Source: Streptomyces tsukubensis (GTDB lineage Bacteria > Actinomycetota > Actinomycetes > Streptomycetales > Streptomycetaceae). From it: DNA of 64,000 bases. The stretch spans positions 3,308,501 through 3,372,500 of the forward strand of contig NZ_CP020700.1 of assembly GCF_003932715.1 (NCBI RefSeq), written 5' to 3'. The notes beneath the pieces are model-generated. The model worked only from the letters and a program-made list of their open reading frames with translations, had not been told where the DNA came from and did no database searches. The first letter of the stretch is position 1. The number at the start of each line of letters is the position of its first letter. Both the position numbers and the translations under genes were made by a program. Below, piece by piece: positions 1-64,000 of this stretch.

Positions 1-438
1 TACGGCGGAGAGGGCCACCAGACCCCAGGCCTGGAGGTAGTCCGCCGGGCTGCCGAAGCCGAACGGGACGGCGTACAGGGCGCCGAGCCCCAGGAGGAAG
101 GCGGCCCGCCACCACCGCACGGCCCCGCCCCGGTGCGCGGCGGCCCGGTCCGCGAGGGCGATCACGGGCAGGACGTAGGCCAGGGCGATCAGCGCGCCGA
201 AGACCAGGGCGATGGCGGGGGCGTGGAAGACGGCGGCCATGGTGAGCAGGGCGGTGAACCCCGCGCTGCCCTGTCCGATGCCCAGCGCCAGGGACCCTGC
301 CAGGACCACGACGGCCAACTGCGCGGCGGCGGGCAGGAACGCCGCACTCGCCAGGGGCAGATAGCGCTCGGCGTACCCGGACGAAACCCTCGATGAGGAT
401 ACGGACGAGGATGCGGACGAGGGCTGAAGCATGGACAT
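1..438 (-). CDS. Polytopic membrane protein, 3' end beyond window
   Basis: The reading frame is open from an ATG at 438 (a second ATG lies two codons in) down to base 1, giving 146 codons with no stop, so the C-terminus is outside the window. After a Ser-rich N-terminus of about 20 residues there are at least three hydrophobic stretches (about residues 27-50, 55-82 and 100-120, the last ending in GLGALYAVPFGFG), so this is an integral membrane protein. A G-rich run about 10 bases upstream could serve as ribosome binding site. I do not recognise the family and assign no function. The gene is divergent from the small gene at 686. Confidence 0.6.
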   Translation of the reverse strand, partial: MSMLQPSSASSSVSSSRVSSGYAERYLPLASAAFLPAAAQLAVVVLAGSLALGIGQGSAGFTALLTMAAVFHAPAIALVFGALIALAYVLPVIALADRAAAHRGGAVRWWRAAFLLGLGALYAVPFGFGSPADYLQAWGLVALSAV

Positions 439-685
439 GGCGGCGAGACCCCCCCAGTTCACCGAGAACCCGTGACAAAGGGACGATACGCCTGGCCGAA
501 GCGGTCGGACGGGTCGAACGACGGAGTGACCCCGTGATCCGCCTCACCGCGCACCGGCCCCGAGGGAGGGGCCATCACCGGCCGCCGCCCCACCCGCCAC
601 CTGGTCACGGCAGGTCGTCCCGGTGCACCATCGAGGGGCCTGGTCGACCGCCCCCGCGCCACCTCAGACAATCAGGAGTTCTGAG

Positions 686-1150
686 ATGCGTTACAGTCAC
701 CGCCGGCTCGTCGCCTCCGAGACCGCCGCCGCCTCGGCCGCCGCCGCGTCCGCCGCCGAGACCGCAGCCCGCCGCGCGGCCGCGCTCGCCGATGCCATCC
801 GTACCGAGTGCGACACCATCGACACCGCCACCACGGACCCCGCCGTCCGCTCCGCGCTCACCCGCATCCGCGGCGCGCTCGACGGCACGCCCACGGACAC
901 GCTCGACCTCGCCGCCCACCTCCACGACGGCGGCACCGTCACCCTCGTCTACGACAGCGGACGGGCCGCCTCCGACGGCCCTGCGGCCGACCCCGGCTAC
1001 CGCGCCACCGCGACGGCGATCGACGGGAGCACGACGGCCTGGGCCCGCGGTGCCGGCATCGACGAGGCCCTGCTGCATCTGCGCCGTTATCCGCAGGACT
1101 ACTGGCCGGACGAGGACTGGGACGACTTCGTCTCCGACCCGGGCTTCTGA
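686..1150 (+). CDS. Small hypothetical protein
   Basis: A 154-residue protein starting at the ATG behind an AGGAG ribosome binding site (674-678). The open frame extends upstream, but only this start has a good site. Residues 10-40 are an Ala-rich helical segment (SETAAASAAAASAAETAARR), followed by an acidic, soluble-looking region ending in an aromatic/acidic tail (YPQDYWPDEDWDDF). There is no signal peptide or membrane segment. I do not recognise the family. It stands alone between a divergent membrane gene and the flavin reductase gene. Confidence 0.6.
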   Translation: MRYSHRRLVASETAAASAAAASAAETAARRAAALADAIRTECDTIDTATTDPAVRSALTRIRGALDGTPTDTLDLAAHLHDGGTVTLVYDSGRAASDGPAADPGYRATATAIDGSTTAWARGAGIDEALLHLRRYPQDYWPDEDWDDFVSDPGF

Positions 1151-1208
1151 CCGCAGGAACCGCGGGGACAGCGGGAACCGCGGGACCGACACCAGCAGCC
1201 ACTTCCTA

Positions 1209-1225
1209 TCTGACGATCCGTCAGT
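1209..1225. promoter_or_regulatory. Palindromic operator, copy A (flavin reductase)
   Basis: TCTGACGATCCGTCAGT is an interrupted palindrome 13 bases before the ATG at 1238. The same motif recurs at 15581, 19958 and 20047, each time just upstream of a gene for acyl-CoA or redox metabolism. That suggests one TetR-type repressor controlling all four units. The regulator's identity is inference. Confidence 0.6.
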
Positions 1226-1237
1226 TTGAATGGAGAG

Positions 1238-1861
1238 ATGATGGGACACGCGGGCATGGCCGCCGCCGCCGTCCGGTATCTGCGATCCGTGGGAGCGGCG
1301 CCCACGAACCAGCCGCCCGAGGCATCGGAGCCGTACGACCCACACCCCCGCGCCGAGCTGCGTGCCGTAGGGGAGGACGAACGCGTGCCCGTCGAGAGCG
1401 GGGAGTTCCGGCGGGTCATGGGGCGGTTCGCCAGCGGGGTGACCGTGATCACGGCGCGGGACGCAAAGGGGCCCGCCGGGTTCGCCTGCCAGTCGTTCTC
1501 GTCGCTGTCGCTGGACCCGCCGCTGGTGGTGTTCATGGTCGCGCGGACCTCGACGACCTGGCCCAGGATCGCCCGCGCCGGGGTCTTCTGCGTCAATGTG
1601 CTGGGCGAGGGGCAGGGGGAGCTGTGCCGGGGCTTCGCCGTGCGTGGGGGCGACAAGTTCGCCGGGGTGGCGCACCGGCCCGCGCCGGTCGGCGGGGCGC
1701 CGCTGCTGGAGGGGGCGACCGCCTGGGTCGACTGCGCGGTGCACGCCGTGCACACGGGTGGCGACCATCTGATCGTCGTCGGCCGGGTCCGGGCGCTGGG
1801 CGCGGACGGCGACGGGGATCCGCTGATCTTCCACGAGGGACAGTTCCGGCGTCTGGAATGA
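1238..1861 (+). CDS. Flavin reductase family protein (HsaB/HpaC type)
   Basis: A 207-residue protein whose residues from about 50 on match the flavin reductase-like FMN-binding split-barrel family: FRRVMGRFASGVTVITARD, then GFACQSFSSLSLDPPLVVFMV, then FCVNVLGEGQ, and a C-terminal IFHEGQFRRLE. Such proteins reduce FMN or FAD with NAD(P)H and hand it to a partner monooxygenase. No monooxygenase gene is adjacent. The start is uncertain: ATG at 1238 (or 1241) follows GGAGAG with almost no spacing, while a GTG at 1385 has a better-spaced GGAGG and would give a 158-residue protein close to the core domain. The shared palindrome at 1209-1225 ties it to the catabolic cluster at 12-21 kb. Confidence 0.85.
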   Translation: MMGHAGMAAAAVRYLRSVGAAPTNQPPEASEPYDPHPRAELRAVGEDERVPVESGEFRRVMGRFASGVTVITARDAKGPAGFACQSFSSLSLDPPLVVFMVARTSTTWPRIARAGVFCVNVLGEGQGELCRGFAVRGGDKFAGVAHRPAPVGGAPLLEGATAWVDCAVHAVHTGGDHLIVVGRVRALGADGDGDPLIFHEGQFRRLE

Positions 1862-1930
1862 CCAGGACACGGCCCGGGTCCGGGGGAAATCCGGATGCCC
1901 GGCGGGCCGCGGGCCGGTTACCGTCGAAGG

Positions 1931-2449
1931 ATGGAACCGCTCACCGACCAACAGATCCGTGGCTCCTTCGTGAACTGCACGAAGGGCGAGGCCAAGCGGC
2001 TCCGGCTCCCCACGGACTTCGGCGAGACCCCCTGGGGGGATCTCGACTTCCTGGGGTGGATCGACCCGGGCGCGCCCCAGCGGGCGTATCTCGTGGCCCC
2101 CGGCCCGGACGGCACCCCGATCGGGCTGAGCCTGCGCGTCCCGGCGACGACCAACAGCAGCGCGTTCAAGTCGAGCATCTGCAATATCTGTCTGACCGGG
2201 CACGCGTCGTCGGGTGTGACCCTGCTGGTGGCCCCGCTGGCGGGCCCCCGGGGCCGCGAGGGGAGCACGGTCGGGATCTACTTCTGCGCCGACCTCGCGT
2301 GCTCCCTCTACATCCGGGGCAAGCGTCAGCCGAAGCTCCGCACCCGGCAGCACGAGGAGAGCCTGACCCCGGACGAGAAGGCGGCCAGACTGCTGGACAA
2401 CCTCCGCGCCTTCACGGAGAAGGTCACCGCGGACATCGCGGTCGGCTGA
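1931..2449 (+). CDS. FBP-domain protein (FusB-like treble-clef zinc finger)
   Basis: A 172-residue protein resembling the elongation-factor-G-binding (FusB/FBP C-terminal) family. Its zinc-finger cysteines are visible as CNIC near residue 80 and CADLAC near residue 117, separated by a beta-rich linker, and the C-terminus is helical (LTPDEKAARLLDNLRAFTEKV). In staphylococci FusB binds EF-G and frees stalled ribosomes. Whether this actinobacterial form does so is unknown. The start is the ATG of MEPLTDQQIRG. In-frame codons upstream lack a convincing ribosome binding site. It follows the flavin reductase by 69 bases on the same strand and could be co-transcribed. Confidence 0.8.
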   Translation: MEPLTDQQIRGSFVNCTKGEAKRLRLPTDFGETPWGDLDFLGWIDPGAPQRAYLVAPGPDGTPIGLSLRVPATTNSSAFKSSICNICLTGHASSGVTLLVAPLAGPRGREGSTVGIYFCADLACSLYIRGKRQPKLRTRQHEESLTPDEKAARLLDNLRAFTEKVTADIAVG

Positions 2450-2486
2450 CGCGCGGACGACCGCGGGGTCCGTCCCGGAGGAAGAC

Positions 2487-2879
2487 CTATTCGGGGATGT
2501 ACGCCACCGCGTCGATCTCCACGAGCGCGCCCGGGCGGGCGTGCCCCGAGGTGGAGACGACCGTGACGGCCGTGCGGTGGTCTCCCCACACCGATCGCGA
2601 CGCCTCGTATCCCACCCGTGCGTCGATCCCGTCGACGAGGTAGATGTTGAGTTTGGCGACGTGCTCGGGACCGGTGCCCGCGGCCGCAAGCACGGTCAGC
2701 ACGTTCCGCATGGCCTGAGCGGACTGCGCCTCGATGCCGTCGAGCAGGTTTCCGGCGCTGTCGGTGCCGAGCTGGCCGCCGACATGCACCGTCCGGCCCG
2801 CGGGGATGATCACCCCCTGGGTGAAGGCGGGGTTGCTGGGCAGCTCTTCGGGGTCGAGGTGTGTCGTCTTCGCGGTCAT
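2487..2879 (-). CDS. RidA family (YjgF/YER057c/UK114) protein
   Basis: A 130-residue protein of normal RidA length. It shows the family pattern FTQGVIIPAGRTVHVGGQLG, then QSAQAMRNVLTVLAAAG, then KLNIYLVDGID, and the C-terminal HRTAVTVV followed by LVEIDAVAYIPE. The Arg in HRTAV aligns with the substrate-carboxylate-binding Arg of imine deaminases, so 2-aminoacrylate/imine deamination in the cytoplasm is plausible. The ATG at 2879 follows a GGGTGGGG sequence. The gene is convergent with the FBP-domain gene and transcribed away from the next small gene's 3' end. Confidence 0.85.
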   Translation of the reverse strand: MTAKTTHLDPEELPSNPAFTQGVIIPAGRTVHVGGQLGTDSAGNLLDGIEAQSAQAMRNVLTVLAAAGTGPEHVAKLNIYLVDGIDARVGYEASRSVWGDHRTAVTVVSTSGHARPGALVEIDAVAYIPE

Positions 2880-2948
2880 GGCCCCACCCTGACACCCGTT
2901 GCGGTCAGGTCCGGTCCGCAACTCCCGCGGCCACGGGCCGTACCGCGC

Positions 2949-3347
2949 TCAGGCGACGAGTGCCGCGTGCGCCGCGTCGAACGTCTCCCACAGCTCCCCC
3001 GCGGGCACCGGGCCGAGCTCCAGCTGTACGCAGCACGCCTCGTCGTGCCCGTTAGGCGTCAGGCGGACGAAGAACGCGTACCCGTCGTCGACGCGCTCGG
3101 CCTTCAGCGTCAGCGGATTGTTGCGGGCGGGGGTCACCGCCGCGGAGAACCGGCCGCTCAAGGGGTCGCCGACACGGGACCGCATCCGCTCGGTGAAGTC
3201 CACGGCCTCCTCGACGCCGATGAAGGCGGTGAAGTCGGCCGTCAGGCTGGAGCACCAGTCGGCGGTGATCCGCCAGTGCTCCTCGTCGGTCCGCTCCAGC
3301 TCCAGCCATGCGTCGTCGCCGCCGATCCGTATCCGCACCTGCTCCAT
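2949..3347 (-). CDS. Small hypothetical protein
   Basis: A 132-residue soluble protein starting at the ATG of MEQVRIRIGGDDAWLELER. It looks alpha/beta, with conserved-looking aromatic and acidic patches (DWCSSLTADFTAFIGVEEAVDFTERM; GYAFFVRLTPNG; ACCVQLELGPVPAGELWETF). The pattern of beta strands followed by a final helix resembles uncharacterised streptomycete families of 130-150 residues, but I cannot name one with confidence. There is no signal peptide, membrane segment or catalytic motif. It lies 69 bases upstream of ridA on the same strand and may be co-transcribed with it. Confidence 0.65.
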   Translation of the reverse strand: MEQVRIRIGGDDAWLELERTDEEHWRITADWCSSLTADFTAFIGVEEAVDFTERMRSRVGDPLSGRFSAAVTPARNNPLTLKAERVDDGYAFFVRLTPNGHDEACCVQLELGPVPAGELWETFDAAHAALVA

Positions 3348-3390
3348 CGCCGTCCTCCGCCGTCTTCCGCCGTCCGTGTCCGGGCCGGCA

Positions 3391-3430
3391 ACTCTATGAG
3401 ACGGCACCCCTGTCTATGAGACGGCACCCC
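3391..3430. repeat. 20-bp tandem repeat
   Basis: Two adjacent 20-base units sharing TCTATGAGACGGCACCCC (18 of 20 bases identical) lie between the hypothetical gene start at 3347 and the 3' end of the MFS gene at 3438. It looks like a simple local duplication. Confidence 0.8.
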
Positions 3431-3437
3431 GGCCCAG

Positions 3438-4751
3438 TCAAGGCGCCGCGGCCTTCACCGGAGTCCGGCGGATCACCAGCGCCATCAGTGCCGCGGCCGC
3501 GCACAGCGCGCCCGAGGCGTACCAGACGACGTCGTACGAGCCGAAGGCGTCCCGCGCCACCCCGCCCGCGAAGGCGACGACGGCCGCGCCCACCTGGTGG
3601 GAGGCGAGGACCCAGCCGAAGACGATTGCGCTGTCGTCGCCGTAGTACTGGCGGCAGAGGGCGATCGTCGGCGGGACGGTGGCCACCCAGTCCAGTCCGT
3701 AGAAGACGATGAAGAAGATCATCGGCGGCCGGATATCGGGCGCGAGCAGCATCGGCAGGAACATCAGACTGATGCCTCGCAGCGCGTAGTAGACGGCGAG
3801 CAGCCTACGGGTCTCGTAGCGGTCGGTCAGCCAGCCGGAGCAGACCGCACCGATGATGTCGAAGACGCCGACCAGCGCGAGCAGGGACGCGGCAGCCGTG
3901 ACCGCCATGCCGTGGTCGTGGGCGGCCGGGATGAAATGGGTCTTCATCAGGCCGTTGGTGGTGGCGCCGCAGATCGCGAAGGTGCCGACGAGCAGCCAGA
4001 AGGGTCCGGTACGGGCCGCGTCGAACAGCACCGTCACCGCTCGCCGGGCGGCGCCCTTCGCGGGTGGCGGCTTGGGGGTGAACTCCTCCGCGCCGTAAGC
4101 GGCGAGTCCGGCGTCGGCCGGATGGTCGCGCAGGAGCAGCCAGACAAAAGGGACGACGGCGAGGGCGGCGAGGGCGACGGTGATCGCGGCGGGCCGCCAG
4201 CCGCGCTCCTCCACCAGCCAGGAGAGGAGGGGGAGGAAGACGAGTTGGCCGGAGGCGCCCGCGGCGGTGAGGAGGCCGGTGACCAGTCCGCGGCGGCGGA
4301 CGAACCAGCGGTCGGTGACGGTGGCGGCGAAGGCGAGGGCCATCGAGCCGGAGCCGAGGCCGACGAGGACGCCCCAGAAGAGGACGAGTTGCCAGGCCTC
4401 GGTCATGACGACGGTCAGGGCCGAGCCGAGGGAGATCACGGTCAGGGCGGCGGCGACGACCCGCCGGATGCCGAAGCGGTCCATGAGGGCGGCGGCGAAG
4501 GGCGCGGTCAGCCCGTAGAGCGCGAGGTTGACCGAGACGGCGAAGCCGACCGTGCCGCGGGACCAGCCGAACTCGTCGTGCAGCGGGTCGAAGAACAGGC
4601 CGGGCAGGGAGGCGAAGCCCGCCGCGCCGATGATCGTCACAAAGGTGACGGCGGCGACGAACCAGGCGCGGTGCACGCGGCGCCGGGGGCCGGGCGCGGG
4701 AGGCACGGCCGAAGGCAGGGCCGGGGCGGGTCTACGGGTCAGATCGGTCAC
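3438..4751 (-). CDS. MFS transporter (monocarboxylate/oxalate-antiporter-like)
   Basis: A 437-residue protein with 12 predicted membrane segments starting from WFVAAVTFVTIIGAAGFASLPGLFF. The pattern DEFGWSRGTVGFAVSVNLALYGLTAPFAAALMDRFGIRRV is the usual transmembrane 1-2 loop of the MCT/OxlT-like branch of the major facilitator superfamily. A basic cytoplasmic loop (ARRAVTVLFDAARTGPF) splits the two halves. It probably carries a small organic acid or drug across the cytoplasmic membrane, but the substrate cannot be read. The start is the GTG of VTDLTRRPAP. It is divergent from the GlxA-type regulator with only 72 bases between starts, so that regulator is the likely controller. Confidence 0.85.
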   Translation of the reverse strand: MTDLTRRPAPALPSAVPPAPGPRRRVHRAWFVAAVTFVTIIGAAGFASLPGLFFDPLHDEFGWSRGTVGFAVSVNLALYGLTAPFAAALMDRFGIRRVVAAALTVISLGSALTVVMTEAWQLVLFWGVLVGLGSGSMALAFAATVTDRWFVRRRGLVTGLLTAAGASGQLVFLPLLSWLVEERGWRPAAITVALAALAVVPFVWLLLRDHPADAGLAAYGAEEFTPKPPPAKGAARRAVTVLFDAARTGPFWLLVGTFAICGATTNGLMKTHFIPAAHDHGMAVTAAASLLALVGVFDIIGAVCSGWLTDRYETRRLLAVYYALRGISLMFLPMLLAPDIRPPMIFFIVFYGLDWVATVPPTIALCRQYYGDDSAIVFGWVLASHQVGAAVVAFAGGVARDAFGSYDVVWYASGALCAAAALMALVIRRTPVKAAAP

Positions 4752-4823
4752 GGACCACAGTCTTCGGCCGGTCCGGTTTCCCCATCGAGTGGCCCGAGGG
4801 ACATGGTTCGCTAGGATCGGGCC

Positions 4824-5813
4824 ATGTCTGCTGACCGGAGCCGTACGCCGCATCGTGTGGCGGTCCTCGCCCTGCCGGACGTCATCCCGTTCGAACTGGG
4901 CATCCCGCACCGGATCTTCGGCCGCACCCTCGACGCCTCGGGCGAGAAGCTGTACACGGTCGTGACCTGCACTCCCGTCCCCGGACCTGTCCCGGCCGAC
5001 GCGGACTTCACCCTCCAGGTGGAGCGGGGCCCGGAGGAGCTGGAGCGCGCGGACACGGTGATCGTCCCGGCCGCGTACCACCCCGCGGAGGTCTATGAGC
5101 ACGGCAGACTCCCGGACCAGCTGGCTGAGGTCTTCGCCCGGATCCGGCCGGGCACCCGGGTCGCGTCCATCTGCACGGGCAGCTACTTCCTGGCCGCCGC
5201 GGGACTCCTCGACGGCCGTCCCGCGACGACGCACTGGTGGTGGACGGACCACTTCCAGCGGCTGTTCCCGACGGTACGGGTCGACCGGGACGTGCTGTAC
5301 GTGGACGACGGCTCCGTCCTGACCTCGGCGGGGGTCGCGGCGGGCCTGGACCTCTGTCTCCATATGGTCCGCCGGGACCACGGCACGGCCGTCGCCAACG
5401 ACACCGCGCGCCGCAATGTGGTCCCGCCGCACCGCGCGGGCGGCCAGGCGCAGTACGTGACCCGCCCGGTCCCCGACTCGACGGCCCCGACGACCGCGGC
5501 GGCCCGCACCTGGGCCCTGAGCCGCCTCCACGAACCGCTCCAACTCCGCGATCTCGCCGAACGCGAGTCGATGAGCGTCCGCACCTTCACCCGCCGCTTC
5601 CGCGACGAGGTCGGCGTCAGCCCGGTCCAGTGGCTGACCGCCCAGCGGGTGGAGCGGGCCCGCCAGCTGCTGGAGTCGACGGAGCTCTCGATGGACCAGG
5701 TGGCACGGGACTCGGGCTTCGCCACGGCGCAGTCGATGCGTGCGCATGTCCAGACGGTGCTGGGCGTCTCCCCGACGGCGTACCGCAGAACCTTCCGCGG
5801 CCGGACCCCCTGA
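4824..5813 (+). CDS. GlxA family transcriptional regulator (DJ-1/PfpI + AraC HTH)
   Basis: A 329-residue protein. Residues 10-190 form a DJ-1/PfpI amidotransferase-like domain with a cysteine elbow (SICTGSYFLAAAGLLDGR, Cys117) followed by TTHW. Residues 228-325 are an AraC-type DNA-binding domain with two helix-turn-helices (LRDLAERESMSVRTFTRRFR and MDQVARDSGFATAQSMRAHV). GlxA-type proteins are cytoplasmic regulators, and the sensory domain is usually not enzymatic. It is divergently paired with the MFS gene at 3438-4751, which it probably controls. The ATG at 4824 is the first of the frame. It lacks a strong ribosome binding site, so the mRNA may be leaderless or nearly so. Confidence 0.9.
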   Translation: MSADRSRTPHRVAVLALPDVIPFELGIPHRIFGRTLDASGEKLYTVVTCTPVPGPVPADADFTLQVERGPEELERADTVIVPAAYHPAEVYEHGRLPDQLAEVFARIRPGTRVASICTGSYFLAAAGLLDGRPATTHWWWTDHFQRLFPTVRVDRDVLYVDDGSVLTSAGVAAGLDLCLHMVRRDHGTAVANDTARRNVVPPHRAGGQAQYVTRPVPDSTAPTTAAARTWALSRLHEPLQLRDLAERESMSVRTFTRRFRDEVGVSPVQWLTAQRVERARQLLESTELSMDQVARDSGFATAQSMRAHVQTVLGVSPTAYRRTFRGRTP

Positions 5814-6279
5814 CGACCGTCCGGGCGCTGCCCGGCCGCCTGGGGCGGCGGTCCCTTCACCGGACGCCGGGTCTCCCGGGGGGCGGTTCTTCTGGAGCGC
5901 GCGGGTCACCCCTGCGAGGCGCTGTTCCGCAAGGAGCACCCGGCGGGCGTCGCCTCAGCAGGTCGGAGGCTGTACGGGGGTCCGAGGGTCGGCTGATTCC
6001 CCGGCTCGGAGCGCGATGGCCGGCGGCCTGGGGCTTTACTGTCGCCCGGACCGGATCAGGCGCCGCGTACCCGTCGCGTGCCCGATGGGTTCGGCCGCTC
6101 TTCCCGCCCGCCCGGGCACGCGGCGTCACCGGTCGGCCCTCGGGCCTCAAGCAGAAACAGACCGCCGACGCAGGGCACCCGGGTGTACCGGCCGGACAGG
6201 GAGGCGGTGGAGCCGTGACCCGTCGCAGGGAGCCGATCGAATCGGCTCCTGGCCATGCAGGCGGCGAGCGTGACGGCCC
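5814..6279. other. Intergenic, 466 bases
   Basis: Space between the GlxA and LysR genes, which converge here. I find no credible gene. The frames open here lack ribosome binding sites and have biased, low-information translations. The only structure seen is the dyad at 6229-6249. Confidence 0.6.
6229..6249. terminator. Stem-loop downstream of the LysR gene
   Basis: GGAGCCGAT, three bases, then ATCGGCTCC: a perfect 9-bp stem 31 bases beyond the LysR stop. It probably ends the LysR transcript. There is no T-run, as is common in streptomycetes. Confidence 0.5.
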
Positions 6280-7170
6280 TCACAGCGACATCGTCCCGAG
6301 TCCGCGGGCCATGCGTTCGAACGCCCGCACCATGGGGCTGTCGTCGTCGGACCGCCGGACCAGACCCCATTTCAGGAGGGGAAGACCACGGACAGGGACG
6401 TACGTGACATCGGGGCGGGCGTAGTAGCGGGTGACCTGGTTGCCCAGGAGGTGGATGACCTCCCCGTCGGCAACGAGCGTGTACATCTGGTCCAGCGTCG
6501 TGACCCGGAACTTCCGTTCGATCGCACGGTTGCTGGGGGCGGAGAAGGGCACGAAGGCATCTTCGAAGTAGTCGGGCTGGGGCCCGTCCGGCCCCACGAC
6601 ACCATGGTCCGCGAACGCTTCCACCGTCACCGACGAGCAGCCGGCCAGCCGATGGTCGGTGGACACCAGGGCGACCCTGGGCTCCATGAAGAGCACCGGC
6701 CCCACGGTCAGGTCGGGCTCTTCCACCGGGAGCCACGACAGCAGCAGGTCGATCTCACCGTTGCGCAGCCGCGCGAACGGGTCCATATAGCCGTTGTGGC
6801 TCAGCCTCAGCCCCCACTGCGGGTGCTGCGAGCGGAAGGCGTCCCAGAAGTGCCGCAGTTCATGGCCGTTGGTCACCATCAGGCCGATCTTCAGGACATC
6901 CGTCTTGCCCTGGGCGGTGAGCCGCGCCCGGTCCACGCTCGTCTTCAGGTTCTGGAACACCGGCCGCAGATCACCGCGCAGCTGTTCGCCGACCGGCGTG
7001 AGCTGTACCCGGCGGCTGGTCCGCTCGAAGAGTTTCGCCCCGATCGAACGTTCCTGCTTCTTGATCGCCTGACTGATCCGGGCCGCCGACACATGCAGCC
7101 GCTCGGCGGTCCTGCCGAAGTGCAGCTCCTCCGACAGCGTCAGAAAGATCTCGATGTCCCGGAGCTCCAC
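6280..7170 (-). CDS. LysR family transcriptional regulator
   Basis: A 296-residue protein of normal LysR length. Residues 1-60 are the winged helix-turn-helix (MELRDIEIFLTLSEELHFGR, TAERLHVSAARISQAIKKQE, then LFERTSRRVQLTPVG). Residues 90-296 are the periplasmic-binding-like effector domain (KIGLMVTNG; LLLSWLPVEEPDLTVGPVLF). The HxFGRTAERLHVS variant resembles streptomycete regulators that sit divergent to small oxidoreductase or glyoxalase genes, as here. It starts at ATG 7170, 96 bases from the divergent VOC gene. The likely target is that gene, through the dyad near 7222-7238. Confidence 0.92.
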   Translation of the reverse strand: MELRDIEIFLTLSEELHFGRTAERLHVSAARISQAIKKQERSIGAKLFERTSRRVQLTPVGEQLRGDLRPVFQNLKTSVDRARLTAQGKTDVLKIGLMVTNGHELRHFWDAFRSQHPQWGLRLSHNGYMDPFARLRNGEIDLLLSWLPVEEPDLTVGPVLFMEPRVALVSTDHRLAGCSSVTVEAFADHGVVGPDGPQPDYFEDAFVPFSAPSNRAIERKFRVTTLDQMYTLVADGEVIHLLGNQVTRYYARPDVTYVPVRGLPLLKWGLVRRSDDDSPMVRAFERMARGLGTMSL

Positions 7171-7221
7171 GCGCCTCCACGCCTCACCTGTTCGTAAACC
7201 CCCGAATTAACCAACGTTGCA

Positions 7222-7238
7222 TGATCGACCATTGATCG
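7222..7238. promoter_or_regulatory. Probable LysR box between divergent genes
   Basis: TGATCG is repeated at 7222 and 7233. The overlapping dyad ATCGA-CCA-TTGAT fits the T-N11-A pattern of LysR sites. It lies midway between the LysR start (7170) and the VOC start (7267). Confidence 0.45.
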
Positions 7239-7266
7239 TCGCCTTGTCCATACAGATGCTTAGTGC

Positions 7267-7668
7267 ATGAACGTCGTCGCTACCAAGGTGTCGCTGACCG
7301 TGGAGGACATCGGCGCTTCCAGCCGGTTCTTCACCACTCATCTGGGCTTTCGTGAAGTCGAGTCGGGGAACGGCTATGTCTGCCTCCGCCGGGACGACAC
7401 CTCCGTAGAGATCGCCCTGTCCGAACGCGACCCCGAGCTGCCGCCGCGCCCCAGGAAGGGTCAGGGACTGGCCGATCTCGTCGTCACCCTGACCGTCACG
7501 GATGTCGTGGCCGAGCACGCACGGCTGCGCCGCGAGGGGGCCGCCGTCAGCGGCCGGATCCACCACGAGCCATGGGGTGAGCAACTGTTCCGGCTCGTCG
7601 ATCCGAACGGTGTCGTGGTCCAGCTCACCGAATGGGTGCCGCCGGCCGGAGCCCCCGAGCACAGGTAA
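7267..7668 (+). CDS. VOC family (glyoxalase/bleomycin-resistance fold) protein
   Basis: A 133-residue single-domain vicinal-oxygen-chelate protein with the paired beta-alpha-beta modules: KVSLTVEDIGASSRFFTTHLGFREV, then VCLRRDDTSVEIALS, then DLVVTLTVTDVVAEHARLRREG, and the closing FRLVDPNGVVVQLTEW. Members act as glyoxalases, dioxygenases or antibiotic-binding proteins, and the substrate cannot be deduced. The metal positions are only partly recognisable, with Glu in the last strand replaced by QLTEW. It is divergent from the LysR gene and probably under its control. Confidence 0.85.
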   Translation: MNVVATKVSLTVEDIGASSRFFTTHLGFREVESGNGYVCLRRDDTSVEIALSERDPELPPRPRKGQGLADLVVTLTVTDVVAEHARLRREGAAVSGRIHHEPWGEQLFRLVDPNGVVVQLTEWVPPAGAPEHR

Positions 7669-7821
7669 CCGAAGGGCAGCGGCTTTCGCGGACGAAACGC
7701 AGAGAGCCGCTTCCAGAACCCGCCCGTACCGACGGAGATCCCGCGCAACATCTTCGTCCGTGAATCCCGAATTCAACGTTCCTCGTCCTGTTTCGACAAC
7801 CACGAGCTCAAGGAGAACACC

Positions 7822-8490
7822 ATGCAGAAGTTCGACACCTCCGGCACCATCGCCGCCGTTCTGGACATCCCTGCGGGCCGTCTCCGGTTCATCGCCGCCG
7901 ACCACACCGACACCACCGTGGAAGTCCTGCCCGCAGACGCTTCGGAGCGCCGCGATGTGGAGATGGCTGAGGAGACCACGGTCGAATACGGTGACGGCAT
8001 CCTGTGGATCACGGCCCCTGCCGCGAAGAACCAGCTCCTCGGCGACCCGGGATCCGTCGAGGTGACCGTCCGGCTGCCGGCCGGCTCCCACATCGAGGCG
8101 AAGGCGGCAGCCGCCGATTTCCGGGGGGCCGGAAGACTCGGAGACATCACCTTCGAGGCCGCGCAGGGCAAGGTCGAGCTCGACGAGACCGAGAGCGGCC
8201 GGATCACCCTTCTCACCGGCGACGTCTCGGTCGGCCGCCTGGGCGGTCCCGCCCGGATCAGCACCCGGAAGGGCGCCATCCACATCACCGAGGCCATGGC
8301 CGGCACGGTCACCCTGAGCACCGAGCACGGCGCGATCTCCGTCGGGGCCGCCCGCGGGGTCACCGCCTCACTGGACGCCGGCACCGGCTACGGCCGGATC
8401 CACAACTCGCTCCGCAACACCGGTGGTGCCGCCGGCCTGAACATCCACGCGACCACCTCCTACGGCGACATCACCGCCCGCAGCCTCTGA
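7822..8490 (+). CDS. DUF4097 family beta-helix protein
   Basis: A 222-residue protein with an AAGGAG ribosome binding site 8 bases before the ATG. The sequence is a series of short beta rungs of about 20 residues with recurring Gly-Asp-Ile/Val turns (GAGRLGDITFEAAQGKVELD, SGRITLLTGDVSVGRLGG, GAIHITEAMAGTVTLSTEHG, GYGRIHNSLRN, TTSYGDITARSL). This is the putative adhesin/DUF4097 right-handed beta fold. It has no signal peptide or membrane segment and is probably cytoplasmic. In streptomycetes such genes often sit beside small regulators or DUF1707 proteins, and their role is unknown. It is followed 159 bases later by a DUF4287 gene. Confidence 0.8.
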   Translation: MQKFDTSGTIAAVLDIPAGRLRFIAADHTDTTVEVLPADASERRDVEMAEETTVEYGDGILWITAPAAKNQLLGDPGSVEVTVRLPAGSHIEAKAAAADFRGAGRLGDITFEAAQGKVELDETESGRITLLTGDVSVGRLGGPARISTRKGAIHITEAMAGTVTLSTEHGAISVGAARGVTASLDAGTGYGRIHNSLRNTGGAAGLNIHATTSYGDITARSL

Positions 8491-8649
8491 CCCCGCAGCC
8501 ACAGCAACCGTACGCGGGCACCTCATCCCAGCCGTGATGGCGACACCGTGGCCCCGCCCCACCCCAGTACCGACATCTCAGAAGCCGGACGCCCAGTGCG
8601 CCGGAACCCACCAGAGCCCCTCCGGGCACCGAAGGAAGGTAAGGACAAT

Positions 8650-8859
8650 ATGACCGACTCGCTGCAGGGCGCCGCGTACTTCCCCGCGATCGAGAAGAAG
8701 TACGGCCGCCCGATCGCGGAGTGGAAGGGCCTCATCCGGTCCTCTCCTCTGACCAGGCACATGGAACTCGTCTCGTGGCTCAAGTCCGAGCACGGCCTGG
8801 GCCACGGCCACGCCAACGCGCTGGTCGCCCACACTCTCGCGGAGGACAAGGCGAAGTAG
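8650..8859 (+). CDS. DUF4287 domain protein
   Basis: A 69-residue protein, AAYFPAIEKKYGRPIAEW then LIRSSPLTRHMELVSWLKSE and HGLGHGHANALVAHTLAE. This is the whole DUF4287 domain, a short helical domain found alone or fused to DUF5655. The start is the ATG behind GGAAGGTAAGG (8634-8644). The frame is open farther upstream without a credible start. The function is unknown. The protein is small, helical and cytoplasmic. Confidence 0.85.
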   Translation: MTDSLQGAAYFPAIEKKYGRPIAEWKGLIRSSPLTRHMELVSWLKSEHGLGHGHANALVAHTLAEDKAK

Positions 8860-8941
8860 CCGCACAGCGTTCCCACTGCCGCGAACGACAGGGATTCCAC
8901 CGGCGTGGAGCCGGTACGGGCGTCCTTCCGCCTTCGGCACC

Positions 8942-9091
8942 TCATCCGGCCCAGCCGGCCAAGTCCGACCGCTTCACCGCCGGGCGGGAGCGACCGCGCT
9001 CCACCGGCGTGGAGTCGACGATCCAGTGGGGGTCCAACCAGTCGATCTTCACGGACAGTGCCGTCAGGAGGGCGTCCAGGTTGTTCGTCAC
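8942..9091 (-). pseudogene. Remnant of an IS-type (IS982-like) transposase
   Basis: Read on the minus strand, a 49-codon frame begins VTNNLDALLTALSVKID, which is the N-terminus of a common streptomycete transposase. It then jumps to WIVDSTPVERGRSRPAVKRS and DLAGWAG, a stretch that normally lies more than 80 residues later in the intact protein. The middle is therefore deleted and the frame ends soon after. The duplicated short sequence CTCCACGCCGGTGGA (once near 8903-8917, once near 9000) and a GGACGCCC/GGGCGTCC inverted pair around the start fit decay by repeat-mediated deletion. The family name is from memory of the motif order. Confidence 0.65.
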
Positions 9092-9154
9092 ACAACGATC
9101 TTGGACGCCCTGTCTACGTTCCCGGACACACCATCAGCATTCGGAGCGGCTCGT

Positions 9155-9745
9155 CTAGGATCCGGCGGCTCCTGGGACAGGGCTGTCCGTGGACCAGAAC
9201 CGGGATCGCACATTGGGGTACGGCACATCGCCGTGGGAGTAGTCCTGCCCCTTGGCCCTGACGGCAGGGTCCGGGACCTCGGACTTCTTGACGCAGGGCG
9301 TGGCGACCTCGAAGAAGGCCTGCCCCTTGTCACCGATGGTGACACTGATGGCGAAGCCGTCCCCGGAGCGGGCGAAGATCGCCGGGTGGTCCTTGTCCTT
9401 GTTGACCGAGACGATCTCGTATCCGCTCTTCTTCCAGAACCGTTCGGTCACTCCGAGGAAGTTGCCGCGCCGCTGCTCGGAGATGATCGTCATCACGGTC
9501 CGGTAGCGGATCAGATCGCAGTCCCCCGCCGTCGTCAGATCGTTCGTCCACTCCACCTCGGGAACGAATGCCGCCATCGTGCTGTCCAGCATGGCGTCCG
9601 CTTTCTCGGCGGCTTCCCTCATCGTGATGTCCATGCCTGCGGCCTCCTGACCCCTCTCGTTCTGGAACAGTCCGCACCCACTGAGCACCATCCCTACCAG
9701 GATCGCCATCAGTGCCGTGCGGGTCGCGCTGCTCGTGCGTCTCAC
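9155..9745 (-). CDS. Secreted lipoprotein of unknown function
   Basis: A 196-residue protein with a type II signal peptide: basic start, hydrophobic ALMAILVGMVL and lipobox LSGC, with the lipidated Cys near residue 24. The mature part is alpha/beta (MREAAEKADAMLDSTMAAF, CDLIRYRTVMTIISEQRRGNF, FWKKSGYEIVSVNKDKDHP, GFAISVTIGDKGQAFFEVAT) and holds two further cysteines that could pair. It is the last gene of a three-gene operon. Its GTG start overlaps the stop of the DUF1023 hydrolase by 4 bases (9742-9745), so translation is probably coupled. The function is unknown, and its surface location suggests a partner or immunity-like role for the upstream genes. Confidence 0.8.
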   Translation of the reverse strand: MRRTSSATRTALMAILVGMVLSGCGLFQNERGQEAAGMDITMREAAEKADAMLDSTMAAFVPEVEWTNDLTTAGDCDLIRYRTVMTIISEQRRGNFLGVTERFWKKSGYEIVSVNKDKDHPAIFARSGDGFAISVTIGDKGQAFFEVATPCVKKSEVPDPAVRAKGQDYSHGDVPYPNVRSRFWSTDSPVPGAAGS

Positions 9746-11559
9746 CGGTGCCTCTCAGTCGTGATTCCGTACTCCCCCGAGACGACCCGGGCGATGTTGT
9801 CGGCGGACACCCGGTCCGTTTCCGGGGTGAAGTACTGGGAGTGCGCCGCAATGGGTTCGCCGTCGAATACGGGGTGCGGCCCGTCGTCGACGGCGAAACG
9901 CCGGGCCCCGAACGCCTGGCTTGCCGGGTCCTTGCCGAAGTAGATGTCGTCGCCGCCGGGATCCGAGAGGACCCCGGGAACGGCCATCCTGAGTCCGGCT
10001 CCGACAGCCCCCACCACCGCCTCCGGCACGGTCGGCAACTTGGTCACGATGTCGTTGTCGGCCGCACCCACGTATACCCGTTGGGGCGGCACACCGAGAT
10101 CCGCCGCCTTGTCGACACCGACACCGGGGCTGCCGACCAGAACGATGTCGTCCACACCGGGGATTCCCCCCGACTGCCGTGCCGCCGTGCCGACCGTGAG
10201 GGATCCGTAGGAGTGGCCGATGGCCGTCACATGCGGATCGTCGTGCTCGTTGGTCGCTGCCAGACCGGCCATGAAACGGTTGTAGGCCGGCGCGCCCTTC
10301 TCCGCATCCGCAGTGGACATGACGTCGATGCTCTGCGGGGCGTCGTAGCCCAGCCAGACGATCGACGCCGTTGACTTGTCGTAGCGTTGCGCGCCGACGG
10401 CTGTGTCGAGTGCCCGCTTCACCGTGCCTCCGCCGAACTCGGCATCGAGTTTGGTGCCCAGCCCGGGAACGTACGCGGACACGTTGCGCGCGGTGTCGGG
10501 GTTCCCGAAGGAAATGATGGCCCGGCCGTTTCCCTCCCCGCTGATCCCGAGAAGGAACATGGGGACCTTGTGGGGCTCCAGCAGGCGCTCCTCAATCTTC
10601 CGCAGCCCCTCCAGCATGGCGGGGTCGTCCCCGGTGCGCTCCAGCTCCGCGATCAGGGACGGCAGGTGGTTGCGGTTGGCCTCGTCCCTCACTGCAGCAG
10701 GGATGCCGTCCAGCATTCCGATCAGATCGGGCGCGATATCCAGATACTCCCGCCGCTGGTCCTCGTCGAGCCCCTCCCACCACGTCTTGTACTCGGCCGG
10801 GGAGGCGTCCTTCGGCATCGCAGCGACCAGGTAGCGGGCGGTAGCGGTGCGGACAGCGGCCGCGTCCTGGTGCATGTCACCCAGCGTCGCTTCCGTCACG
10901 TCCAAACCCTGTGCCGCCTTGAGGCCGTTCAAGGTCTTGGTGTACCGAGCATCCACCTCCGCGGCCGACCGGACCGCACGTGCGATGCGGTCCGCGATGT
11001 CCCGTGCTTTCTTCGCATGGGGATTCACGTGGAGGTCGCCCCGGAAACGGTCGCCCTGCGGATCGTGCAGATCAACGCGCGGCGGCTTCCCGTACTCCCC
11101 GGAGCCGGGCGGTTCCAGCGGGCCTCGTGAGCTGCCTTGTACGGTTCCGCCGGAAACGCACTGCTCGGCCCCGGCGGAGCCGACGCTCGCAGAGGGATAG
11201 GTGACCGAACCATCGGACTCGACCGTGTACGCCAGCGACGCCGCTTCGTCCAAGGCCTGCCGTAACTGCCTCTGTGGCTCCGCAAGATCCGCGGACAAAC
11301 CGTTCAGCGCTGTTCGAATCAACCCGCATTCCGTCGACAGGTAGTCGTAGTTACGGATGAGACGCCCCAGACGCCTGACGGCGCCCTGTGCCGCTTCACT
11401 CTCCTGGGTTTCGATGAGCTGGGCCGACATGGCCCTTCTGGCGGTTTCGCGGTCAGCGGCGGAGCGGGTGGACATCCGGTGCCAGGCATCCGCAGCCTCC
11501 TCGAACTCGGCGCGCTTGACGTCCCTCAGTTCCTGCCAGGTCAGAAAGTCCGCCGTCAT
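9742..11559 (-). CDS. DUF1023 alpha/beta hydrolase
   Basis: A 605-residue protein. Residues 1-270 are helical, with a coiled-coil-like N-terminus (TWQELRDVKRAEFEEAADAW, LIRNYDYLSTECGLIRTAL). The C-terminal 250 residues form the DUF1023 hydrolase: VWLGYDAP, then the nucleophile elbow AIGHSYGSLTVG (Ser), IVLVGSPGVGVDKAADL, VYVGAADNDIVTKLP and the catalytic-His region HSQYFTPET. The fold is that of secreted or cell-wall-associated actinobacterial esterases, but no signal peptide is visible. It overlaps its upstream partner at 11556-11559 (ATGA) and its downstream lipoprotein at 9742-9745, so the three products are made together. The substrate is unknown. Confidence 0.88.
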   Translation of the reverse strand: MTADFLTWQELRDVKRAEFEEAADAWHRMSTRSAADRETARRAMSAQLIETQESEAAQGAVRRLGRLIRNYDYLSTECGLIRTALNGLSADLAEPQRQLRQALDEAASLAYTVESDGSVTYPSASVGSAGAEQCVSGGTVQGSSRGPLEPPGSGEYGKPPRVDLHDPQGDRFRGDLHVNPHAKKARDIADRIARAVRSAAEVDARYTKTLNGLKAAQGLDVTEATLGDMHQDAAAVRTATARYLVAAMPKDASPAEYKTWWEGLDEDQRREYLDIAPDLIGMLDGIPAAVRDEANRNHLPSLIAELERTGDDPAMLEGLRKIEERLLEPHKVPMFLLGISGEGNGRAIISFGNPDTARNVSAYVPGLGTKLDAEFGGGTVKRALDTAVGAQRYDKSTASIVWLGYDAPQSIDVMSTADAEKGAPAYNRFMAGLAATNEHDDPHVTAIGHSYGSLTVGTAARQSGGIPGVDDIVLVGSPGVGVDKAADLGVPPQRVYVGAADNDIVTKLPTVPEAVVGAVGAGLRMAVPGVLSDPGGDDIYFGKDPASQAFGARRFAVDDGPHPVFDGEPIAAHSQYFTPETDRVSADNIARVVSGEYGITTERHR

Positions 11560-12041
11560 CGGTTCTCGTCCTTCATGCGCGCGGACGATCCCATGGACCT
11601 TTCCACCTCCAGGTCCACGCCCGATAAGTCGTCGGCGACCCTCAACAGGGCCCCGCCGAGGTAGGCGCACTCGTCGCGTACGGAAGCGACCCGCTCCTCC
11701 CACGAAACGAGCACGGCCTTCAGGACAGGCACACTGCCCAAACCGGCGTTGCCCTGTTCGATGCCCCGATGGCCGGAACCGAGTGCGCGCCTCCCCTGGT
11801 CGGCACTCATCCTCAGGCCGTCCGCCGCTGTGGCTGCCCGGCGCCAGGGAGTGCTGCCGTGGAGCAGTCTGCCCAGACCACCCCCACCGTTTCCCGGCGC
11901 GGCCGACGAACCCGTCCCTCCCGGGCCGAGTGGCGCGGCCGAGGCCAGGGTCATGCTCACCTCGTCCGCTGCCGGAGCGACGGACTCCGACGGCGGAATG
12001 CCGAACATTTCCTGCCATCGCTGCGCATTGAATTCCGGCAT
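11556..12041 (-). CDS. Helical partner protein of the DUF1023 operon
   Basis: A 161-residue protein starting at MPEFNAQRWQEMFG, the ATG behind a GGGAGGGGA ribosome binding site. The frame is open further upstream but without an appropriate site. A Gly/Pro/Ser-rich middle (about residues 40-65) separates a short N-terminus from a helical C-terminal half (WRRAATAADGLRMSADQGRR, VLVSWEERVASVRDECAYLG, LLRVADDLSGVDLEVERSMG). The length and helical hairpin are reminiscent of WXG100-like proteins that precede DUF1023 hydrolases, but the WXG motif itself is not present. It is the first gene of the three-gene operon. Confidence 0.7.
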   Translation of the reverse strand: MPEFNAQRWQEMFGIPPSESVAPAADEVSMTLASAAPLGPGGTGSSAAPGNGGGGLGRLLHGSTPWRRAATAADGLRMSADQGRRALGSGHRGIEQGNAGLGSVPVLKAVLVSWEERVASVRDECAYLGGALLRVADDLSGVDLEVERSMGSSARMKDENR

Positions 12042-12377
12042 GCTTGCACATCCCCTCCCGCTCATAGGCGGCGCCACAAAAGACACCTGGTGAACGCCGT
12101 CGATCAGCGTAGGGCGCAGTCGGCGCGCGTCACCACTCAAGCGGAAGAGACCGGCAATAAAGTTCACCCGGTCGATATCACGACAGAATGACCGGAGCAA
12201 GAGTAGTCGCCCCTACGGATACGGAACTCCGAAGTGAGTAGGGCGAGTCGTCAAGGGGACGCGGCCTGCCGGTCGGTCTCTGCACGAACTCACCGGGGGC
12301 ATCCTGACGGAGACGCTCCGGGCATCCGCGGCGGAGTGGAGCGTCTCGGGCGGGGCCGATTCCGATGACGGAGCCCC
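12042..12377. other. Intergenic, 336 bases
   Basis: Promoter region of the DUF1023 operon (upper part) and 3' flank of the alcohol dehydrogenase gene (lower part). No gene is supported. A stem-loop is at 12310-12347. Confidence 0.6.
12310..12347. terminator. Stem-loop downstream of the alcohol dehydrogenase operon
   Basis: GAGACGCTCC and GGAGCGTCTC form a perfect 10-bp stem around an 18-base loop, 31 bases past the dehydrogenase stop. It is a probable intrinsic terminator for the leftward operon 15559-12378. Confidence 0.5.
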
Positions 12378-13433
12378 TCAGAACGTCAGCACCACCCTCG
12401 CACCCCGCCCCTTCCCCTCCCCCATGGCCTCCGCCGCCCTCGCGAAATCCTCCACCGGGTGGGTTTCCGAGACCAGTTCGTCGAGGAGCAACTCGCCCCT
12501 CGCGTACAGGTCCGCGTAGAGCGCGATGTCGTGCTGCGGGCGCGAGGTGCCGTAGCGGCAGCCCAGGATGGATTTGTCCAGGAACATCCCGGCCGGGGCG
12601 AACGTCGCCTCCGCCGACGGGGGTGTCATGCCCAGCAGGATCGCCTGGCCGCCGCGGTCGAGGAGGTCGATCGCCGTGCGGATCAGGGGCGGGCGGCCCA
12701 CGCATTCGAAGACGTGGTCCGCGCCCGTCGGGAGGACGTCGCGGACGGCTTCGGCGGACGGCAGGAAGTGGGTCGCGCCGAAGCGCAGCGCCAGGGGTTC
12801 CTTCGCCGGGTCGGTTTCGATCGCGACGATCCGGGAGGCGCCCGCCAGGCGGGCGCCCTGGAGGACGTTGAGGCCGATTCCGCCGGTGCCGATGACGACG
12901 ACCGTGTCCCCGCGGCGCGTCCTCGCCCGGTTCAGTACGGCTCCGACTCCCGTCAGCACCGCGCAGCCCAGGACGGCCGCCGAGGTCAACGGGAGGTTCC
13001 GGGGGATCCGTACCGCCTGGACGGCCGTGACGATCGTGCGCTCCGCGAACGCCGAGTTCGCGGCGAACTGGTACAGCCGCTCGCCCCGGCGCGAGAAGGG
13101 CCGGCCCGGGCGGCCGATCGCCGTCCGGCAGAGGGTGGGGCGGCCGCGGTCGCAGTCCGCGCAGGTGCCGCAGTTGCGGAGGGTGGAGAGCGCCACATGG
13201 TCCCCGGGGGCCACATGCCGCACCCCTTCCCCGACCGCCTCCACCACGCCCGCGCCCTCGTGGCCGAGGACCACCGGCACCGGGAAGGGGATCGTGCCGT
13301 CGATCACCGACAGATCGCTGTGGCAGAGTCCGGCCGCGGCGATCGCCACCAGGACTTCGCCGGGGCCCGGGTCCCGGACCTCCAGATCGTCCACCGGCTC
13401 CGGCCGCCTGCCGTCGAAGACGACTCCCCGCAT
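12378..13433 (-). CDS. Zinc-dependent alcohol dehydrogenase (MDR superfamily)
   Basis: A 351-residue medium-chain dehydrogenase. Catalytic zinc ligands are Cys37 (GLCHSD), His58-Glu59 (GHEGAG) and Cys157 (LGCAVLTG). The structural zinc loop has Cys88, 91, 94 and 102 (CGTCADCDRGRPTLC). The NAD(P)-binding Gly motif is GTGGIG at 182-187, followed by VAIETDPAKE, whose acidic residue points to NAD. It resembles class III-like/aryl alcohol dehydrogenases used on bulky primary alcohols. It is the last gene of a leftward operon after an acyl-CoA dehydrogenase (7-base gap) and an SDR, so it probably acts on an alcohol intermediate of the same catabolic route. Confidence 0.92.
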   Translation of the reverse strand: MRGVVFDGRRPEPVDDLEVRDPGPGEVLVAIAAAGLCHSDLSVIDGTIPFPVPVVLGHEGAGVVEAVGEGVRHVAPGDHVALSTLRNCGTCADCDRGRPTLCRTAIGRPGRPFSRRGERLYQFAANSAFAERTIVTAVQAVRIPRNLPLTSAAVLGCAVLTGVGAVLNRARTRRGDTVVVIGTGGIGLNVLQGARLAGASRIVAIETDPAKEPLALRFGATHFLPSAEAVRDVLPTGADHVFECVGRPPLIRTAIDLLDRGGQAILLGMTPPSAEATFAPAGMFLDKSILGCRYGTSRPQHDIALYADLYARGELLLDELVSETHPVEDFARAAEAMGEGKGRGARVVLTF

Positions 13434-13440
13434 GGGCAGT

Positions 13441-14634
13441 TCACCCCTTCGGTTCCTTCGGGAGGCCGAGCACCCGCTCGGCGATGACCGTGCGCTGGAT
13501 CTCGTCCGAGCCGCCGTAGATCGTGTCGGCCCGGCTGAACAGGAACATCCGCTGGTCGGGGGAGAGTTCGTACGGCGCGTCCGCGCGCCACTCCCCCGGT
13601 CCGGCCGTCGCCGCCGCGCCCCGTACGGCCATCGCCAGCTCGCCCAGGGTGCGGTGCCAGTTGCCCCAGAGGAGTTTCGTCACGCTCGGCGCCCCGGGAT
13701 CACCTCCCGGCTCCGGGTCCGCGAGGGCGTTCCAGCGCAGGGCCCGCAGCCCCGCCCACTGCCGGACGAGCCGTTCCCGGATGACGGGGTCGTCCGCCGC
13801 GCCCGTCGCCACGGCGGTACGGACGACCTCCCGCAGCTCCGCCTCGAAACCGATCTGCTGGGCGAGGACGGCCGCTCCGCGCTCGTCGGCGAGGAGGGCC
13901 ATCGCGACGGCCCAGCCGTTGCCTTCACCGCCGACGACCTGCCCGGCGCCGACCGCCGCCCCGTCGAAGAACACCTCGTTGAACTCGCTGGTGCCCGTCA
14001 GCTGCCGGATCGGCCGTACCTCGATACGGCCCGGCTGGTCCATCGGCACCAGCAGCAGCGACAGCCCCCGGTGCCGCCGGGAACCCGGCTCGGTGCGGGC
14101 GAGGACGAAGCACCAGTCGGCCTCCCGGGCCAGCGATGTCCACACCTTCTGGCCGGTGACCCGGTAACCGGCGCCGTCCCGCACCGCGCTGGTACGGACG
14201 GCGGCGAGGTCCGAGCCCGCGCCGGGTTCGCTGTAGCCCTGGCACCACAGCTCCTCGCCCCGGGCGACCGGCGGCAGGAACCGGTCCTGCTGCTCCCGCG
14301 TCCCGTACCGGATCACCGTCGGCGCCAGCAGGTTCTCCCCGATGTGCCCGACCCGGCCGGGCGCCCCGGCCCGCGCGTACTCCTCCGCCCACACCACCTG
14401 AAGGTCCCGCCCGACGGACCGGTTGCCCCAGCGCGCCTCGGGCCAGCCCAGGCCGATCCACCCGCCGCACCCCAGCGCGCGCTCCCACTCCCGGCGTACC
14501 GCGACGCCCTCGTGCTCCCGCCCGGGGCCGCCGCCCGCGCTCCGGTGCGCGGCGGTGAGATGCCCGGCCAGCCAGGCCCGCACCTCCGCCCGGAAGCCCA
14601 CATCGTCGGAGCAGGCCACAGCTGCCTCACCCAT
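13441..14634 (-). CDS. Acyl-CoA dehydrogenase (FadE family)
   Basis: A 397-residue flavoprotein of normal length. The N-terminal helical domain (residues 10-120) contains GWIGLGWPEARWG. The beta domain begins with WCQGYSEPGAGSDLAAVRTSA and VTGQKVWTS, the FAD/substrate-binding signature. The C-terminal helical domain ends in YGGSDEIQRTVIAERVLGLP. The family introduces a 2,3 double bond in an acyl-CoA and passes electrons to ETF. Its closest look is to the steroid- and side-chain-type enzymes that often work as mixed tetramers. It lies in an operon between the SDR (20 bases upstream) and the alcohol dehydrogenase (7 bases downstream). Confidence 0.92.
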   Translation of the reverse strand: MGEAAVACSDDVGFRAEVRAWLAGHLTAAHRSAGGGPGREHEGVAVRREWERALGCGGWIGLGWPEARWGNRSVGRDLQVVWAEEYARAGAPGRVGHIGENLLAPTVIRYGTREQQDRFLPPVARGEELWCQGYSEPGAGSDLAAVRTSAVRDGAGYRVTGQKVWTSLAREADWCFVLARTEPGSRRHRGLSLLLVPMDQPGRIEVRPIRQLTGTSEFNEVFFDGAAVGAGQVVGGEGNGWAVAMALLADERGAAVLAQQIGFEAELREVVRTAVATGAADDPVIRERLVRQWAGLRALRWNALADPEPGGDPGAPSVTKLLWGNWHRTLGELAMAVRGAAATAGPGEWRADAPYELSPDQRMFLFSRADTIYGGSDEIQRTVIAERVLGLPKEPKG

Positions 14635-14653
14635 GGTGTACGCCTCCCCCGGC

Positions 14654-15559
14654 TCAGGTGTTGGGGCGTTCGCCGGCCTTCGCCGCCCGCGTCATCTCCG
14701 TGAGCGCGGCCAGCATCGGCATCGGATCGGTGCCGACCGTGCCGGGCAGGAAACCGGCGATCTTCTCCGGCGTCCAGCCGCCCTCCGCGTACCCGGCGCG
14801 CAGCTCACGCGGCTGCGCCCAGACCGCGATCTTGGGTCCGGCGATCGTGTAGACCTGTCCGGTGATCTCCCGGGCCCGGTCGGAGAGCAGATAGACCACC
14901 AGGGCGGCGACGTCCTCGGGTTCCCCGATCTCCGTCAGCTCCATCGGCACCCCTGCGGACATCCGGGTCCGGGCGACCGGCGCGACGGCGTTCGCGGTGA
15001 CGCCGTACCGGTGCAGTCCGAGCGCGGCACTGCGGACCAGCGAGATGATCCCGCCCTTCGCCGCCGCGTAGTTGGCCTGGGACACCGAGCCCTGGTGGTT
15101 TCCGCTGGTGAAGCCGATCAGGGTGCCCGAACCCTGTTTCCGCAGGACGGCGGAGGCGGCGCGGAAGACGGTGAAGGTGCCCTTGAGGTGGGTGGCGACG
15201 ACGGGGTCCCACTCCTCCTCCGTCATATTGAAGAGCATGCGTTCGCGGAGGATTCCGGCGACGCAGACGGCGCCGTCGATCCGCCCGTACGCGGCGAGCG
15301 CGGTGTCCACGAGCCGCTGTCCGCCCGCCATGGTGGAGATGTCGTCCGCGACGGCGACCGCGCTGCCGCCCGCCGCTTCGATCTCCTTCACCACGGCGTC
15401 CGCGATCTCGGAGGCGGGTTCGGCCCCGTCGACGGACACGCCGTAGTCGTTGACGACGACTTTCGCGCCTTCGGCCGCCGCGGTGAGGGCGACCGCCCGG
15501 CCGATGCCCCGGCCCGCGCCCGTGACGGCGACGACCTTGCCTGCCAAGAAGTTCCCCAC
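14654..15559 (-). CDS. SDR oxidoreductase, (3R)-hydroxyacyl-CoA dehydrogenase-like
   Basis: A 301-residue short-chain dehydrogenase. The cofactor motif TGAGRGIG is at 13-20. The insert VVVNDYGVSVDGAEPASEIADAVV is the pattern of HSD17B4/MFE-2-type hydroxyacyl-CoA dehydrogenases. The catalytic Ser152, Tyr164 and Lys168 are in GFTSGNHQGSVSQANYAAAK. After the usual GQVYTIAGP there is a C-terminal tail of about 65 residues (AGYAEGGWTPEKIAGFLPGT) that also fits this subgroup. It probably oxidises a beta-hydroxyacyl-CoA with NAD. It is the first gene of the leftward operon; its ATG is 22 bases from the shared palindrome at 15581. Confidence 0.9.
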   Translation of the reverse strand: MGNFLAGKVVAVTGAGRGIGRAVALTAAAEGAKVVVNDYGVSVDGAEPASEIADAVVKEIEAAGGSAVAVADDISTMAGGQRLVDTALAAYGRIDGAVCVAGILRERMLFNMTEEEWDPVVATHLKGTFTVFRAASAVLRKQGSGTLIGFTSGNHQGSVSQANYAAAKGGIISLVRSAALGLHRYGVTANAVAPVARTRMSAGVPMELTEIGEPEDVAALVVYLLSDRAREITGQVYTIAGPKIAVWAQPRELRAGYAEGGWTPEKIAGFLPGTVGTDPMPMLAALTEMTRAAKAGERPNT

Positions 15560-15580
15560 GCCCGGCCCCTTCCCACAGTT

Positions 15581-15597
15581 TCTGACGGACCGTTAGA
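15581..15597. promoter_or_regulatory. Palindromic operator, copy B (SDR operon / cyclase gene)
   Basis: TCTGACGGACCGTTAGA: arms TCTGACGG and CCGTTAGA with one mismatch. It sits in the 132-base divergent space between the SDR operon and the cyclase gene and could control both. Confidence 0.65.
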
Positions 15598-15691
15598 TTC
15601 TAGGCCGGTCCGGACGCCCGGCACAGCCCCCGTACCGCAACCGCGAGCCGGGGCTCCGGACCGCCGGACGCCTTGAGGAGGTCGGTGCGCG

Positions 15692-16618
15692 ATGCCGCTG
15701 CCGCGCGAGTTCCACGAGATCGCCGAACGCGTGAACAACTGGGGCCGCTGGGGGGACGGCGACGAGATCGGCACCCTCAACCTGGTGACCGATGCGGTGG
15801 TACGGGCCGCGGCGGGCACCGTCCGCTCCGGCCGGCGCGTCGCGCTCGCGCTCCCGCTGCACCGGGACGGGCTCCAGACCGGGCTGGTCCCCGGCCGGAC
15901 CAACCCCTGCCACACCATGCTGCAGATCAACTACGAGATGTTCGGCCCGGGTACGGTCGCCACCAGCGACGACACCGTGACCATGGCGCTCCAGGCGGCC
16001 ACCCACTGGGACGCGCTCACCCATGTCTCCCACAGCGGCACGCTCTACAACGGCCGTCCGGCGAGCACGATCACCCCGCACGACGGATCGCGGTTCAGCG
16101 GGATCGACAAGATCCCGTACGTGGTCTCGCGCGGGGTGCTGCTGGACGTGGCCCGCGCCAAGGGCGTCGAACGGCTCGGCGCCACCCACGCGGTCACGCC
16201 CGAGGACCTCGACGAGGCCGCGGAGTTCGGCGGGGTGACCGTCGGCGCGGGTGATGTGGTGCTCGTACGGACCGGCCAGATGCGCCTGCTGCTGGCCGGG
16301 GACAAACACGCCTACGGGTTCCCGTCGCCCGGGCTCTCCGTCCGTACGCCGGAGTGGTTCCACGCCCGGGACGTGGCCGCCGTGGCGACGGACACGCTCC
16401 CCTTCGAGATCGTCCCGCCGGAGATCGACGATCTATGGCTGCCGGTGCACGCGCTCCATCTGGTCGAGATGGGCCTGCTCCAGGGCCAGAACTGGGATCT
16501 GGAAAAGTTGTCCACAGCCTGTGGAGAAGAACGCCGGTACACGTTCCTGCTCTCGGCCATGCCGGAACCGTTCGTCGGCGCCACGGGCACACCGGTCGCT
16601 CCGGTCGCGGTCTTCTGA
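15692..16618 (+). CDS. Cyclase family protein (kynurenine formamidase-like hydrolase)
   Basis: A 308-residue protein of the cyclase/KynB-like family (PF04199). It starts MPLPREFHEIAERVNNWGRW with GDGDEIGTLNLVT, a hallmark of the longer bacterial subgroup. The metal-binding signature is HWDALTHVSH in place of the shorter HxGTHxDxP form. Later segments DVVLVRTGQM, PFEIVPPEIDDLWLPVHALH and LVEMGLLQGQNWDLEKLS complete the fold. Members hydrolyse amides, lactones or cyclic esters, and the substrate here is unknown. It is divergent from the SDR operon across palindrome B, which suggests a role in the same pathway. Codons 273-279 overlap a pair of DnaA-box-like sequences. Confidence 0.87.
   Translation: MPLPREFHEIAERVNNWGRWGDGDEIGTLNLVTDAVVRAAAGTVRSGRRVALALPLHRDGLQTGLVPGRTNPCHTMLQINYEMFGPGTVATSDDTVTMALQAATHWDALTHVSHSGTLYNGRPASTITPHDGSRFSGIDKIPYVVSRGVLLDVARAKGVERLGATHAVTPEDLDEAAEFGGVTVGAGDVVLVRTGQMRLLLAGDKHAYGFPSPGLSVRTPEWFHARDVAAVATDTLPFEIVPPEIDDLWLPVHALHLVEMGLLQGQNWDLEKLSTACGEERRYTFLLSAMPEPFVGATGTPVAPVAVF
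16508..16528. other. Inverted pair of DnaA-box-like sequences inside a gene
   Basis: TTGTCCACA (16508-16516), three bases, then TGTGGAGAA (16520-16528, reverse TTCTCCACA). Both match the streptomycete DnaA box TTGTCCACA with none or one change. They lie within the cyclase gene, so this may be chance or a DnaA-binding site. Confidence 0.35.
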
Positions 16619-16661
16619 ACCGCCGAATCGGGTCTGGTGGGCTGCCGGATCGCGGCGCCCC

Positions 16662-17345
16662 TCAGCGGCGGACTGCTGCCAGTTCGACGGGTGTACCAGT
16701 ACGGGCGGCTCCGCCGCGCGCACCGTCCCGCGCCCCTCCGGCGCCGGTGCCCGGCTCCCGTACCGCCACCGTCCCCGGCTGGCGGACGGCGACCGTGCCC
16801 GGGTTCCGTACGACCACGGTGCCCGTACCGCGGGCCGCCTCCCGAGCCCCCGCCGTCGCGCTCTCGCGCGCGGTGCCGCCGAGCGGGCCGGAGTACGTGC
16901 CGCGGGCGCCGCGCGTGTCGTCCGGATACGGCGCCCCGACGGGCACACCCCGGTCGATCTCGCACCAGATCGCCTTGCCGTTGCCCTCCTGGGACCAGCC
17001 CCAGCGGTCGGCCAGACCGTCGACGAGTTCCAGACCGCGGCCGTTGGTCTCGTCGTCCTCCGCGGTACGCCGCCGGGGCGGCCGGGCACAGCGGTCAGCG
17101 ACTTCGACCCGGACCGTGCCCGCCTCCTCCTTGCCGAAGCCGAAGAGCATCCGCAGCACGGCGGGGCAGCCCGTGTGGACGACCGCGTTGGTCACCAGCT
17201 CCGAGATCAGCAGGATCAGCGTGTCCGCCAGCGGCTCGTCGTGCTCTATCCCGGAGCCGACGAGCCGGGACCGCGCCCATCTACGGGCCCGCCCCACCTC
17301 CGCGGGATCGGGACCGACCTCCAACTGAACCTGGAGCACCTGCAC
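16662..17345 (-). CDS. ATP-binding (RsbW-like anti-sigma kinase domain) protein
   Basis: A 227-residue protein whose residues 1-130 form a single HATPase_c domain of the RsbW/SpoIIAB-like type very common in streptomycetes: ADTLILLISELVTNAVVHTG (N box), VEVADRC (G1 box), and NGRGLELVDGLADRWGW (G2 box), then GKAIWCEI. The C-terminal 95 residues are unusual, being low in complexity with a repeated GTVAVRxPGT module (three to four copies). No sigma factor or anti-anti-sigma gene is adjacent. The role is probably a regulatory kinase or sigma-binding protein in the cytoplasm. It starts at ATG 17345. Confidence 0.85.
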   Translation of the reverse strand: MQVLQVQLEVGPDPAEVGRARRWARSRLVGSGIEHDEPLADTLILLISELVTNAVVHTGCPAVLRMLFGFGKEEAGTVRVEVADRCARPPRRRTAEDDETNGRGLELVDGLADRWGWSQEGNGKAIWCEIDRGVPVGAPYPDDTRGARGTYSGPLGGTARESATAGAREAARGTGTVVVRNPGTVAVRQPGTVAVREPGTGAGGARDGARGGAARTGTPVELAAVRR

Positions 17346-17745
17346 CGCTCACACCATCCGAACCGGCGGACACAACGCCTCGCGCCTCGACTGGGTCTTT
17401 CCCGGCAGGGTCACTGCCTGTGACTCCCGTGCGGGACAGCATGGTTGACGTACAGTCACCGCAACAAGCGCTTCGGGCATATTCCAGCACGAAGGAGTAC
17501 TCGGGGTGAGTGCTGTGCGACACCTGCCGCGGCGAGTCGAACAGGGGCTCGCGGCCCGCTCACCCGTGGTGTGAGCGGCGCGCATTTCCGGGCACGGGGA
17601 CACCGCAGGGGCGTCACCGCGGCCGTCGTGCCTCGGTACGACTCGCATTTCAGGGAGCGTACCGGAGTGAGCGGCCGACGACGGCCCGTGACGAGTCATC
17701 CGAAGGACACAACCCGATATCGACGCAACGTGACACGCGATGGTG
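17346..17745. other. Intergenic, 400 bases
   Basis: Promoter region of the ATP-binding protein gene and 3' flank of the acyl-CoA dehydrogenase gene. A GTG at 17506 behind GAAGGAG opens a 22-residue frame (VSAVRHLPRRVEQGLAARSP...) that stops at 17574. It has a good ribosome binding site but no other support. I see no other gene, repeat or terminator. Confidence 0.5.
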
Positions 17746-18786
17746 CTATAGCGACGGGCGCGGCGCGGGGGGCCCGGCGGATGCGGCCAGGGCGCGGGCC
17801 GCGGCCTCCTCCGCCTCGGCGGCGACGGGCCGGGTGCGGGCCCGCAGCCAGGCGCGTTTGAGGTGGAGATGGATGTCCGCCTCCCAGGTGAAGCCCATAC
17901 CGCCGTGGATCTGGACGCAGTCGCGGGCGTTGGCGACGGCCGCGTCGTCGGAGATGAGTTTGGCCCCGGCGGTCTCGGCCGGGTCGCCGGAGAGGGCCGC
18001 GGCGTAGACGGCGGCCCGGGCGAGTTCGGTACGGACCAGCATGTCCGCGCAGAGGTGTTTCACCGCTTGGAAGGATCCCACCGGACGGCCGAACTGCTCA
18101 CGCTCCCGGGCGTACCGGACGGCCAGCTCGGTGACGCGGCCCGCCGTGCCGAGCTGCTCGGCGGCGGTGAGGAGGGCGGCCGAAGGGTCCCAGGGGCCGG
18201 GGTCGGCCGGTGCCGGGACGCGGTGCAGGGGGGTGAGCGGATCGACGGACCGCAGGGGTACGGCTCCGGGGAGCCCGGGGCCGGGGGGCAGGGCGACCGG
18301 CGGTACGGCTCCGAAGGCCCCGGCGCCCGGGGATTCTGCGCCCGGGGGCCCGACTCCGGAAGGCCCAGCTCCGGAAGGCCCGGCCCCGCCCCCCGTCCCG
18401 TACCCCTCCACCACGTCCGCCTCCGCCAGCCAGGCCACCAGCCCGCCGTCCGCCCGCGTCACCACCGTCTCCCCCGTCGCCGCGCCCGCGACCCGGCCCG
18501 CCGCCAGATGGGTGGCGGCCAGCGGCCCGGGGACGAGCGCCCGCCCCAGCTCCTCGAAGACGAGTACGGCCTCCGGCGCCCCGAGACCGACGCCCCCGGC
18601 GTCCTCCGGCAGCCGCAGCGCGAACACCCCGGCCTCCGCGAGCGCGGCCCACACCACCCGGTCGAGCCGCGGGGGCCCCGCGCCGTCGGCCATGGCCCGC
18701 AGGGCCTTCGGCGGGCAGACGCGTTCGAGGAGTCCGCGGGTGGCGGACTGCAGCGCCCGCTGGTCTTCGGTGAGCCTGAACCGCAT
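17746..18786 (-). CDS. Acyl-CoA dehydrogenase, probable partner subunit
   Basis: A 346-residue acyl-CoA dehydrogenase-like protein, shorter than a normal 380-400. It starts MRFRLTEDQRALQSATRGLL and has EAGVFALRLPEDAGGVGLG and VLVFEELGRALVPGPLAATH. It lacks the S-E-P-x-G-S-D FAD signature of the middle domain. Instead residues of about 130-170 are a Gly/Pro/Ala/Ser-rich low-complexity insert (repeated AGPSG/GPPGA). The C-terminal domain is intact (REREQFGRPVGSFQAVKHLC; ARDCVQIHGGMGFTWEADIH), and this half carries ETF/FAD contacts. It starts 1 base after the stop of the adjacent full-length enzyme, which suggests the mixed tetramers known for steroid side-chain FadE pairs. Confidence 0.85.
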   Translation of the reverse strand: MRFRLTEDQRALQSATRGLLERVCPPKALRAMADGAGPPRLDRVVWAALAEAGVFALRLPEDAGGVGLGAPEAVLVFEELGRALVPGPLAATHLAAGRVAGAATGETVVTRADGGLVAWLAEADVVEGYGTGGGAGPSGAGPSGVGPPGAESPGAGAFGAVPPVALPPGPGLPGAVPLRSVDPLTPLHRVPAPADPGPWDPSAALLTAAEQLGTAGRVTELAVRYAREREQFGRPVGSFQAVKHLCADMLVRTELARAAVYAAALSGDPAETAGAKLISDDAAVANARDCVQIHGGMGFTWEADIHLHLKRAWLRARTRPVAAEAEEAAARALAASAGPPAPRPSL

Positions 18787-18787
18787 C

Positions 18788-19924
18788 TCAGGCACCGCCT
18801 TTCGGCAGGCCGAGCAGCCGCTCGGCGATGATGTTCCGCTGAATCTGGGAGGTCCCGGCGGCGATCGTGTACGAGAGGGACGACAGCCGGTCGACCGCCC
18901 ACTCCCGCCCGAGGTCGAGCGCGTCGGGCCCGAGGACCTCGGCGGCGGTCTCGTACAGCTCCTGCCGGGCCCCCGAGTAGCGGAGTTTGAAGACGGAGCC
19001 GCCCGGGCCGGGGACCGTGCCGCCGGTCCTGGCCTCGCTGACGTTCCACTGGACCAGCCGCCACAGCGCGGTGAACTCGGCGTGCAGCCTGCCCAGCCTG
19101 CGCCGGAGGACCGGATCGTCCCAGCGGCCGGTCTCCCGGGCCGCGGCGGCGAGAGCGGCGAGGGTACGGCGGCAGGCGACGACCTCCCCGGCGAAGGCGG
19201 TACCGCGTTCGAAGGAGAGGGTGACCATGGTGACCCGCCAGCCGTCGTTCTCGGCGCCGACCCGGTGGGCGGCCGGGACCCGTACCTCGTCCAGGAAGAC
19301 CTCCGCGAACTCGGCCGTTCCCGCCAGCGTGCGCAGCGGCCGGACGGTGATCCCGGGCGCGTCCATGGACAGCGCCAGCCAGCTGATCCCGCGGTGCCGG
19401 GGGGCGGCGGGGTCGGTGCGGACGAGGAGTTCGCACCAGTCGGCGACCTCGGCGTGCGAGGTCCAGATCTTGGAACCGGTGACGACGTACGCGTCGCCGT
19501 CGCGGACGGCCCGGGTGCGCAGGGCGGCGAGATCGGATCCGGCGCCGGGTTCGCTGAAGCCCTGGCACCAGATCTCGTCGCCGCGCAGGATCGGGCCGAG
19601 CCACCGTTCGCGCTGTTCGGGCGTGCCCTCGGCGGCGATGGTGGGCCCGGCGTGGAGGAGGCCGACGAAGTTGGCGCCGACGTAGGGCGCGCCGGCGAGT
19701 TCGGTCTCCTCCAGGAAGACCAGCCGGAGGCCGGGATCCGCGTCCCAGTGGAGCCGGCCGTACCCGGCGTCGTACAGCATGCGCTGCCAGTGGGTGTCGT
19801 ACGCGCGGCGGCCGGGCCAGTCGTCCGGTGAGGGCTTCGGGGGGAGCCGGGGCAGGGCGGTGGCCAGCCAGCTCCGCAGTTCCGTGCGGAACGCCGCTTC
19901 CTCTTCCGTCGGGCCGAAGTCCAT
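18788..19924 (-). CDS. Acyl-CoA dehydrogenase, full-length subunit
   Basis: A 378-residue protein: N-terminal helical domain (MDFGPTEEEAAFRTELRSWL, GYGRLHWDADPGLRLVFLEE), the FAD/substrate signature WCQGFSEPGAGSDLAALRTR with VTGSKIWTS, and the C-terminal signature AAGTSQIQRNIIAERLLGLP. It is closest in look to the enzyme at 13441 and to FadE subunits that act on branched or ring-bearing acyl-CoAs. It is the first gene of a two-gene leftward operon with the shorter subunit. The shared palindrome C lies 34 bases upstream of its ATG. Confidence 0.92.
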   Translation of the reverse strand: MDFGPTEEEAAFRTELRSWLATALPRLPPKPSPDDWPGRRAYDTHWQRMLYDAGYGRLHWDADPGLRLVFLEETELAGAPYVGANFVGLLHAGPTIAAEGTPEQRERWLGPILRGDEIWCQGFSEPGAGSDLAALRTRAVRDGDAYVVTGSKIWTSHAEVADWCELLVRTDPAAPRHRGISWLALSMDAPGITVRPLRTLAGTAEFAEVFLDEVRVPAAHRVGAENDGWRVTMVTLSFERGTAFAGEVVACRRTLAALAAAARETGRWDDPVLRRRLGRLHAEFTALWRLVQWNVSEARTGGTVPGPGGSVFKLRYSGARQELYETAAEVLGPDALDLGREWAVDRLSSLSYTIAAGTSQIQRNIIAERLLGLPKGGA

Positions 19925-19957
19925 GGAGCCCGGTCACCCCGCCTTCGCCGTACCGAA

Positions 19958-19974
19958 TCTGACACTCCATCAGA
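19958..19974. promoter_or_regulatory. Palindromic operator, copy C (acyl-CoA dehydrogenase pair)
   Basis: TCTGACACTCCATCAGA keeps the outer arms TCTGA/TCAGA of the palindrome. It is the most diverged of the four copies and lies in the divergent promoter region with copy D. Confidence 0.55.
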
Positions 19975-20046
19975 TATGTATCGGCCCCAGGCTAGCCCCG
20001 CCCCCGACCGCCCACAAGCAGCCCCGCACCTACCCCCGCAACCGTA

Positions 20047-20063
20047 TCTGACGTACCGTCAGT
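20047..20063. promoter_or_regulatory. Palindromic operator, copy D (acyl-CoA ligase)
   Basis: TCTGACGTACCGTCAGT, arms CTGACG and CGTCAG, 36 bases upstream of the ligase ATG. It matches copies A and B closely. Confidence 0.65.
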
Positions 20064-20098
20064 TCACTTGTCACCGTCCCGAACGGAGGCGTACGGCC

Positions 20099-21637
20099 AT
20101 GGAGTCCACGCGTACGGAACCGGGGCAGCCGGCCGAAGGATCCACCGCCGCCCGGGAGCTGGGCACCGCCCGCACCCTCTGGGAGCTGATCGACCGCCGC
20201 GCCGCGCTCACCCCCGACCGCCGGGTCCTCCTCCAAGGCGACCGCGTCCTCACCTTCGGCGGACTGCGGGACGCCGCCGAACGGACCGCGGCCGGACTGC
20301 ACGGTCTGGGCGTCCGCCCCGGCACGGTCGTCGCCTGGCAGCTCCCCACCACGGTCGAGACCGTCGTCCTGGCCGCCGCCCTGGCCCGTATCGGCGCCGT
20401 ACAGTCCCCGGTCATCCCCTTCTACCGGGACCGCGAGACCGGTTTCGCGCTCCGCGCCTGCGGGGCGGAGTACTTCGCCGTGCCCGGAGAATGGCGCGGT
20501 TTCGACCATACGGCGATGGCGGTACGGCTCGGTGCCCGCGGAGTGTTCGAGGCGTACGGGAGCCTTCCGCAGGGCGATCCGGCCGTTCTGCCCCCGCCGC
20601 CCGCCGACGGCACGGCGGTCCGGTGGATCTACTGGACCTCGGGCACCACCTCCGATCCCAAGGGCGTCCGCCACACCGACCGCTCCCTGATCGCCGCCGG
20701 ATCCTGTCTCGCCCACGCCCTCCGGCTCACGCCGGACGATGTCGGCTCCATCGCCTTCCCCTTCGCCCATATCGGCGGCGCGGACTATCTGGTGATGCTG
20801 CTGCTGTACGGGTTCCCCGCCGTCCTCTTCGAGAAGTTCGCGCTGCCCGACGTACTGCCCGAGTACCGCCGCCACGGCGTCACCACCGCCGGGGGCTCCA
20901 CCGCCTTCTACGCGATGTTCCTGGCGGAACAGCGGAAGCTGCCGCCGGGCGAGAAGCTGATCCCCACGCTGCGGCTGCTCGCGGGCGGCGGCGCGCCGAA
21001 ACCGCCGGAGCTGTACCACGCGGTCGTCCGCGAACTGGGCTGCGCGCTCACCCACGGCTACGGCATGACCGAAGTCCCCATGATCACCATGGGGTCCCCG
21101 GACGACTCCCCCGAGGCTCTGGCGACCACCGAGGGACGGCCGCCGGAGGGCATGGAGATCCGGATCGTCGACGGGGAGGTACGGCTCCGCGGCGAGGCGG
21201 TCTGCCGGGGCTATCTCGACCCCGCCGAGACCGCGGCCGCCTTCGACGAGGACGGCTTCCTCCGCACCGGCGACCTCGGGCACCTCACCCCCGCCGGGCA
21301 TCTCGTCCTCACCGGCCGCTGCAAGGACGTGATCATCCGCAAGGGCGAGAACATCTCCGCGAAGGAGGTGGAGGATCTGCTCCACACCCATCCCGCCGTC
21401 GCGGACGCGGCGGTGATCGGGCTGCCGGACGAGGAGCGGGGCGAGCGGGTCTGCGCGGTCCTGGAGCAGCGGCCGGGCACGGCTCCGCCGACCCTGCCCG
21501 AGGTGACGGCCTTCCTCAGGGGCCTCGGCCTGGCCCCGTACAAGATCCCCGAACAGGTCGAGGTCGTCGACGCGCTGCCGCGGAACGAGACGCTGCGGAA
21601 GGTGCTCAAGTACCAGCTGCGGGAGCGCTACGCCTGA
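20099..21637 (+). CDS. Acyl-CoA synthetase (AMP-forming; cyclohexanecarboxylate-CoA-ligase-like)
   Basis: A 512-residue adenylating ligase. The ATP loop is TSGTTSDPKG at 180-189, preceded by WIYW. Further motifs are GYGMTEVPMITMG (A5), DGFLRTGDLG (A7), GRCKDVIIRKGENISAKEVE (A8) and the C-terminal catalytic Lys of LRKVLKYQL (about 501). The pattern is that of FadD-type ligases for cyclic or branched acids. It forms the CoA thioester that the neighbouring dehydrogenases would use. The ATG at 20099 has a GGAGG 11 bases upstream. Divergent from the acyl-CoA dehydrogenase pair, it shares the 174-base promoter region holding operators C and D. Confidence 0.92.
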   Translation: MESTRTEPGQPAEGSTAARELGTARTLWELIDRRAALTPDRRVLLQGDRVLTFGGLRDAAERTAAGLHGLGVRPGTVVAWQLPTTVETVVLAAALARIGAVQSPVIPFYRDRETGFALRACGAEYFAVPGEWRGFDHTAMAVRLGARGVFEAYGSLPQGDPAVLPPPPADGTAVRWIYWTSGTTSDPKGVRHTDRSLIAAGSCLAHALRLTPDDVGSIAFPFAHIGGADYLVMLLLYGFPAVLFEKFALPDVLPEYRRHGVTTAGGSTAFYAMFLAEQRKLPPGEKLIPTLRLLAGGGAPKPPELYHAVVRELGCALTHGYGMTEVPMITMGSPDDSPEALATTEGRPPEGMEIRIVDGEVRLRGEAVCRGYLDPAETAAAFDEDGFLRTGDLGHLTPAGHLVLTGRCKDVIIRKGENISAKEVEDLLHTHPAVADAAVIGLPDEERGERVCAVLEQRPGTAPPTLPEVTAFLRGLGLAPYKIPEQVEVVDALPRNETLRKVLKYQLRERYA

Positions 21638-21771
21638 CGGCCCTTGCCCCGTTCGGGCGCCCACCCCTGCGACGCGCGGCGGTCTTCACCCCTGGAGCGT
21701 GCGGCCCCGGCGTACGGTCGCGTCGAACCGGCCACCGGTGAGCGGCGACGGGCGAAGGGGCGGCAACGGCA

Positions 21772-23274
21772 GTGGACGACGCGAGCGGCACATCGGAAGT
21801 CGGCGTGGGGCAGCCGGGGCGCGGGCGGCGGTGGGCCATGCTGTCGGTGCTCTGCCTCAGCCTGCTGATGGTGGCGCTGGACGCCACCATCCTCAATGTC
21901 GCCCTCCCCTCCCTGATCGCGGATCTCGACCCCGACGCCCTCCAGCAGCTGTGGATCATCGACGTCTACGGGCTGATCCTCGGCGGGCTCCTCGTCACCT
22001 CCGCCGGGGTCGGGGACCGCTACGGCCGCAAGCTCCTCTTCCTGTCGGGCGTCGCACTCTTCGGCGCCGCGTCCGTCGTCGCCGCCACCTCGGAATCCTC
22101 GGCGCAGCTCATCGCCGGACGGGTGCTGCTCGCGATCGGCGGCGCGATGGTGATGCCCTCCACGCTCTCCCTGATCCGCAATATCTTCCACGACCCGCGC
22201 GAGCGCACCCTCGCGATCGGGGTGTGGGCGGCGGTCGCGGGCGCGGGTGCGGCGATCGGGCCGCTGGTGGGCGGGGTGCTGGTGGAGGAGTACGGCTGGG
22301 CTGCGGCGTTCTGGGTGAACATCCCGGTGGTCGTGCTGACCTTCGCGGCCGGGGTGTGGCTGCTGCCCGAGTTCAAGGACCTGGGGCACGAGCGCCTGGA
22401 CTGGCTGGGCGCGCTGCTGTCGGTCGCCGGGATCATCGCCCTGGCCTGGGGCATCAAACACCTCGCGAAGAGTGGTGTGGACGCGCCGGGGCTGCTGGTC
22501 CTCCTGGCGGGCCTCGGCCTGCTCGCGCTGTTCGCCCGCCGTCAGCTCTCCCTGCCGGATCCGCTGCTGGACGTCCGGCTGTTCCTCAGCCGCCCGTTCA
22601 CGGCGGCGGCCGTCGGCACGCTGATGGCGATGATGGCGATCGGTGCGGCGCTGTTCCTGCTGTCGCTCTGGTTGCAGTACGTCCACGGCTACTCGCCGTC
22701 CCAGGCCGGCCTGCGCACCCTGCCCGCGGCCCTCGCCGCGCTCGCGGGCTCCCTGACGGCGCCCTGGGTAATGCGGCATGTGAGCGTCCGGGCGGCAATG
22801 ACCACGGGCCTGGCGTGCATGGTCGCGGGCTTCCTGGTGCTGGCACTCTCCCCGGAGCCGACGACCTATCCGTACGTCGCCGTCGTCTTCGTCGCCCTGG
22901 GCCTCGGGGACGGCCTCGCCATCACCACGGCGGCGGCGGTCCTGGTCTCCGCGGTCCCCGCCGAGCGGGCGGGCCAGGCGGGAGCGGTCTCCGAGACCTC
23001 GTACGAACTCGGCGTCGGCCTCGGCGTCGCGCTCCTGGGCTCCATCCACGCGGCGGTCTACGCAAGCGACATGGCGGGCCGCCCGTCCGCCGCCCGGGAG
23101 TCGATCGGCCAGGCGGCGGAGCTGAACGACCCGACCGTCCTCGCCGCCGCCCGCACCGCGTTCGACTCGGCGCTGACGACGACGGCGTGGGTGTCGGTGG
23201 GCTTTGTGGCGGCGGGGACGGTGCTGGTGGCGTGGCTGGTCCCGAAGGACTTCACCGCGACGTCAGCGCATTGA
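21772..23274 (+). CDS. DHA2 family MFS drug exporter (EmrB/QacA type)
   Basis: A 500-residue protein with 14 predicted membrane helices. Motif A-like GVGDRYGRKLLFLSGVALFG follows TM2. Other signatures are LMVALDATILNVALPSLIAD in TM1 (the DHA2 D1 motif with Asp), RVLLAIGGAMVMPSTLSLI, and motif C AVAGAGAAIGPLVGGVLVEE (helix 5). The family exports drugs or toxic compounds by proton antiport. It starts at a GTG at 21772, 134 bases after the ligase gene, and may be read from the ligase promoter. No regulator is adjacent. Confidence 0.92.
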   Translation: MDDASGTSEVGVGQPGRGRRWAMLSVLCLSLLMVALDATILNVALPSLIADLDPDALQQLWIIDVYGLILGGLLVTSAGVGDRYGRKLLFLSGVALFGAASVVAATSESSAQLIAGRVLLAIGGAMVMPSTLSLIRNIFHDPRERTLAIGVWAAVAGAGAAIGPLVGGVLVEEYGWAAAFWVNIPVVVLTFAAGVWLLPEFKDLGHERLDWLGALLSVAGIIALAWGIKHLAKSGVDAPGLLVLLAGLGLLALFARRQLSLPDPLLDVRLFLSRPFTAAAVGTLMAMMAIGAALFLLSLWLQYVHGYSPSQAGLRTLPAALAALAGSLTAPWVMRHVSVRAAMTTGLACMVAGFLVLALSPEPTTYPYVAVVFVALGLGDGLAITTAAAVLVSAVPAERAGQAGAVSETSYELGVGLGVALLGSIHAAVYASDMAGRPSAARESIGQAAELNDPTVLAAARTAFDSALTTTAWVSVGFVAAGTVLVAWLVPKDFTATSAH

Positions 23275-23287
23275 GGCCGGGTGCCTG

Positions 23288-23497
23288 TCAGTGGGTGCCG
23301 AACCCGCCGGTCCTGACGCCCGCGACGAGCCCGGCGAAGGCGGACACGGAGACCAGGAGCACGGGCCCGTCGGTGCGCTTACTGTCACGGACGGGGACCG
23401 TGCCGGTGGCGGACGCGTACTGAGGGGCCCACTCGACGCAGGCGCCACCGTTGTCGCTGTACGAAGACTTGGTCCAGTCGAGGCAGTCGTACGTCAC
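23288..23497 (-). CDS. DUF397 protein, copy 2
   Basis: A 69-residue DUF397 protein: DWTKSSYSDNGGACVEWAP, then TVPVRDSKRTDGPVLLVSVS and AFAGLVAGVR. It starts with GTG behind AGAGGAA. It is about 65 percent identical by eye to the adjacent copy at 23512, so the two arose by tandem duplication. DUF397 proteins are small partners of DUF5753-type HTH regulators in streptomycetes (bldB/whiJ-like pairs), with roles in development and antibiotic control. It converges with the MFS gene, with only 13 bases between stops. Confidence 0.9.
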   Translation of the reverse strand: MTYDCLDWTKSSYSDNGGACVEWAPQYASATGTVPVRDSKRTDGPVLLVSVSAFAGLVAGVRTGGFGTH

Positions 23498-23511
23498 GGT
23501 GGTTCCTCTCG

Positions 23512-23721
23512 TCAGTTGGTGCCCAGATCTCCGGCCTTGACGCCGACCACAAGTCCGGCGAAGGCGCGGGCCGAGACTATGAGAACCGGTCCCTCAGCGC
23601 ACTTGCTGTCGCGGATCGGGACGATGCCGGTGGCGGACACGTGTTCAGGGGCCCACTCGACGCAGGACCCACCATTGCCGCTGTACGAGGACTTGATCCA
23701 ATTGAGGTCGTCGGTCGTCAT
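23512..23721 (-). CDS. DUF397 protein, copy 1
   Basis: A 69-residue DUF397 protein: NWIKSSYSGNGGSCVEWAP, IVPIRDSKCAEGPVLIVSAR, AFAGLVVGVKAGDLG. Its ATG overlaps the stop of the HTH regulator (23718-23721, ATGA), so translation is probably coupled to the regulator. The second DUF397 copy follows 14 bases later. The regulator and DUF397 protein are believed to act together, one binding DNA and the other relieving or modifying it. Confidence 0.92.
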   Translation of the reverse strand: MTTDDLNWIKSSYSGNGGSCVEWAPEHVSATGIVPIRDSKCAEGPVLIVSARAFAGLVVGVKAGDLGTN

Positions 23722-24560
23722 GAGATTCCCTCTCGCACCTGATTGAGCATGGCAACAGACTCTGCCTGTGACGGCGCTTCCGTCTGTAGTTGATGGTAGG
23801 CCCTGATCAGCGGCAGCACCGAAGTGATCTCACGTTCCAAGTGGCCCTGGAGCTGGGACTCTACGTAGGCCAGCACAGACCGGTCCGCCATGGTCAACAG
23901 GTTCACGAGACGGTCGAAGGGGCGCCGCTCGCCCATCTCGAACGGAACGATCTGAAGCGCCGTGTTCGGCTGCTCGGCAAATCCGATCAGGCTCTCCAAC
24001 TGGGCGCTCATGATCTTGGGGCCCCCAATGGGCCGACGGATGCAGCTCTCGTCCAGCACGGCGAAGACGAGAGGGGCCAGGGGGCGACGAGCCAAGGCGG
24101 CTTGCCGCTCTATCAGGAAGTCAACCCTCTCGCCCGCCTGCTCCACGGTGAGAGTGCCGCGTTTGACGTTGATGGCCTCAAGAGCCGTCGCGTACTCACG
24201 TGTCTGAAGAGGCCCAGGAATGACGCCCACTTCGAACAGGCGGATCTCCGCTGCCCGCCCCTCGTGTCCGACGTATTCCGGGAAGCCTTCCAGGAGCACG
24301 CCATGTCGGATCTCCCGCCATTGACGCTCGAACGTGTCTACGGATCCTTCGAGGCCAAAAATGGTGTCAGCACTCTGCGCAAAACGGCGTGTTGGCGGCC
24401 TGCGTCCTGTTTCGACCGCCGAGATGTGCCGCCCCGAGTATCCGATCCGCTCGGCCAAGTCGTCCTGAGTCCAGCCCCTTGCCTCTCGTAAGCTGCGCAG
24501 CCGTGCGCCGAAGGCCTCTTCCGGGCTTCCATCGGGGTTCAGCTCCTTGCGATTTACCAA
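23718..24560 (-). CDS. XRE-family HTH regulator with DUF5753 domain
   Basis: A 280-residue protein. Residues 16-75 are an XRE-type helix-turn-helix (LRSLREARGWTQDDLAERIG, YSGRHISAVETGRRPPTRRF). Residues 100-275 are the DUF5753 effector domain with its usual VIPGLLQT-like motif (FEVGVIPGPLQTREYATALE), FLIERQAAL, and the C-terminal DRLVNLLTMADRSVLAYVES. The likely start is TTG at 24560, directly behind GGAGGG. No ATG or GTG fits as well. It is the first gene of an operon with two DUF397 genes and is divergent from four tiny genes. These modules are described as toxin-antitoxin-like or as developmental regulators. Confidence 0.9.
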   Translation of the reverse strand: MVNRKELNPDGSPEEAFGARLRSLREARGWTQDDLAERIGYSGRHISAVETGRRPPTRRFAQSADTIFGLEGSVDTFERQWREIRHGVLLEGFPEYVGHEGRAAEIRLFEVGVIPGPLQTREYATALEAINVKRGTLTVEQAGERVDFLIERQAALARRPLAPLVFAVLDESCIRRPIGGPKIMSAQLESLIGFAEQPNTALQIVPFEMGERRPFDRLVNLLTMADRSVLAYVESQLQGHLEREITSVLPLIRAYHQLQTEAPSQAESVAMLNQVREGIS

Positions 24561-24653
24561 TGTGCCCTCCAAGTTTTGTCTCGTTGAAGAGATTCCAACC
24601 CTAGGCAACTCTGAAGCTCCTTGTAGTGGAAACGCTACGGAGAGGAGCGACCC

Positions 24654-24878
24654 ATGCCCGCTGCCCACGTCATCACCCCCACCCTCACCCCCACCCCCCA
24701 ATCCCAACTCGACGCCCTGATCAGAGCGGGCGGGTTCTGGGGGCTGGCGCCCGACTGGGTTCCGCGGGGCGGATACGCCTGCGACCGCGGCACCCTCGTC
24801 GCCGCCCTCGCGGCCCTCCGGCGGCTCGCGCAGAACGAGGCGATCCGGCTGCGGAGGGGGCGGTCCCATGTCCACTGA
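24654..24878 (+). CDS. Small hypothetical protein (first of four)
   Basis: A 74-residue protein starting at ATG 24654 behind GAGAGGAG. It has a Pro/Thr-rich start (ITPTLTPTPQSQLDALI), then GFWGLAPDWVPRGGYACDRG and a helical basic end (LVAALAALRRLAQNEAIRLR). It is divergent from the DUF5753 regulator (93 bases between starts) and overlaps the next gene by 11 bases. Similar short genes commonly flank DUF397/HTH modules in streptomycetes. The function is unknown. Confidence 0.75.
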   Translation: MPAAHVITPTLTPTPQSQLDALIRAGGFWGLAPDWVPRGGYACDRGTLVAALAALRRLAQNEAIRLRRGRSHVH

Positions 24879-25110
24879 CGCAAGTGCAACGCCCTGGCGG
24901 CCGGAGATCGGCGGGACGGCCAGGGACACCGTGCGCAACAAGGTGGGACGGGTCATGGACCGGACGCATACGCGCTACTGGCTGCGGCCCCTCGGCGGCG
25001 GCATCGAATGGGACGTACCCGCGGCCGATCTGCGGCCCGTGACCGCCTCCGAACTCCTCAGCACCGCCGTCACCGAGGCCAACGAACGCAGCAAGGGGGC
25101 GACGGCGTGA
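24868..25110 (+). CDS. Small hypothetical protein (second of four)
   Basis: An 80-residue protein (MSTDASATPWRPEIGGTARD, TVRNKVGRVMDRTHTRYWLR, PLGGGIEWDVPAADLRPVTA). The central beta-like segment VGRVMD...YWLRPLGGGIEWDV resembles a small SH3/KOW-type barrel of a family often found in streptomycete accessory operons. Its start overlaps the previous gene by 11 bases and its stop overlaps the next start (GTGA), so the genes form one operon. The function is unknown. Confidence 0.75.
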   Translation: MSTDASATPWRPEIGGTARDTVRNKVGRVMDRTHTRYWLRPLGGGIEWDVPAADLRPVTASELLSTAVTEANERSKGATA

Positions 25111-25259
25111 CCGCGACCGTCTGCGCGCGGTGCCGCGAACTGGAGGACGAGGAGCTGGAGGCCAGGGGGACCGGGGACCAGTCCCGCGCGGCCGACTGCC
25201 GTGTACTGCGCCGCCGCCACGAGGAAGCCGGCCATCCGCCCGCGCCTCCCGAGTCCTGA
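25107..25259 (+). CDS. Very small Cys-containing protein (third of four)
   Basis: A 50-residue protein starting at the GTG at 25107, which overlaps the previous stop (GTGA). It has a CARC motif near the N-terminus and a third Cys near residue 31 (AADCRVLRRR), with an acidic segment between (RELEDEELEARG). It could be a partial zinc knuckle. The tight overlap and the CxxC motif support it being real. The function is unknown. Confidence 0.6.
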   Translation: MTATVCARCRELEDEELEARGTGDQSRAADCRVLRRRHEEAGHPPAPPES

Positions 25260-25324
25260 CCCCACCCGGAAACACCAGCACCCGGCGGACCGCCCCAACG
25301 GTCCGCCGGGGCCCGGAGGTGACC

Positions 25325-25561
25325 ATGACACGCGACGCCCTCGTCGCAAAGGCACGGCGGCCCTTCGACGCCGTCTGCGTCCGCTGCAAGGCCGAAACCT
25401 GCGCCCCGACCGAGGTCGGTTCGGTGGAGCGCGCGAGCGGTCCGCCGGTGGTCCTCTACGCCTGCCCCCGCTGCGTGCTCGGCACCGGCGCGGGCCCCAC
25501 CCCCGGCGAGGACATCAGCCCGCCGAGAGCCCCGGCAGGGGCTACGGGTGCTCCGGAGTGA
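25325..25561 (+). CDS. Small zinc-ribbon-like protein (fourth of four)
   Basis: A 78-residue protein starting at ATG 25325 behind GGAGG. Two CxxC knuckles (CVRCKAETC near residue 18 and CPRC near residue 48) with a short beta region between (VGSVERASGPPVVLYACPRC) suggest one zinc ribbon. The C-terminus is a disordered Pro/Gly tail. It follows the third small gene after 65 bases and overlaps the 3' end of the convergent EF-hand gene by 20 bases (25542-25561). Confidence 0.7.
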   Translation: MTRDALVAKARRPFDAVCVRCKAETCAPTEVGSVERASGPPVVLYACPRCVLGTGAGPTPGEDISPPRAPAGATGAPE

Positions 25562-26057
25562 CGTAGTACGCCGCGAACGCCTTCAGTGCGTCGTCCTCGC
25601 GGATGCGGCCGTCGCCGTCCGGGTCGAGGGCGCGGGACGCCTCCGCGGCGATCGCGGGGGAGACGCCCAGGACGGTCAGGACCCGCTCCGCCGCGCCCGT
25701 CGTCACGCCCTCGCCGTCGGTGTCCGCGACGGCAAGCACCGCGTGCAGGAACGGGCGGGCGATCTCCGCGAAGCGCTCCGGGTTGTCCCGGAGGCGCTTG
25801 ACCGCCCCGGTGACGAACTCCTGGCGGCTGACGCGCTGGTCGCCGTCGACGTCGGCGATCCCGGCCATGCCCTGCCAGAAGGCCTCGGCACCGCTGTAGA
25901 GCGCCTGGCCCTTGTCGCAGCGGGGAGTCGTGGAGAACTCGGCGAGCAGCCTCGCGGCCGCCCCGCTGAAGTCCTCACGGTCGATGAAGCCGTTGCCGTC
26001 CTGATCGAATGCGGCGAACCGAGACGCAATCTTGCGCTCGTACTCTGCGCTGTCCAT
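25542..26057 (-). CDS. EF-hand calcium-binding protein (calerythrin/Cab type)
   Basis: A 171-residue protein with four EF-hand positions. Loop 1 is DQDGNGFIDRED (about 18-29), loop 2 DVDGDQRVSRQE (about 67-78), loop 3 DTDGEGVTTGAA (degenerate at position 12) and loop 4 DPDGDGRIREDD. Loops 1, 2 and 4 keep the acidic residues needed to bind calcium. Length and arrangement match calerythrin and streptomycete Cab proteins, which are calmodulin-like, cytoplasmic and linked to spore germination or aerial growth. The start is the ATG of MDSAEYERKIASRF. It is divergent from the sigma factor gene. Confidence 0.93.
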   Translation of the reverse strand: MDSAEYERKIASRFAAFDQDGNGFIDREDFSGAAARLLAEFSTTPRCDKGQALYSGAEAFWQGMAGIADVDGDQRVSRQEFVTGAVKRLRDNPERFAEIARPFLHAVLAVADTDGEGVTTGAAERVLTVLGVSPAIAAEASRALDPDGDGRIREDDALKAFAAYYVTPEHP

Positions 26058-26390
26058 GCGGGGAGCGTAAGGCCCCGAGCGGCTGACGCGTGCAACTACC
26101 CGCCAATTGACCCAGCGCGAACGGAAAACCAACCGCCGGTGACGGGCCGATGAGCCCCCACCGCTCCCCCGCCACCAGCGGTGACCTGCGGTAACGGGCG
26201 CACCTGCACAAGCCCCATACCACCTCGACCCGCCCCTGGGGGCGCACTTGGCGCAAAGGGGCGTACCCAGCAGGGTGCGCGCACTAGATTCGGGGGGAGG
26301 GGTAGGCGTACACGACGGAACAGCGGAACACAGCGGACAGAACAGCGGACGAGACAAGGGCAGGGCGGACAGGGTTGGGGGCCGGGACCG
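26058..26390. other. Intergenic, 333 bases, divergent promoters
   Basis: Space between the EF-hand and sigma factor starts. A TAGATT hexamer near 26285 followed by a G-rich leader is a plausible -10 for the sigma operon. No gene is seen. Confidence 0.4.
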
Positions 26391-26972
26391 ATGGCTAAGG
26401 ACACGCAGCTGCGCTGGGACCGCCGGATGCAGCAGCGGCTGGCCCGGGGCGAGGCCGCGGCGCTCGGTGAGCTGTACGACAAGTTCGCGTCCCTCGTGCA
26501 CAGCCTGGCCCACCGGGTGCTCGACGACGACGAGGCGGCCGACCAGGTCACCCGGGACGTCTTCGGCTATCTCTGGGAGAACCCCGACGCCTACGACCCG
26601 CGGCACGGCTCGATGCGCTCCTGGGTGGCCCGGGTGACCAACCGGCACGCCGTGGACCGGCTGCGGCGCACCGGAGCGGCCGCGCTGGCCCGGGGTGCCG
26701 ACGGCACCACGGAGCAGTTGGAGCAGCGGGTGCTGCGGGCCGCGGCCGAGGCCCGTGCCGACTACATACGCACCTCCATGCCGGCCCCGCTGCGCCAGGC
26801 GCTGGAGCTGGCCTACTTCGAACGGCGGGACTACCGCCAGACCGCCGCCGATCTCGGGGTGACCGAGGACGAGGCCCGGCGCAGGCTCCGGCTCGGGCTG
26901 CAGCTGCTGTCGACCGCCCACAGCCGCCCGGTGGAGGGCGGCGTACCGCCCGGTCATGGACGCTCCCTGTGA
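26391..26972 (+). CDS. ECF-type RNA polymerase sigma factor
   Basis: A 193-residue sigma-70-family protein with regions 2 and 4 only. Region 2 spans about residues 20-90 (LYDKFASLVHSLAHRVLDDD, FGYLWENPDAYDPRHGSMRS, WVARVTNRHAVDRLRR) and region 4 about 120-175 (PAPLRQALELAYFERRDYRQ, TAADLGVTEDEARRRLRLGL). It starts at ATG 26391. It overlaps the next gene by 4 bases (GTGA), the usual layout for an ECF sigma factor with its anti-sigma factor. The regulon cannot be read from here, and the promoter at 26285 does not show an obvious autoregulatory motif. Confidence 0.9.
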   Translation: MAKDTQLRWDRRMQQRLARGEAAALGELYDKFASLVHSLAHRVLDDDEAADQVTRDVFGYLWENPDAYDPRHGSMRSWVARVTNRHAVDRLRRTGAAALARGADGTTEQLEQRVLRAAAEARADYIRTSMPAPLRQALELAYFERRDYRQTAADLGVTEDEARRRLRLGLQLLSTAHSRPVEGGVPPGHGRSL

Positions 26973-28339
26973 ACGGCCCGGCGGCAGGGGAAGGGGACGA
27001 CGAACCCGAGGAGGTCCGAGGGGCGCCGCGGACGCCCGGCTCACGGCCGACCGGTGACGACCACCGGCCCCCGCCGGGGCCGTCCGCGGTGCCCCGCCCG
27101 GCGACGAGTCCGGGAGAGAGTCCGAAGCCGTGCGGCCCCGCGCACGGCACCCCGCCAGCCGACCATCCGGCCGAGGCCGATATGCCCCGTACACCAGACC
27201 GACCGATCCACGCCATGGACGGAGGAGACGACTCCGAAGGGCCGTTCCCCCACCGCGTCCTGAAGTCCCTGCTCGGCGCGTGGGCGCTGGCCGCCTGCTC
27301 TCCCGAGGAGACCGCGGCCGTCGACGCGCACCTGACCGGATGCGCGCCCTGCGAGGACGAGGCGCGGCGGCTCCGCGGTGCGGTCGAGCTGCTGCACACC
27401 GAACGGGACCTCGACCTGCCTGCGTCGCTGCGGTTCCGGGTGCTGGAGAACTGCCTGGTCCGCAGGCCGCCCCGGATCCCGGTGCCGGACTGGGCCGCTC
27501 CGTACGATGCGGAGACGGCACGGCTCGACGCCCTGCTCCGCGACATCGGCGGACGGGACTGGGACGTCCCGGTCCCGCTGCGCTGGTTCGACGGACAGCG
27601 GGCGGTCGAGGAGTGGACGACCGTCAGCCGGGTGATCGGGCATCTGATGAGCATCGACGGGCTGGTGGCGAGTGCCCTCGGGCTCGACGACCCGATCGGG
27701 CGTGAGGCGCCGAGGGGTCCGGCGGAGCGGACGGAGAAGTTCTGGCGGGCCGAATCGGGTCCCCGCGGCCGGTCCGTCCACCCGCCGTGGCGGGAGCAGA
27801 GCCACACCCTGATCCGTACGGTCTCCTTCGCCGGTCCCGGCGCCGCCGATCTGTCGGTGTCGTACGGCGACTTCTCGCTCCCGCTGCGGGACTCGATGAT
27901 CGACCGGGCCTTCGAATGCTGGATCCACGCCGACGACATCGCGGGCGCGGTGGCCTATCCGTACGATCCGCCGCGCGGCCCGCATCTGAACCGGATGATC
28001 GACCTGGCGGCCAGGCTGCTGCCCGCGGCGCTCGCCGGACGGCGGCGGGCCGGTCTGGCCGGGCCCGTACGGCAGCTCGTCACGGCAGGCGCGCCGGGGC
28101 GCTCCGTCCATCTGGAGGTGGAGGGCGCGGGCGGCGGGAACTGGTACATCGCGCTGGACTCCCCGGCAGCGCTCGGTTCACCCGACCACACGGTGGCGCA
28201 AGTGGCGCTGGACGCGGTGGAGTTCTGCAAGCTGGTCGCCGGTCATGTGCCGCCGGAGGACGCGGCGGCGGGCCAGGACGGGGACCGGGAGGCGATCCGG
28301 GATCTGCTGTTCGCGGCGGCGTCACTGAGCAGGCTCTGA
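26969..28339 (+). CDS. Zinc-finger anti-sigma-like protein fused to a maleylpyruvate-isomerase-like domain
   Basis: A 456-residue protein. About 85 residues of disordered Pro-rich sequence are followed by a zinc-binding anti-sigma (ZAS) motif, VDAHLTGCAPCEDEARRL (His-x3-Cys-x2-Cys), near residues 118-135. Residues 170-450 resemble the DinB-fold, mycothiol-dependent maleylpyruvate isomerase group (DWAAPYDAETARLDALLRDI, VEEWTTVSRVIGHLMSIDGL, FECWIHADDIAGAVAYPYDP). The start is the GTG overlapping the sigma stop, although internal ATGs near 27182 and 27215 would remove the disordered part. There is no membrane segment, so any anti-sigma action is cytoplasmic and may respond to redox or mycothiol. 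This fusion is known in actinobacteria but its signal is not. Confidence 0.85.
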   Translation: MNGPAAGEGDDEPEEVRGAPRTPGSRPTGDDHRPPPGPSAVPRPATSPGESPKPCGPAHGTPPADHPAEADMPRTPDRPIHAMDGGDDSEGPFPHRVLKSLLGAWALAACSPEETAAVDAHLTGCAPCEDEARRLRGAVELLHTERDLDLPASLRFRVLENCLVRRPPRIPVPDWAAPYDAETARLDALLRDIGGRDWDVPVPLRWFDGQRAVEEWTTVSRVIGHLMSIDGLVASALGLDDPIGREAPRGPAERTEKFWRAESGPRGRSVHPPWREQSHTLIRTVSFAGPGAADLSVSYGDFSLPLRDSMIDRAFECWIHADDIAGAVAYPYDPPRGPHLNRMIDLAARLLPAALAGRRRAGLAGPVRQLVTAGAPGRSVHLEVEGAGGGNWYIALDSPAALGSPDHTVAQVALDAVEFCKLVAGHVPPEDAAAGQDGDREAIRDLLFAAASLSRL

Positions 28340-28345
28340 CCTCGC

Positions 28346-28370
28346 CGCCGCCGGAACGCAACCGGCGGCG
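28346..28370. terminator. Stem-loop between convergent genes
   Basis: CGCCGCCGG, seven bases, CCGGCGGCG: a 9-bp stem just past the anti-sigma gene stop. It is followed by a 14-bp unit GGGCTCAGAGGTCA repeated in tandem at 28389-28416 before the purU stop. Confidence 0.5.
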
Positions 28371-28419
28371 ACGGCGGTCTTGGAGTAAGGGCTCAGAGGT
28401 CAGGGCTCAGAGGTCAGGG

Positions 28420-29271
28420 TCAGGCGAAGACGACGGTACGGTGCCCGTTCAGCAGGATCCGGTGCTCGGCGTGCCACTTCACCGCGCGCGCCAGCGCCTG
28501 GCACTCCACGTCCCGGCCCACCGCGACGAGCTGGTCCGGGGTGACCTCGTGGCCGACCCGCTCCACCTCCTGCTCGATGATCGGGCCCTCGTCGAGATCG
28601 GCCGTCACATAGTGCGCGGTCGCCCCGATCAGCTTCACTCCGCGGGCATGCGCCTGGTGGTAGGGCTTGGCGCCCTTGAAGCTCGGCAGGAAGGAGTGGT
28701 GGATATTGATGATCCGGCCGCTGAGCTGCTTGCACAGATCGTCGGAGAGCACCTGCATATAGCGGGCGAGGACCACCAGCTCGACGTCCTGCTCCCGGAC
28801 CAGCTCCAGCAGCTCGGCCTCGGCCTCGGGCTTGTTGTCGCGGGTCACCGGGATATGGCGGAAGGGGACTCCGTACGAGCCGACCAGCGCTTCGAAGTCG
28901 CGGTGGTTGGAGACGACCGCGGCGATCTCCACCGGCAGCGCGCCGATCCGGGAGCGGAAGAGGAGGTCGTTGAGGCAGTGACCGAACTTGCTGACCATCA
29001 GGACGATCCGCATGGGCTCGTCGGCGCGGTGGATCTGCCAGTCCATCTGGAAGGAGTCGCCGACGGCGGTGAAGCTGGCCCGCAGCTTGTCCACCGTCAC
29101 CGGCTGCTCGGCCGAGAACTGGACGCGCATGAAGAACAGACCGGTGTCCTGGTCACCGAACTGGCGGCTGTCCTCGATATTGCAGCCGGTGATGAAGAGG
29201 TAACTCGACACAGCGTGCACAATGCCCTGTTTGTCCGGGCAGGACAGCGTCAGTACGTACTGTTCGGTCAT
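28420..29271 (-). CDS. purU: Formyltetrahydrofolate deformylase
   Basis: A 283-residue protein. The N-terminal ACT domain (residues 1-80: YVLTLSCPDKQGIVHAVSSY, FGDQDTGLFFMRVQF) precedes a formyltransferase-fold catalytic domain from residue 86 (MRIVLMVSKFGHCLNDLLFR). The catalytic trio Asn189, His191 and Asp227 is seen in GRIINIHHSFLPSFKGAKPY and ADLDEGPIIEQ. The enzyme releases formate from 10-formyl-tetrahydrofolate, feeding purine synthesis and balancing one-carbon pools in the cytoplasm; ACT domains usually sense glycine or methionine. The start is the ATG of MTEQYVLT. In-frame codons upstream run into the MITE. Confidence 0.95.
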   Translation of the reverse strand: MTEQYVLTLSCPDKQGIVHAVSSYLFITGCNIEDSRQFGDQDTGLFFMRVQFSAEQPVTVDKLRASFTAVGDSFQMDWQIHRADEPMRIVLMVSKFGHCLNDLLFRSRIGALPVEIAAVVSNHRDFEALVGSYGVPFRHIPVTRDNKPEAEAELLELVREQDVELVVLARYMQVLSDDLCKQLSGRIINIHHSFLPSFKGAKPYHQAHARGVKLIGATAHYVTADLDEGPIIEQEVERVGHEVTPDQLVAVGRDVECQALARAVKWHAEHRILLNGHRTVVFA

Positions 29272-29350
29272 CCTCGTAGGGTGCCACACCGGCACCCCGC
29301 GACGCGGGAATCGTCCGCAGAACGGACGCCGGGCACGCCCCCCGGGACTA

Positions 29351-29612
29351 GGCCGTGTCGTCAAAATCCCGCCTGGCCCGCGACGCCCGGCACGCACACT
29401 CTCCCCCTGTGCCCTTCGGGCACGGGAGGTGCCCCCAGCGTTGTCGGGATTTCCCGAGTACGCCCAGTACGAGGGAAACCGCCCCCTGGCTTCGCCGGGG
29501 GGACCCCCACCGCCTTGCGATTGCACGCACCTGGGGGTCCCCCCAGCCGCAGGGCTGGGGGAGCCGCAGGCCCCGCCCTTCGGGCGGACGGCGCTATTTT
29601 GACGACACGGCC
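29351..29612. mobile_element. MITE-like element with 17-bp perfect terminal inverted repeats
   Basis: The 262-base element starts GGCCGTGTCGTCAAAAT and ends in its exact reverse complement, ATTTTGACGACACGGCC (29596-29612). A TA lies on each side (29349-29350 and 29613-29614), as expected for target-site duplication by a TA-targeting IS. The interior has no gene but several GC-rich hairpins (GTGCCC-TTCG-GGGCAC type, CTGGGGG/CCCCCAG). It is probably mobilised by a full-length IS elsewhere in the genome. The gene to its right ends with a TAG made from the TA plus the element's first base. Confidence 0.8.
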
Positions 29613-30058
29613 TAAGCAGACCGGGTCATGATCCGCAGTACGTCCAGCGACCTCGGCGGGGCGTCCGGGTCCTCGGCGTCGTTCCCCGCGAGCCGTACAT
29701 GCGCCTCGCGCGCCGCCCGTACCGCATCCGGCCAGCCGGGATGCTCCAGATACGCGGACACCGGCGCGTCCGGCCCGACCTGGTGCATGATCCGCAGCAC
29801 CCGCAGCACCGCCGCGTCCACCAGCGCGGCCTCGGCCGCGTCCCGGAAGATCGTCCCGACGTACTTCTCGGCGGACCAGTTGTCCAGCCAGGTGTCCTCG
29901 ACCAGCCGGTAGACGGCGTCGGTCACATCGCCGTAGCCCTCCCTCCCCGCCAGCCAGGTCTCCTGGTGGAAGGCGGGGTCGGAGAGCATGTGCAGCACCG
30001 AGCGCACATTGAGGCGCCAACGCCACCAGGGCATGTCAGTGAGCGGCATACCGCCCAT
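29612..30058 (-). CDS. SCO4402-like conserved protein
   Basis: A 148-residue protein starting MGGMPLTDMPWWRWRLNVRS, with a long helical body (LHMLSDPAFHQETWLAGREG, AVYRLVEDTWLDNWSAEKYV, EAALVDAAVLRVLRIMHQVG, YLEHPGWPDAVRAAREAHVR). This matches my memory of a streptomycete family named after SCO4402. The function is unknown; it is soluble and cytoplasmic. The stop codon TAG straddles the junction with the MITE, so the original C-terminus may have been changed. The start could also be the ATG three codons later. Confidence 0.8.
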   Translation of the reverse strand: MGGMPLTDMPWWRWRLNVRSVLHMLSDPAFHQETWLAGREGYGDVTDAVYRLVEDTWLDNWSAEKYVGTIFRDAAEAALVDAAVLRVLRIMHQVGPDAPVSAYLEHPGWPDAVRAAREAHVRLAGNDAEDPDAPPRSLDVLRIMTRSA

Positions 30059-30238
30059 GGTGGAGGAGCGACGTACGCGACGGGAAGGGGGATTCGGGGC
30101 GGACTGCACGCCGTCGATCGTACGTTCCCGCCCCGCGCACCCCACCCGCCCCCCGGTGCACGCTGTTCATCCTTCTGCCATCTTCCCGCCGACAACCCAC
30201 ACTCCGCCGTTACCCCGGTGGCGGAAACGTGATGGTCC

Positions 30239-31603
30239 ATGACGGACAGCAGGCGCCACTCCCCCGCCGCCGGAACCGCCTCCGGAGCCGCCCCCCGAAT
30301 CGCCCGCGGGCCGGAAAGCGACCGGACCGGCGCCCCGGCACCAGCGCTCCGCGCACCCCGCGCCCGCGGCGGGCCGGCCGCCGCCGCGGCCCTCGCCGGG
30401 ACCCTGCTCCTCACCGGCTGCGGCGCGCTCCCCGGCGTGGGGGACGATCCCGACCGGATCACCGTGATGACCTTCGCACCCGAGGGCACCGACGCCACGA
30501 ACATGCCCGGCATGCCCGCCATGGCCAAGGCGTACGCCCGCTGGGCCAATGCCACCGGCGGCATCGACGGCCATGAACTGCGGGTCATCACCTGCAACGA
30601 GGGCGACACCCCGCGCGGCGCGTCCGACTGCGCCCGGCAGGCGGTACGCGAGAAGGCCGACGCGGTCGTGGGCTCGTACAGCCAGCACGGCAACGCCTTC
30701 CTGGCCCCGCTCCAGGCCGCCTCCATCCCCTATATCGGTGGCTACGGCATCTCCGACGACGAGTTCTCCTCGGTCGTCTCCTACCCCGTCAACGCCGGGC
30801 AGGCCGCGCTCCTGGCCGGACAGGGGGTCCAGCTCGCCGACGAATGCCGCCGGGTCGCGATCGTCCGGCCCGACACCGCCGCGGGCGACTCCCTGCCGCA
30901 GCTCCTGGGCGCCGGGCTCGCCCATGCCGGCCGGCCCGCCCCCAAGGACGTCCTCGCGCCCGACAACGCCACCGGCTACGCCCGGGAGGCCGCCCGGGCC
31001 CGGGACCTGGCGGGCGCCGGAGCCGAGGGTAGCTCCGACGAGCGGCCCGGCTGTGTCACGGCGGCCCTCGGGGAACGTACCGAGACCTTCGTCGACTCCT
31101 ACCGCAGACTTCCCGACGACGGCCGCGAGATCAGGTTCTCGTCGGTGAGCGGCAGCGTCGACCAGCCCCTGATCAACCGTACGGGCGGACGTCAGGGGCC
31201 CTACGAGGGCGCGTTCGTCACCGGCTGGTACCCCGGCACGGACGATTCCCGCTGGGACCTCATGAAGAAGGTCATCGGGGAACACGCCTTCGGGGACGAC
31301 CGGATCGACCCGGCCGACGCGGGCGTCCAGACCACGTGGATCGCCTACTCGGTCCTCGCCTCCGCGATCCGGGCCGTCAACTCCGACACGGTCGACTCAC
31401 GGCGCATCATCCAGGCCCTCGACTCCGGCACCGAGGTCACCACCGGAGGCCTCACTCCCACCCTGAACTGGCGCTTCACCGACCTGACCGGTTTCGCGGG
31501 CTATCCGCGGGCCGCGAACCGGTCGGTCACCTTCCATGTCGTACGCGGCGGACGCCTGGTCTCCCAGGGCAAGGGCATCGACGACATCAGCAAGATCCTC
31601 TAG
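30239..31603 (+). CDS. Branched-chain amino acid-type ABC substrate-binding lipoprotein
   Basis: A 454-residue type I periplasmic-binding protein. A long disordered N-terminus precedes the hydrophobic AAAAALAGTLLLTGC, lipobox LTGC (Cys near 61). The mature part follows the LivJ-like pattern: VMTFAPEGTDATNMPGMPAM, YARWANATGGIDGHELRVIT, NEGDTPRGASDCARQAV, VVGSYSQHGNAFLAPLQAAS, and GVQTTWIAYSVLASAIRAVN. No permease or ATPase gene is adjacent, so it may be a receptor without a transporter, or serve a transporter elsewhere. It starts at ATG 30239. It converges with the proline-rich membrane gene. Confidence 0.88.
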   Translation: MTDSRRHSPAAGTASGAAPRIARGPESDRTGAPAPALRAPRARGGPAAAAALAGTLLLTGCGALPGVGDDPDRITVMTFAPEGTDATNMPGMPAMAKAYARWANATGGIDGHELRVITCNEGDTPRGASDCARQAVREKADAVVGSYSQHGNAFLAPLQAASIPYIGGYGISDDEFSSVVSYPVNAGQAALLAGQGVQLADECRRVAIVRPDTAAGDSLPQLLGAGLAHAGRPAPKDVLAPDNATGYAREAARARDLAGAGAEGSSDERPGCVTAALGERTETFVDSYRRLPDDGREIRFSSVSGSVDQPLINRTGGRQGPYEGAFVTGWYPGTDDSRWDLMKKVIGEHAFGDDRIDPADAGVQTTWIAYSVLASAIRAVNSDTVDSRRIIQALDSGTEVTTGGLTPTLNWRFTDLTGFAGYPRAANRSVTFHVVRGGRLVSQGKGIDDISKIL

Positions 31604-31629
31604 CGCCCCGGCTCCCCCGGCTCCCCCTC

Positions 31630-32718
31630 TCAGAGCTGTTCGGCGCGGCGCTCGGTCAGCTCGTGCTCCTCCGCGATCGCGTTCCACATCCCCGCCGCCT
31701 GCCGCTTCGCGTCGGTGGCGGCGGCGCTGGCCCGGTTCCCCTCCACCGCCCGGCGGGTGGTCCGGGCCCGGCCGTCCCGGCAGCCCCGCTCGCCCTGGAC
31801 CTGCTCGGCCCAGGACGCGTAGTGGTCGTCCGCGGCGGCCGACGACTGCCACGCCCTGATCAGGGCGGCGCTCAGCTCACCGCCGCGCGGCAGCCGGTCG
31901 ACACCGAGCGACTGGAGCCGGGCGACCAGAATCCGGCGCTGTTCGGCCGCGCCCCGCAGATCGGTGGCCGCCCGGCCCAGCTCCTGGCACTGCCGGATGT
32001 TGGCCACCGAACGCACCACGGCGTCCCGGCTGTTGTTGCTGTCGGCCAGCAGCCTGTCGAGCGCCTCCGCCTGGGTGCGGGCGGGGCCGTCGGGCCGGTC
32101 CTCCTCCTCGGAGGCGCTCGGGCTGGGCTTGGGCGGCGGGGGCGGGGGCGGGGCGGCCGACCTCGCGGGCGCGGAGGTGCCGGGGGTATTGGCGGCGGCG
32201 GAGGGCGGCGCGTCGTCCTTGCCCGTATCGTCCCCGCCGTAGATCGCGGCGCTCAGCCCGAGCCCCAGCACCGCACAGGCGACGACCACCGCCCCCATCA
32301 CCGCGAGCTGCGAAGCCTTCTGCCGCTCCGCCTCGCGCTCCTCCCGGACGGCCCGGGCCCGGGGGCTCTCGGGGCGGTCGCCGTCCTGCCGGAAGAGGCT
32401 CTCGAACGCGTCTGCCTCCGGCGGGGGTACGGGTGGGAGGAGCCGGGTCTCGTCGTGACCGCGTTCCCGGGGTACGGGCGGGATGAACCGGGTCGCATCG
32501 TCCGCGCCCTCGGGCGGTACGGGCGGGATGAACCGGGTCGCGTCATCGGCACCGTCCGGCGGCACCGGCGCGAGGTTCATGGTGGCGTCTTCCTGCGGTA
32601 CGGGCGCCGGGCCCCAGGGGTCGCCCCACGGCTGCCCGGGGGCGGGCGTGTCGGGTATCCAGGAATCACCGGGGCGGCCGCCCTGACCTTGCCCGTGCCC
32701 ACGTCCGCTGTGCGTCAC
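31630..32718 (-). CDS. Proline-rich single-pass membrane protein
   Basis: A 362-residue protein. Residues 1-120 are Gly/Pro-rich and cytoplasmic, with two copies of ADDATRFIPPVP and a third shorter one (HDETRLLPPVP). The single membrane segment is LAVMGAVVVACAVLGLGLSA (about 140-160). Beyond it are a Pro/Ser-rich linker (APPPPPPPKPSPSASEEE) and an extracellular helical domain (LDRLLADSNNSRDAVVRSVA, NIRQCQELGRAATDLRGAAE) with two Cys that may pair. The GTG at 32718 has GGAGG 5 bases upstream and is preferred over the ATG 4 codons earlier. Similar streptomycete proteins are uncharacterised. Confidence 0.8.
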   Translation of the reverse strand: MTHSGRGHGQGQGGRPGDSWIPDTPAPGQPWGDPWGPAPVPQEDATMNLAPVPPDGADDATRFIPPVPPEGADDATRFIPPVPRERGHDETRLLPPVPPPEADAFESLFRQDGDRPESPRARAVREEREAERQKASQLAVMGAVVVACAVLGLGLSAAIYGGDDTGKDDAPPSAAANTPGTSAPARSAAPPPPPPPKPSPSASEEEDRPDGPARTQAEALDRLLADSNNSRDAVVRSVANIRQCQELGRAATDLRGAAEQRRILVARLQSLGVDRLPRGGELSAALIRAWQSSAAADDHYASWAEQVQGERGCRDGRARTTRRAVEGNRASAAATDAKRQAAGMWNAIAEEHELTERRAEQL

Positions 32719-33303
32719 CGGAACCTCCATCCAAGGCGCGCCGCGCTCTCCAACCGCCCCAAACTACCGGGTCGCCTCCCCCTGGGGGCGGGGGGCGTGG
32801 GGAGCGCCGCTGGTGGCCGGGGATACGTGTCCGGCCGCGGGCCGTGGGTGGCTTGTCGCGCAGTTCCTCGCGCCCCTAAGCGCCTTCCTCTCCGCCCCTG
32901 CTAGGAATGACTCCACGCGGGTTGGAGCCCCCCCTCCCGTGACGCGCAACGACACCGAGGACCTTGGGCGACTGATCATGCGGGGATCACGTGGGAGGGG
33001 GGTGCAGGGTCGCCCCCGCAGTGGACCTGCGACAAGACCGGACGCGCTTCGGGGCAGTGCATCGCAGGCCGCGAGGAGGTGAGCCCGGAGGCCACCGACC
33101 CAGCCGAACCCGGCAAGGTCGGCGACCTACACCACGGAGCAACGGTCACCCATCTTTTAAGCCCCGCCGGCGCTTGAGGCGCAGGAGCAGCCCGCACCCG
33201 CGGGCAACGCCCACCCCGGGGGCCCGGGGCCCGACGCCGGAGGCGCCCCCGCGGGCAACCCCGCCCCGGGGCCCGAGGCCCAAGGCCCCTGAGAGGGAGG
33301 CGC
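32719..33303. other. Intergenic, 585 bases, with two dispersed streptomycete repeats
   Basis: No gene is supported. Two elements recognisable from other streptomycete genomes are present: TTGTCGCGCAGTTCCTCGCG (within 32851-32878) and AGCCCCGCCGGCGCTTGAGG (within 33156-33181). Between them, 32990-33150 has a short frame reading QWTCDKTG...GQCIAG that looks like part of a coding sequence, but it lacks a start. Confidence 0.45.
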
Positions 33304-34686
33304 CTACGCTGCCTGGAGTTCCAGCCGCGCCCCGAACTCCCTCACCGGCGCCTCGTCCGCGTACGGCTCCAGCCGCTGCTGGAGGTCGTCCAGATACTCC
33401 GCGCCCCGGCTGGACCGCAGCGTGCCGAGGAGTTCCAGCGCGCGGGTGCCGCTGTGGCAGGCCTGTTCGACCTCGCGCTGCTGGACCTGCGCGGTGGCGA
33501 GGAGGGCGTAGCCGATGGCGCGGCGCCGGGCCCGGGTCTCGGGATGCCCTTCGAGCGCGCCCGCCGCGTGGTGTGCGGCGGCTTCGGACTGGCCCAGGTC
33601 GCGGTAGCAGTGGGCGAGTTCGTCGGAGAGGTAGGCCTCGTCGAAGTGGCCGATCCACACGGGGTCGTCGCCGCATTCGGGTTCGGCGCGCTCCAGGGCG
33701 GCGATCGCCTTGCCCGCGACGGCCTGGCAGGTGCGGGCGTCGCCGAGGAGGGCGTGCCCGCGGGCTTCCGCGGCGTGGAACATGGCCTGGGCGCGGGGGG
33801 TGACCTGGCCGCGGGCGCCTTCCTGCGCGGCCCGGGCGAGTTGGGCGATCTCGCGGGGGTTGCCCAGCTGGGCGGCGAGGTGGCTCATGGAGGCGGCGAG
33901 GACGTATCCGCCGTAGCCCCGGTCGTCGGCGGCCTGGGCGAGGCGGAGGGCCTGGATGTAGTAGCGCTGGGCGAGTCCGGGCTGTCCGGTGTCGACCGCC
34001 ATGTATCCGGCGAGTTCGGTGAGCCGGGCGACGGCGGCGAAGAGTTCGCGGCCGACGGATTCGCGGTAGGAGCCGGAGAGCAGTCCGGAGACGACGGAGT
34101 TCAGGTAGTGGACGACGACGGGCCGGATGTGCCCGCTGCCGAAGCGGTGGTCGAGGTCGGTGAGGGCGTGGGTCATGGCGCGTACGGCTTCGACGTCGGC
34201 GCTGCCGACCCGCGCGCCCGCGTTCCGGGCGACCTGTGCGTCGGCGCCGGTGATCAGCCAGTCTCGGCTGGGTTCGACGAGGGCGGACGCGGCGACGGAG
34301 GCGCCGGAGAGGAAGTCGCGGCGGCCGACGTCGCTGCGCCACAGTTCGCAGACCTGCTCGATGGCGCCGAGGACGGTCGGGGAGAACTGGAGTCCGACGC
34401 CGGAGGCGAGGTTCTTGCCGTTGGCCATGCCGATCTCGTCGATCGTGACCGTGCGGCCGAGTTTGCGGCCGAGTGCTTCGGCGATGATCCCGGGTGCCCG
34501 TCCGCGCGGCTGCTGGCCGCGCAGCCAGCGCGCCACGGACGTCTTGTCGTAGCGCAGGTCGAGCCCGCGTTCCGCGCCGACCATGTTGACGCGGCGCGCG
34601 AGCCCGGCGTTGGAGCACCCGGCTTCCTGAATCAGCGCCTGCAGCCGTTCGTTGGGCTGGCGGGCGACAAGTGGCCTGGCTGCCAT
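33304..34686 (-). CDS. NsdA-like regulator (HTH-like N-terminus, TPR-like C-terminus)
   Basis: A 460-residue protein starting MAARPLVARQPNERLQALIQ. Residues 8-75 are an XRE-like DNA-binding region (CSNAGLARRVNMVGAERGLD, TSVARWLRGQQPRGRAPGII). A twin-Arg-like RRDFLSGASVAASAL near residue 120 is not N-terminal and probably reflects the conserved family sequence. The C-terminal half is a string of helical hairpins of TPR type (RYYIQALRLAQAADDRGYGG, ASMSHLAAQLGNPREIAQLA, ARGHALLGDARTCQAVAGKA). The layout is that of NsdA and related streptomycete regulators that repress differentiation or antibiotic production. It is divergent from the prim-pol-like gene. Confidence 0.85.
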   Translation of the reverse strand: MAARPLVARQPNERLQALIQEAGCSNAGLARRVNMVGAERGLDLRYDKTSVARWLRGQQPRGRAPGIIAEALGRKLGRTVTIDEIGMANGKNLASGVGLQFSPTVLGAIEQVCELWRSDVGRRDFLSGASVAASALVEPSRDWLITGADAQVARNAGARVGSADVEAVRAMTHALTDLDHRFGSGHIRPVVVHYLNSVVSGLLSGSYRESVGRELFAAVARLTELAGYMAVDTGQPGLAQRYYIQALRLAQAADDRGYGGYVLAASMSHLAAQLGNPREIAQLARAAQEGARGQVTPRAQAMFHAAEARGHALLGDARTCQAVAGKAIAALERAEPECGDDPVWIGHFDEAYLSDELAHCYRDLGQSEAAAHHAAGALEGHPETRARRRAIGYALLATAQVQQREVEQACHSGTRALELLGTLRSSRGAEYLDDLQQRLEPYADEAPVREFGARLELQAA

Positions 34687-35154
34687 TGGATGTAACCCCC
34701 TGAGGGCCGCGGGTGATCGAACGCGTTGACCCGGCACGCCTTGGTCGGGCAACGCCTTGATCACTGTCCGGCGGATATACGGAGAATGCAGACTTGGGAG
34801 TGCTTATGAGAGTTGGTCGAGTTGGTCGGGTTTCTCCAGATGCTGGAGGCATCCGGGGATCCGTACGTCCAGAATTCCGGAAGTCCCCCCGAAAGATGCC
34901 CCCGGTGGCACCGGACCAGACCGGACTGAAGCACTCCGATTTCGCGCGCCCCGGCACGGCCACCGGGCCTCCCTGCCCGGTGGGACGCGCTCTCCCGCAC
35001 AGCCGTCCCCTTCCATGGTGATACCCGATTCCCTGACCGATGTGTGTACGCGCCCCCGCATGTGCATCCATGCGCCCCATATGCGGGATCATGATCCCGG
35101 GGGCGGCCCGTAGGGGGCCCGTAACCCCCGGTGACCACGGGAGTTGAGAGGGTC
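34687..35154. other. Intergenic, 468 bases, divergent promoters
   Basis: Region between the NsdA-like and prim-pol-like starts. It holds a perfect 16-base palindrome at 35084-35099 and short direct repeats (GTTGGTCGA/GTTGGTCGG near 34813). No gene is supported. Confidence 0.5.
35084..35099. promoter_or_regulatory. Perfect 16-base palindrome upstream of the prim-pol-like gene
   Basis: CGGGATCATGATCCCG lies 55 bases before the GTG at 35155. It is a candidate operator for the divergent pair; the binding protein is unknown. Confidence 0.4.
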
Positions 35155-35829
35155 GTGGAAGAGACCATCGGAGTCGCAGAAACAGCGCAGATCCCCCAGC
35201 AGCGGGGGGAGCAGTTGGTGGACCACGCTGTGCGGTACGCGGAGGAACGGCACTGGGACGTGTTCCCCGGGACCTGGCTGGAGGCGGCCGACGGCAGGGA
35301 GTTCTGCTCGTGCGGCGACGCCGCCTGCGCCGCCCCGGGTGCCCATGCCGTACGCCCGGACTGGACGAATCAGGCCACGGGGAGCGCGGCGGGGGCCCGC
35401 CGGCTGTGGGGCAAGCATCCCAAGGCGTCCGTTCTGCTGCCCACGGGCCGGACGTTCGACGTCCTCGACGTCCACGAGTCGGCCGGGTTCCTCGCGCTGG
35501 CCAGGATGGAGCGGATGGAGCTGCCGCTGGGCCCGGTCGCTTCCACTCCCGACCGCCGGACGCTCTTCTTCGTCCTGCCGGGCGGTGCGGCCAAGGCGCC
35601 CGCGCTGATCCGCGATCTGGGCTGGGCGCCCAGCTCCCTGGACCTCGTCCCGCGCGGCCAGGGTCACTATGTGGCCGCCCCGCCGACGCGGATCGGCGGT
35701 ATGGGCCCGGTGCAGTGGGTGCGGCGCCCCACCGCGGAGAACCGCTGGCTGCCCGATACGGAGGAGCTGATCAGCCCCCTCGCGTATGCCTGCGGACGCG
35801 AAGCCGCGGCCGCCCGGGCCCGCCGGTAG
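35155..35829 (+). CDS. Prim-pol (bifunctional DNA primase/polymerase N-terminal) domain protein, active site degenerate
   Basis: A 224-residue stand-alone protein of the archaeo-eukaryotic primase-like prim-pol family: LVDHAVRYAEERHWDVFPGT, a CSCGDAACAAPGAH metal loop, DWTNQATGSAAGARRLWGKH, and the end region LISPLAYACGREAA. The usual catalytic strand ending in DxD reads FDVLDVHESAG, so the second Asp is replaced by His, and primase activity is doubtful. No helicase domain or plasmid gene is linked. Streptomycete chromosomes commonly carry this family divergent from an NsdA-like regulator. The start is taken as the GTG behind GGAGTTGAGAGGG; an in-frame GTG at 35131 is possible. Confidence 0.8.
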   Translation: MEETIGVAETAQIPQQRGEQLVDHAVRYAEERHWDVFPGTWLEAADGREFCSCGDAACAAPGAHAVRPDWTNQATGSAAGARRLWGKHPKASVLLPTGRTFDVLDVHESAGFLALARMERMELPLGPVASTPDRRTLFFVLPGGAAKAPALIRDLGWAPSSLDLVPRGQGHYVAAPPTRIGGMGPVQWVRRPTAENRWLPDTEELISPLAYACGREAAAARARR

Positions 35830-36148
35830 AGCCCTGTCCGCTCCGGAGGCCGTTAGTGCGGCCTCCCGCGACCGCCCAGCAGGAACCCGTCCCCCCGGTG
35901 CCCCACCGCCGGGGACCGGACCGGCACCCATACCCGGCCACACCTCGCCCCCTCCCCCGCTCCGAAACCCGGCCCCACCTGCGACGTTCCCCCCTCCCTC
36001 GTCGCCCTCTCCCCGCCCCTCCCCCCGAAGAATCGTTTCGCCTGCTGTTTAGGCTGGACCCGTACTGACGCGGCACCGCGGCCGTCCGGCGTTCCCGTCG
36101 CCCGGCCCCCGTACGCGTACGGCCCCGGGGACCCGAAGGAGCACGACC
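35830..36148. other. Intergenic, 319 bases
   Basis: Leader of the ABC transporter operon. A TAGGCT hexamer near 36048 is a possible -10. The rest is C-rich sequence without a gene, and no terminator is obvious. Confidence 0.4.
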
Positions 36149-36982
36149 ATGCCGGAGCAGCGGACCACGGCCACGGACCGGCCCGTGGCGGCGGACGAGG
36201 GAGCACCGCCCGCCGTGCGGGTGGAAGGACTGTGGAAACGGTTCGGCGAGCAGATCGCCGTCTCCGGTGTCGATCTCGTCCTGCCCGCCGGGCGGTTCAT
36301 CGGACTGGTCGGCCCCAACGGCGCGGGGAAGACCACGACGCTGTCGATGATGACCGGACTGCTCCGCCCCGACCAGGGCCGGATCGACATCGCGGGCCAT
36401 GACGTCTGGGCCGATCCGGTCGCCGTCAAATCGCGGATCGGTGTGCTGCCCGAGGGGCTGCGGATGTTCGAGCGGCTGTCGGGGCGCGAACTGCTCGCCT
36501 ACAGCGGCCGGCTCCGCGGGCTCCCCGGCGACCAGGTCGACAAGCGCGCCACCCAGCTGCTCGACGTCCTGGGCCTGGCGGGCTCCCAGCACAAGCTGGT
36601 CGTCGACTACTCGACCGGTATGCGGAAGAAGATCGGTCTGGCCTCCGCGCTGCTGCACAACCCCGAGGTCCTCTTCCTCGACGAGCCCTTCGAGGGCGTC
36701 GACCCGGTCTCCGCGCAGACCATCCGGGGCGTGCTGGAGCGCTACACCGCGTCCGGCGCCACCGTCGTCTTCTCCAGCCATGTGATGGAGCTGGTGGAGT
36801 CGCTGTGCGATTGGGTCGCGGTGATGGCGCAGGGCCGGATCCGGGCCCAGGGCCCCCTGGCGGAGGTCCGCGGCGACGCGCCGAGCCTGCAGAGCGCCTT
36901 CCTGGAACTGGTCGGCGCGCAGGGCGCGGACGCGGGCGAGTCCCTGGACTGGCTGGGCGGCGGAAACGGGGCCGCCCGATGA
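36149..36982 (+). CDS. ABC transporter ATP-binding protein
   Basis: A 277-residue ATPase. Walker A is [18 protein letters not shown] (about 54-71), the Q loop follows with VKSRIGVLPEGLRMFERLSG, the signature is the variant DYSTGMRKKIGLASALLH, Walker B is [15 protein letters not shown] and the switch His is in FSSHVMELVE. It is an exporter of the two-gene type: ATPase then large membrane permease, overlapping by 4 bases (ATGA at 36979). It starts at ATG 36149 behind AAGGAG. The substrate is unknown; similar pairs in streptomycetes are uncharacterised. Confidence 0.93.
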   Translation: MPEQRTTATDRPVAADEGAPPAVRVEGLWKRFGEQIAVSGVDLVLPAGRFIGLVGPNGAGKTTTLSMMTGLLRPDQGRIDIAGHDVWADPVAVKSRIGVLPEGLRMFERLSGRELLAYSGRLRGLPGDQVDKRATQLLDVLGLAGSQHKLVVDYSTGMRKKIGLASALLHNPEVLFLDEPFEGVDPVSAQTIRGVLERYTASGATVVFSSHVMELVESLCDWVAVMAQGRIRAQGPLAEVRGDAPSLQSAFLELVGAQGADAGESLDWLGGGNGAAR

Positions 36983-38649
36983 CCGCGACGGACGCCGCGG
37001 CCGGTGCCGCGGCGGTCACCGGCCCGGCGGGCGGAGCCGTACCGCGCGAACTGTCCACGGGCGCGCTGGCCGCCGTCTTCGTACGGCTGAAGCTGTCGCT
37101 GCTCCGCAACGGGCTGCGCCAGTCGACCGCGCGCAAGACGGTCTTCGTGATCTCGCTGGTGCTGGCGGTGCTGTTCGCCGTACTCCAGCTGCTCGGCTTC
37201 GTCGCGATGCGCGGCTCCGAGAACGTGATGATCGCCGGGGTGCTGTACGCGGGCGTGCTGGCACTGGGCTGGGCGGTGATGCCGCTCTTCTTCCCCAGCG
37301 GTGACGAGACCCTGGACCCGACCCGGCTGGTGATGCTGCCGCTGCGGCCCGGTCCGCTGGTGACGGCGCTGACGGCCGCGTCCCTGGTGGGCACCGGGCC
37401 GCTGTTCACCTTCTGTGTGCTGCTGGGCGCCGGGATCGCGGTCGCCCACAGCTGGGCGGCGGCCGCGGTGGCCGTCGTCGCCGTACCGCTGGCGCTGCTG
37501 GGCTGTATCGCCCTGGCCCGGTCGGTCGCCGCGGCCAATATCCGGCTGCTGACCTCCCGCAAGGGCCGTGATCTGGCCCTGCTCAGCGGGCTGGTGATCG
37601 CGGTCGGCCTCCAGGCGGTCAATCTGGGCTTCCAGGAGCTGGGCCGCTCCGAGGAGGGGCTGGGCGCGCTGGCGCCCGCGGCCGACGTCGTCCGCTGGGT
37701 GCCGATCGCGTCCGCGATCGCCTCGGTCGACGCCACGAGCGACGGCGCGTACGGCACGGCCGCCGCGCAGCTCGCGCTCTCCGCCGCCGCCCTCGGCGGG
37801 CTGCTGTGGTGGTGGCGCCGGATCCTCACGGGGCTGATGACCGCCCCCGACGGCTCCACGATCGCGGCGGCCTCCGAACGCGAAGTGGGCCGCGGGGGCC
37901 GCGGGCTGAACCGTTTCCTCCCCGAGGGGCGTACGGGTGCCGTGATGCAGCGCGCCCTGCGCTATCTGTGGCGCGATCCGAAGACCAAGGCCGGTCTGGT
38001 GTCGGCGCTGGCGATCGGTGCGCTCATCCCGCTGGTCAATGTGGTCCAGGGCACCGGCTCGGTGTACTTCGCGGCCTTCGCGACCAGCATGCTCGGCATG
38101 CAGATGTACAACCAGTTCGGGCAGGACACCTCGGCGTTCTGGATGGTTCTCCAGACGATGTCCACGACCCGGGACGCGTACGAGGAGCTGCGGGCCCGCG
38201 CCGTGGCGCTGCTGCTGATCGCCCTGCCGTACACGGTGCTGGTCACGGTGGGGATCGCGTTCGCGGTCGGCGACCTGGACGGGCTGGTGCCCGCGCTGGG
38301 TCTCTCGCTGGCGGTGCTCGGCGCGATGCTGGGCACCGGCGCCTACGGCTCGGCCCGCTATCCGTACTCGATTCCGCAGGACAGCGCGTACAAGAACGTC
38401 GGGGCGGGGCAGGCGTCGCTGGCGTGGATATCACTCGGGGGCGGTGCGATCGTCTCGGCGCTGCTGTGCTCGCCGCTGATCGTCGCGGTCGTGATGATGA
38501 AGGACTCGGACGCGCGGGGCGATATGTGGCTGCTGCTGCCCGCGGGGGCGCTGTACGGGGCGCTGCTGGCCTGGGCGGGTCTGAAGCTGGCCGCGCCGCT
38601 GACGGCCCGGCGGGGGCCGGAGATCCTGGCGGCGGTCAGCAAGGGCTGA
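36979..38649 (+). CDS. ABC exporter permease
   Basis: A 556-residue membrane protein with about 12 hydrophobic segments (VFVISLVLAVLFAVLQLLGF; NVMIAGVLYAGVLALGWAVM; PLLFTFCVLLGAGIAVAHSW-like region near residue 145; AALGGLLWWWRRIL; IALPYTVLVTVGIAFAVGDL). The basic loop around residue 55 (LRNGLRQSTARKTV) and the segment DETLDPTRLVMLPLRPGPLV are typical of the large permeases paired with such ATPases. It overlaps the ATPase gene by 4 bases and ends its operon. It works in the cytoplasmic membrane. The substrate is unknown. Confidence 0.88.
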   Translation: MTATDAAAGAAAVTGPAGGAVPRELSTGALAAVFVRLKLSLLRNGLRQSTARKTVFVISLVLAVLFAVLQLLGFVAMRGSENVMIAGVLYAGVLALGWAVMPLFFPSGDETLDPTRLVMLPLRPGPLVTALTAASLVGTGPLFTFCVLLGAGIAVAHSWAAAAVAVVAVPLALLGCIALARSVAAANIRLLTSRKGRDLALLSGLVIAVGLQAVNLGFQELGRSEEGLGALAPAADVVRWVPIASAIASVDATSDGAYGTAAAQLALSAAALGGLLWWWRRILTGLMTAPDGSTIAAASEREVGRGGRGLNRFLPEGRTGAVMQRALRYLWRDPKTKAGLVSALAIGALIPLVNVVQGTGSVYFAAFATSMLGMQMYNQFGQDTSAFWMVLQTMSTTRDAYEELRARAVALLLIALPYTVLVTVGIAFAVGDLDGLVPALGLSLAVLGAMLGTGAYGSARYPYSIPQDSAYKNVGAGQASLAWISLGGGAIVSALLCSPLIVAVVMMKDSDARGDMWLLLPAGALYGALLAWAGLKLAAPLTARRGPEILAAVSKG

Positions 38650-38867
38650 CCCCGTCTCCGTACCGCCGCGGGACACCGTGTCACCGCATCCGCCCGGACT
38701 CCGGCGGCCCGAACCGGCCGCGGGGCTCCGGGCGGAGCCGTACCCGGAGCCGTCCCGGGCCCGTACGCGGGCCTGCGCCTGGTCCGTGCGGGGCCCGCAC
38801 CCGCGCCGACCTGCGATGACAGACATACGGGGCGGGGCCGTCGGTGGTGTGCCGTAAGTTGCTGGGT

Positions 38868-39995
38868 ATGTCGACGCCGCCGCCACCGCATCCCCAGTCC
38901 CCGCAGCACGACCCCCAAGGGGGGTACGGGCAGACCGGTCCGGGACCGTACGGGGATCCGTACGCCCAGCAGCCCGCGCAGCCTCCGTACCACGACCCGT
39001 ACGGCGGGCAGCAGTATCCGCCGCAGGGACAGCCGGGGTACGGGGCTCCACCGCCGCCCGCCTACGGGGCGCCCGATCCCCAGCAGCCTCCGCCCGGTTA
39101 CGGTGCCGGGCAGCCCTACGGCTATCCACAGCAGGGACAGCCCGGCGCCGGGCCGGACCAGACCGGTCCCATACCCCCGGCCCCGGCCTTCGGCGGGCCG
39201 CCGCCGGGCCCCCAGGGGCCCCATGTTCAGGGGACTTGGGGCGCTCCGCAGCCGCCGGCGCCGAAGCAGCGGCGGCCGGGCCGGACGATCCTGGTGGTCA
39301 CCGGGGTCGTCACCGGTCTGCTGGTGCTGTCCTGGCTGGGGAACACCGTCTTCAGCGGCGACGGCGACGGCGACAACAAGGCCGACAAGGGCTCGGAATC
39401 CGCGTCGAGTACGGGCGGTTCCGGTACGGACCCCGGCGCCGGTACGGACCCGGGCACCGACTCGGACGGTTTCCCCGAGGCCCGGTACAAGCTGGTGCTG
39501 CCGCCCACCCTGGTCGCCCAGAAGTACAAGTTCACCGACGATATGTCCGAGCTGGGCGAGAAGGCCGTGCAGGCCCGCGACCCGCTGGTGAAGAACCCCA
39601 AGGCGATCGTCGGCCAGTACACCTCGGCGGGCGGCCCGCAGAACGGCGGACTCGTCGTCTCCGGGATGTACGCGCAGATCAAGCAGCCGGACATTTCCCG
39701 CAAGGCGATGCTGCGGGGCAGCGCGTCGGAGCAGAACTCCCGGCTCGCCGTCCCGCCCAAGGACTTCAAGCCGGCCGGATCCGACACCACGATCAGCTGC
39801 CAGGTCATCGTGGCCACCAGCGCGGGCACCAAGGTGACGATGCCGGTCTGCGCCTGGGTGGACGGCAATACGGGTGCGACGGTCGGGCTGATCGACGGCA
39901 AGTCGACCAGCATCAGGCCCGAGGCGGTCGATCTGGCGCAGGCCGCCGAGACGACGGCGAAGGTCCGTACGGAGATGCGCCAGCCGATCGGCTAG
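38868..39995 (+). CDS. Proline/glutamine/tyrosine-rich membrane-anchored protein
   Basis: A 375-residue protein. Residues 1-135 are disordered and rich in Pro, Gln, Gly and Tyr (GYGQTGPGPYGDPYAQQPAQ, YGAPPPPAYGAPDPQQPPPG). One membrane segment follows (TILVVTGVVTGLLVLSWLGN, about 140-160), then an acidic linker (FSGDGDGDNKADKGSESASS) and a globular extracellular domain of about 180 residues (ARYKLVLPPTLVAQKYKFTD, IVGQYTSAGGPQNGGLVVSG, CQVIVATSAGTKVTMPVCAW with two Cys). The start is ATG 38868; a GTG 24 bases earlier in frame has no better site. It ends at a strong terminator (40090-40120). Confidence 0.85.
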   Translation: MSTPPPPHPQSPQHDPQGGYGQTGPGPYGDPYAQQPAQPPYHDPYGGQQYPPQGQPGYGAPPPPAYGAPDPQQPPPGYGAGQPYGYPQQGQPGAGPDQTGPIPPAPAFGGPPPGPQGPHVQGTWGAPQPPAPKQRRPGRTILVVTGVVTGLLVLSWLGNTVFSGDGDGDNKADKGSESASSTGGSGTDPGAGTDPGTDSDGFPEARYKLVLPPTLVAQKYKFTDDMSELGEKAVQARDPLVKNPKAIVGQYTSAGGPQNGGLVVSGMYAQIKQPDISRKAMLRGSASEQNSRLAVPPKDFKPAGSDTTISCQVIVATSAGTKVTMPVCAWVDGNTGATVGLIDGKSTSIRPEAVDLAQAAETTAKVRTEMRQPIG

Positions 39996-40340
39996 CCACC
40001 CCGCCTCCGGGCTCGGACCGTTCGAACGAGGGCCCGCGGGGGCCGCGCGGCGGCGGTTTCCCGTCGAAGCGGGTTGGCTGAAGGAACGTACCGCCTGAGC
40101 ATCCACGCAGCTCAGGCGGTTCTTTCCGTTGGGACCGGCAGAGATCGTCCGGATGGTGGAACGTGTCCGCTCGGCGGCCGCACCCCGCGCGAGCTGCCCG
40201 AACGACCATTCGGTCACCCCTTTCGGGGGACGCCCGACCGGAAACCGGCGCCGGACATGCGCTCACCCTGCGCTTACGCAAGACTCCCGTCCGCAGTCGC
40301 ACCACCCTCAATGCGACCTCGAAGCGAAGGAGTTCTCTCC
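39996..40340. other. Intergenic, 345 bases
   Basis: 3' flank of the proline-rich membrane gene (with terminator at 40090-40120) and promoter region of the SSI-type inhibitor gene. No gene is seen between. Confidence 0.5.
40090..40120 (+). terminator. Rho-independent terminator
   Basis: ACCGCCTGAGC, a nine-base loop, GCTCAGGCGGT, then TCTTTCC. It is a perfect 11-bp stem, with GGAA/TTCC flanks that can extend it. It ends the transcript of the gene at 38868-39995. Confidence 0.8.
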
Positions 40341-40784
40341 ATGCGTCCTCTGTCTCCGCGGAGCCTGTTCGTCTCGGCCGCCGCGCTCATGCTGGGCGTC
40401 GCCGGGACCGCCATGAGCACGGCGGCCGCCCAGCCGACGGCCGGGGCGCCCGCCCTGTACGCGCCGTCCGCCCTCGTCCTGACCGTGGGGCAGGGCGAGA
40501 CCCGGACCAAAACCACGGCCGAGCGCGCGGTGACCCTGTCCTGCGCCCCGCGCGCGACCGGAACCCACCCGGCGGCGGCCGACGCCTGCCGTGAACTGCG
40601 CGCCGTGGGCGGCGACTTCCGCGCCCTGCCGTCGGAGCTGCCGCAGACCCTGTGCACCCGGGAGTGGGCGCCGGTGACGGTCACGGCCGACGGGGTCTGG
40701 GAGGGCCGCCGGGTCGCCTGGTCCGGCACGTACAACAACTCCTGCGAGATGGCGGCGACGCTCGGGATCGTCTTCGAGTTCTGA
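40341..40784 (+). CDS. Subtilisin-inhibitor-like (SSI family) secreted protein
   Basis: A 147-residue SSI family protein of normal length with a Sec signal peptide (LFVSAAALMLGVAGTAMSTA, cut near AAAQP). The mature part carries the family start LYAPSALVLTVGQGE, ERAVTLSCAPRATGTHPAAA, CRELRAVGGDF and DGVWEGRRVAWSGTYNNSCE. Cys68-Cys83 and Cys105-Cys135 form the two disulfides. The reactive-site loop reads TLCTREWAP, so P1 is Arg107 where classic SSI has Met, pointing to trypsin-like rather than subtilisin targets. It acts outside the cell and probably controls the secreted proteases of mycelium development. The ATG has an AAGGAG 9 bases upstream. Confidence 0.93.
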   Translation: MRPLSPRSLFVSAAALMLGVAGTAMSTAAAQPTAGAPALYAPSALVLTVGQGETRTKTTAERAVTLSCAPRATGTHPAAADACRELRAVGGDFRALPSELPQTLCTREWAPVTVTADGVWEGRRVAWSGTYNNSCEMAATLGIVFEF

Positions 40785-40926
40785 TCCCGCGCGCACGCGG
40801 GCGTACCGACCACCGCTCTCCTCAAGCGGGTGTCGCAGGTCCGAGCCCGCGCGCACGCGAGGCGTACGGCGTACGAGGAGGGGCGGCCCGGTCGGTGTCG
40901 GTCATCGGCTGCCCCTTCCCGTGCCG

Positions 40927-41805
40927 TCACACCTCCGGCGCGGGGGCGGTCTCCGTCACCTCGGCGAGGAAGGGCGCGATCGCGGCGTACCAGGCGTCGG
41001 GGCGGTCGTAGTGGAGGAGGTGGCCCGCGTCGGGCACCTCGGCGTAGCGGCCGCGGGGCAGGACGCGGACCATCTCCTGGGCCTCGGCACGGCCCAGATC
41101 CCCGTCGGGGCCGCGGACGACGAGCGCCGGGCAGCGGACCCGGGCCAGTTCGTCCCAGTGGGCCTCGTGGACGATGGACTCGCGGAGCTTCAGCATCTGC
41201 CGCCGGGAGAACACCGGCCGCCAGCCGTCCGCGCGCTCGGCCATCACCTCGGCGTAGAAGTCGCCGCGCGCCGGATGCGGGCGCTCCGCCCACGGATCGT
41301 CCTCGCCGAACCACTTCCGTACGTCCGCGAGGGTGGCGAACGGCACCGGCCAGGCCCGGAGCCAGGCCTCCCACACCCGCTGGGACGCGGCGCCGGGCGG
41401 GGCGGCCCGCATATCGCAGACGATCAGCGCCCGCACCAGATCGGGCCGTTCGGCGGCGAGCTGCCAGGCGGTGAGGGCGCCCGTGGAGTGACCGATCAGG
41501 ACCGCGGGGCCCAGGTCCAGCTGTTCGACGGCGGCCGCAGCGTCGGCGACGAAGGACTCCGGGGTGAAGGGACCGGCGGCGGGTTTGTCGCTGCGGCCGT
41601 GGCCGCGCTGGTCGAGGGCGACCGCCCGGTGCCGGCCGGAGAGCCGGCGCGCGGCGGCCGCCCAGTGGGAGGCGCGGCCCGTCAGACCGTGGAGCAGCAG
41701 CACTCCGGGGGCGCGGGCGTCGCCGCGGGGCTTGGGCGGGTCCGCGTACTCCCAGGCGGCCAGACGGGCGCCCGCAGTTCCGGTCACGTCGATGCGCCGC
41801 ACCAT
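40927..41805 (-). CDS. Alpha/beta hydrolase, possibly SOS-regulated
   Basis: A 292-residue hydrolase starting at ATG 41805 (MVRRIDVTGTAG); an in-frame GTG at 41829 is also possible. The oxyanion-hole region is VLLLHGLTGRASHW, the nucleophile elbow LIGHSTGALTAW (Ser), and the catalytic His lies in VPDAGHLLHYDRP, with an Asp in VRGPDGDLG. The cap region (AERPHPARGDFYAEVM) is typical of the epoxide hydrolase/haloperoxidase-like group. A perfect LexA box lies 58 bases upstream of this ATG (41863-41878), so transcription may rise after DNA damage. The substrate is unknown. Confidence 0.88.
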   Translation of the reverse strand: MVRRIDVTGTAGARLAAWEYADPPKPRGDARAPGVLLLHGLTGRASHWAAAARRLSGRHRAVALDQRGHGRSDKPAAGPFTPESFVADAAAAVEQLDLGPAVLIGHSTGALTAWQLAAERPDLVRALIVCDMRAAPPGAASQRVWEAWLRAWPVPFATLADVRKWFGEDDPWAERPHPARGDFYAEVMAERADGWRPVFSRRQMLKLRESIVHEAHWDELARVRCPALVVRGPDGDLGRAEAQEMVRVLPRGRYAEVPDAGHLLHYDRPDAWYAAIAPFLAEVTETAPAPEV

Positions 41806-41862
41806 GTGCCCGGCACCCCCTTCTGTCACCCGTTCGCCGATATGCTCAGCCTATCGAAGGTT

Positions 41863-41878
41863 TCGAACCTACGTTCGA
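41863..41878. promoter_or_regulatory. Perfect LexA (SOS) box
   Basis: TCGAACCTACGTTCGA matches the actinobacterial LexA consensus TCGAAC-N4-GTTCGA exactly and is flanked by T and A to a longer palindrome. It is placed as the operator of the leftward alpha/beta hydrolase gene. No gene to its right is apparent. Confidence 0.7.
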
Positions 41879-42054
41879 ATGGTGGGCCCTGCCCAGCAGA
41901 CGGCGGGCAACACCCCACCTTCGAGTGACCGAAGGCCAGGATTGGCCGCGTCCGGCCCGGGGAGATCTTTTGCGGGAGGCGGGCCGCTCGGGGAAGACGG
42001 TCCGACGGGAATGACCCTGAGAGCTCGGGGCTCCGGGTCATGACAGGGGAGGAA

Positions 42055-42084
42055 GGGCCCCGGCATCCGAGGATGCCGGGGCCC
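42055..42084. terminator. Strong stem-loop
   Basis: GGGCCCCGGCATCC, two bases, GGATGCCGGGGCCC: a perfect 14-bp stem. It lies in an intergenic region with no gene close by and could end either a rightward transcript from the LexA-box region or a leftward one. Confidence 0.6.
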
Positions 42085-42108
42085 GCCCCTTGAACAGCGC
42101 GGGCCCCA

Positions 42109-42140
42109 CAGACTGCGCAGACTGCGCAGACTGCGCAGAC
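42109..42140. repeat. 9-bp tandem repeat CAGACTGCG
   Basis: Three complete units and one partial unit (CAGAC). It is a simple-sequence tract of 32 bases, not CRISPR-like. Confidence 0.8.
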
Positions 42141-42482
42141 GGTGCGGGCGGCGCGGGCTGCATGCGCTGCGGCGCGGACCGTCCGGGGCTCCGCGGGAGC
42201 GGCCAGGGAGCGCGGACGGGAGGTGCGGGACGTGCGAGGGGCGCATCGGCCTGGTCCCTCCACGGCGACGGGCACGGCGGCGAGTCAGCGGTGGACCACC
42301 GCACAGGAACCACCCGAAGGGCGGCCACCGGACGGTGAGTCATATGCCTCATGCACAGCGTGACATGCGATCCGCCCGGCCGTCGCCGTTCCGGACGAAA
42401 TCCTCCCCGTCGCGGGGAGGGAGGAGGGGGCGGATCCGGCTGCCCCGCTGCACCGCGGAGGCGGACCGGCCCCGGGAAACGG

Positions 42483-42621
42483 GCACGCGGAGCACGGGCC
42501 GGGCTCCGGAAAATCGGAGCGCGAGCCGACCCCCGGGAAATCGGAGCACGGACCGGGCGCCGGGAAGGCCGGGCTCGGACCGGGCTCCGGAGAAACGGAG
42601 CGCGGGCCGGGCCCCAGGAGG
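42483..42621. repeat. Degenerate array of palindromic repeats
   Basis: Four to five imperfect copies of a unit of about 26-30 bases built on GGGCTCCGG..ATCGGAGCGCG. Two copies form clean hairpins (GCTCCG-6-CGGAGC at 42503-42520 and at 42584-42601). The array sits directly behind dmdR1 and may end its transcript. Confidence 0.5.
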
Positions 42622-43314
42622 TCAGCGCTTGGCGACGAAGACGTGGGAGGCGACATCGGAGTCCAGCTCCGCCGCCTCGCCACCGCTGCCGACCAGGACG
42701 CCGCCTGCGGATTCGGTGACGCTCACCACCGAGCCGGGCTGGACGCCCGCGCGGCGCAGCGTGTACATCAGCTGGGCGTCGGTCTGGATGGGCTCGCCGA
42801 TCCGGCGGACGACGACGGTCTTGCCGTCCGAGCCCGGGTCCAGCTCGGCGAGGGAGACCATCCCGGCGTCCAGGAACGGGTCGGCCTCGGCCTTCTCGCC
42901 CAGCTCCTCCAGGCCCGGGATGGGGTTTCCGTACGGCGACTCCGTCGGGTGGCGCAGCAGCTCCAGCACGCGCCGCTCCACGGCTTCGCTCATCACGTGC
43001 TCCCAGCGGCAGGCCTCGGCGTGGACCTGCTCCCATTCGAGGCCGATCACATCGACGAGCAGACATTCCGCGAGGCGGTGCTTCCGCATCACGCGGGTCG
43101 CCAGCCGACGGCCCTCCTCGGTCAGCTCCAGATGGCGGTCCCCGGCGACCGTCACCAGCCCGTCCCGCTCCATCCGGGCCACGGTCTGGCTGACCGTCGG
43201 CCCGCTCTGGTCGAGCCGCTCGGCAATGCGGGCGCGCATAGGAACCACACCTTCCTCTTCGAGCTCCAGGATGGTGCGGAGGTACATCTCCGTGGTGTCG
43301 ATCAAACCGGACAT
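42622..43314 (-). CDS. dmdR1: DtxR/IdeR family iron-dependent regulator DmdR1
   Basis: A 230-residue protein, the length of S. coelicolor DmdR1. Residues 1-70 are the winged helix (SGLIDTTEMYLRTILELEEE, RIAERLDQSGPTVSQTVARM, GLVTVAGDRHLELTEEGRRL). Residues 75-140 are the metal-binding and dimerisation domain, with the ligand-rich LLVDVIGLEWEQVHAEACRW and EHVMSEAVERRVLELL. An SH3-like domain follows at about 150-225 (AGVQPGSVVSVTESAGGVLV). Bound to Fe2+ it represses siderophore and iron-uptake genes. The start is the ATG of MSGLIDTTE; the frame continues upstream without a good site. In S. coelicolor an antiparallel gene (adm) is reported to overlap dmdR1. Confidence 0.95.
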   Translation of the reverse strand: MSGLIDTTEMYLRTILELEEEGVVPMRARIAERLDQSGPTVSQTVARMERDGLVTVAGDRHLELTEEGRRLATRVMRKHRLAECLLVDVIGLEWEQVHAEACRWEHVMSEAVERRVLELLRHPTESPYGNPIPGLEELGEKAEADPFLDAGMVSLAELDPGSDGKTVVVRRIGEPIQTDAQLMYTLRRAGVQPGSVVSVTESAGGVLVGSGGEAAELDSDVASHVFVAKR

Positions 43315-43725
43315 ACGTGCCCCTCGAAGAATCGTGCGGTGCGGCCCCGGACTCAATTCTTACGCATCCCGCTGACAACCGTGCCGCGCCGGGGAAAGCC
43401 GGTGCCGGAACGGGCTCCCGGAGCATCTCCGCGAGCGCCTCGGAAGGTGCCCGGGATCCGTCTCGGGCGACCTGCGCCACGCAAACCCGGGCGAACCCGA
43501 AAGCGTGCCCGGAGCACCGACACGAAACCCTCGCGAAAACCGCACACGACCGCCGGACGAGTGTCGGGTGACCGTATTGACACGGGAATGGTCCAGACCG
43601 CACCGTGATCCGCGGCCCGGGCATTCCCCGGTGCTTTCCCCGGTGCCGGGACACCCGGACGCGCGGCTGCCGCGCTCCGCCCCCGCCACCGAATTTCCCG
43701 GACTTTCTCCCGAAAGGGCTCGGCG
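43315..43725. other. Intergenic, 411 bases, divergent promoters
   Basis: Between the dmdR1 and SIS gene starts. A TTGACA hexamer at 43577-43582 could be a -35 for the SIS gene, but no matching -10 is clear. No iron box (TTAGGTTAGGCT-like) or gene is seen. Confidence 0.4.
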
Positions 43726-44484
43726 ATGAGCGAGAGCAAGCTGGCCGGTCGATTTTTCGACGCGGCGATCGAACTGCTGGCACGCGTGCGGAACGAGGAG
43801 TCGGAGAGCATCGCCGCGGCCGGTGCGGCGATCGCCGACACCGTTGCCGACGGCGGCCGGCTCTTCGCCTTCGGTGCCGGGCATTCCTCCCTCGCCGCCC
43901 AGGACGTGGTGTACCGGGCGGGCGGCTTCGCCGTGATGAACCTGCTCGCCGTGCCGGGCGTCGTCGGCGTGGACGTGATCCCCGCGACCCTCGGCTCCGC
44001 GCTGGAGCGGGTCGAAGGCCTGGCCGGGGCGGTGCTGGACACCAGCCCGGCCCGGTCCGGCGACGTACTGGTGATCATCTCCCTCTCCGGGCGGAACGCC
44101 CTGCCGGTGGAGATGGCGATGAACGCCCGCGCGCTGGGGCTGAAGGTCATCGGGGTCACCTCCGTCGCGTACGCGGAGGAGACCAGGTCCCGGCATGTGT
44201 CGGGCACGTTCCTCAAGGACCACTGCGACGTCGTCCTGGACTCGAAGATCGCGATCGGGGACACGGTCCTCACGCACGAGGGCGTGGAGGCCCCGTTCGC
44301 CCCCGCGTCCACGGTGGTCACCAGCGCCCTGATGCAGGCGATGATGGCCGCGGCGGCGGAGAACCTGGCCGACCGGGGGGTGGAGCCGCCGCTGCTGCGG
44401 TCGGGGAACGTGGACGGCGGCCACGAGTGGAACGGCCGGGTGATGACGGACAACCGGGACCGGATCTTCTACCGCCACGGCTGA
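43726..44484 (+). CDS. SIS-domain sugar phosphate isomerase-like protein
   Basis: A 252-residue protein with one SIS (sugar isomerase) domain: GGRLFAFGAGHSSLAAQDVV for the phosphosugar-binding loop, VLVIISLSGRNALPVEMAMN for the second loop and LKVIGVTSVAYAEE. It is related to the uncharacterised YckF/NagB-like group that handles amino-sugar phosphates or acts as a sugar-phosphate-sensing regulator. It is cytoplasmic. It starts at ATG 43726 behind GAAAGG. It is followed by an unusual stand-alone small-ORF transcript and is divergent from dmdR1. Confidence 0.88.
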   Translation: MSESKLAGRFFDAAIELLARVRNEESESIAAAGAAIADTVADGGRLFAFGAGHSSLAAQDVVYRAGGFAVMNLLAVPGVVGVDVIPATLGSALERVEGLAGAVLDTSPARSGDVLVIISLSGRNALPVEMAMNARALGLKVIGVTSVAYAEETRSRHVSGTFLKDHCDVVLDSKIAIGDTVLTHEGVEAPFAPASTVVTSALMQAMMAAAAENLADRGVEPPLLRSGNVDGGHEWNGRVMTDNRDRIFYRHG

Positions 44485-44640
44485 GCCGGGCGGCGGCCCC
44501 GGGGGACCGGCTCTCCGGGGCGGTGCCGGGGTCCGCACCGAAGGCCGAATCCGCTCCCGGGGCCGGAAATTAATTCGCTGGACCCGGTCGCGGGGGCTTT
44601 CTAGTGTGTGGTTCACACGAGAGAGGAGGTGGTTCGGCGA

Positions 44641-44679
44641 ATGTATGCATACCGGACGCGTGAGGTGACTGCGGGCTGA
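44641..44679 (+). CDS. Putative 12-residue micro-ORF
   Basis: MYAYRTREVTAG, with a GGAGG ribosome binding site ending 11 bases before the ATG. A run of this length with such a good site, directly before an isolated terminator, is unlikely to be accidental. From memory a very similar peptide recurs in other streptomycete genomes, but I could not verify that. It is not a run of one amino acid, so it is not an obvious attenuator leader. Confidence 0.4.
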   Translation: MYAYRTREVTAG

Positions 44680-44742
44680 CGCCTGCCAGTCGCACTCTGT
44701 GCCACTCGGCAGGCCACCTGCCGTAATTCAAAGCAGTCACCG

Positions 44743-44805
44743 ACCCGCGGGCTCGCCGGTACGTCCGGCCGGCCCCTCCGCAAGGAGGGACCCGAGCCCG
44801 CGGGT
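44743..44805 (+). terminator. Strong terminator with inner hairpin
   Basis: ACCCGCGGGCTCG pairs with CGAGCCCGCGGGT (13 bp), followed by TTCTGCG. Inside is a second hairpin CCCTCC-4-GGAGGG, giving a Y shape. It ends the small transcript and could also stop the convergent pdxH mRNA. Confidence 0.7.
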
Positions 44806-44858
44806 TTCTGCGTTCTTCTGGGACCTGCTGCGTCGGCCCCGCGGGGCCGCCCGGCCGG

Positions 44859-45557
44859 TCAGGGGGCGAGGCGTTCGACGCGCCAGTGGACCTCGGCGGC
44901 GCCGCCCTCCGCATCCGCGGCGCGCTCCTTCTCGTAGACGTACCGCAGCCGGTCGTGGAGCCGGTTCTCGTGGCCCTGCCAGAATTCGACCGTGTCCGGG
45001 ACGACCCTGATCCCGCCCCACTCCGGCGGCACGGGCACCTGCTCGCCCTCGGGGTAGCGGGCGGACAGTTCGGCGTAGACGCTGAGCAGTTCCTCCCGTG
45101 AGCCGATCACCGACGACTGGGCGCTCGCCCAGGCGCCGAGCTGTGAACCGTGCGGGCGGCTGCGGAAGTAGACGGCCGTCTCGTCGCGGCCGATGCGGGC
45201 CGCGGTGCCGGTGACGACGATCTGGCGGGCGATGGGATGCCAGGGGAAGAGCAGCGACACCGAGGGGTTGGCGGCGATCTCACGGCCCTTGCGGGAGCCG
45301 TAGTTGGTGAAGAAGACGAAGCCCCGGGCGTCGTACTCCTTCAGCAGCACGGTCCGGGACGACGGCCGGCCGAACGTACTGGCCGTGCCGACGACCATCG
45401 CGTTCGGCTCCTGGAGCCCGGCGACGGCGGCGTCGTGGAACCAGGTGGCGAACTGCTCCATGGGTGTCGGGGCGAGCTCGGACTCCCGCAGCGGCGTCGA
45501 GCGGTACTGCTCGCGCATCACGGCGGGGTCGGGGGCGGCGGGGTCGCGATCGGTCAC
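44859..45557 (-). CDS. pdxH: Pyridoxamine 5'-phosphate oxidase
   Basis: A 232-residue FMN enzyme. It begins [20 protein letters not shown], then has [60 protein letters not shown] and [20 protein letters not shown], ending with [17 protein letters not shown] and [10 protein letters not shown]. All are PdxH signatures, including the catalytic/FMN-binding Arg residues. It oxidises pyridoxine or pyridoxamine 5'-phosphate to PLP. The start is taken as the GTG of [13 protein letters not shown], behind GGATGG. It converges with the small-ORF transcript and is divergent from the citrate synthase gene. Confidence 0.95.
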
Positions 45558-45870
45558 ATGTCCATCCTGCCGCAGCGGACCGGTCGGGCGACGGGCGGCC
45601 GCCACCGCAAAAACTCCCGTGTACGACCCACACATACGGGGTGGAGTCTGCCCGGCACGCAGTGCCGCCAACCCTGTTCGCCGGACCGGCGGACTGTGCG
45701 AGTCATCACGCTGACCCCGGCCCCGACCTGCGGATATCGTGTCGCCTCCCATCGAACGGGCACCGCGAGGATGGCGACCCGCCGTACGGGGCATTACCGG
45801 AATGAACGACTGATCCCGTCGTACGCGCCGCCTCCGCCATCGGCGCGTCCTGTACGTGAGGAGCCGCCCG
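45558..45870. other. Intergenic, 313 bases, divergent promoters
   Basis: Between the pdxH and citrate synthase starts. No clear operator, hairpin or gene was found. Confidence 0.4.
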
Positions 45871-46977
45871 ATGTCCGACTTCGTACCCGGTCTCGAAGGA
45901 GTCGTCGCGTTCGAGACGGAGATCGCCGAACCCGACAAGGAAGGCGGGGCACTGCGCTACCGCGGTGTCGACATCGAGGACCTCGTCGGACACGTCTCCT
46001 TCGGCAATGTGTGGGGACTGCTGGTCGACGGGGCGTTCGAGCCGGGGCTGCCGGCCGCCGAGCCGTTCCCGATCCCGGTGCACTCCGGGGACATCCGGGT
46101 CGACGTCCAGTCCGCGCTGGCGATGCTGGCGCCCGTCTGGGGCCTGCGCCCGCTGCTGGACATCGACGAGCGGCAGGCCCGCGACGATCTGGCGCGAGCG
46201 GCCGTGATGGCCCTGTCGTACGTGGCGCAGAGCGCCCGCGGCCAGGGGCTGCCGATGGTGCCGCAGCGCGAGATCGACAAGGCGCGGTCCGTGGTCGAGC
46301 GGTTCATGGTCCGCTGGCGGGGTGAGCCGGACCCGCGGCATGTGAAGGCGGTCGACGCGTACTGGACCTCGGCGGCCGAGCACGGCATGAACGCGTCCAC
46401 GTTCACCGCCCGGGTCATCGCGTCCACCGGCGCGGACGTGGCGGCCGCGCTCTCCGGCGCGGTCGGGGCGATGTCCGGCCCGCTGCACGGCGGAGCGCCC
46501 TCCCGGGTCCTCGGCATGATCGAAGAGATCGAACGGACCGGCGACGCGACGGCCTATGTGAAGCAGGCGCTCGACAAGGGCGAACGGCTGATGGGCTTCG
46601 GCCACCGGGTGTACCGCGCGGAGGACCCGCGCGCGAGGGTCCTGCGCCGTACCGCCAAAGAGCTGGCCGCACCCCGCTTCGAGGTGGCGGAGGCCCTGGA
46701 GCGGGCGGCCCTGGAGGAGCTGCACAACCGCCGCCCGGACCGGGTGCTGGCGACGAACGTGGAGTTCTGGGCGGCGATCGTCCTGGACTTCGCGGAGGTC
46801 CCGGCGCACATGTTCACGTCCATGTTCACCTGCGCCCGTACGGCGGGCTGGTCGGCCCACATCCTGGAACAGAAGCGCACGGGCCGCCTGGTCCGCCCCT
46901 CCGCCCGCTACACGGGCCCCGCGGCCCGCGACCCGCGGGCGGTGACGGGGTACGGGGACCTGGCGCCCTCGCGGTAG
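45871..46977 (+). CDS. Citrate synthase 2 (CitA-like)
   Basis: A 368-residue type II-fold citrate synthase of the short actinobacterial branch. It has [32 protein letters not shown], the catalytic His region [40 protein letters not shown] (second catalytic His and Arg) and the catalytic Asp in [19 protein letters not shown]. It condenses oxaloacetate and acetyl-CoA. The full-length GltA lies elsewhere in streptomycetes, so this is an alternative or 2-methylcitrate-type isozyme. The start is ATG 45871 behind GAGGAG. It ends 57 bases before the VapBC module. Confidence 0.92.
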
Positions 46978-46996
46978 GCGCCGGGCCCGCCCATCG

Positions 46997-47036
46997 TGGG
47001 ACCACAATGCCAGCATTGGGACTACAATGATGGCAT
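46997..47036. promoter_or_regulatory. VapBC promoter/operator
   Basis: TGGGAC(C/T)ACAATG occurs at 46997-47009 and 47017-47029 (20-base period). An overlapping inverted repeat pairs ATGCCAGCATTG (47007-47018) with CAATGATGGCAT (47025-47036). TACAAT at 47023-47028 is a good -10 whose start site would fall near the vapB ATG (47035), so the mRNA may be leaderless and self-repressed. Confidence 0.55.
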
Positions 47037-47271
47037 GGCTACGGTTCACATTCGCGATGTACCGGAAGACACGCTCACCACGCTGAAGGTCCGTGCGGCC
47101 CGGCGGGGTCAGTCGCTCCAGGCCTATCTGCTCGGGCTGATCAGAGATGAGGCCGATCTGCTGACTCCCGCCGAGGCCGCGGAAGAGGCTCGTGCGATCG
47201 CCGCGGGTGGCCGTGTCACGATCGACGACATCGCCGAGGTCATGGCCGAGGTGCGCGAGGCCCGCGCGTGA
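47035..47271 (+). CDS. vapB: VapB-type antitoxin
   Basis: A 78-residue protein with a ribbon-helix-helix N-terminus: ATVHIRDVPEDTLTTLKVRA, ARRGQSLQAYLLGLIRDEAD (FitA/VapB type), followed by an acidic C-terminal tail (IDDIAEVMAEVREARA) that would wrap the toxin. It starts at ATG 47035, close to the predicted transcription start. Its stop overlaps the vapC GTG by 4 bases (47268-47271), the normal toxin-antitoxin arrangement. It binds its own operator with VapC to repress the pair. Confidence 0.88.
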   Translation: MATVHIRDVPEDTLTTLKVRAARRGQSLQAYLLGLIRDEADLLTPAEAAEEARAIAAGGRVTIDDIAEVMAEVREARA

Positions 47272-47669
47272 GCCTGCTGGTCCTCGACACGTCTGCCCTC
47301 GTCTCGTTCCTGGTCGGTCAGGACGATCTGGCCGACCGGGTCCGGCATACCACCGCGGGCCACAGACTCGCCGCTCCGCACGCCGTGGATCTTGAGTGCG
47401 CATCCGTCCTCCGCGGGCTGACCCGCGGAAAGAAGCTCTCCGACGCACAGGCCGAGCAGGCCCTGGAGGTACTGGGACGGATGGCCCTGCGGCGGTACGA
47501 CCACACACCGCTGCTTCCTCGCATCTGGCAACTGCGCCACAACATGTGGCCGTACGACGCGTCCTTCATCGCCTTGGCCGAGCAGATCGGTGCCGACCTC
47601 GTCACGGCCGACGCCAAGCTGACGGGTGCTCCCGGCCTCAAATGCACCATCAGGAATCTCCGCGCCTGA
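47268..47669 (+). CDS. vapC: VapC-type PIN-domain toxin
   Basis: A 133-residue PIN-domain ribonuclease. The four acidic active-site residues are present: Asp7 (LVLDTSAL), Glu43 (AVDLECASVLRGL), Asp97 (YDASFIALAE) and Asp115 (VTADAKLTG). It is thus likely an active Mg2+-dependent RNase, typically cutting tRNA or rRNA loops, held in check by VapB. The start is the GTG at 47268 overlapping vapB. It converges with the EamA gene. The module is compact and complete. Confidence 0.9.
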   Translation: MSLLVLDTSALVSFLVGQDDLADRVRHTTAGHRLAAPHAVDLECASVLRGLTRGKKLSDAQAEQALEVLGRMALRRYDHTPLLPRIWQLRHNMWPYDASFIALAEQIGADLVTADAKLTGAPGLKCTIRNLRA

Positions 47670-47691
47670 GGGGCCTCGCTGCGGTGCGGCG

Positions 47692-48858
47692 TCATGGAGC
47701 CGAGGGCTCCGCTCCGGCAGCGCCCTCCTTCTCCGTATTCCGCCCGGCACGCTTCGTCCGCTTCGGTCGTTCCGCCCTGCCCGCCTGGGTCCGGACCGCT
47801 CCGACGCTGGCGGCGATCACCAGGGCGATGGCGAGGGCGTCGGTCACCGAGAGGGCCTGGCGCAGGACGAGGAACCCGGCCAGACAGGCCACGGCCGGCT
47901 CCAGGCTCATCATCACCGCGAAGGTGGAGGCCGGAAGGCGGCGCAGGGCGAGGAGTTCGAGGGTGTACGGGAGGACCGACGACATCAGCGCGACGGCCAG
48001 CCCCAGCCCGATGACGACCGGGTCGGCGAGCAGGGTGCCCGCGCCCGCGATCCCGAACGGCAGGCTGAGCACCGCCGCGACACCGAAGGCCAGCGCCAGC
48101 CCGTCGGCCTGCGGGAAGCGGCGGCCGGTGCGGGCGCTGAAGACGATGTACGCGGCCCACATCGCTCCGGCGCCGAGCGCATACGCCGCGCCGACCGGGT
48201 CGAGCCCGTCGACTCCGCCGCCGCCCAGACCCGGGAACATCCCGCTGAGCAGGAACACCCCGGCGAGCGCGAGCGCGGCCCAGACCAGGTTCACCAGCCG
48301 GCGGGAGACGATCACGGAGAGGGCGAGCGGTCCGAGGACCTCCAGGGTGACGGCCGGACCCAGCGGGATCCGGTCGACGGCCTGGTAGAAGAGGATGTTC
48401 ATCCCGCCCATGGCGAGGCCGAAGGCGATGACGGTGCCCCAGTCCGCGCGGGAGTGGCCGCGCAGCCTCGGACGGCAGACGGCGAACATCACCAGCGCCG
48501 CGAGGACCAGCCGGAGGGTCACCACACCCGTCGGCCCCACCTCGTCCATCAGCAGTACGGCGACGGCCGCCCCGAACTGCACGGACAGCGCGCCCGCGAC
48601 GACGAGCCCCACGGGCCCGAGCTGCCTCCGGGTGCCCCGCCCCGACCGGCCCGCAGCGGCCGGATCCGTACCGGAACCGGGACTCGATGCCGGACCGGGG
48701 CCCGTACCGGAACCGGGACCCGGCGCAGGGCCGGCACCCGGACCCGTACCGATGCCGGAACCCGTTCCCGTACCGGAATGCGGACCGGCGGTGGATATCC
48801 CCACCCCGGCCTCGGCCCCGGCCCCGCTCCCGCTTCCGCTCTCCGCAGCTCTGTCCAC
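47692..48858 (-). CDS. EamA/RhtA family exporter with repetitive N-terminal extension
   Basis: A 388-residue protein. Residues 1-75 are an extreme Gly/Ser/Thr/Pro repeat (GTGTGSGIGTGPGAGPAPGP) coded by a GC-rich simple-sequence tract (48660-48830) and are not part of the family. From residue 80 there are ten membrane helices of the DMT superfamily with two EamA repeats (LVVAGALSVQFGAAVAVLLM, LGAGAMWAAYIVFSARTG, TFAVMMSLEPAVACLAGFLV). It probably exports amino acids, like RhtA (threonine/homoserine). The GTG at 48858 is the first start, and an internal start would remove the repeat. It is divergent from the LysR gene. Confidence 0.87.
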   Translation of the reverse strand: MDRAAESGSGSGAGAEAGVGISTAGPHSGTGTGSGIGTGPGAGPAPGPGSGTGPGPASSPGSGTDPAAAGRSGRGTRRQLGPVGLVVAGALSVQFGAAVAVLLMDEVGPTGVVTLRLVLAALVMFAVCRPRLRGHSRADWGTVIAFGLAMGGMNILFYQAVDRIPLGPAVTLEVLGPLALSVIVSRRLVNLVWAALALAGVFLLSGMFPGLGGGGVDGLDPVGAAYALGAGAMWAAYIVFSARTGRRFPQADGLALAFGVAAVLSLPFGIAGAGTLLADPVVIGLGLAVALMSSVLPYTLELLALRRLPASTFAVMMSLEPAVACLAGFLVLRQALSVTDALAIALVIAASVGAVRTQAGRAERPKRTKRAGRNTEKEGAAGAEPSAP

Positions 48859-48892
48859 GGATCCACGCTAATGGCCGACACGCATCCCGTGA

Positions 48893-48935
48893 AATGCCTC
48901 ATGCGCTGCGGTTATGCTCCGGATGCATGAGCATT
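48893..48935. promoter_or_regulatory. Inverted repeat between EamA and LysR genes
   Basis: AATGCCTCATGC (48893-48904) and GCATGAGCATT (48925-48935) are inverted copies with one extra base. They overlap the LysR start and suit an autoregulatory LysR operator. Confidence 0.45.
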
Positions 48936-49820
48936 GAGCTGCGCCACCTCCGCTGCTTCCTGGCAATCGCCGAGGAGTCGAGCATGACCAGGGCCGCGGC
49001 ACGGCTGCGGATCACCCAGCCCGCGGTGTCCCGTTCGCTGGCGACGCTGGAACGGCATCTGGGCGTCCGGCTCGTGGACCGCTCGACCCACCATGTGACC
49101 CTGACCCCCGAGGGCCGGGCCTTCCGGGAGCGTGCGGCGTCCGCTGTGGGTGCCTTCGACGACGCGCTCGACTCGGCGGGCCGGCCGGTCCGCCCGCTGC
49201 GGCTGGGGCACGCCTGGGCGGCGCTCGGCCCGTACACCACCCCGCTGCTGCGCCGCTGGAAGCGCGAGCAGCCGGATGTGCCGCTGGAGCTCCTCCGGAT
49301 CGACGACCGTTCGGCGGGCCTGCTGCGGGGTTCGGTCGATGTGGCGGTGGTACGCGGCCCGGTCACCGAACCGGGTCTGGTGGTGACGCCGCTGTTCAGC
49401 GAGCCGCGGGTGGCCGCGGTCACCGCCGACGGCCCCTTGGCCGCCCTGGCCCGGCTGACCCTGGCGGATCTGGCGACGGCACCGCTGCTGGTGAATTCGG
49501 TCTCCGGGGTCACGGCCCCCGAGCTGTGGCCGCCGGACGCCCGCCCCACGACGACGATCACGGTCACCAACACCGACGACTGGCTGGCGTCGATCGCGGC
49601 GGGCCGGGGGGTGGGGGTGTCGGTGGCGTCGACGGCGGAGATCCACCCGCATCCTGACGTGGTCTACCGGCCGCTGCCCGCGCTGCCGCCGGTGCCGGTC
49701 CATCTCACCCACCACGCCCCGCCGTCCCATCCGGCGGTCCCGGCGCTGGTCGCCCTGGCGGTGGCGGTCACGGGCGGGGGAAAGCCGCAGGGCGGCAAAG
49801 CCGTGGAAGGGAAGGCGTAG
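48927..49820 (+). CDS. LysR family transcriptional regulator
   Basis: A 297-residue protein. Residues 1-60 are the HTH (MSIELRHLRCFLAIAEESSM, TRAAARLRITQPAVSRSLAT, LERHLGVRLVDRSTHHVTLT). Residues 85-290 are the effector-binding domain (LRLGHAWAALGPYTTPLLRR, LRGSVDVAVVRGPVTEPGLV, GRGVGVSVASTAEIHPHPDV). It starts at ATG 48927, only 68 bases from the divergent EamA start, so it very probably controls that exporter. Confidence 0.92.
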   Translation: MSIELRHLRCFLAIAEESSMTRAAARLRITQPAVSRSLATLERHLGVRLVDRSTHHVTLTPEGRAFRERAASAVGAFDDALDSAGRPVRPLRLGHAWAALGPYTTPLLRRWKREQPDVPLELLRIDDRSAGLLRGSVDVAVVRGPVTEPGLVVTPLFSEPRVAAVTADGPLAALARLTLADLATAPLLVNSVSGVTAPELWPPDARPTTTITVTNTDDWLASIAAGRGVGVSVASTAEIHPHPDVVYRPLPALPPVPVHLTHHAPPSHPAVPALVALAVAVTGGGKPQGGKAVEGKA

Positions 49821-49844
49821 CGGGGAGTCGTCCGGGCGGAGGGC

Positions 49845-52790
49845 TCAAGGACTCAGTCCGTCCGCCAGTACCTCCGCCAGATGCCGGGCCTTGCGGCCCG
49901 TGAGCTGCGCCAGCTGGGTGCGGCAGGAGTAGCCGTCCGCCACCAGCAGGGCGTCCGGCGGCGCGGCGGCCACCGAGGGCAGCAGCCGGTCCTCGGCGCA
50001 GGCCACCGACACCTCGTAGTGGCCCTTCTCGAAGCCGAAGCTGCCCGCGAGTCCGCAGCAGCCGCCCGCGAGTTCGCCGCGGAGCCCGGCGCGGGCGCGC
50101 AGGGACCGGTCGGCGGCGGGGTCGAGGACCGCGTGGTGGTGGCAGTGGGTCTGGCCGGCCGCCGGGCGGTCGAGGTGCGGCGGGTCCCAGTCGGGGGCGT
50201 ACTCGGCCAGGGTGCCCGCGAAGGTGCGGACGGAGGCCGCGAGACGGGCCGCCCGTGGGTCGTCGGGGAGCAGTTCGGGCAGATCGGTGGTGAGGGCCGC
50301 GGCGCAGCTCGGTTCCAGGACGACGAGGGGTGCCGTGCCGAGCACCGTATCGAGCAGGGGTTCCATGGTGTCGAGGGTGCGGCGGAGTACGGCGCGGGCC
50401 CGGGTCAGCTGTCCGGTGGTGAGGTATGTCAGCCCGCAGCAGACCCGGCCGGGTGGCAGGGCGAGCCCGAATCCGGCGGCTTCCAGGACCTTGACGGCGG
50501 CCCGGCCGACTTCCGGTGACAGATGTTCGGTGAAGGTGTCGGGCCAGAGCACGGCCGCCGCCTTCGACCCGCGGCCCTGCTTGCCCCCTAGCCCACTGCC
50601 CAGCCCGCCGCGCGCCCATCGGGTGAAGGGGACGGATGCCAGGGCGGGCAGGGGCCGTTCGGGGGTGATTCCGGCGGCCAGCTTCGCCAGCGACGCGAGG
50701 GGCGGGATCCGGGCGAGGGCGTTGAGCCCGGGGGCGAACGGGGCGGCCGCGCGCAGCCATCCGGGCAGCCGGCCCAGGGTGTAGTGGGTACGGGGCCGGA
50801 TCCGGCCCGTGTAGTGGTGGTGGAGGAACTCGGCCTTGTAGGTGGCCATGTCGACGCCGACGGGGCAGTCGCTGCGGCAGCCCTTGCAGGAGAGGCAGAG
50901 GTCGAGCGCGTCGGCGACCTCCCGGGACCGCCAGCCGTCCCGGACGACTTCCCCGGCGAGCATCTCGTGGAGCAGCCGGGCCCGGCCGCGAGTGGAGTGG
51001 GCTTCTTCGCCGGTGGCCCGGTAGGAGGGGCACATCACACCGGGCCCCGGGCCGGTGTCCCGGCATTTGGCGACGCCGACGCAGCGGCGGACGGCGGCCC
51101 GGAAGTCGCCGCCGTCCTCCGGGTAGCCGAAGACGACGTCGACGGGTTCGCGGGGCAGGACGGCGAAGCGGATGTCCTCGTCTAGGGGTGCGGGCCGGAC
51201 CAGGGTGCCCGGGTTGAGGCCGCCCGCCGGGTCCCAGACGTCCTTGAAGCGGGTGAAGAGGTCGACGAGTCCGGGGCCGTACATCTTCGGCAGGAGTTCG
51301 GCGCGGGCCCGCCCGTCGCCGTGCTCGCCGGAGAGCGAACCGCCGTGGGCGACGACGAGCGCGGCCAGATCCTCGGAGAAGGCCCGGAAGGCCCGTACCC
51401 CGGCCGTGGTGATCAGGTCGAAGGAGATGCGGATATGGACGCAGCCCTCGCCGAAGTGGCCGAAGGGCGCGCCGCGCAGCCCGTAGGAGTCGAGCAGGGC
51501 GCGGAAGTCGCGCAGATAGGCGCCGAGTGCGGCGGGCGGTACGGCGCAGTCCTCCCAGCCCGGCCAGGCCTCGCCGCCGCCGGGCAGCCGGGTCGCGGTC
51601 CCGGCCGCGTCCTCCCGGATCCGCCACAGCGCCCGCATCGCGGCGGAGTCGGAGACCACGGCCGTGTCGAGGGCTCCCGCCGCCCGGACGAGGGCTTCGG
51701 CGCGGGCCCGGGCCTCGGCGGGGGTTCCGCCGCCGGTCTCCGCGAACAGCCAGGCACGGCCGCGCGGCAGCCCGTTCCGTCCGGGCGGCGGTACGAGGTC
51801 GTCGGCCATGCCCTCGACGGTGAGCGGGCGGTACGGGAGCAGTGTGGGGGCGGCGTCGGCGGCCGCGGTCTCGTCGGCGTACCCGAGGACGGCGAGGGCG
51901 CGGGCGGCGGGCTCCTCGACCAGCCCGACCAGGGCTTCGGTGACGACACCGAGGGTGCCCTCGCTGCCGCAGAAGGCGCGGGCCAGGTCGGCGCCGTTCT
52001 CGGGGAGCAGTGCGTCGAGGGCGTATCCGGAGATCCTGCGGGGCAGTCCGGGCGGATAGCCGGTACGGAGGAGGGCGAGGTGGCCGTTGATCAGTTCGCG
52101 GGCGGCGGTGAGCAGGGGTCCCGGCGGATCGGGCCAGCCGCGGGCGAGCCGGAGGGCCGTACCGCCGTAGGTGAGGACGGCGAGTTCGCGGACGTTGTCG
52201 GCGGTGGTGCCCCAGGCCACCGAATGCGCTCCGCAGGCGTTGTTGGCGATCATTCCGCCGAGGGTGCAGCGGGCGTGGGTGGAGGGGTCGGGGCCGAAGG
52301 TGAGGCCGTGGGGGCGGACGGCGGTGCGGAGGGTGTCGAGTACGGTGCCGGGCTGGACGCGTGCGGTACGCGATCCGGGGTCGACGTCCAGGACGGCGTT
52401 CATCCGGCGGGTGAAGTCGAGGACGATTCCGGTGCCGGTGGCCTGTCCGGCGATGGAGGTGCCCGCGCCGCGGGGGACGACCGGGACGCCGTGCGCCCGG
52501 CAGACCTCCAGGGTCGCGGCGACGTCGTCCGCGTGGCGGGGGGTGACGACACCGAGAGGGACGCGGCGGTAGTTGGAGGCGTCCATGGTGGTGAGGGCGC
52601 GGGCGGTGGCGGAGAAGTCGGCGGCACCGGGCGGCAGGGCGGCGGCCAGCGCGGACTTCAGATCCGCGAGGTCAGCGAGGTCTGCGGGGTCTGTGCGTGG
52701 CCGCCGGGCGTCCGTTCCGGGCGGGGTGCCGGTGCCGCCCCCGGGGTCGTTCTCCGGTCCGCCGCCGCCCCCGCTCCGCTGTTCAACCAT
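49845..52790 (-). CDS. FAD-linked oxidase / iron-sulfur oxidoreductase (YdiJ/D-2-hydroxyglutarate-dehydrogenase-like)
   Basis: A 981-residue, three-part protein. Residues 60-530 are a VAO-type FAD domain: VVTPRHADDVAATLEVCRAH, VVPRGAGTSIAGQATG (FAD pyrophosphate loop), GPDPSTHARCTLGGMIANNA and GSLSGEHGDGRARAELLPKM. Residues 590-680 carry an Fe-S ferredoxin-like part with CRDTGPGPGVMCPSYRATGE and CLSCKGCRSDCPVGVD. The C-terminus has the paired CCG motifs (GRVCCGLTYLTTG; GGCCGLAGSFGFEKGHYEVS). Such proteins oxidise D-2-hydroxyacids and send electrons to the chain. It starts at ATG 52790 and stands alone, convergent with the LysR gene. Confidence 0.93.
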   Translation of the reverse strand: MVEQRSGGGGGPENDPGGGTGTPPGTDARRPRTDPADLADLADLKSALAAALPPGAADFSATARALTTMDASNYRRVPLGVVTPRHADDVAATLEVCRAHGVPVVPRGAGTSIAGQATGTGIVLDFTRRMNAVLDVDPGSRTARVQPGTVLDTLRTAVRPHGLTFGPDPSTHARCTLGGMIANNACGAHSVAWGTTADNVRELAVLTYGGTALRLARGWPDPPGPLLTAARELINGHLALLRTGYPPGLPRRISGYALDALLPENGADLARAFCGSEGTLGVVTEALVGLVEEPAARALAVLGYADETAAADAAPTLLPYRPLTVEGMADDLVPPPGRNGLPRGRAWLFAETGGGTPAEARARAEALVRAAGALDTAVVSDSAAMRALWRIREDAAGTATRLPGGGEAWPGWEDCAVPPAALGAYLRDFRALLDSYGLRGAPFGHFGEGCVHIRISFDLITTAGVRAFRAFSEDLAALVVAHGGSLSGEHGDGRARAELLPKMYGPGLVDLFTRFKDVWDPAGGLNPGTLVRPAPLDEDIRFAVLPREPVDVVFGYPEDGGDFRAAVRRCVGVAKCRDTGPGPGVMCPSYRATGEEAHSTRGRARLLHEMLAGEVVRDGWRSREVADALDLCLSCKGCRSDCPVGVDMATYKAEFLHHHYTGRIRPRTHYTLGRLPGWLRAAAPFAPGLNALARIPPLASLAKLAAGITPERPLPALASVPFTRWARGGLGSGLGGKQGRGSKAAAVLWPDTFTEHLSPEVGRAAVKVLEAAGFGLALPPGRVCCGLTYLTTGQLTRARAVLRRTLDTMEPLLDTVLGTAPLVVLEPSCAAALTTDLPELLPDDPRAARLAASVRTFAGTLAEYAPDWDPPHLDRPAAGQTHCHHHAVLDPAADRSLRARAGLRGELAGGCCGLAGSFGFEKGHYEVSVACAEDRLLPSVAAAPPDALLVADGYSCRTQLAQLTGRKARHLAEVLADGLSP

Positions 52791-52997
52791 GGCTCCAGCA
52801 TGCCCGCGTCGTGCACGTCACACCGGGGGGAAACCCGGGGAAACGTCCCAGGTGAGGCCATTAGGGTCCTTGGACTCTTGGCAAAGCCTTGACTTGGCGC
52901 CCAAAGTGATCGCCAACTCTCCTATAGTGACGACCACTTGATCAGGAACCTTCGGCTCCAGTTCTGCCCCCGCCACCCCTCGGAAGGCAAACACTCG

Positions 52998-53020
52998 ATG
53001 ACCGGCACCGCTCCCCGCCG

Positions 53021-53024
<4 letters not shown>
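52998..53024 (+). CDS. Putative 8-residue upstream ORF coupled to the GTPase gene
   Basis: A short ORF (MTGTAPRR) with a GGAAGG site 10 bases before its ATG. Its TGA overlaps the ATG of the CvnD-like gene (ATGA at 53021-53024), whose own start has no Shine-Dalgarno sequence. The layout suggests translational coupling or a relic of a lost upstream conservon gene. The nearest good -10 is TATAGT at 52923-52928. Confidence 0.4.
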
Positions 53025-54858
<1,834 letters not shown>

Positions 54859-54880
54859 CCGGACGGGCTGCACTGCCAAG

Positions 54881-54908
54881 GCTTTACGGATACGGCTTTA
54901 CGGATACG
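54881..54908. repeat. 14-bp tandem repeat GCTTTACGGATACG
   Basis: Two perfect units directly after serC; the second runs into the terminator at 54904. Confidence 0.85.
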
Positions 54909-54951
54909 GGGAAGGGCCCGGCGGATTCGTCCGCCGGGCCCTTCCCCGTAT
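54904..54951. terminator. 22-bp stem terminator shared by convergent genes
   Basis: Arms at 54904-54925 and 54930-54951 are perfectly complementary with a TTCG tetraloop; the arm centre reads GGGGAAGGGCCCGGCGGA. It lies between serC and the convergent ABC permease gene and can act in both directions. Confidence 0.85.
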
Positions 54952-54977
54952 GCCTGCTTGCCCCGTATCCCCCGACT

Positions 54978-55865
54978 TCACCGGCTCAGCTTCTGGAAGC
55001 GGCGCACGGCCAGCGGCAGGAAGATCGCCGTCAGGACCAGCGGCCACGCCACTGCCATCAGCACCGCGTTCTCCTGGATCCAGCTCCCGTCGCTGGCGAC
55101 CGGATTGCCGAACAGCTCACGGGTCGCCCCGGCCGTGGAGGAGATCGGATTCCAGGCCGCGACCGTACCCAGCCAGTCGGGCATCGACGAGGTTGGGACG
55201 AAGATGCTGGAGACCATCGTCAGCGGGAACGCCACGGCGTAGAGACCACCGGCCGCCTCCGCGTTCGGGACGATGAGGCCGAGCCACACCCCGATCCAGA
55301 TCAGCGAGAACCGCAGCAGCACCAGCAGCCCGAACGCGCCCAGCGTGCCGAAGAAGCCGCCGTCGGAGCGCCAGCCGATGAGCACCGCGGTCACGGCGAG
55401 GATCGCCAGTTCCGCGACGGCGACGAGGATGTCGGTCACCCCGCGGCCCGAGACCACGGCCGACGGCGCCATCGGCATCGAACGGAAGCGGTCGATGACG
55501 CCCTTGGTGGAGTCCGCGACCACGGTCATCGCGGTGCCCATGAAGCCGAAGGCCATCGTCATCACGAACATGCCGGGCATCAGATAGTCGCGGTAGTCGC
55601 CGCCGGGCGACTTCATGGCCCCGCCGAAGACATAGGCGTACAGCAGGACGGAGAGAATCGGGAAGCCGAGCTGCCAGACGATGTTGATGGGCTGGCGCTG
55701 GTAGTGGGTGAGACCGCGGCGCACCACGTTCCAGCAGTCGGCGACCGCCCAGTAGAGACGGCGTTCACGGCCGTCGGCGTGGACGGTCAGGACGACCGGG
55801 CCGGGGCCGGCCGGGGCCGGGGTCTGCTCGCGGGTGCTCACGTCCCGTACGGCGGTGTCGCTCAT
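54978..55865 (-). CDS. DrrB-like ABC-2 permease
   Basis: A 295-residue membrane protein with six segments of the ABC-2/DrrB family: [98 protein letters not shown] and [20 protein letters not shown]. The motif [17 protein letters not shown] is the DrrB cytoplasmic loop. It exports a drug-like substrate with the upstream ATPase. Its start overlaps the ATPase stop by 4 bases (55862-55865). It probably also protects the cell against toxic small molecules. Confidence 0.92.
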
Positions 55866-56938
55866 GCCGCCACCTCTTCCTTCTGCTTCCGGTCCTGCTT
55901 CTGGCCCTGCTTCCGGTCGTGCTTCCGGTCGTGCTTGTCGTCCTGCTGCGGGTCGCCGTCGCTCCGGGCGCTCTCGGTGCGGTGGCCGGTGAGCCGGAGG
56001 AACACGTCGTCGAGGCTCGGCCTGCGCAGACCGATGTCCTCGACCGCGACACCCTGGTCCTGGAGAGTGCGGGCCACCTCGGTCAGCGCGGCGACCCGGT
56101 CCGCGACGACCGCGTGCACCCGCAGCTCGTCGCCGTCCACCTCCGGAGTGCCGGACGCCACCCGGGCCACGGCCTGCACGGCCGCGTGCAGCTCCGTACG
56201 GTCCGCGACGACGACCTCGACCCGGTCACCGCCGGCGGTGCTCTTCAGCCCGTCCGGGGTGTCGTCAGCGATCGCCCGGCCGCCGTCGATCACCGTGATC
56301 CGGGAGGCGAGCTTGTCGGCCTCCTCCAGATACTGCGTGGTCAGCAGGACGGTGGTGCCCTCCGCCACCAGACCCCGCACGGTCTCCCACACCTCGCCGC
56401 GGCCGCGCGGGTCGAGGCCCGTCGTCGGCTCGTCGAGGAAGAGCACCTCCGGGCGGAGGATCATCGACGCCGCGAGGTCGAGCCTGCGGCGCATACCGCC
56501 GCTGTAGGTACCCGCGCCCTTGTCGGCGGCCGCCGCGAGGTCGAACTGCTCCAGCAGCTCGGCCGCGCGCAGGCTCGCCCGGCGTCCGCCGAGATGGAAG
56601 AGCCGGCCGAACATCTCCAGGTTCTGGCGGCCGGTCATCACCTCGTCCACGGCCGCGTACTGGCCGGTGAGCCCGATCCGGCGGCGGACACCGCGCGGAT
56701 CGCGCACCACGTCCACCCCCGCGACCTCGGCATGTCCTGCGTCGAACTTCAGCAGCGTCGCCAGCGACCGGACCGCGGTGGTCTTGCCGGCGCCGTTGGG
56801 ACCGAGAACGCCGTGGACGGTGCCCCGGCGCACGGTCAGGTCGAGGCCGTCGAGGGCGCGCTTCTCCCCGTACCTCTTGTGCAGACCCTCGGCGCGGACC
56901 GCGTACTCACCGCGGCCGCCGGATGCGTTCACACTCAC
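55862..56938 (-). CDS. DrrA-like ABC transporter ATPase
   Basis: A 358-residue ATPase of the daunorubicin-resistance type. Walker A is [18 protein letters not shown], the Q loop lies in [20 protein letters not shown], the signature is [18 protein letters not shown], Walker [16 protein letters not shown] and the switch [16 protein letters not shown]. The DrrA C-terminal domain (residues 230-330) ends with [15 protein letters not shown]. The last 28 residues are an unusual Lys/Asp/Gln repeat ([20 protein letters not shown]). The start is GTG 56938 behind GGAGG. It is divergent from the TetR gene across a 45-base palindrome. Confidence 0.93.
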
Positions 56939-57004
56939 GTTTCCTCCATCGCTGTCACGGGACTGCCATCACCCACTACGGGCCGCGGCAGCTCGCGCCA
57001 CCAC

Positions 57005-57049
57005 AACCGCGTACAGTGTACCCATAAAAAGGGTACACCGTACGCGGTT
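57005..57049. promoter_or_regulatory. Large palindromic operator between drrAB-like and tetR genes
   Basis: Left arm AACCGCGTACAGTGTACCC (57005-57023), seven-base A-rich centre, right arm GGGTACACCGTACGCGGTT (57031-57049). The arms match at 18 of 19 positions. It is the obvious TetR site; each arm also contains a GTAC core. Confidence 0.8.
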
Positions 57050-57158
57050 TATTTCGGCGGCCTTCTCGCGGTTTCCGGGAACCGGCCGTGGACAGGCTCC
57101 GGACGGGCTGCGGACAGGCCCCGGGCAGGGTCCGGAGCTGGAGGAATAAGGTGAGGTC

Positions 57159-57959
57159 ATGACGACCGAGACGACCGGCAGCGGCGATATCGCCCGCACC
57201 CTGGAGCTCATGTGGGGCCTGGGCGAACGTCCCACCAGGGGCCCCAAGCCGGGGCTCACGCTCGACGCGATCGTGAACAAGGCCATCGCGGTCGCCGACG
57301 CGGAGGGCCTGGCCGCCGTCTCCATGCGCCGGATCGCCAATGAGCTGGGCACCGGCACCATGTCGCTCTACCGGTACGTCCCCGGCAAGGCCGAGCTGCT
57401 CGACCTGATGCTGGACAAGGTCAGCGACCCCGGGGACTGGGAGACCGCCCCCGACCAGGAGGAACCCGGCTGGCGGGAGTCGCTGGAAGAGATGGCGCGC
57501 GGCTATCTCACGCTGTACCAGGAACATCCCTGGCTGCTCCGGATCAACCAGGCCCGGACGGTGCTGGGGCCGAGCACCGTCCGCAGTCTGGACGCGGCGC
57601 TCTACACCCTGCGGGACATGCTGCTGACCGACCCCGAGAAGATCTCGGTGATCATCTCCGTGCAGAGCCTGGTGGCGGGCGTCGCCAGAATGGCCGCCGA
57701 TGCGGAGGAGGCCGCCGAGCAGACCGGCCTCAGCCATGCCGACTTCTGGGGCGCCCAGGAGCCGTTCCTCGACGTGGCGATGGAGAGCGGCAGATTTCCG
57801 CTGGTCGCCGCGTTGAGCGAAGACACGTTCACCCAGGAGTTCGACCATCTCGCCTTCGGCGTCCAGCATCTGCTGGCCGGCCTCGAAGCCCTGATGCGCG
57901 CACGCGAGGCCGCGGGCTGGCAGAACCCCGACACGACTTCCGGCCAGGACCGGGATTAG
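57159..57959 (+). CDS. TetR family repressor
   Basis: A 266-residue TetR-type regulator. The N-terminal DNA-binding domain (residues 34-80) has LDAIVNKAIAVADAEGLAAV, SMRRIANELGTGTMSLYRYV then GKAELLDLMLDKV. The C-terminal ligand domain (WRESLEEMARGYLTLYQEHP, YTLRDMLLTDPEKISVIISV, FDHLAFGVQHLLAGLEALMR) belongs to the TetR_C class. It lies divergent from the DrrAB-type exporter with the 45-base palindrome between, so it should repress the exporter and itself until a drug binds. It starts at ATG 57159 behind GAGGAATAAGG. Confidence 0.94.
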   Translation: MTTETTGSGDIARTLELMWGLGERPTRGPKPGLTLDAIVNKAIAVADAEGLAAVSMRRIANELGTGTMSLYRYVPGKAELLDLMLDKVSDPGDWETAPDQEEPGWRESLEEMARGYLTLYQEHPWLLRINQARTVLGPSTVRSLDAALYTLRDMLLTDPEKISVIISVQSLVAGVARMAADAEEAAEQTGLSHADFWGAQEPFLDVAMESGRFPLVAALSEDTFTQEFDHLAFGVQHLLAGLEALMRAREAAGWQNPDTTSGQDRD

Positions 57960-57980
57960 GGCCGGGGGCGGCTTCGGGCC

Positions 57981-59036
57981 TCAGGCGCCCCGGCGGAACA
58001 GCCGCTTCAGCAACAGCAGGACCGCGAGGGCGCCCGCGCCGACGACCACCGCGGTCGTGAGGTCCACGGAGCTGTCGCCGTCCCCCGAAGCCGTACCACC
58101 GCCGCCACCGCCGTCCGACGACGCCTTGCCGCCACCGGGCGCGGGCCCCGCGCCCTTGCCCGCGTCCTTGAGGTCGACCCGCCGCACCTCGGCGCCCGCG
58201 CCCTCCGAGCTGAACATCAGCGCCCTGCCGTCCGCGGTGTACGACACGCCCTCCGACTGGCCCTGGATGGGCGCCTTGACCCGGTCGTCGGAGCCGAGCC
58301 GCCCCTCCGGCTTCCACTCGTAGCCACGGGCCGAGAAGTACGAGCGGAGCACCAGCCGCTTCCCGTCGGGGGAGAACGAGCCGTCCGTCACCCACGGCAC
58401 CTCCCCGATCCGCCGGAAGACATTGGTGCCGGAGCTGCTCAGCTTCGCCGGGGCCTCGTACAGCCCGCCGCCGTCCTCGTTCTTCGAGGCGATGTAGACC
58501 CGGCCGGTCTTCGGGTGGACCATCAGCGCCTCGGCGTCGCGCGGCCCGTCCTCGTACTTCACGGTGTACTGGGTGGCGCGCACGGTGGTGTTCCCCAGCT
58601 GCGCGGGCTCGGGGAAGCTGTAGATCCACACGTGCTTCCAGGTGCCGTTCCTGTTGTCGCCGATATCGCCCACGTACACCCGGCCGTCGGAGCCGACGGA
58701 GATCGCCTCCATATCGCGGGGCGTCCCGACGCCCGTCATGGTCACCGTCGCCACGGTCTTCCCGGTGCGCGAGTCGACGGCGAAGACCCGCGGCCGGTCC
58801 TGGTCGTTGTGCGTCCAGTAGATCCCCGGGTGGGCCCGGCTCGCCGCCAGCCCGCTGGACTCGGTGATGCGGTCGTCCTGGAACGAGAAGTTCGAGTCGG
58901 GCCCGTCGGCGGCGGCCGGGGCGGCGGCCGCCAGGGCGAGCACGGGAGCCAGCGCGAGGGCGGCGGCAACGGTGGCACCGGAGACCGCGGAAACGGCGGA
59001 CGAGACGGCGGAGGGGACGTACGGGAACGAACGCAT
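57981..59036 (-). CDS. Secreted beta-propeller-like protein with C-terminal membrane anchor
   Basis: A 351-residue protein. The N-terminus has a signal peptide (SAVSGATVAAALALAPVLAL, cut near AAAD). Residues 40-270 are repeated beta-blade units (SGLAASRAHPGIYWTHNDQD, AVDSRTGKTVATVTMTGVGT, RDMEAISVGSDGRVYVGDIG, PRDAEALMVHPKTGRVYIAS, DGSFSPDGKRLVLRSYFSAR). A Gly/Ser linker (GGGKASSDGGGGGGTASGDG) leads to a C-terminal anchor (AVVVGAGALAVLLLLKRLFR). It is probably displayed on the cell surface. The start is ATG 59036; the frame continues upstream without a good site. The function is unknown. Confidence 0.85.
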   Translation of the reverse strand: MRSFPYVPSAVSSAVSAVSGATVAAALALAPVLALAAAAPAAADGPDSNFSFQDDRITESSGLAASRAHPGIYWTHNDQDRPRVFAVDSRTGKTVATVTMTGVGTPRDMEAISVGSDGRVYVGDIGDNRNGTWKHVWIYSFPEPAQLGNTTVRATQYTVKYEDGPRDAEALMVHPKTGRVYIASKNEDGGGLYEAPAKLSSSGTNVFRRIGEVPWVTDGSFSPDGKRLVLRSYFSARGYEWKPEGRLGSDDRVKAPIQGQSEGVSYTADGRALMFSSEGAGAEVRRVDLKDAGKGAGPAPGGGKASSDGGGGGGTASGDGDSSVDLTTAVVVGAGALAVLLLLKRLFRRGA

Positions 59037-59076
59037 GGCACCAGCCTGCCATCCCGGCCGTAAAGCATCCGTGACC

Positions 59077-59136
59077 TGTGGAAAACTCCTGCCGACTCCC
59101 GACAACTCCCGCCCGACGGAACGCTTCTGTGGACAA
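59077..59136. other. Two DnaA-box-like sequences in an intergenic gap
   Basis: TGTGGAAAA (59077-59085) and TGTGGACAA (59128-59136, exact complement of TTGTCCACA). They lie between the propeller gene and the decayed hydrolase gene. They may be chance, or a DnaA-titration or regulatory site. Confidence 0.3.
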
Positions 59137-59141
59137 CCCCG

Positions 59142-59540
59142 TCACCCACCGGCGGCGCCGGGTCGGGCCGGTCCCCCGCCGGAACACCGCACCGACGCGT
59201 CATGGGCGAAGACCACCCGGCGCGGCCCGAACTCCCCGACCCGGTCCAGCCAGGCCGGGTACGGCGGCAGCGGGGGCGCGGCACCGTCGGCGGCGGCCGT
59301 CCGGGCCAGCAGGCCGCGGGGGTGGCGGACGAGGTACGCCAGGGCGGGTTCGACCCGGGGGTACGGCAGCCCGGCCTCGGCCGCGGGCCGGATGAAGTAC
59401 CCGAGGTCGAGCCGGGTGACGGTGACGGTGTCCCGGGCGCCCGCCCCGTCCGCACCTGCCGCCGTACCACCGGGTCCGGCGGCCGTGCCCTCCCCGTGGC
59501 CGTTGTCACATCGCGGCACCCCGCCGGCCTCGGACATCAT
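59142..59540 (-). pseudogene. Internally deleted metallo-beta-lactamase-fold hydrolase
   Basis: The frame starts with MMSEAGGVPRCDN and reads DTVTVTRLDLGYFIRPAAEA, GLPYPRVEPALAYLVRHPRG. That is the start of a lactonase-like MBL-fold protein, up to the strand that leads to its HxHxDH metal site. It then passes directly to PYPAWLDRVGEFGPRRVVFA and HDASV, the C-terminal end of the same family. The middle third with all metal ligands is missing, so the product cannot be a hydrolase. Translation still runs to a stop at 59142. Its start lies within 10 bases of the divergent SGNH gene. Confidence 0.6.
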
Positions 59541-59547
59541 GACTCCC

Positions 59548-60234
59548 ATGCGTTTTCTGTTCGTCGGCGACTCCATGACCATCGGACGTGCCGGCGACTG
59601 CACCTGGCGCTACCGGATGTGGCAGCACCTCTCCTCCCCTTCCTTCCCCGGTGACCACGAGATCGTCGGCCCCCGCAGCTCTCTGTACGATCCGGCCGCC
59701 GACGCCCCGGTCTCCGCGGCGTACGCCGATCCCGCCTTCCCCGCCGAAGCCCGCCGCCATCTCGCGGGCTGGGGCGAGGGCTGGCTGCACATGGCCCCGG
59801 TGATCGGTGAGACGGTGGCCGTGCACCGGCCGGACGTCCTGCTCGTCTCCCTCGGGCTGATAGACCTCGGCTTCTACACCGACAGCGGGCAGACGGCCGC
59901 CAACGTCCGCCGTTTCGTCGCCGCGGCCCGTGCCGCCTCGCCGCGGGTCCGGATGGTGCTGCTGCCGGTGATCCCGAACGTCCGGGCCCGTACGGACGCC
60001 CCGTTCGCGGCCGAGTGCGACCGCTTCAACGAGCTGCTCGCCAAGGCAATCGCCGATCTCGACGAGCCGTCGTCCCCGCTGCTCCTGGCGCCCCCGCCGC
60101 GCGACTGGGCCCTGGACGCCGACACCTACGACGGCACCCACCCGGGCCCGAGCGGCGAACACCGGCTGGCCGAGGCCTTCGCGACGGCCATGCATCAGGC
60201 GTGGGGCCTCGGCGGCCCCTACCGCGCACGCTGA
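59548..60234 (+). CDS. SGNH/GDSL-type hydrolase
   Basis: A 228-residue protein with the SGNH blocks: block I FVGDSMTIG (Ser nucleophile), block II around VGPRSSLYD, block III ADVLLVSLGLIDLGF-type (here RPDVLLVSLGLIDLGFYTDS, where Gly-x-Asn is changed to GLID), and block V YDGTHPGPSGEH (Asp and His). It has no signal peptide, so it is probably a cytoplasmic esterase or acyl hydrolase. The start is ATG 59548 (MRFLFVGDSM); an ATG 9 bases earlier is also in frame. It converges on the membrane gene below at a strong terminator. Confidence 0.85.
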   Translation: MRFLFVGDSMTIGRAGDCTWRYRMWQHLSSPSFPGDHEIVGPRSSLYDPAADAPVSAAYADPAFPAEARRHLAGWGEGWLHMAPVIGETVAVHRPDVLLVSLGLIDLGFYTDSGQTAANVRRFVAAARAASPRVRMVLLPVIPNVRARTDAPFAAECDRFNELLAKAIADLDEPSSPLLLAPPPRDWALDADTYDGTHPGPSGEHRLAEAFATAMHQAWGLGGPYRAR

Positions 60235-60308
60235 GCCGCGACCGCGGGGCCGGGACGGGACCGGGACCGCGCGAACCGTAACAACGCCAACCGGCCCCGC
60301 GCAGCGCA

Positions 60309-60340
60309 AAGGGGGGCGGGGATCTGCCCCCGCCCCCCTT
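60309..60340. terminator. Terminator between convergent genes
   Basis: AAGGGGGGCGGGG, six bases, CCCCGCCCCCCTT: a 13-bp stem between the SGNH gene (rightward) and the membrane gene (leftward), able to work both ways. Confidence 0.75.
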
Positions 60341-60358
60341 CCGCGCCGTGCAGCGGCG

Positions 60359-61891
60359 TCAGTCGCCCTGGAAGGTCCGCGCGTACGTGACCCGGTCCAG
60401 CTTGTAGTAGTCGGCGGCGCACTGCGCGGGCCAGGCCCGTGTCCCGTTCCTGCTGTACGGCTCCAGCATCCGGGAGATCTTCGTCGGGGTGTACGGCATC
60501 ACCTTCTCGCCGCGGGCCGCGCCTTCACGCAGATACGCGTCCTGGCGGTCCCACTTCACCGCCCGCGCCCGCATGTCGTCTCCGAGCTTCAGCACTCCGG
60601 AGCCCAGGGAGCCGACGGTGACGGCGCAGACCGCGGCGGCGAGCGCCACGGCCAGGGTCCCGGTCCGCCGGGGGGCCGTCACGGTCGTACCCGCGGTGAA
60701 CCGCAGGCTCAGCCACCGGCCCAGGAACGCGCCTGCCGCGACCAGCAGGAACGCCCACAGCAGCAGATAGTCGTTCCAGGTCCGCTCGGTGGTGACGACC
60801 TTGGCGCCGAAGACCGGATAGGTGATGACCGTGCAGAGATAGCCGGCGATCAGGAACGCCGCAGCGCCCAGGCCCAGCAGGACCCCGGGGCGGACCGGGA
60901 GCAGTACCCGGGGCGCTTCCGGGTCGCGCCGCGCCAGCAGCCCGATCACCACGCCCGCGGCGACCGCCCCGACGTACTGCCAGGTCGTCACGACCGTGCC
61001 GAGGATCTCGGCGAAGCCCTTCGCCGAACCCCACAGCGATTCCGGCGCCAGCATCGACACGTTCTCCGCGCCGAAGCGGCTGCGGCGGTTGCGGGAGCCC
61101 GGGGAGGTCACCAGGATGATCGTCCCGATGGCGATTCCGGCCATGCCCGCCAGCGCCCAGATCCGCGCCGGGCGGCGGTAGCGCTCGACGAGGAGCAGTC
61201 CGGCGAAGAGGACGACGCCGGAGAGCACGACGAGCGCGACGACCGACGCCTCTTCGGAGAGGGTGCCCATGAAGACACCCGCGAGGACGACGACCACCAG
61301 GGCGGCGATCCGGCCGCGGCGTCCGCGCGCCCGCAGCAGCGGGACCGCGGCGGCTGCCGCGAGCACCGGGGCCAGGGTGTGCGAGACGGAGGCGGCGGGC
61401 CAGTAGAAGGTCTTGTACGTGTTCGGGGTGGCGAACAGGAAGACCGCGGTGATCATCCCGGCGGCCAGCAGCGGCACCCCGCGCGGCACCCGGGTCCCGG
61501 TCCGGCGCAGCAGCGTCGCCACCACCGCCCAGAGCAGCAGGATCATCAGGGCGCCGCTGATCGGCCCGTACCACTGGTGTCCGGCAACGGGGAACTTCGT
61601 ATAGGCGCCGACGAGGATGCCGTTGGCGACCCGGCCGTTGTCGGTGAAGTAGAAGGTGTGGACCAGGCCCCACATACCGTCCTCGCGGACGTCCGGGATG
61701 AAGCACCACTCGTCGGCGCTGGGCCGGACATGGCGTCCGAACCACATGGCGAGCGCGAGCAGTCCGAGGGGCAGTGCGGCGAGGGCGAGCGGCCAGTACT
61801 CCGCCCACCCCCTCTTCTTCCCGGGCCCGCCGGGCTCCGGCGCGGGGGCGTCCTCGGGCGGCTGGGCGGGTAGGTCGATGCTGGTGGCCAA
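60359..61891 (-). CDS. Polytopic membrane protein, glucosyltransferase-like partner of GtrB
   Basis: A 510-residue protein with about 11 hydrophobic segments (YWPLALAALPLGLLALAMWF; ALMILLLWAVVATLLRR; LAAGMITAVFLFATPNTYKT; LVVVVLAGVFMGTLSEEASV). The first outer loop has an acidic VRPSADEWCFIPDVREDGMW and a following YFTDNGRVANGI, the pattern of GT-C-type membrane glycosyltransferases (DUF6056-like). The likely start is the TTG at 61891, only 2 bases past the GT2 stop. The pair would make a lipid-linked sugar (by GtrB) and transfer it outside the membrane. The acceptor is unknown. Confidence 0.75.
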   Translation of the reverse strand: MATSIDLPAQPPEDAPAPEPGGPGKKRGWAEYWPLALAALPLGLLALAMWFGRHVRPSADEWCFIPDVREDGMWGLVHTFYFTDNGRVANGILVGAYTKFPVAGHQWYGPISGALMILLLWAVVATLLRRTGTRVPRGVPLLAAGMITAVFLFATPNTYKTFYWPAASVSHTLAPVLAAAAAVPLLRARGRRGRIAALVVVVLAGVFMGTLSEEASVVALVVLSGVVLFAGLLLVERYRRPARIWALAGMAGIAIGTIILVTSPGSRNRRSRFGAENVSMLAPESLWGSAKGFAEILGTVVTTWQYVGAVAAGVVIGLLARRDPEAPRVLLPVRPGVLLGLGAAAFLIAGYLCTVITYPVFGAKVVTTERTWNDYLLLWAFLLVAAGAFLGRWLSLRFTAGTTVTAPRRTGTLAVALAAAVCAVTVGSLGSGVLKLGDDMRARAVKWDRQDAYLREGAARGEKVMPYTPTKISRMLEPYSRNGTRAWPAQCAADYYKLDRVTYARTFQGD

Positions 61892-61893
61892 GG

Positions 61894-62913
61894 TCAGGGC
61901 TGCCTCTCGTGCAGCCCGGCGCCGGCCGTGGCCTTGGGGGTGGTGGGCATGGTGGTCTCGTCCGTCTCCCGGATCACGTAGTGGGGCCTGCGCTTGGACT
62001 CGTGGTAGATCCGGCCCACGTACTCGCCGATCACACCGAGGGTGGCGATCTGGATGCCGCCGAGTCCGACCATCGCGGCGATCAGGGTCGCATAGCCGGG
62101 GGTGTCGACGCCGCTGACGAGGACGTTGACGACGATCCACACGGCGTAGGCGAGGGCGGAGAGCACCAGCCAAAGACCGGTGTGGATGGCCAGGCGCAGC
62201 GGTCGGCTGTTGAAGGAGAGCAGGCCGTCGATGCCGTAGTTGATCAGCCTGCGCCCGCCCCACTTGGACGATCCGGCGGCGCGTTCGACGTTCTCGTAGG
62301 TGAAGGTGACGGTGTCGAAGCCGATCCACGAGAACAGGCCCTTGGAGAAGCGGTTGCTCTCGGGGAGCGTCAGCAGGGCGTTGACGGCCCGGCGGGACAG
62401 CAGCCGGAAGTCCCCTGCGCCGTCGATGACTTCGACGTCCATCGCCCGGCGCACCAGCTTGTAGTAGGCCTGGCTGACGGTGGCCCGGATCAACCCCTCG
62501 CCGCTGCGGTCGCGTTGGGCGATCACCTGGTCATAGCCGTGGCCGTGCAGCTCCAGCATCCGGGGGATCAGCTCCGGCGGGTGCTGGAGGTCGGCGTCCA
62601 TGATGACGACGGCGTCGCCCCGGGCCATGCGCAGCCCGGCCAGCATCGCGGACTCCTTGCCGAAGTTGCGGCTGAAGGAGGTGTAGCGGGCCCGGACGTC
62701 CGTCTCGGTGAGCTTTCTGAGGCGCTCGCGGGTGCCGTCGGTGCTGCCGTCGTCGACGTAGCAGATCTCGTACGCGTCGCGGTCGGCCGCGGACCCGCCC
62801 TGGGAGTGGGCCGGGAAGAGAGCGGCGTCCAGCGTTTCGACGAGCGTGGTGTGGAAGGTCTCGATCACCTCGTTCTCGTTGTAACACGGAACGACGATGG
62901 AGATCTTGGGCAT
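61894..62913 (-). CDS. GT2 glycosyltransferase (GtrB/polyisoprenyl-phosphate type)
   Basis: A 339-residue protein. The GT-A domain (residues 1-225) begins [23 protein letters not shown]/metal-binding motifs are [14 protein letters not shown] and [14 protein letters not shown]. Then come [20 protein letters not shown] and [19 protein letters not shown]. Two C-terminal membrane helices ([20 protein letters not shown] and [20 protein letters not shown]) and the [17 protein letters not shown] end are those of bactoprenol glucosyltransferases. It adds a sugar to undecaprenyl phosphate. It is the first gene of the operon; a Crp-type site lies 74 bases upstream. Confidence 0.93.
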
Positions 62914-63235
62914 CGGAAAACGGCTTCTCTCGTCGGCTGTCAGGCAGTCAGAGCGTTTCCGCGGGGTTTCGGTTGGCTCCGTTTTGTTGTGACGTCGGTC
63001 ACAATCGTCCAGCGCGGGCGCTCAGGATCGCGAGATTCGCCCCATTTCGTCAACCCGAGAACCACCCGTGCGTGCAACGGCGGGACGTGATGGCAGGTCA
63101 CGGCGGTGCGGCCGGGCCGACCGGATCGGCGGACCCCCGTCCCCCTGCGGCTGCCCGGGACCGGGCTCGGTATCCCCGGCCCCCGGCGGCCGCAACCTTG
63201 TGTGGAGCGCGCCCGGGCGGACTATGTATGGACCC
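62914..63235. other. Intergenic, 322 bases, divergent promoters
   Basis: Between the GT2 and aldo/keto reductase starts. It contains the palindrome at 62987-63004; no gene is seen. Confidence 0.5.
62987..63004. promoter_or_regulatory. Crp-type palindrome
   Basis: TTGTGACGTCGGTCACAA: perfect 7-bp arms around GTCG. It matches TGTGA-N6-TCACA and the streptomycete Crp pattern GTG-N6-G-N-CAC. It lies 74 bases from the GT2 gene and 232 from the reductase gene. Confidence 0.6.
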
Positions 63236-64000
63236 ATGGAGTACACGCAACTGGGACGCACGGGTCTCAAGGTCAGCAGGATCGTCCTCGGGACGATGAA
63301 CTTCGGCCCCTACACCGCCGAGGCCGACAGCCATACGATCATGGACGCGGCGCTGGACGCGGGCGTCAACTTCTTCGACACGGCCAACACCTACGGCGGC
63401 CCCGGCGACCGGGGCCGGACCGAGGCGATCATCGGGAAGTGGCTCGCGCAGGGCGGCGGGCGGCGGGACAAGGTCGTCCTGGCCACCAAGGTGTACGGCG
63501 CCGTGCACAACGAGGACGGCCCGGTCTGGCCCAACCACGAGAAGCTCTCCGCCTACGGCATCCGCCGCGCGGTCGAGGCCAGCCTGAAGCGCCTCGGCAC
63601 CGACCACATCGACCTGTACCAGTTCCACCACATCGACCGGGCCACCCCGGTCGACGAGATCTGGCAGGCCGTCGACACCCTGATCCAGCAGGGCAAGATC
63701 CTCTACGCGGGTTCGTCGAACTTCCCCGGCTGGAAGATCGCGCAGATGAACGAGGCCGCGGCCCGCCGCAGCTCGTACGGCCTGGTCAGCGAGCAGTGCC
63801 TCTACAACCTCTTCGAGCGGCGTTCGGAGCTGGAGGTGATCCCCGCGGCGCAGGAGTACGGCCTCGGCGTCATCCCCTGGTCCCCGCTGCACGGCGGGCT
63901 GCTCGGCGGGCTGCTGCGCAAGGAGCGGGAGGGGCAGCTCTCCCCCCGCTACACCGGCCACGGCGCGTCACTGCTGGCGCGGCCCGGGGTACGGGAGCAG
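63236..64000 (+). CDS. Aldo/keto reductase, 3' end beyond window
   Basis: 255 codons are visible and the frame is open to the last base. It begins MEYTQLGRTGLKVSRIVLGT. The catalytic tetrad is in place: Asp (NFFDTANTYGG), the Tyr of the same segment, Lys (VVLATKVYG) and His (LYQFHHIDRATPVDEIW). The later segments VRYIGSSNF-like LYAGSSNFPGWKIAQMN, SEQCLYNLFERRSELEVIPA and LGVIPWSPLHGGLLGG fit the YajO/AKR-type group. It is an NADPH-dependent cytoplasmic reductase with a broad aldehyde range. It starts at ATG 63236, near TATGTA, with no strong Shine-Dalgarno sequence. Confidence 0.92.
   Translation, partial: MEYTQLGRTGLKVSRIVLGTMNFGPYTAEADSHTIMDAALDAGVNFFDTANTYGGPGDRGRTEAIIGKWLAQGGGRRDKVVLATKVYGAVHNEDGPVWPNHEKLSAYGIRRAVEASLKRLGTDHIDLYQFHHIDRATPVDEIWQAVDTLIQQGKILYAGSSNFPGWKIAQMNEAAARRSSYGLVSEQCLYNLFERRSELEVIPAAQEYGLGVIPWSPLHGGLLGGLLRKEREGQLSPRYTGHGASLLARPGVREQ

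Follow-up and report, generated by a model that had tools for sequence, protein, structure and literature searches.

The locus raises the question of whether four similar palindromes before genes of acyl-CoA metabolism in Streptomyces tsukubensis mark one regulon, which regulator would bind them and what the genes would degrade. The window, the whole stretch of DNA analyzed, comprises 64,000 nt of contig NZ_CP020700.1 (positions 3,308,501-3,372,500). Judged from sequence, the palindromes have the appearance of genuine operators. The Streptomyces gene network to which they would belong is large and conserved and resembles the machinery by which other actinobacteria trim sterol side chains. In the reading that we favor, with a probability of about 0.78, they serve a TetR-family repressor that controls a regulon of sterol-type side-chain catabolism, and the likeliest such repressor is the PF19352-type TetR described below.

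Four operator-like sites in the window

The four TCTGACG-N3-CGTCAGA-type sites reported in the sequence-only reading were recovered at the same positions, with 1, 1, 2 and 1 mismatches in coordinate order. The sites and their neighboring genes, the latter with start codons as called by the codon-usage script of the analysis, are as follows.

1209..1225, + strand: operator 1, TCTGACGATCCGTCAGT, 1 mismatch, precedes the flavin reductase gene
1241..1861, + strand: flavin reductase, best NCBIfam match HsaB at 194.7 bits, below the cut-off of 230
12378..13394, - strand: zinc alcohol dehydrogenase, third in the putative SDR operon
13441..14634, - strand: acyl-CoA dehydrogenase, second in the putative SDR operon
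14654..15559, - strand: SDR oxidoreductase, first in the putative operon
15581..15597, + strand: operator 2, TCTGACGGACCGTTAGA, 1 mismatch, common to the SDR operon and the divergent cyclase gene
15692..16618, + strand: putative cyclase (PF04199), divergent from the SDR operon
17746..18786, - strand: acyl-CoA dehydrogenase subunit, IpdE2-like (155 bits, cut-off 450)
18788..19924, - strand: acyl-CoA dehydrogenase subunit, best PDB sequence matches 4x28 (E 1e-48) and Tcur3483 6wy9
19958..19974, + strand: operator 3, TCTGACACTCCATCAGA, 2 mismatches, precedes the acyl-CoA dehydrogenase pair, first of a conserved site pair
20047..20063, + strand: operator 4, TCTGACGTACCGTCAGT, 1 mismatch, precedes the acyl-CoA ligase gene, second of the conserved site pair
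20099..21637, + strand: AMP-forming acyl-CoA ligase

Allowing 1 mismatch, the window held 3 sites against 0.017 expected, and allowing 2 mismatches 4 sites against 0.35; counts of 3 and 4, respectively, were reached in 0 of 300 dinucleotide shuffles each. With 3 mismatches there was no excess (4 sites, chance mean 4.36). A distance of 13-36 bases from site to start codon had been proposed throughout and holds for the flavin reductase (15 bases, ATG 1241), SDR (21, GTG 15559), acyl-CoA dehydrogenase (33, ATG 19924) and ligase (35, ATG 20099) genes, and fails for the divergent cyclase at 94 bases. Across 49 oriented site-gene pairs, selected because a start codon lay 10-60 bases from the middle of the site, the consensus was a 17-bp palindrome with A/T flanks. 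Annotation of the window SDR as mycofactocin-coupled was rejected (142 bits, cut-off 300).

Distribution of the motif in the genome and the genus

The relaxed core CTGAYGNNNCRTCAG occurred 22 times genome-wide compared to 0 for a reversed-pattern control, and 20 of these strict sites fell outside called genes, which argues against the random placement that a genome-wide scan was proposed to detect. With up to 2 mismatches, the motif gave 65 sites and the reversed-pattern control 17, so that chance may account for a considerable share of the weaker matches; 50 of the 65 lie within the examined stretches, which were themselves picked around such sites. An extent of 19 kb, as originally described, is an understatement, since the sites spread over megabases. 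The dispersed set also fronts genes for CYP125, FadA5 thiolase and a ChsH2/lipid-transfer-protein operon, and apparently unrelated genes lie downstream of several of the 22 strict sites. In 121 same-genus genomes, our own included, the motif gave 2793 forward matches versus 85 for the control.

Site conservation was followed in 21 same-genus stretches (20 and that of genome G023). In 7 of the 21 we recovered orthologues of the flavin reductase, SDR and cyclase, which were not found in the other 14. Wherever the flavin reductase orthologue was found (7/7) a site preceded it, a conservation that adds to the motif, earlier named as the one link of this gene to the others. The SDR and cyclase orthologues likewise had a site in 7/7, two counts that are not independent because one site is common to both. 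The off-consensus base of operator 2 was kept in 7/7 other genomes. Close ligase orthologues (72-81% identity; 13 matches in all) carried a site in 7/7, and in 7/7 other genomes a site pair 78-90 bases apart stood before the ligase orthologue; six ligase paralogues (30-32% identity) were without a site, as were all 23 control genes (0/23). For the acyl-CoA dehydrogenase pair, an adjacent site was found in 0/7 close orthologues (9 matches in same-genus stretches).

At independent loci, 50 of 84 site-adjacent genes resembled site-adjacent genes of our genome, compared to 57 of 554 other genes, a comparison resting on 120 loci among at least 120 matches listed. Where G+C was 0.60 or higher, 41 of 104 loci had a gene beside the site that is homologous to a site-adjacent gene of our genome; where it was below 0.60, 0 of 16 did. 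In genomes G134 and G025, 24 of 29 sites had a neighbor homologous to the own genes examined, not all of which are targets, and 5 of 29 had none. There, a site lies directly upstream of homologues of the 13441..14634 dehydrogenase (53% identity in G134, 41% in G025) and also upstream of ligase homologues (48-49%).

A PF19352-type TetR as candidate regulator

The best candidate is a 204-aa TetR-family protein encoded at genome positions 3287813-3288427, 20.1 kb before the window and between motif sites, although the regulator had been thought not to be encoded near the cluster. It contains a PF00440 HTH (26.3 bits, cut-off 24) and a PF19352 TetR_C_38 domain (238.5 bits). Among the genome's 77 TetR matches it has the most strict sites within 45 kb, namely 5, none of the others having more than 3.

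The candidate was present in all 121 of the 121 same-genus genomes sampled; across the phylum, 12 of 149 genomes had it, our own included. The 12 carriers had 1-25 motif copies each, and the 137 non-carriers a mean of 0.77 and a maximum of 5. This association (p 6e-9; 3e-6 without the own genus; both values ignore kinship) leaves an overlap, in that 5 of the 12 carriers have only 1-5 sites, no more than the richest non-carriers, and 15 of the 137 non-carriers have at least 3. In L060, L073 and L156, a TetR of the same subfamily is encoded at a distance of 2-5 kb from exact palindromes. The HTH stretch SxATFYQYF was invariant in 44 chosen homologues (42 chosen from at least 240, plus those of L073 and L156), many of them about 35% identical to the first. 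Genome-wide counts, co-occurrence with one TetR subfamily and site conservation elsewhere support the idea of one regulon under one TetR-type regulator.

A search for a TetR gene with its own motif copy had also been proposed. A site with up to 3 mismatches was found upstream in 2 of 22 TetR loci, before the gene itself in G134 and before its putative operon in G025, and in none of the 13 same-genus loci; signs of autoregulation are accordingly rare, a point against the candidate. The best PDB matches of the candidate were 6srn and EthR (E about 1e-5); KstR and KstR2 were absent among the 10 listed. Judged by title and the start of the abstract, the literature matches listed, from outside subscription journals, held no description of the candidate regulator or operator, and those with TCTGACG as text looked unrelated; PF19352 or TetR_C_38 had no mention in the literature searched.

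The KstR orthologue and other possible regulators

KstR was taken as the first candidate because its gene adjoins a perfect palindrome, 2 kb away. The protein (genome 2196150-2196770) is a KstR orthologue by sequence (PDB KstR, E 3e-39), and the candidate TetR, encoded by a separate gene, did not qualify as one. That KstR binds the operator, the sites being those of the known KstR regulon after drift of its motif, would suit the gene content, reminiscent of the mycobacterial KstR regulon, and the co-occurrence of KstR with the motif in most KstR-bearing genomes. The kstR upstream region, however, carries a different, KstR-type box, TAGAACAAGTTTCA, repeated before kstR in G023, G107, G128 and L167. 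The phylum genomes comprised 11 with KstR and the TetR, 3 with KstR only and 1 with the TetR only, so KstR co-occurs with the motif almost as well as the TetR does, a point against the latter; the KstR-only genomes, however, had 4, 3 and 1 motif copies against 2, 0 and 0 for the controls, and G050, in which KstR is intact and the PF19352 TetR stop-interrupted, had 1. KstR was therefore rejected as the owner of the operator, given its different box and the genomes that have it without the other TetR, and we regard this explanation as very improbable. The mycobacterial KstR operator TnnAACnnGTTnnA (PMC1995591) had 22 genome-wide matches versus 2 for the control, 18 of them outside the stretches examined and six reading TAGAAC on one strand; three lie within 14.1 kb at and before kstR, and the window held no exact match. 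Both box types coexist at one promoter, a further point against KstR as owner, and occur together at two operons of the genome.

A non-TetR activator or repressor, or one of the unscored TetRs, might bind the operator instead, given that scoring reached 150 of 253 TetR candidates and took in that family only, and that the 13 same-genus loci have no site before the candidate gene. We judge this improbable in view of the TetR-motif co-occurrence, the linkage in distant genomes, the sites upstream of the candidate in two genomes and the invariant HTH.

The PF19352-type TetR thus preferred can be set beside known regulators. The KstR regulon (Rv3574, MSMEG_6042) likewise has a TetR-family regulator and palindromic operators before many lipid-catabolism genes, but its operator is TnnAACnnGTTnnA (PMC1995591) rather than ATCTGACG-N3-CGTCAGAT, and the KstR orthologue has a C-terminal PF17925 in place of PF19352, both regulators being encoded in the same genome. 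KstR2, a TetR-family repressor too, governs steroid catabolism from a palindromic operator and differs in the sequence of that operator, AnCAAGnnCTTGnT, with three sites near kstR2 and 15 genes (PMC3068626). Mce3R is another TetR-like repressor, with genes implicated in cholesterol metabolism; unlike the candidate, it is described as a double TFR chain with a non-palindromic site (PMC11667970).

Pathway content and substrate

The substrate, earlier called unknown, is provisionally narrowed by the genes accompanying the sites to sterol-type side-chain acyl-CoAs. The targets include CYP125 (E 6e-150), FadA5 thiolase (678.7 bits, equivalog cut-off 515), a lipid-transfer protein (E 6e-163) and ChsH2 DUF35 (E 2e-43), alongside matches resembling 4x28, which we take to be ChsE4-ChsE5. 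CYP125, FadA5 and ChsH/Ltp2-type genes are members of the mycobacterial KstR regulon. HsaC had no match at E 0.001 and HsaA reached at best 237 bits, below the cut-off of 450, so canonical ring degradation looks incomplete; KshA_C-type Rieske matches were present. The regulon also includes luciferase-like monooxygenases, Amidohydro_2 proteins and the cyclase, for which we know of no place in steroid catabolism.

With the same TetR-operator pair, the substrate could instead be an acid of non-steroid type, whether isoprenoid, branched or alicyclic, for which paralogous steroid-like enzymes were recruited. The HsaC and HsaA results fit this explanation, as do the several protein families that, to our knowledge, are foreign to steroid pathways. 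A steroid pathway was also reported as lacking in 55 of 57 Streptomyces genomes (PMC4810484). Set against it are the CYP125 and FadA5 scores and the in vitro hydroxylation of cholesterol by CYP125A13 of Streptomyces peucetius (PMC9728343), and we hold it to be rather unlikely. The latter work concerns a Streptomyces CYP125 too, but as an enzyme study that, in its available part, includes no regulator or operator (PMC9728343).

The sites, their neighboring genes, the conservation and the co-occurrence can be read from the sequences themselves; for the sterol-type regulon under the PF19352-type TetR, we infer the following binding, repression, ligand and substrate. A TetR dimer would bind ATCTGACG-N3-CGTCAGAT, 15-35 bases before start codons in the window, and would keep the genes silent until it is released by an acyl-CoA intermediate. 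These genes would serve sterol-type (isoprenoid) side-chain catabolism, in which terminal hydroxylation by CYP125 is followed by oxidation and CoA activation. Steroid-type acyl-CoA dehydrogenases and FadA5 thiolase would then carry out beta-oxidation, and the ChsH2/lipid-transfer-protein pair the last cleavage. KstR would persist alongside with its own box.

Implications for streptomycetes

It is possible, though we put it forward tentatively, that the genus Streptomyces has conserved a regulon for trimming sterol side chains while lacking canonical ring degradation, a regulon in which an unrelated TetR with its own operator now commands genes that KstR governs in mycobacteria, while KstR keeps its own gene and shares some operons. 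If true, streptomycetes would shorten eukaryotic sterols as far as the steroid core and not mineralise them. For a TetR present in 121/121 sampled same-genus genomes and some distant actinobacteria, the analysis provides an operator together with a putative regulon and a mechanism open to testing. It suggests a regulatory replacement, in which an unrelated repressor has here taken over, in whole or in part, genes that KstR controls in mycobacteria, and it makes testable a neglected question, the role of sterol side-chain enzymes in streptomycetes, which are mostly reported without steroid catabolism.

Predicted operator sites in the window and genome

The four 17-bp palindromes of the TCTGACG-N3-CGTCAGA type were located in the window precisely where the sequence-only reading had placed them. 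At up to one mismatch, three sites were found compared to 0.017 expected, and at up to two mismatches four compared to 0.35; neither number was reached in any of 300 dinucleotide shuffles. At up to three mismatches, the number of window sites equaled the chance expectation. In the whole genome of S. tsukubensis (8.02 Mb, listed as 100% complete, 69 to 75% G+C across the fetched stretches), the 17-mer gave 65 matches at up to two mismatches compared to 17 for the reversed pattern, and the strict motif CTGAYGNNNCRTCAG gave 22 compared to 0. Twenty of the 22 strict sites fell outside the genes called by our own script; 9 of the 50 sites with up to two mismatches within fetched stretches lay inside called genes. 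An extended operator, ATCTGACG-N3-CGTCAGAT, was obtained from 49 oriented site-gene pairs (flanking A in 71%, T in 69%). Two clusters of sites with up to two mismatches lie at 2.18-2.21 and 3.25-3.33 Mb, and lone sites occur elsewhere, so the originally proposed extent of 19 kb was too small.

Seven strict copies (1767507, 2353732, 2937971, 3052391, 3567386, 3694738, and 3810359) have neighbors without an evident link to acyl-CoA catabolism, or no called gene nearby, and are either chance matches or unrecognized targets. The strict site at 7864696 lies 52 bp upstream of a nitronate-monooxygenase-like gene (by eye), a 77% identical homolog of which also adjoins an exact site at a locus elsewhere (L103).

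A PF19352-type TetR protein as candidate regulator

Genes for TetR proteins were sought with a home-made HMM in 120 loci carrying the exact palindrome (among the matches listed), which contained six: three (L060, L073, and L156) of the subfamily of a TetR protein encoded in the S. tsukubensis genome at 3287813-3288427, one KstR-like, and two others. The earlier statement that the regulator is not encoded near the cluster was wrong, this candidate lying 20.1 kb before the window. It matches PF00440 (26.3 bits) and PF19352 (238.5 bits), and its closest relative in the protein database, from Streptomyces qinzhouensis, is 96% identical. Five strict sites lie within 45 kb of it, compared to at most three for any other of 77 TetR matches in the genome, in a ranking that covered 150 of 253 candidates.

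Among 149 genomes of the phylum, 12 carry the candidate TetR (E up to 1e-20) and have 1, 2, 3, 4, 5, 6, 14, 14, 19, 22, 23, and 25 motif copies, compared to a mean of 0.77 and a maximum of 5 in the 137 without it, 15 of which have at least three (Mann-Whitney P = 6e-9; 3e-6 without the own genus; kinship not corrected for). Within the genus, it was present in 121 of 121 genomes, with 3 to 55 motif matches each and 2793 in total compared to 85 for controls. This co-occurrence of motif and PF19352 TetR genes supports, at the level of sequence, the predicted TetR type of the regulator.

Among 44 chosen homologs, many sharing about 35% identity with the first, the helix-turn-helix stretch SxATFYQYF did not vary, the pattern expected if the operator is constant. 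A motif site precedes the TetR gene in genome G134, and the TetR gene of G025 overlaps an isochorismatase-like gene that has a perfect site upstream; the remaining 20 of 22 TetR loci, 13 from the same genus among them, had no motif site upstream of TetR. One PF19352 TetR gene (G050:C74:75373-75957) contains one in-frame stop in a genome that has KstR and a single motif copy; this may reflect natural loss of the regulon or faulty assembly.

Conservation of the sites

Orthologs of the flavin reductase, SDR, and cyclase were found in 7 of 21 same-genus stretches. Sites preceded all seven flavin reductase orthologs, the shared SDR/cyclase start in 7/7 stretches, and all seven close ligase orthologs, compared to 0 of 23 control genes. 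The off-consensus base of the second window site was retained in 7/7 other stretches, and the paired operators upstream of the ligase recurred in 7/7, spaced by 78 to 90 bases (89 in the window). No adjacent site was found at the seven close orthologs of the window dehydrogenase. In genome G023, an amidohydrolase gene lies between site and dehydrogenase, and the site at the S. tsukubensis ortholog of this amidohydrolase gene (3959380) is identical to that of G023 in all 17 letters.

In G134 and G025, 24 of 29 sites have a neighbor with a homolog among the fetched S. tsukubensis genes and 5 do not; these homologs include the ligase, dehydrogenases, SDR, DUF35, amidohydrolase, thiolase, AMP-ligase, CoA ligase, isochorismatase, TetR, and an enoyl-CoA hydratase-like protein (just 29%). 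In the 120 loci elsewhere (among the matches listed), 50 of 84 site-adjacent genes resemble S. tsukubensis site-adjacent genes, compared to 57 of 554 others.

Genes of the predicted regulon

Genes and composite sites of the predicted regulon
CYP125, near a motif site: PDB CYP125 match, E 6e-150
FadA5 steroid thiolase, divergent from CYP125: NCBIfam 678.7 against a cutoff of 515 (passed); PDB FadA5, E 7e-146
ChsH2-like protein, in a motif-adjoining operon: DUF35 part, E 2e-43
MaoC-type protein, same operon: recognized by eye alone
Lipid-transfer protein, same operon: 6ok1_A (presumably Ltp2), E 6e-163
Fused acyl-CoA dehydrogenase, near motif: FadE34-like architecture, by eye
Window 18788-19924, acyl-CoA dehydrogenase subunit: matches 4x28 (which we take to be ChsE4-ChsE5) and Tcur3483
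Genome 2181691-2181793 and 2187869-2187900: mixed KstR-box/new-operator sites

The motif-neighbor genes combined, among them those for CYP125, FadA5, the ChsH2-like and lipid-transfer proteins, and the 4x28-like dehydrogenase, are a predicted tool set for sterol side-chain removal. The partner of the dehydrogenase subunit is IpdE2-like and the window flavin reductase HsaB-like, both scoring below cutoff. An anti-sigma-type HATPase_c_2 gene (window 16662-17345) separates the cyclase from the dehydrogenase pair, likewise in G023.

Canonical steroid ring opening looks incomplete, since the best HsaA score (237 bits) was below the cutoff of 450 and HsaC had no match in the genome. Adjacent stretches at 3233463-3235223, roughly 12 kb ahead of the cluster of sites, match KshA_C-type Rieske oxygenases, with no motif at up to three mismatches nearby. 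One paper reports 55 of 57 Streptomyces genomes to be without a steroid pathway (PMC4810484).

Proposed repression and relation to KstR

Since the window operators lie 15 to 35 bases upstream of start codons (sometimes more than 100 elsewhere), a TetR dimer bound there would occlude the promoter or early elongation. The inducer is likely an acyl-CoA from side-chain oxidation, by analogy with the KstR effectors 3-oxo-cholestenoic acid and CoA thioesters (PMC9782250).

A KstR ortholog is also encoded (2196150-2196770), and TAGAACAAGTTTCA upstream of kstR matches the KstR box TnnAACnnGTTnnA (PMC1995591). This pattern has 22 matches genome-wide compared to 2 for the control; the surroundings of 4 of the 22 were examined. 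Three fall within 14.1 kb: one upstream of kstR, the second at the fused acyl-CoA dehydrogenase, 1 bp from the new operator, and the third about 50 bp from two new operators before a MaoC-like/ADH/SDR operon. Such adjoining boxes suggest, from their arrangement, joint control by two TetR proteins.

In genomes G023, G107, and G128, KstR boxes recur upstream of kstR and near the MaoC-like/ADH/SDR operon, where the side-by-side arrangement with new operators is repeated; the CYP125-FadA5 pair has the new operator but lacks a KstR box. Locus L138 repeats the paired boxes at the fused dehydrogenase and G107 has the KstR box alone; the gene was not found in the fetched G023 and G128 stretches. KstR occurs in 14 of the 149 phylum genomes, and three genomes with KstR only carry 4, 3, and 1 motif copies. 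On the basis of this box distribution and these motif counts, the arrangement reads as at least partial regulatory replacement, in which many genes would be under the PF19352 TetR and a few under both regulators.
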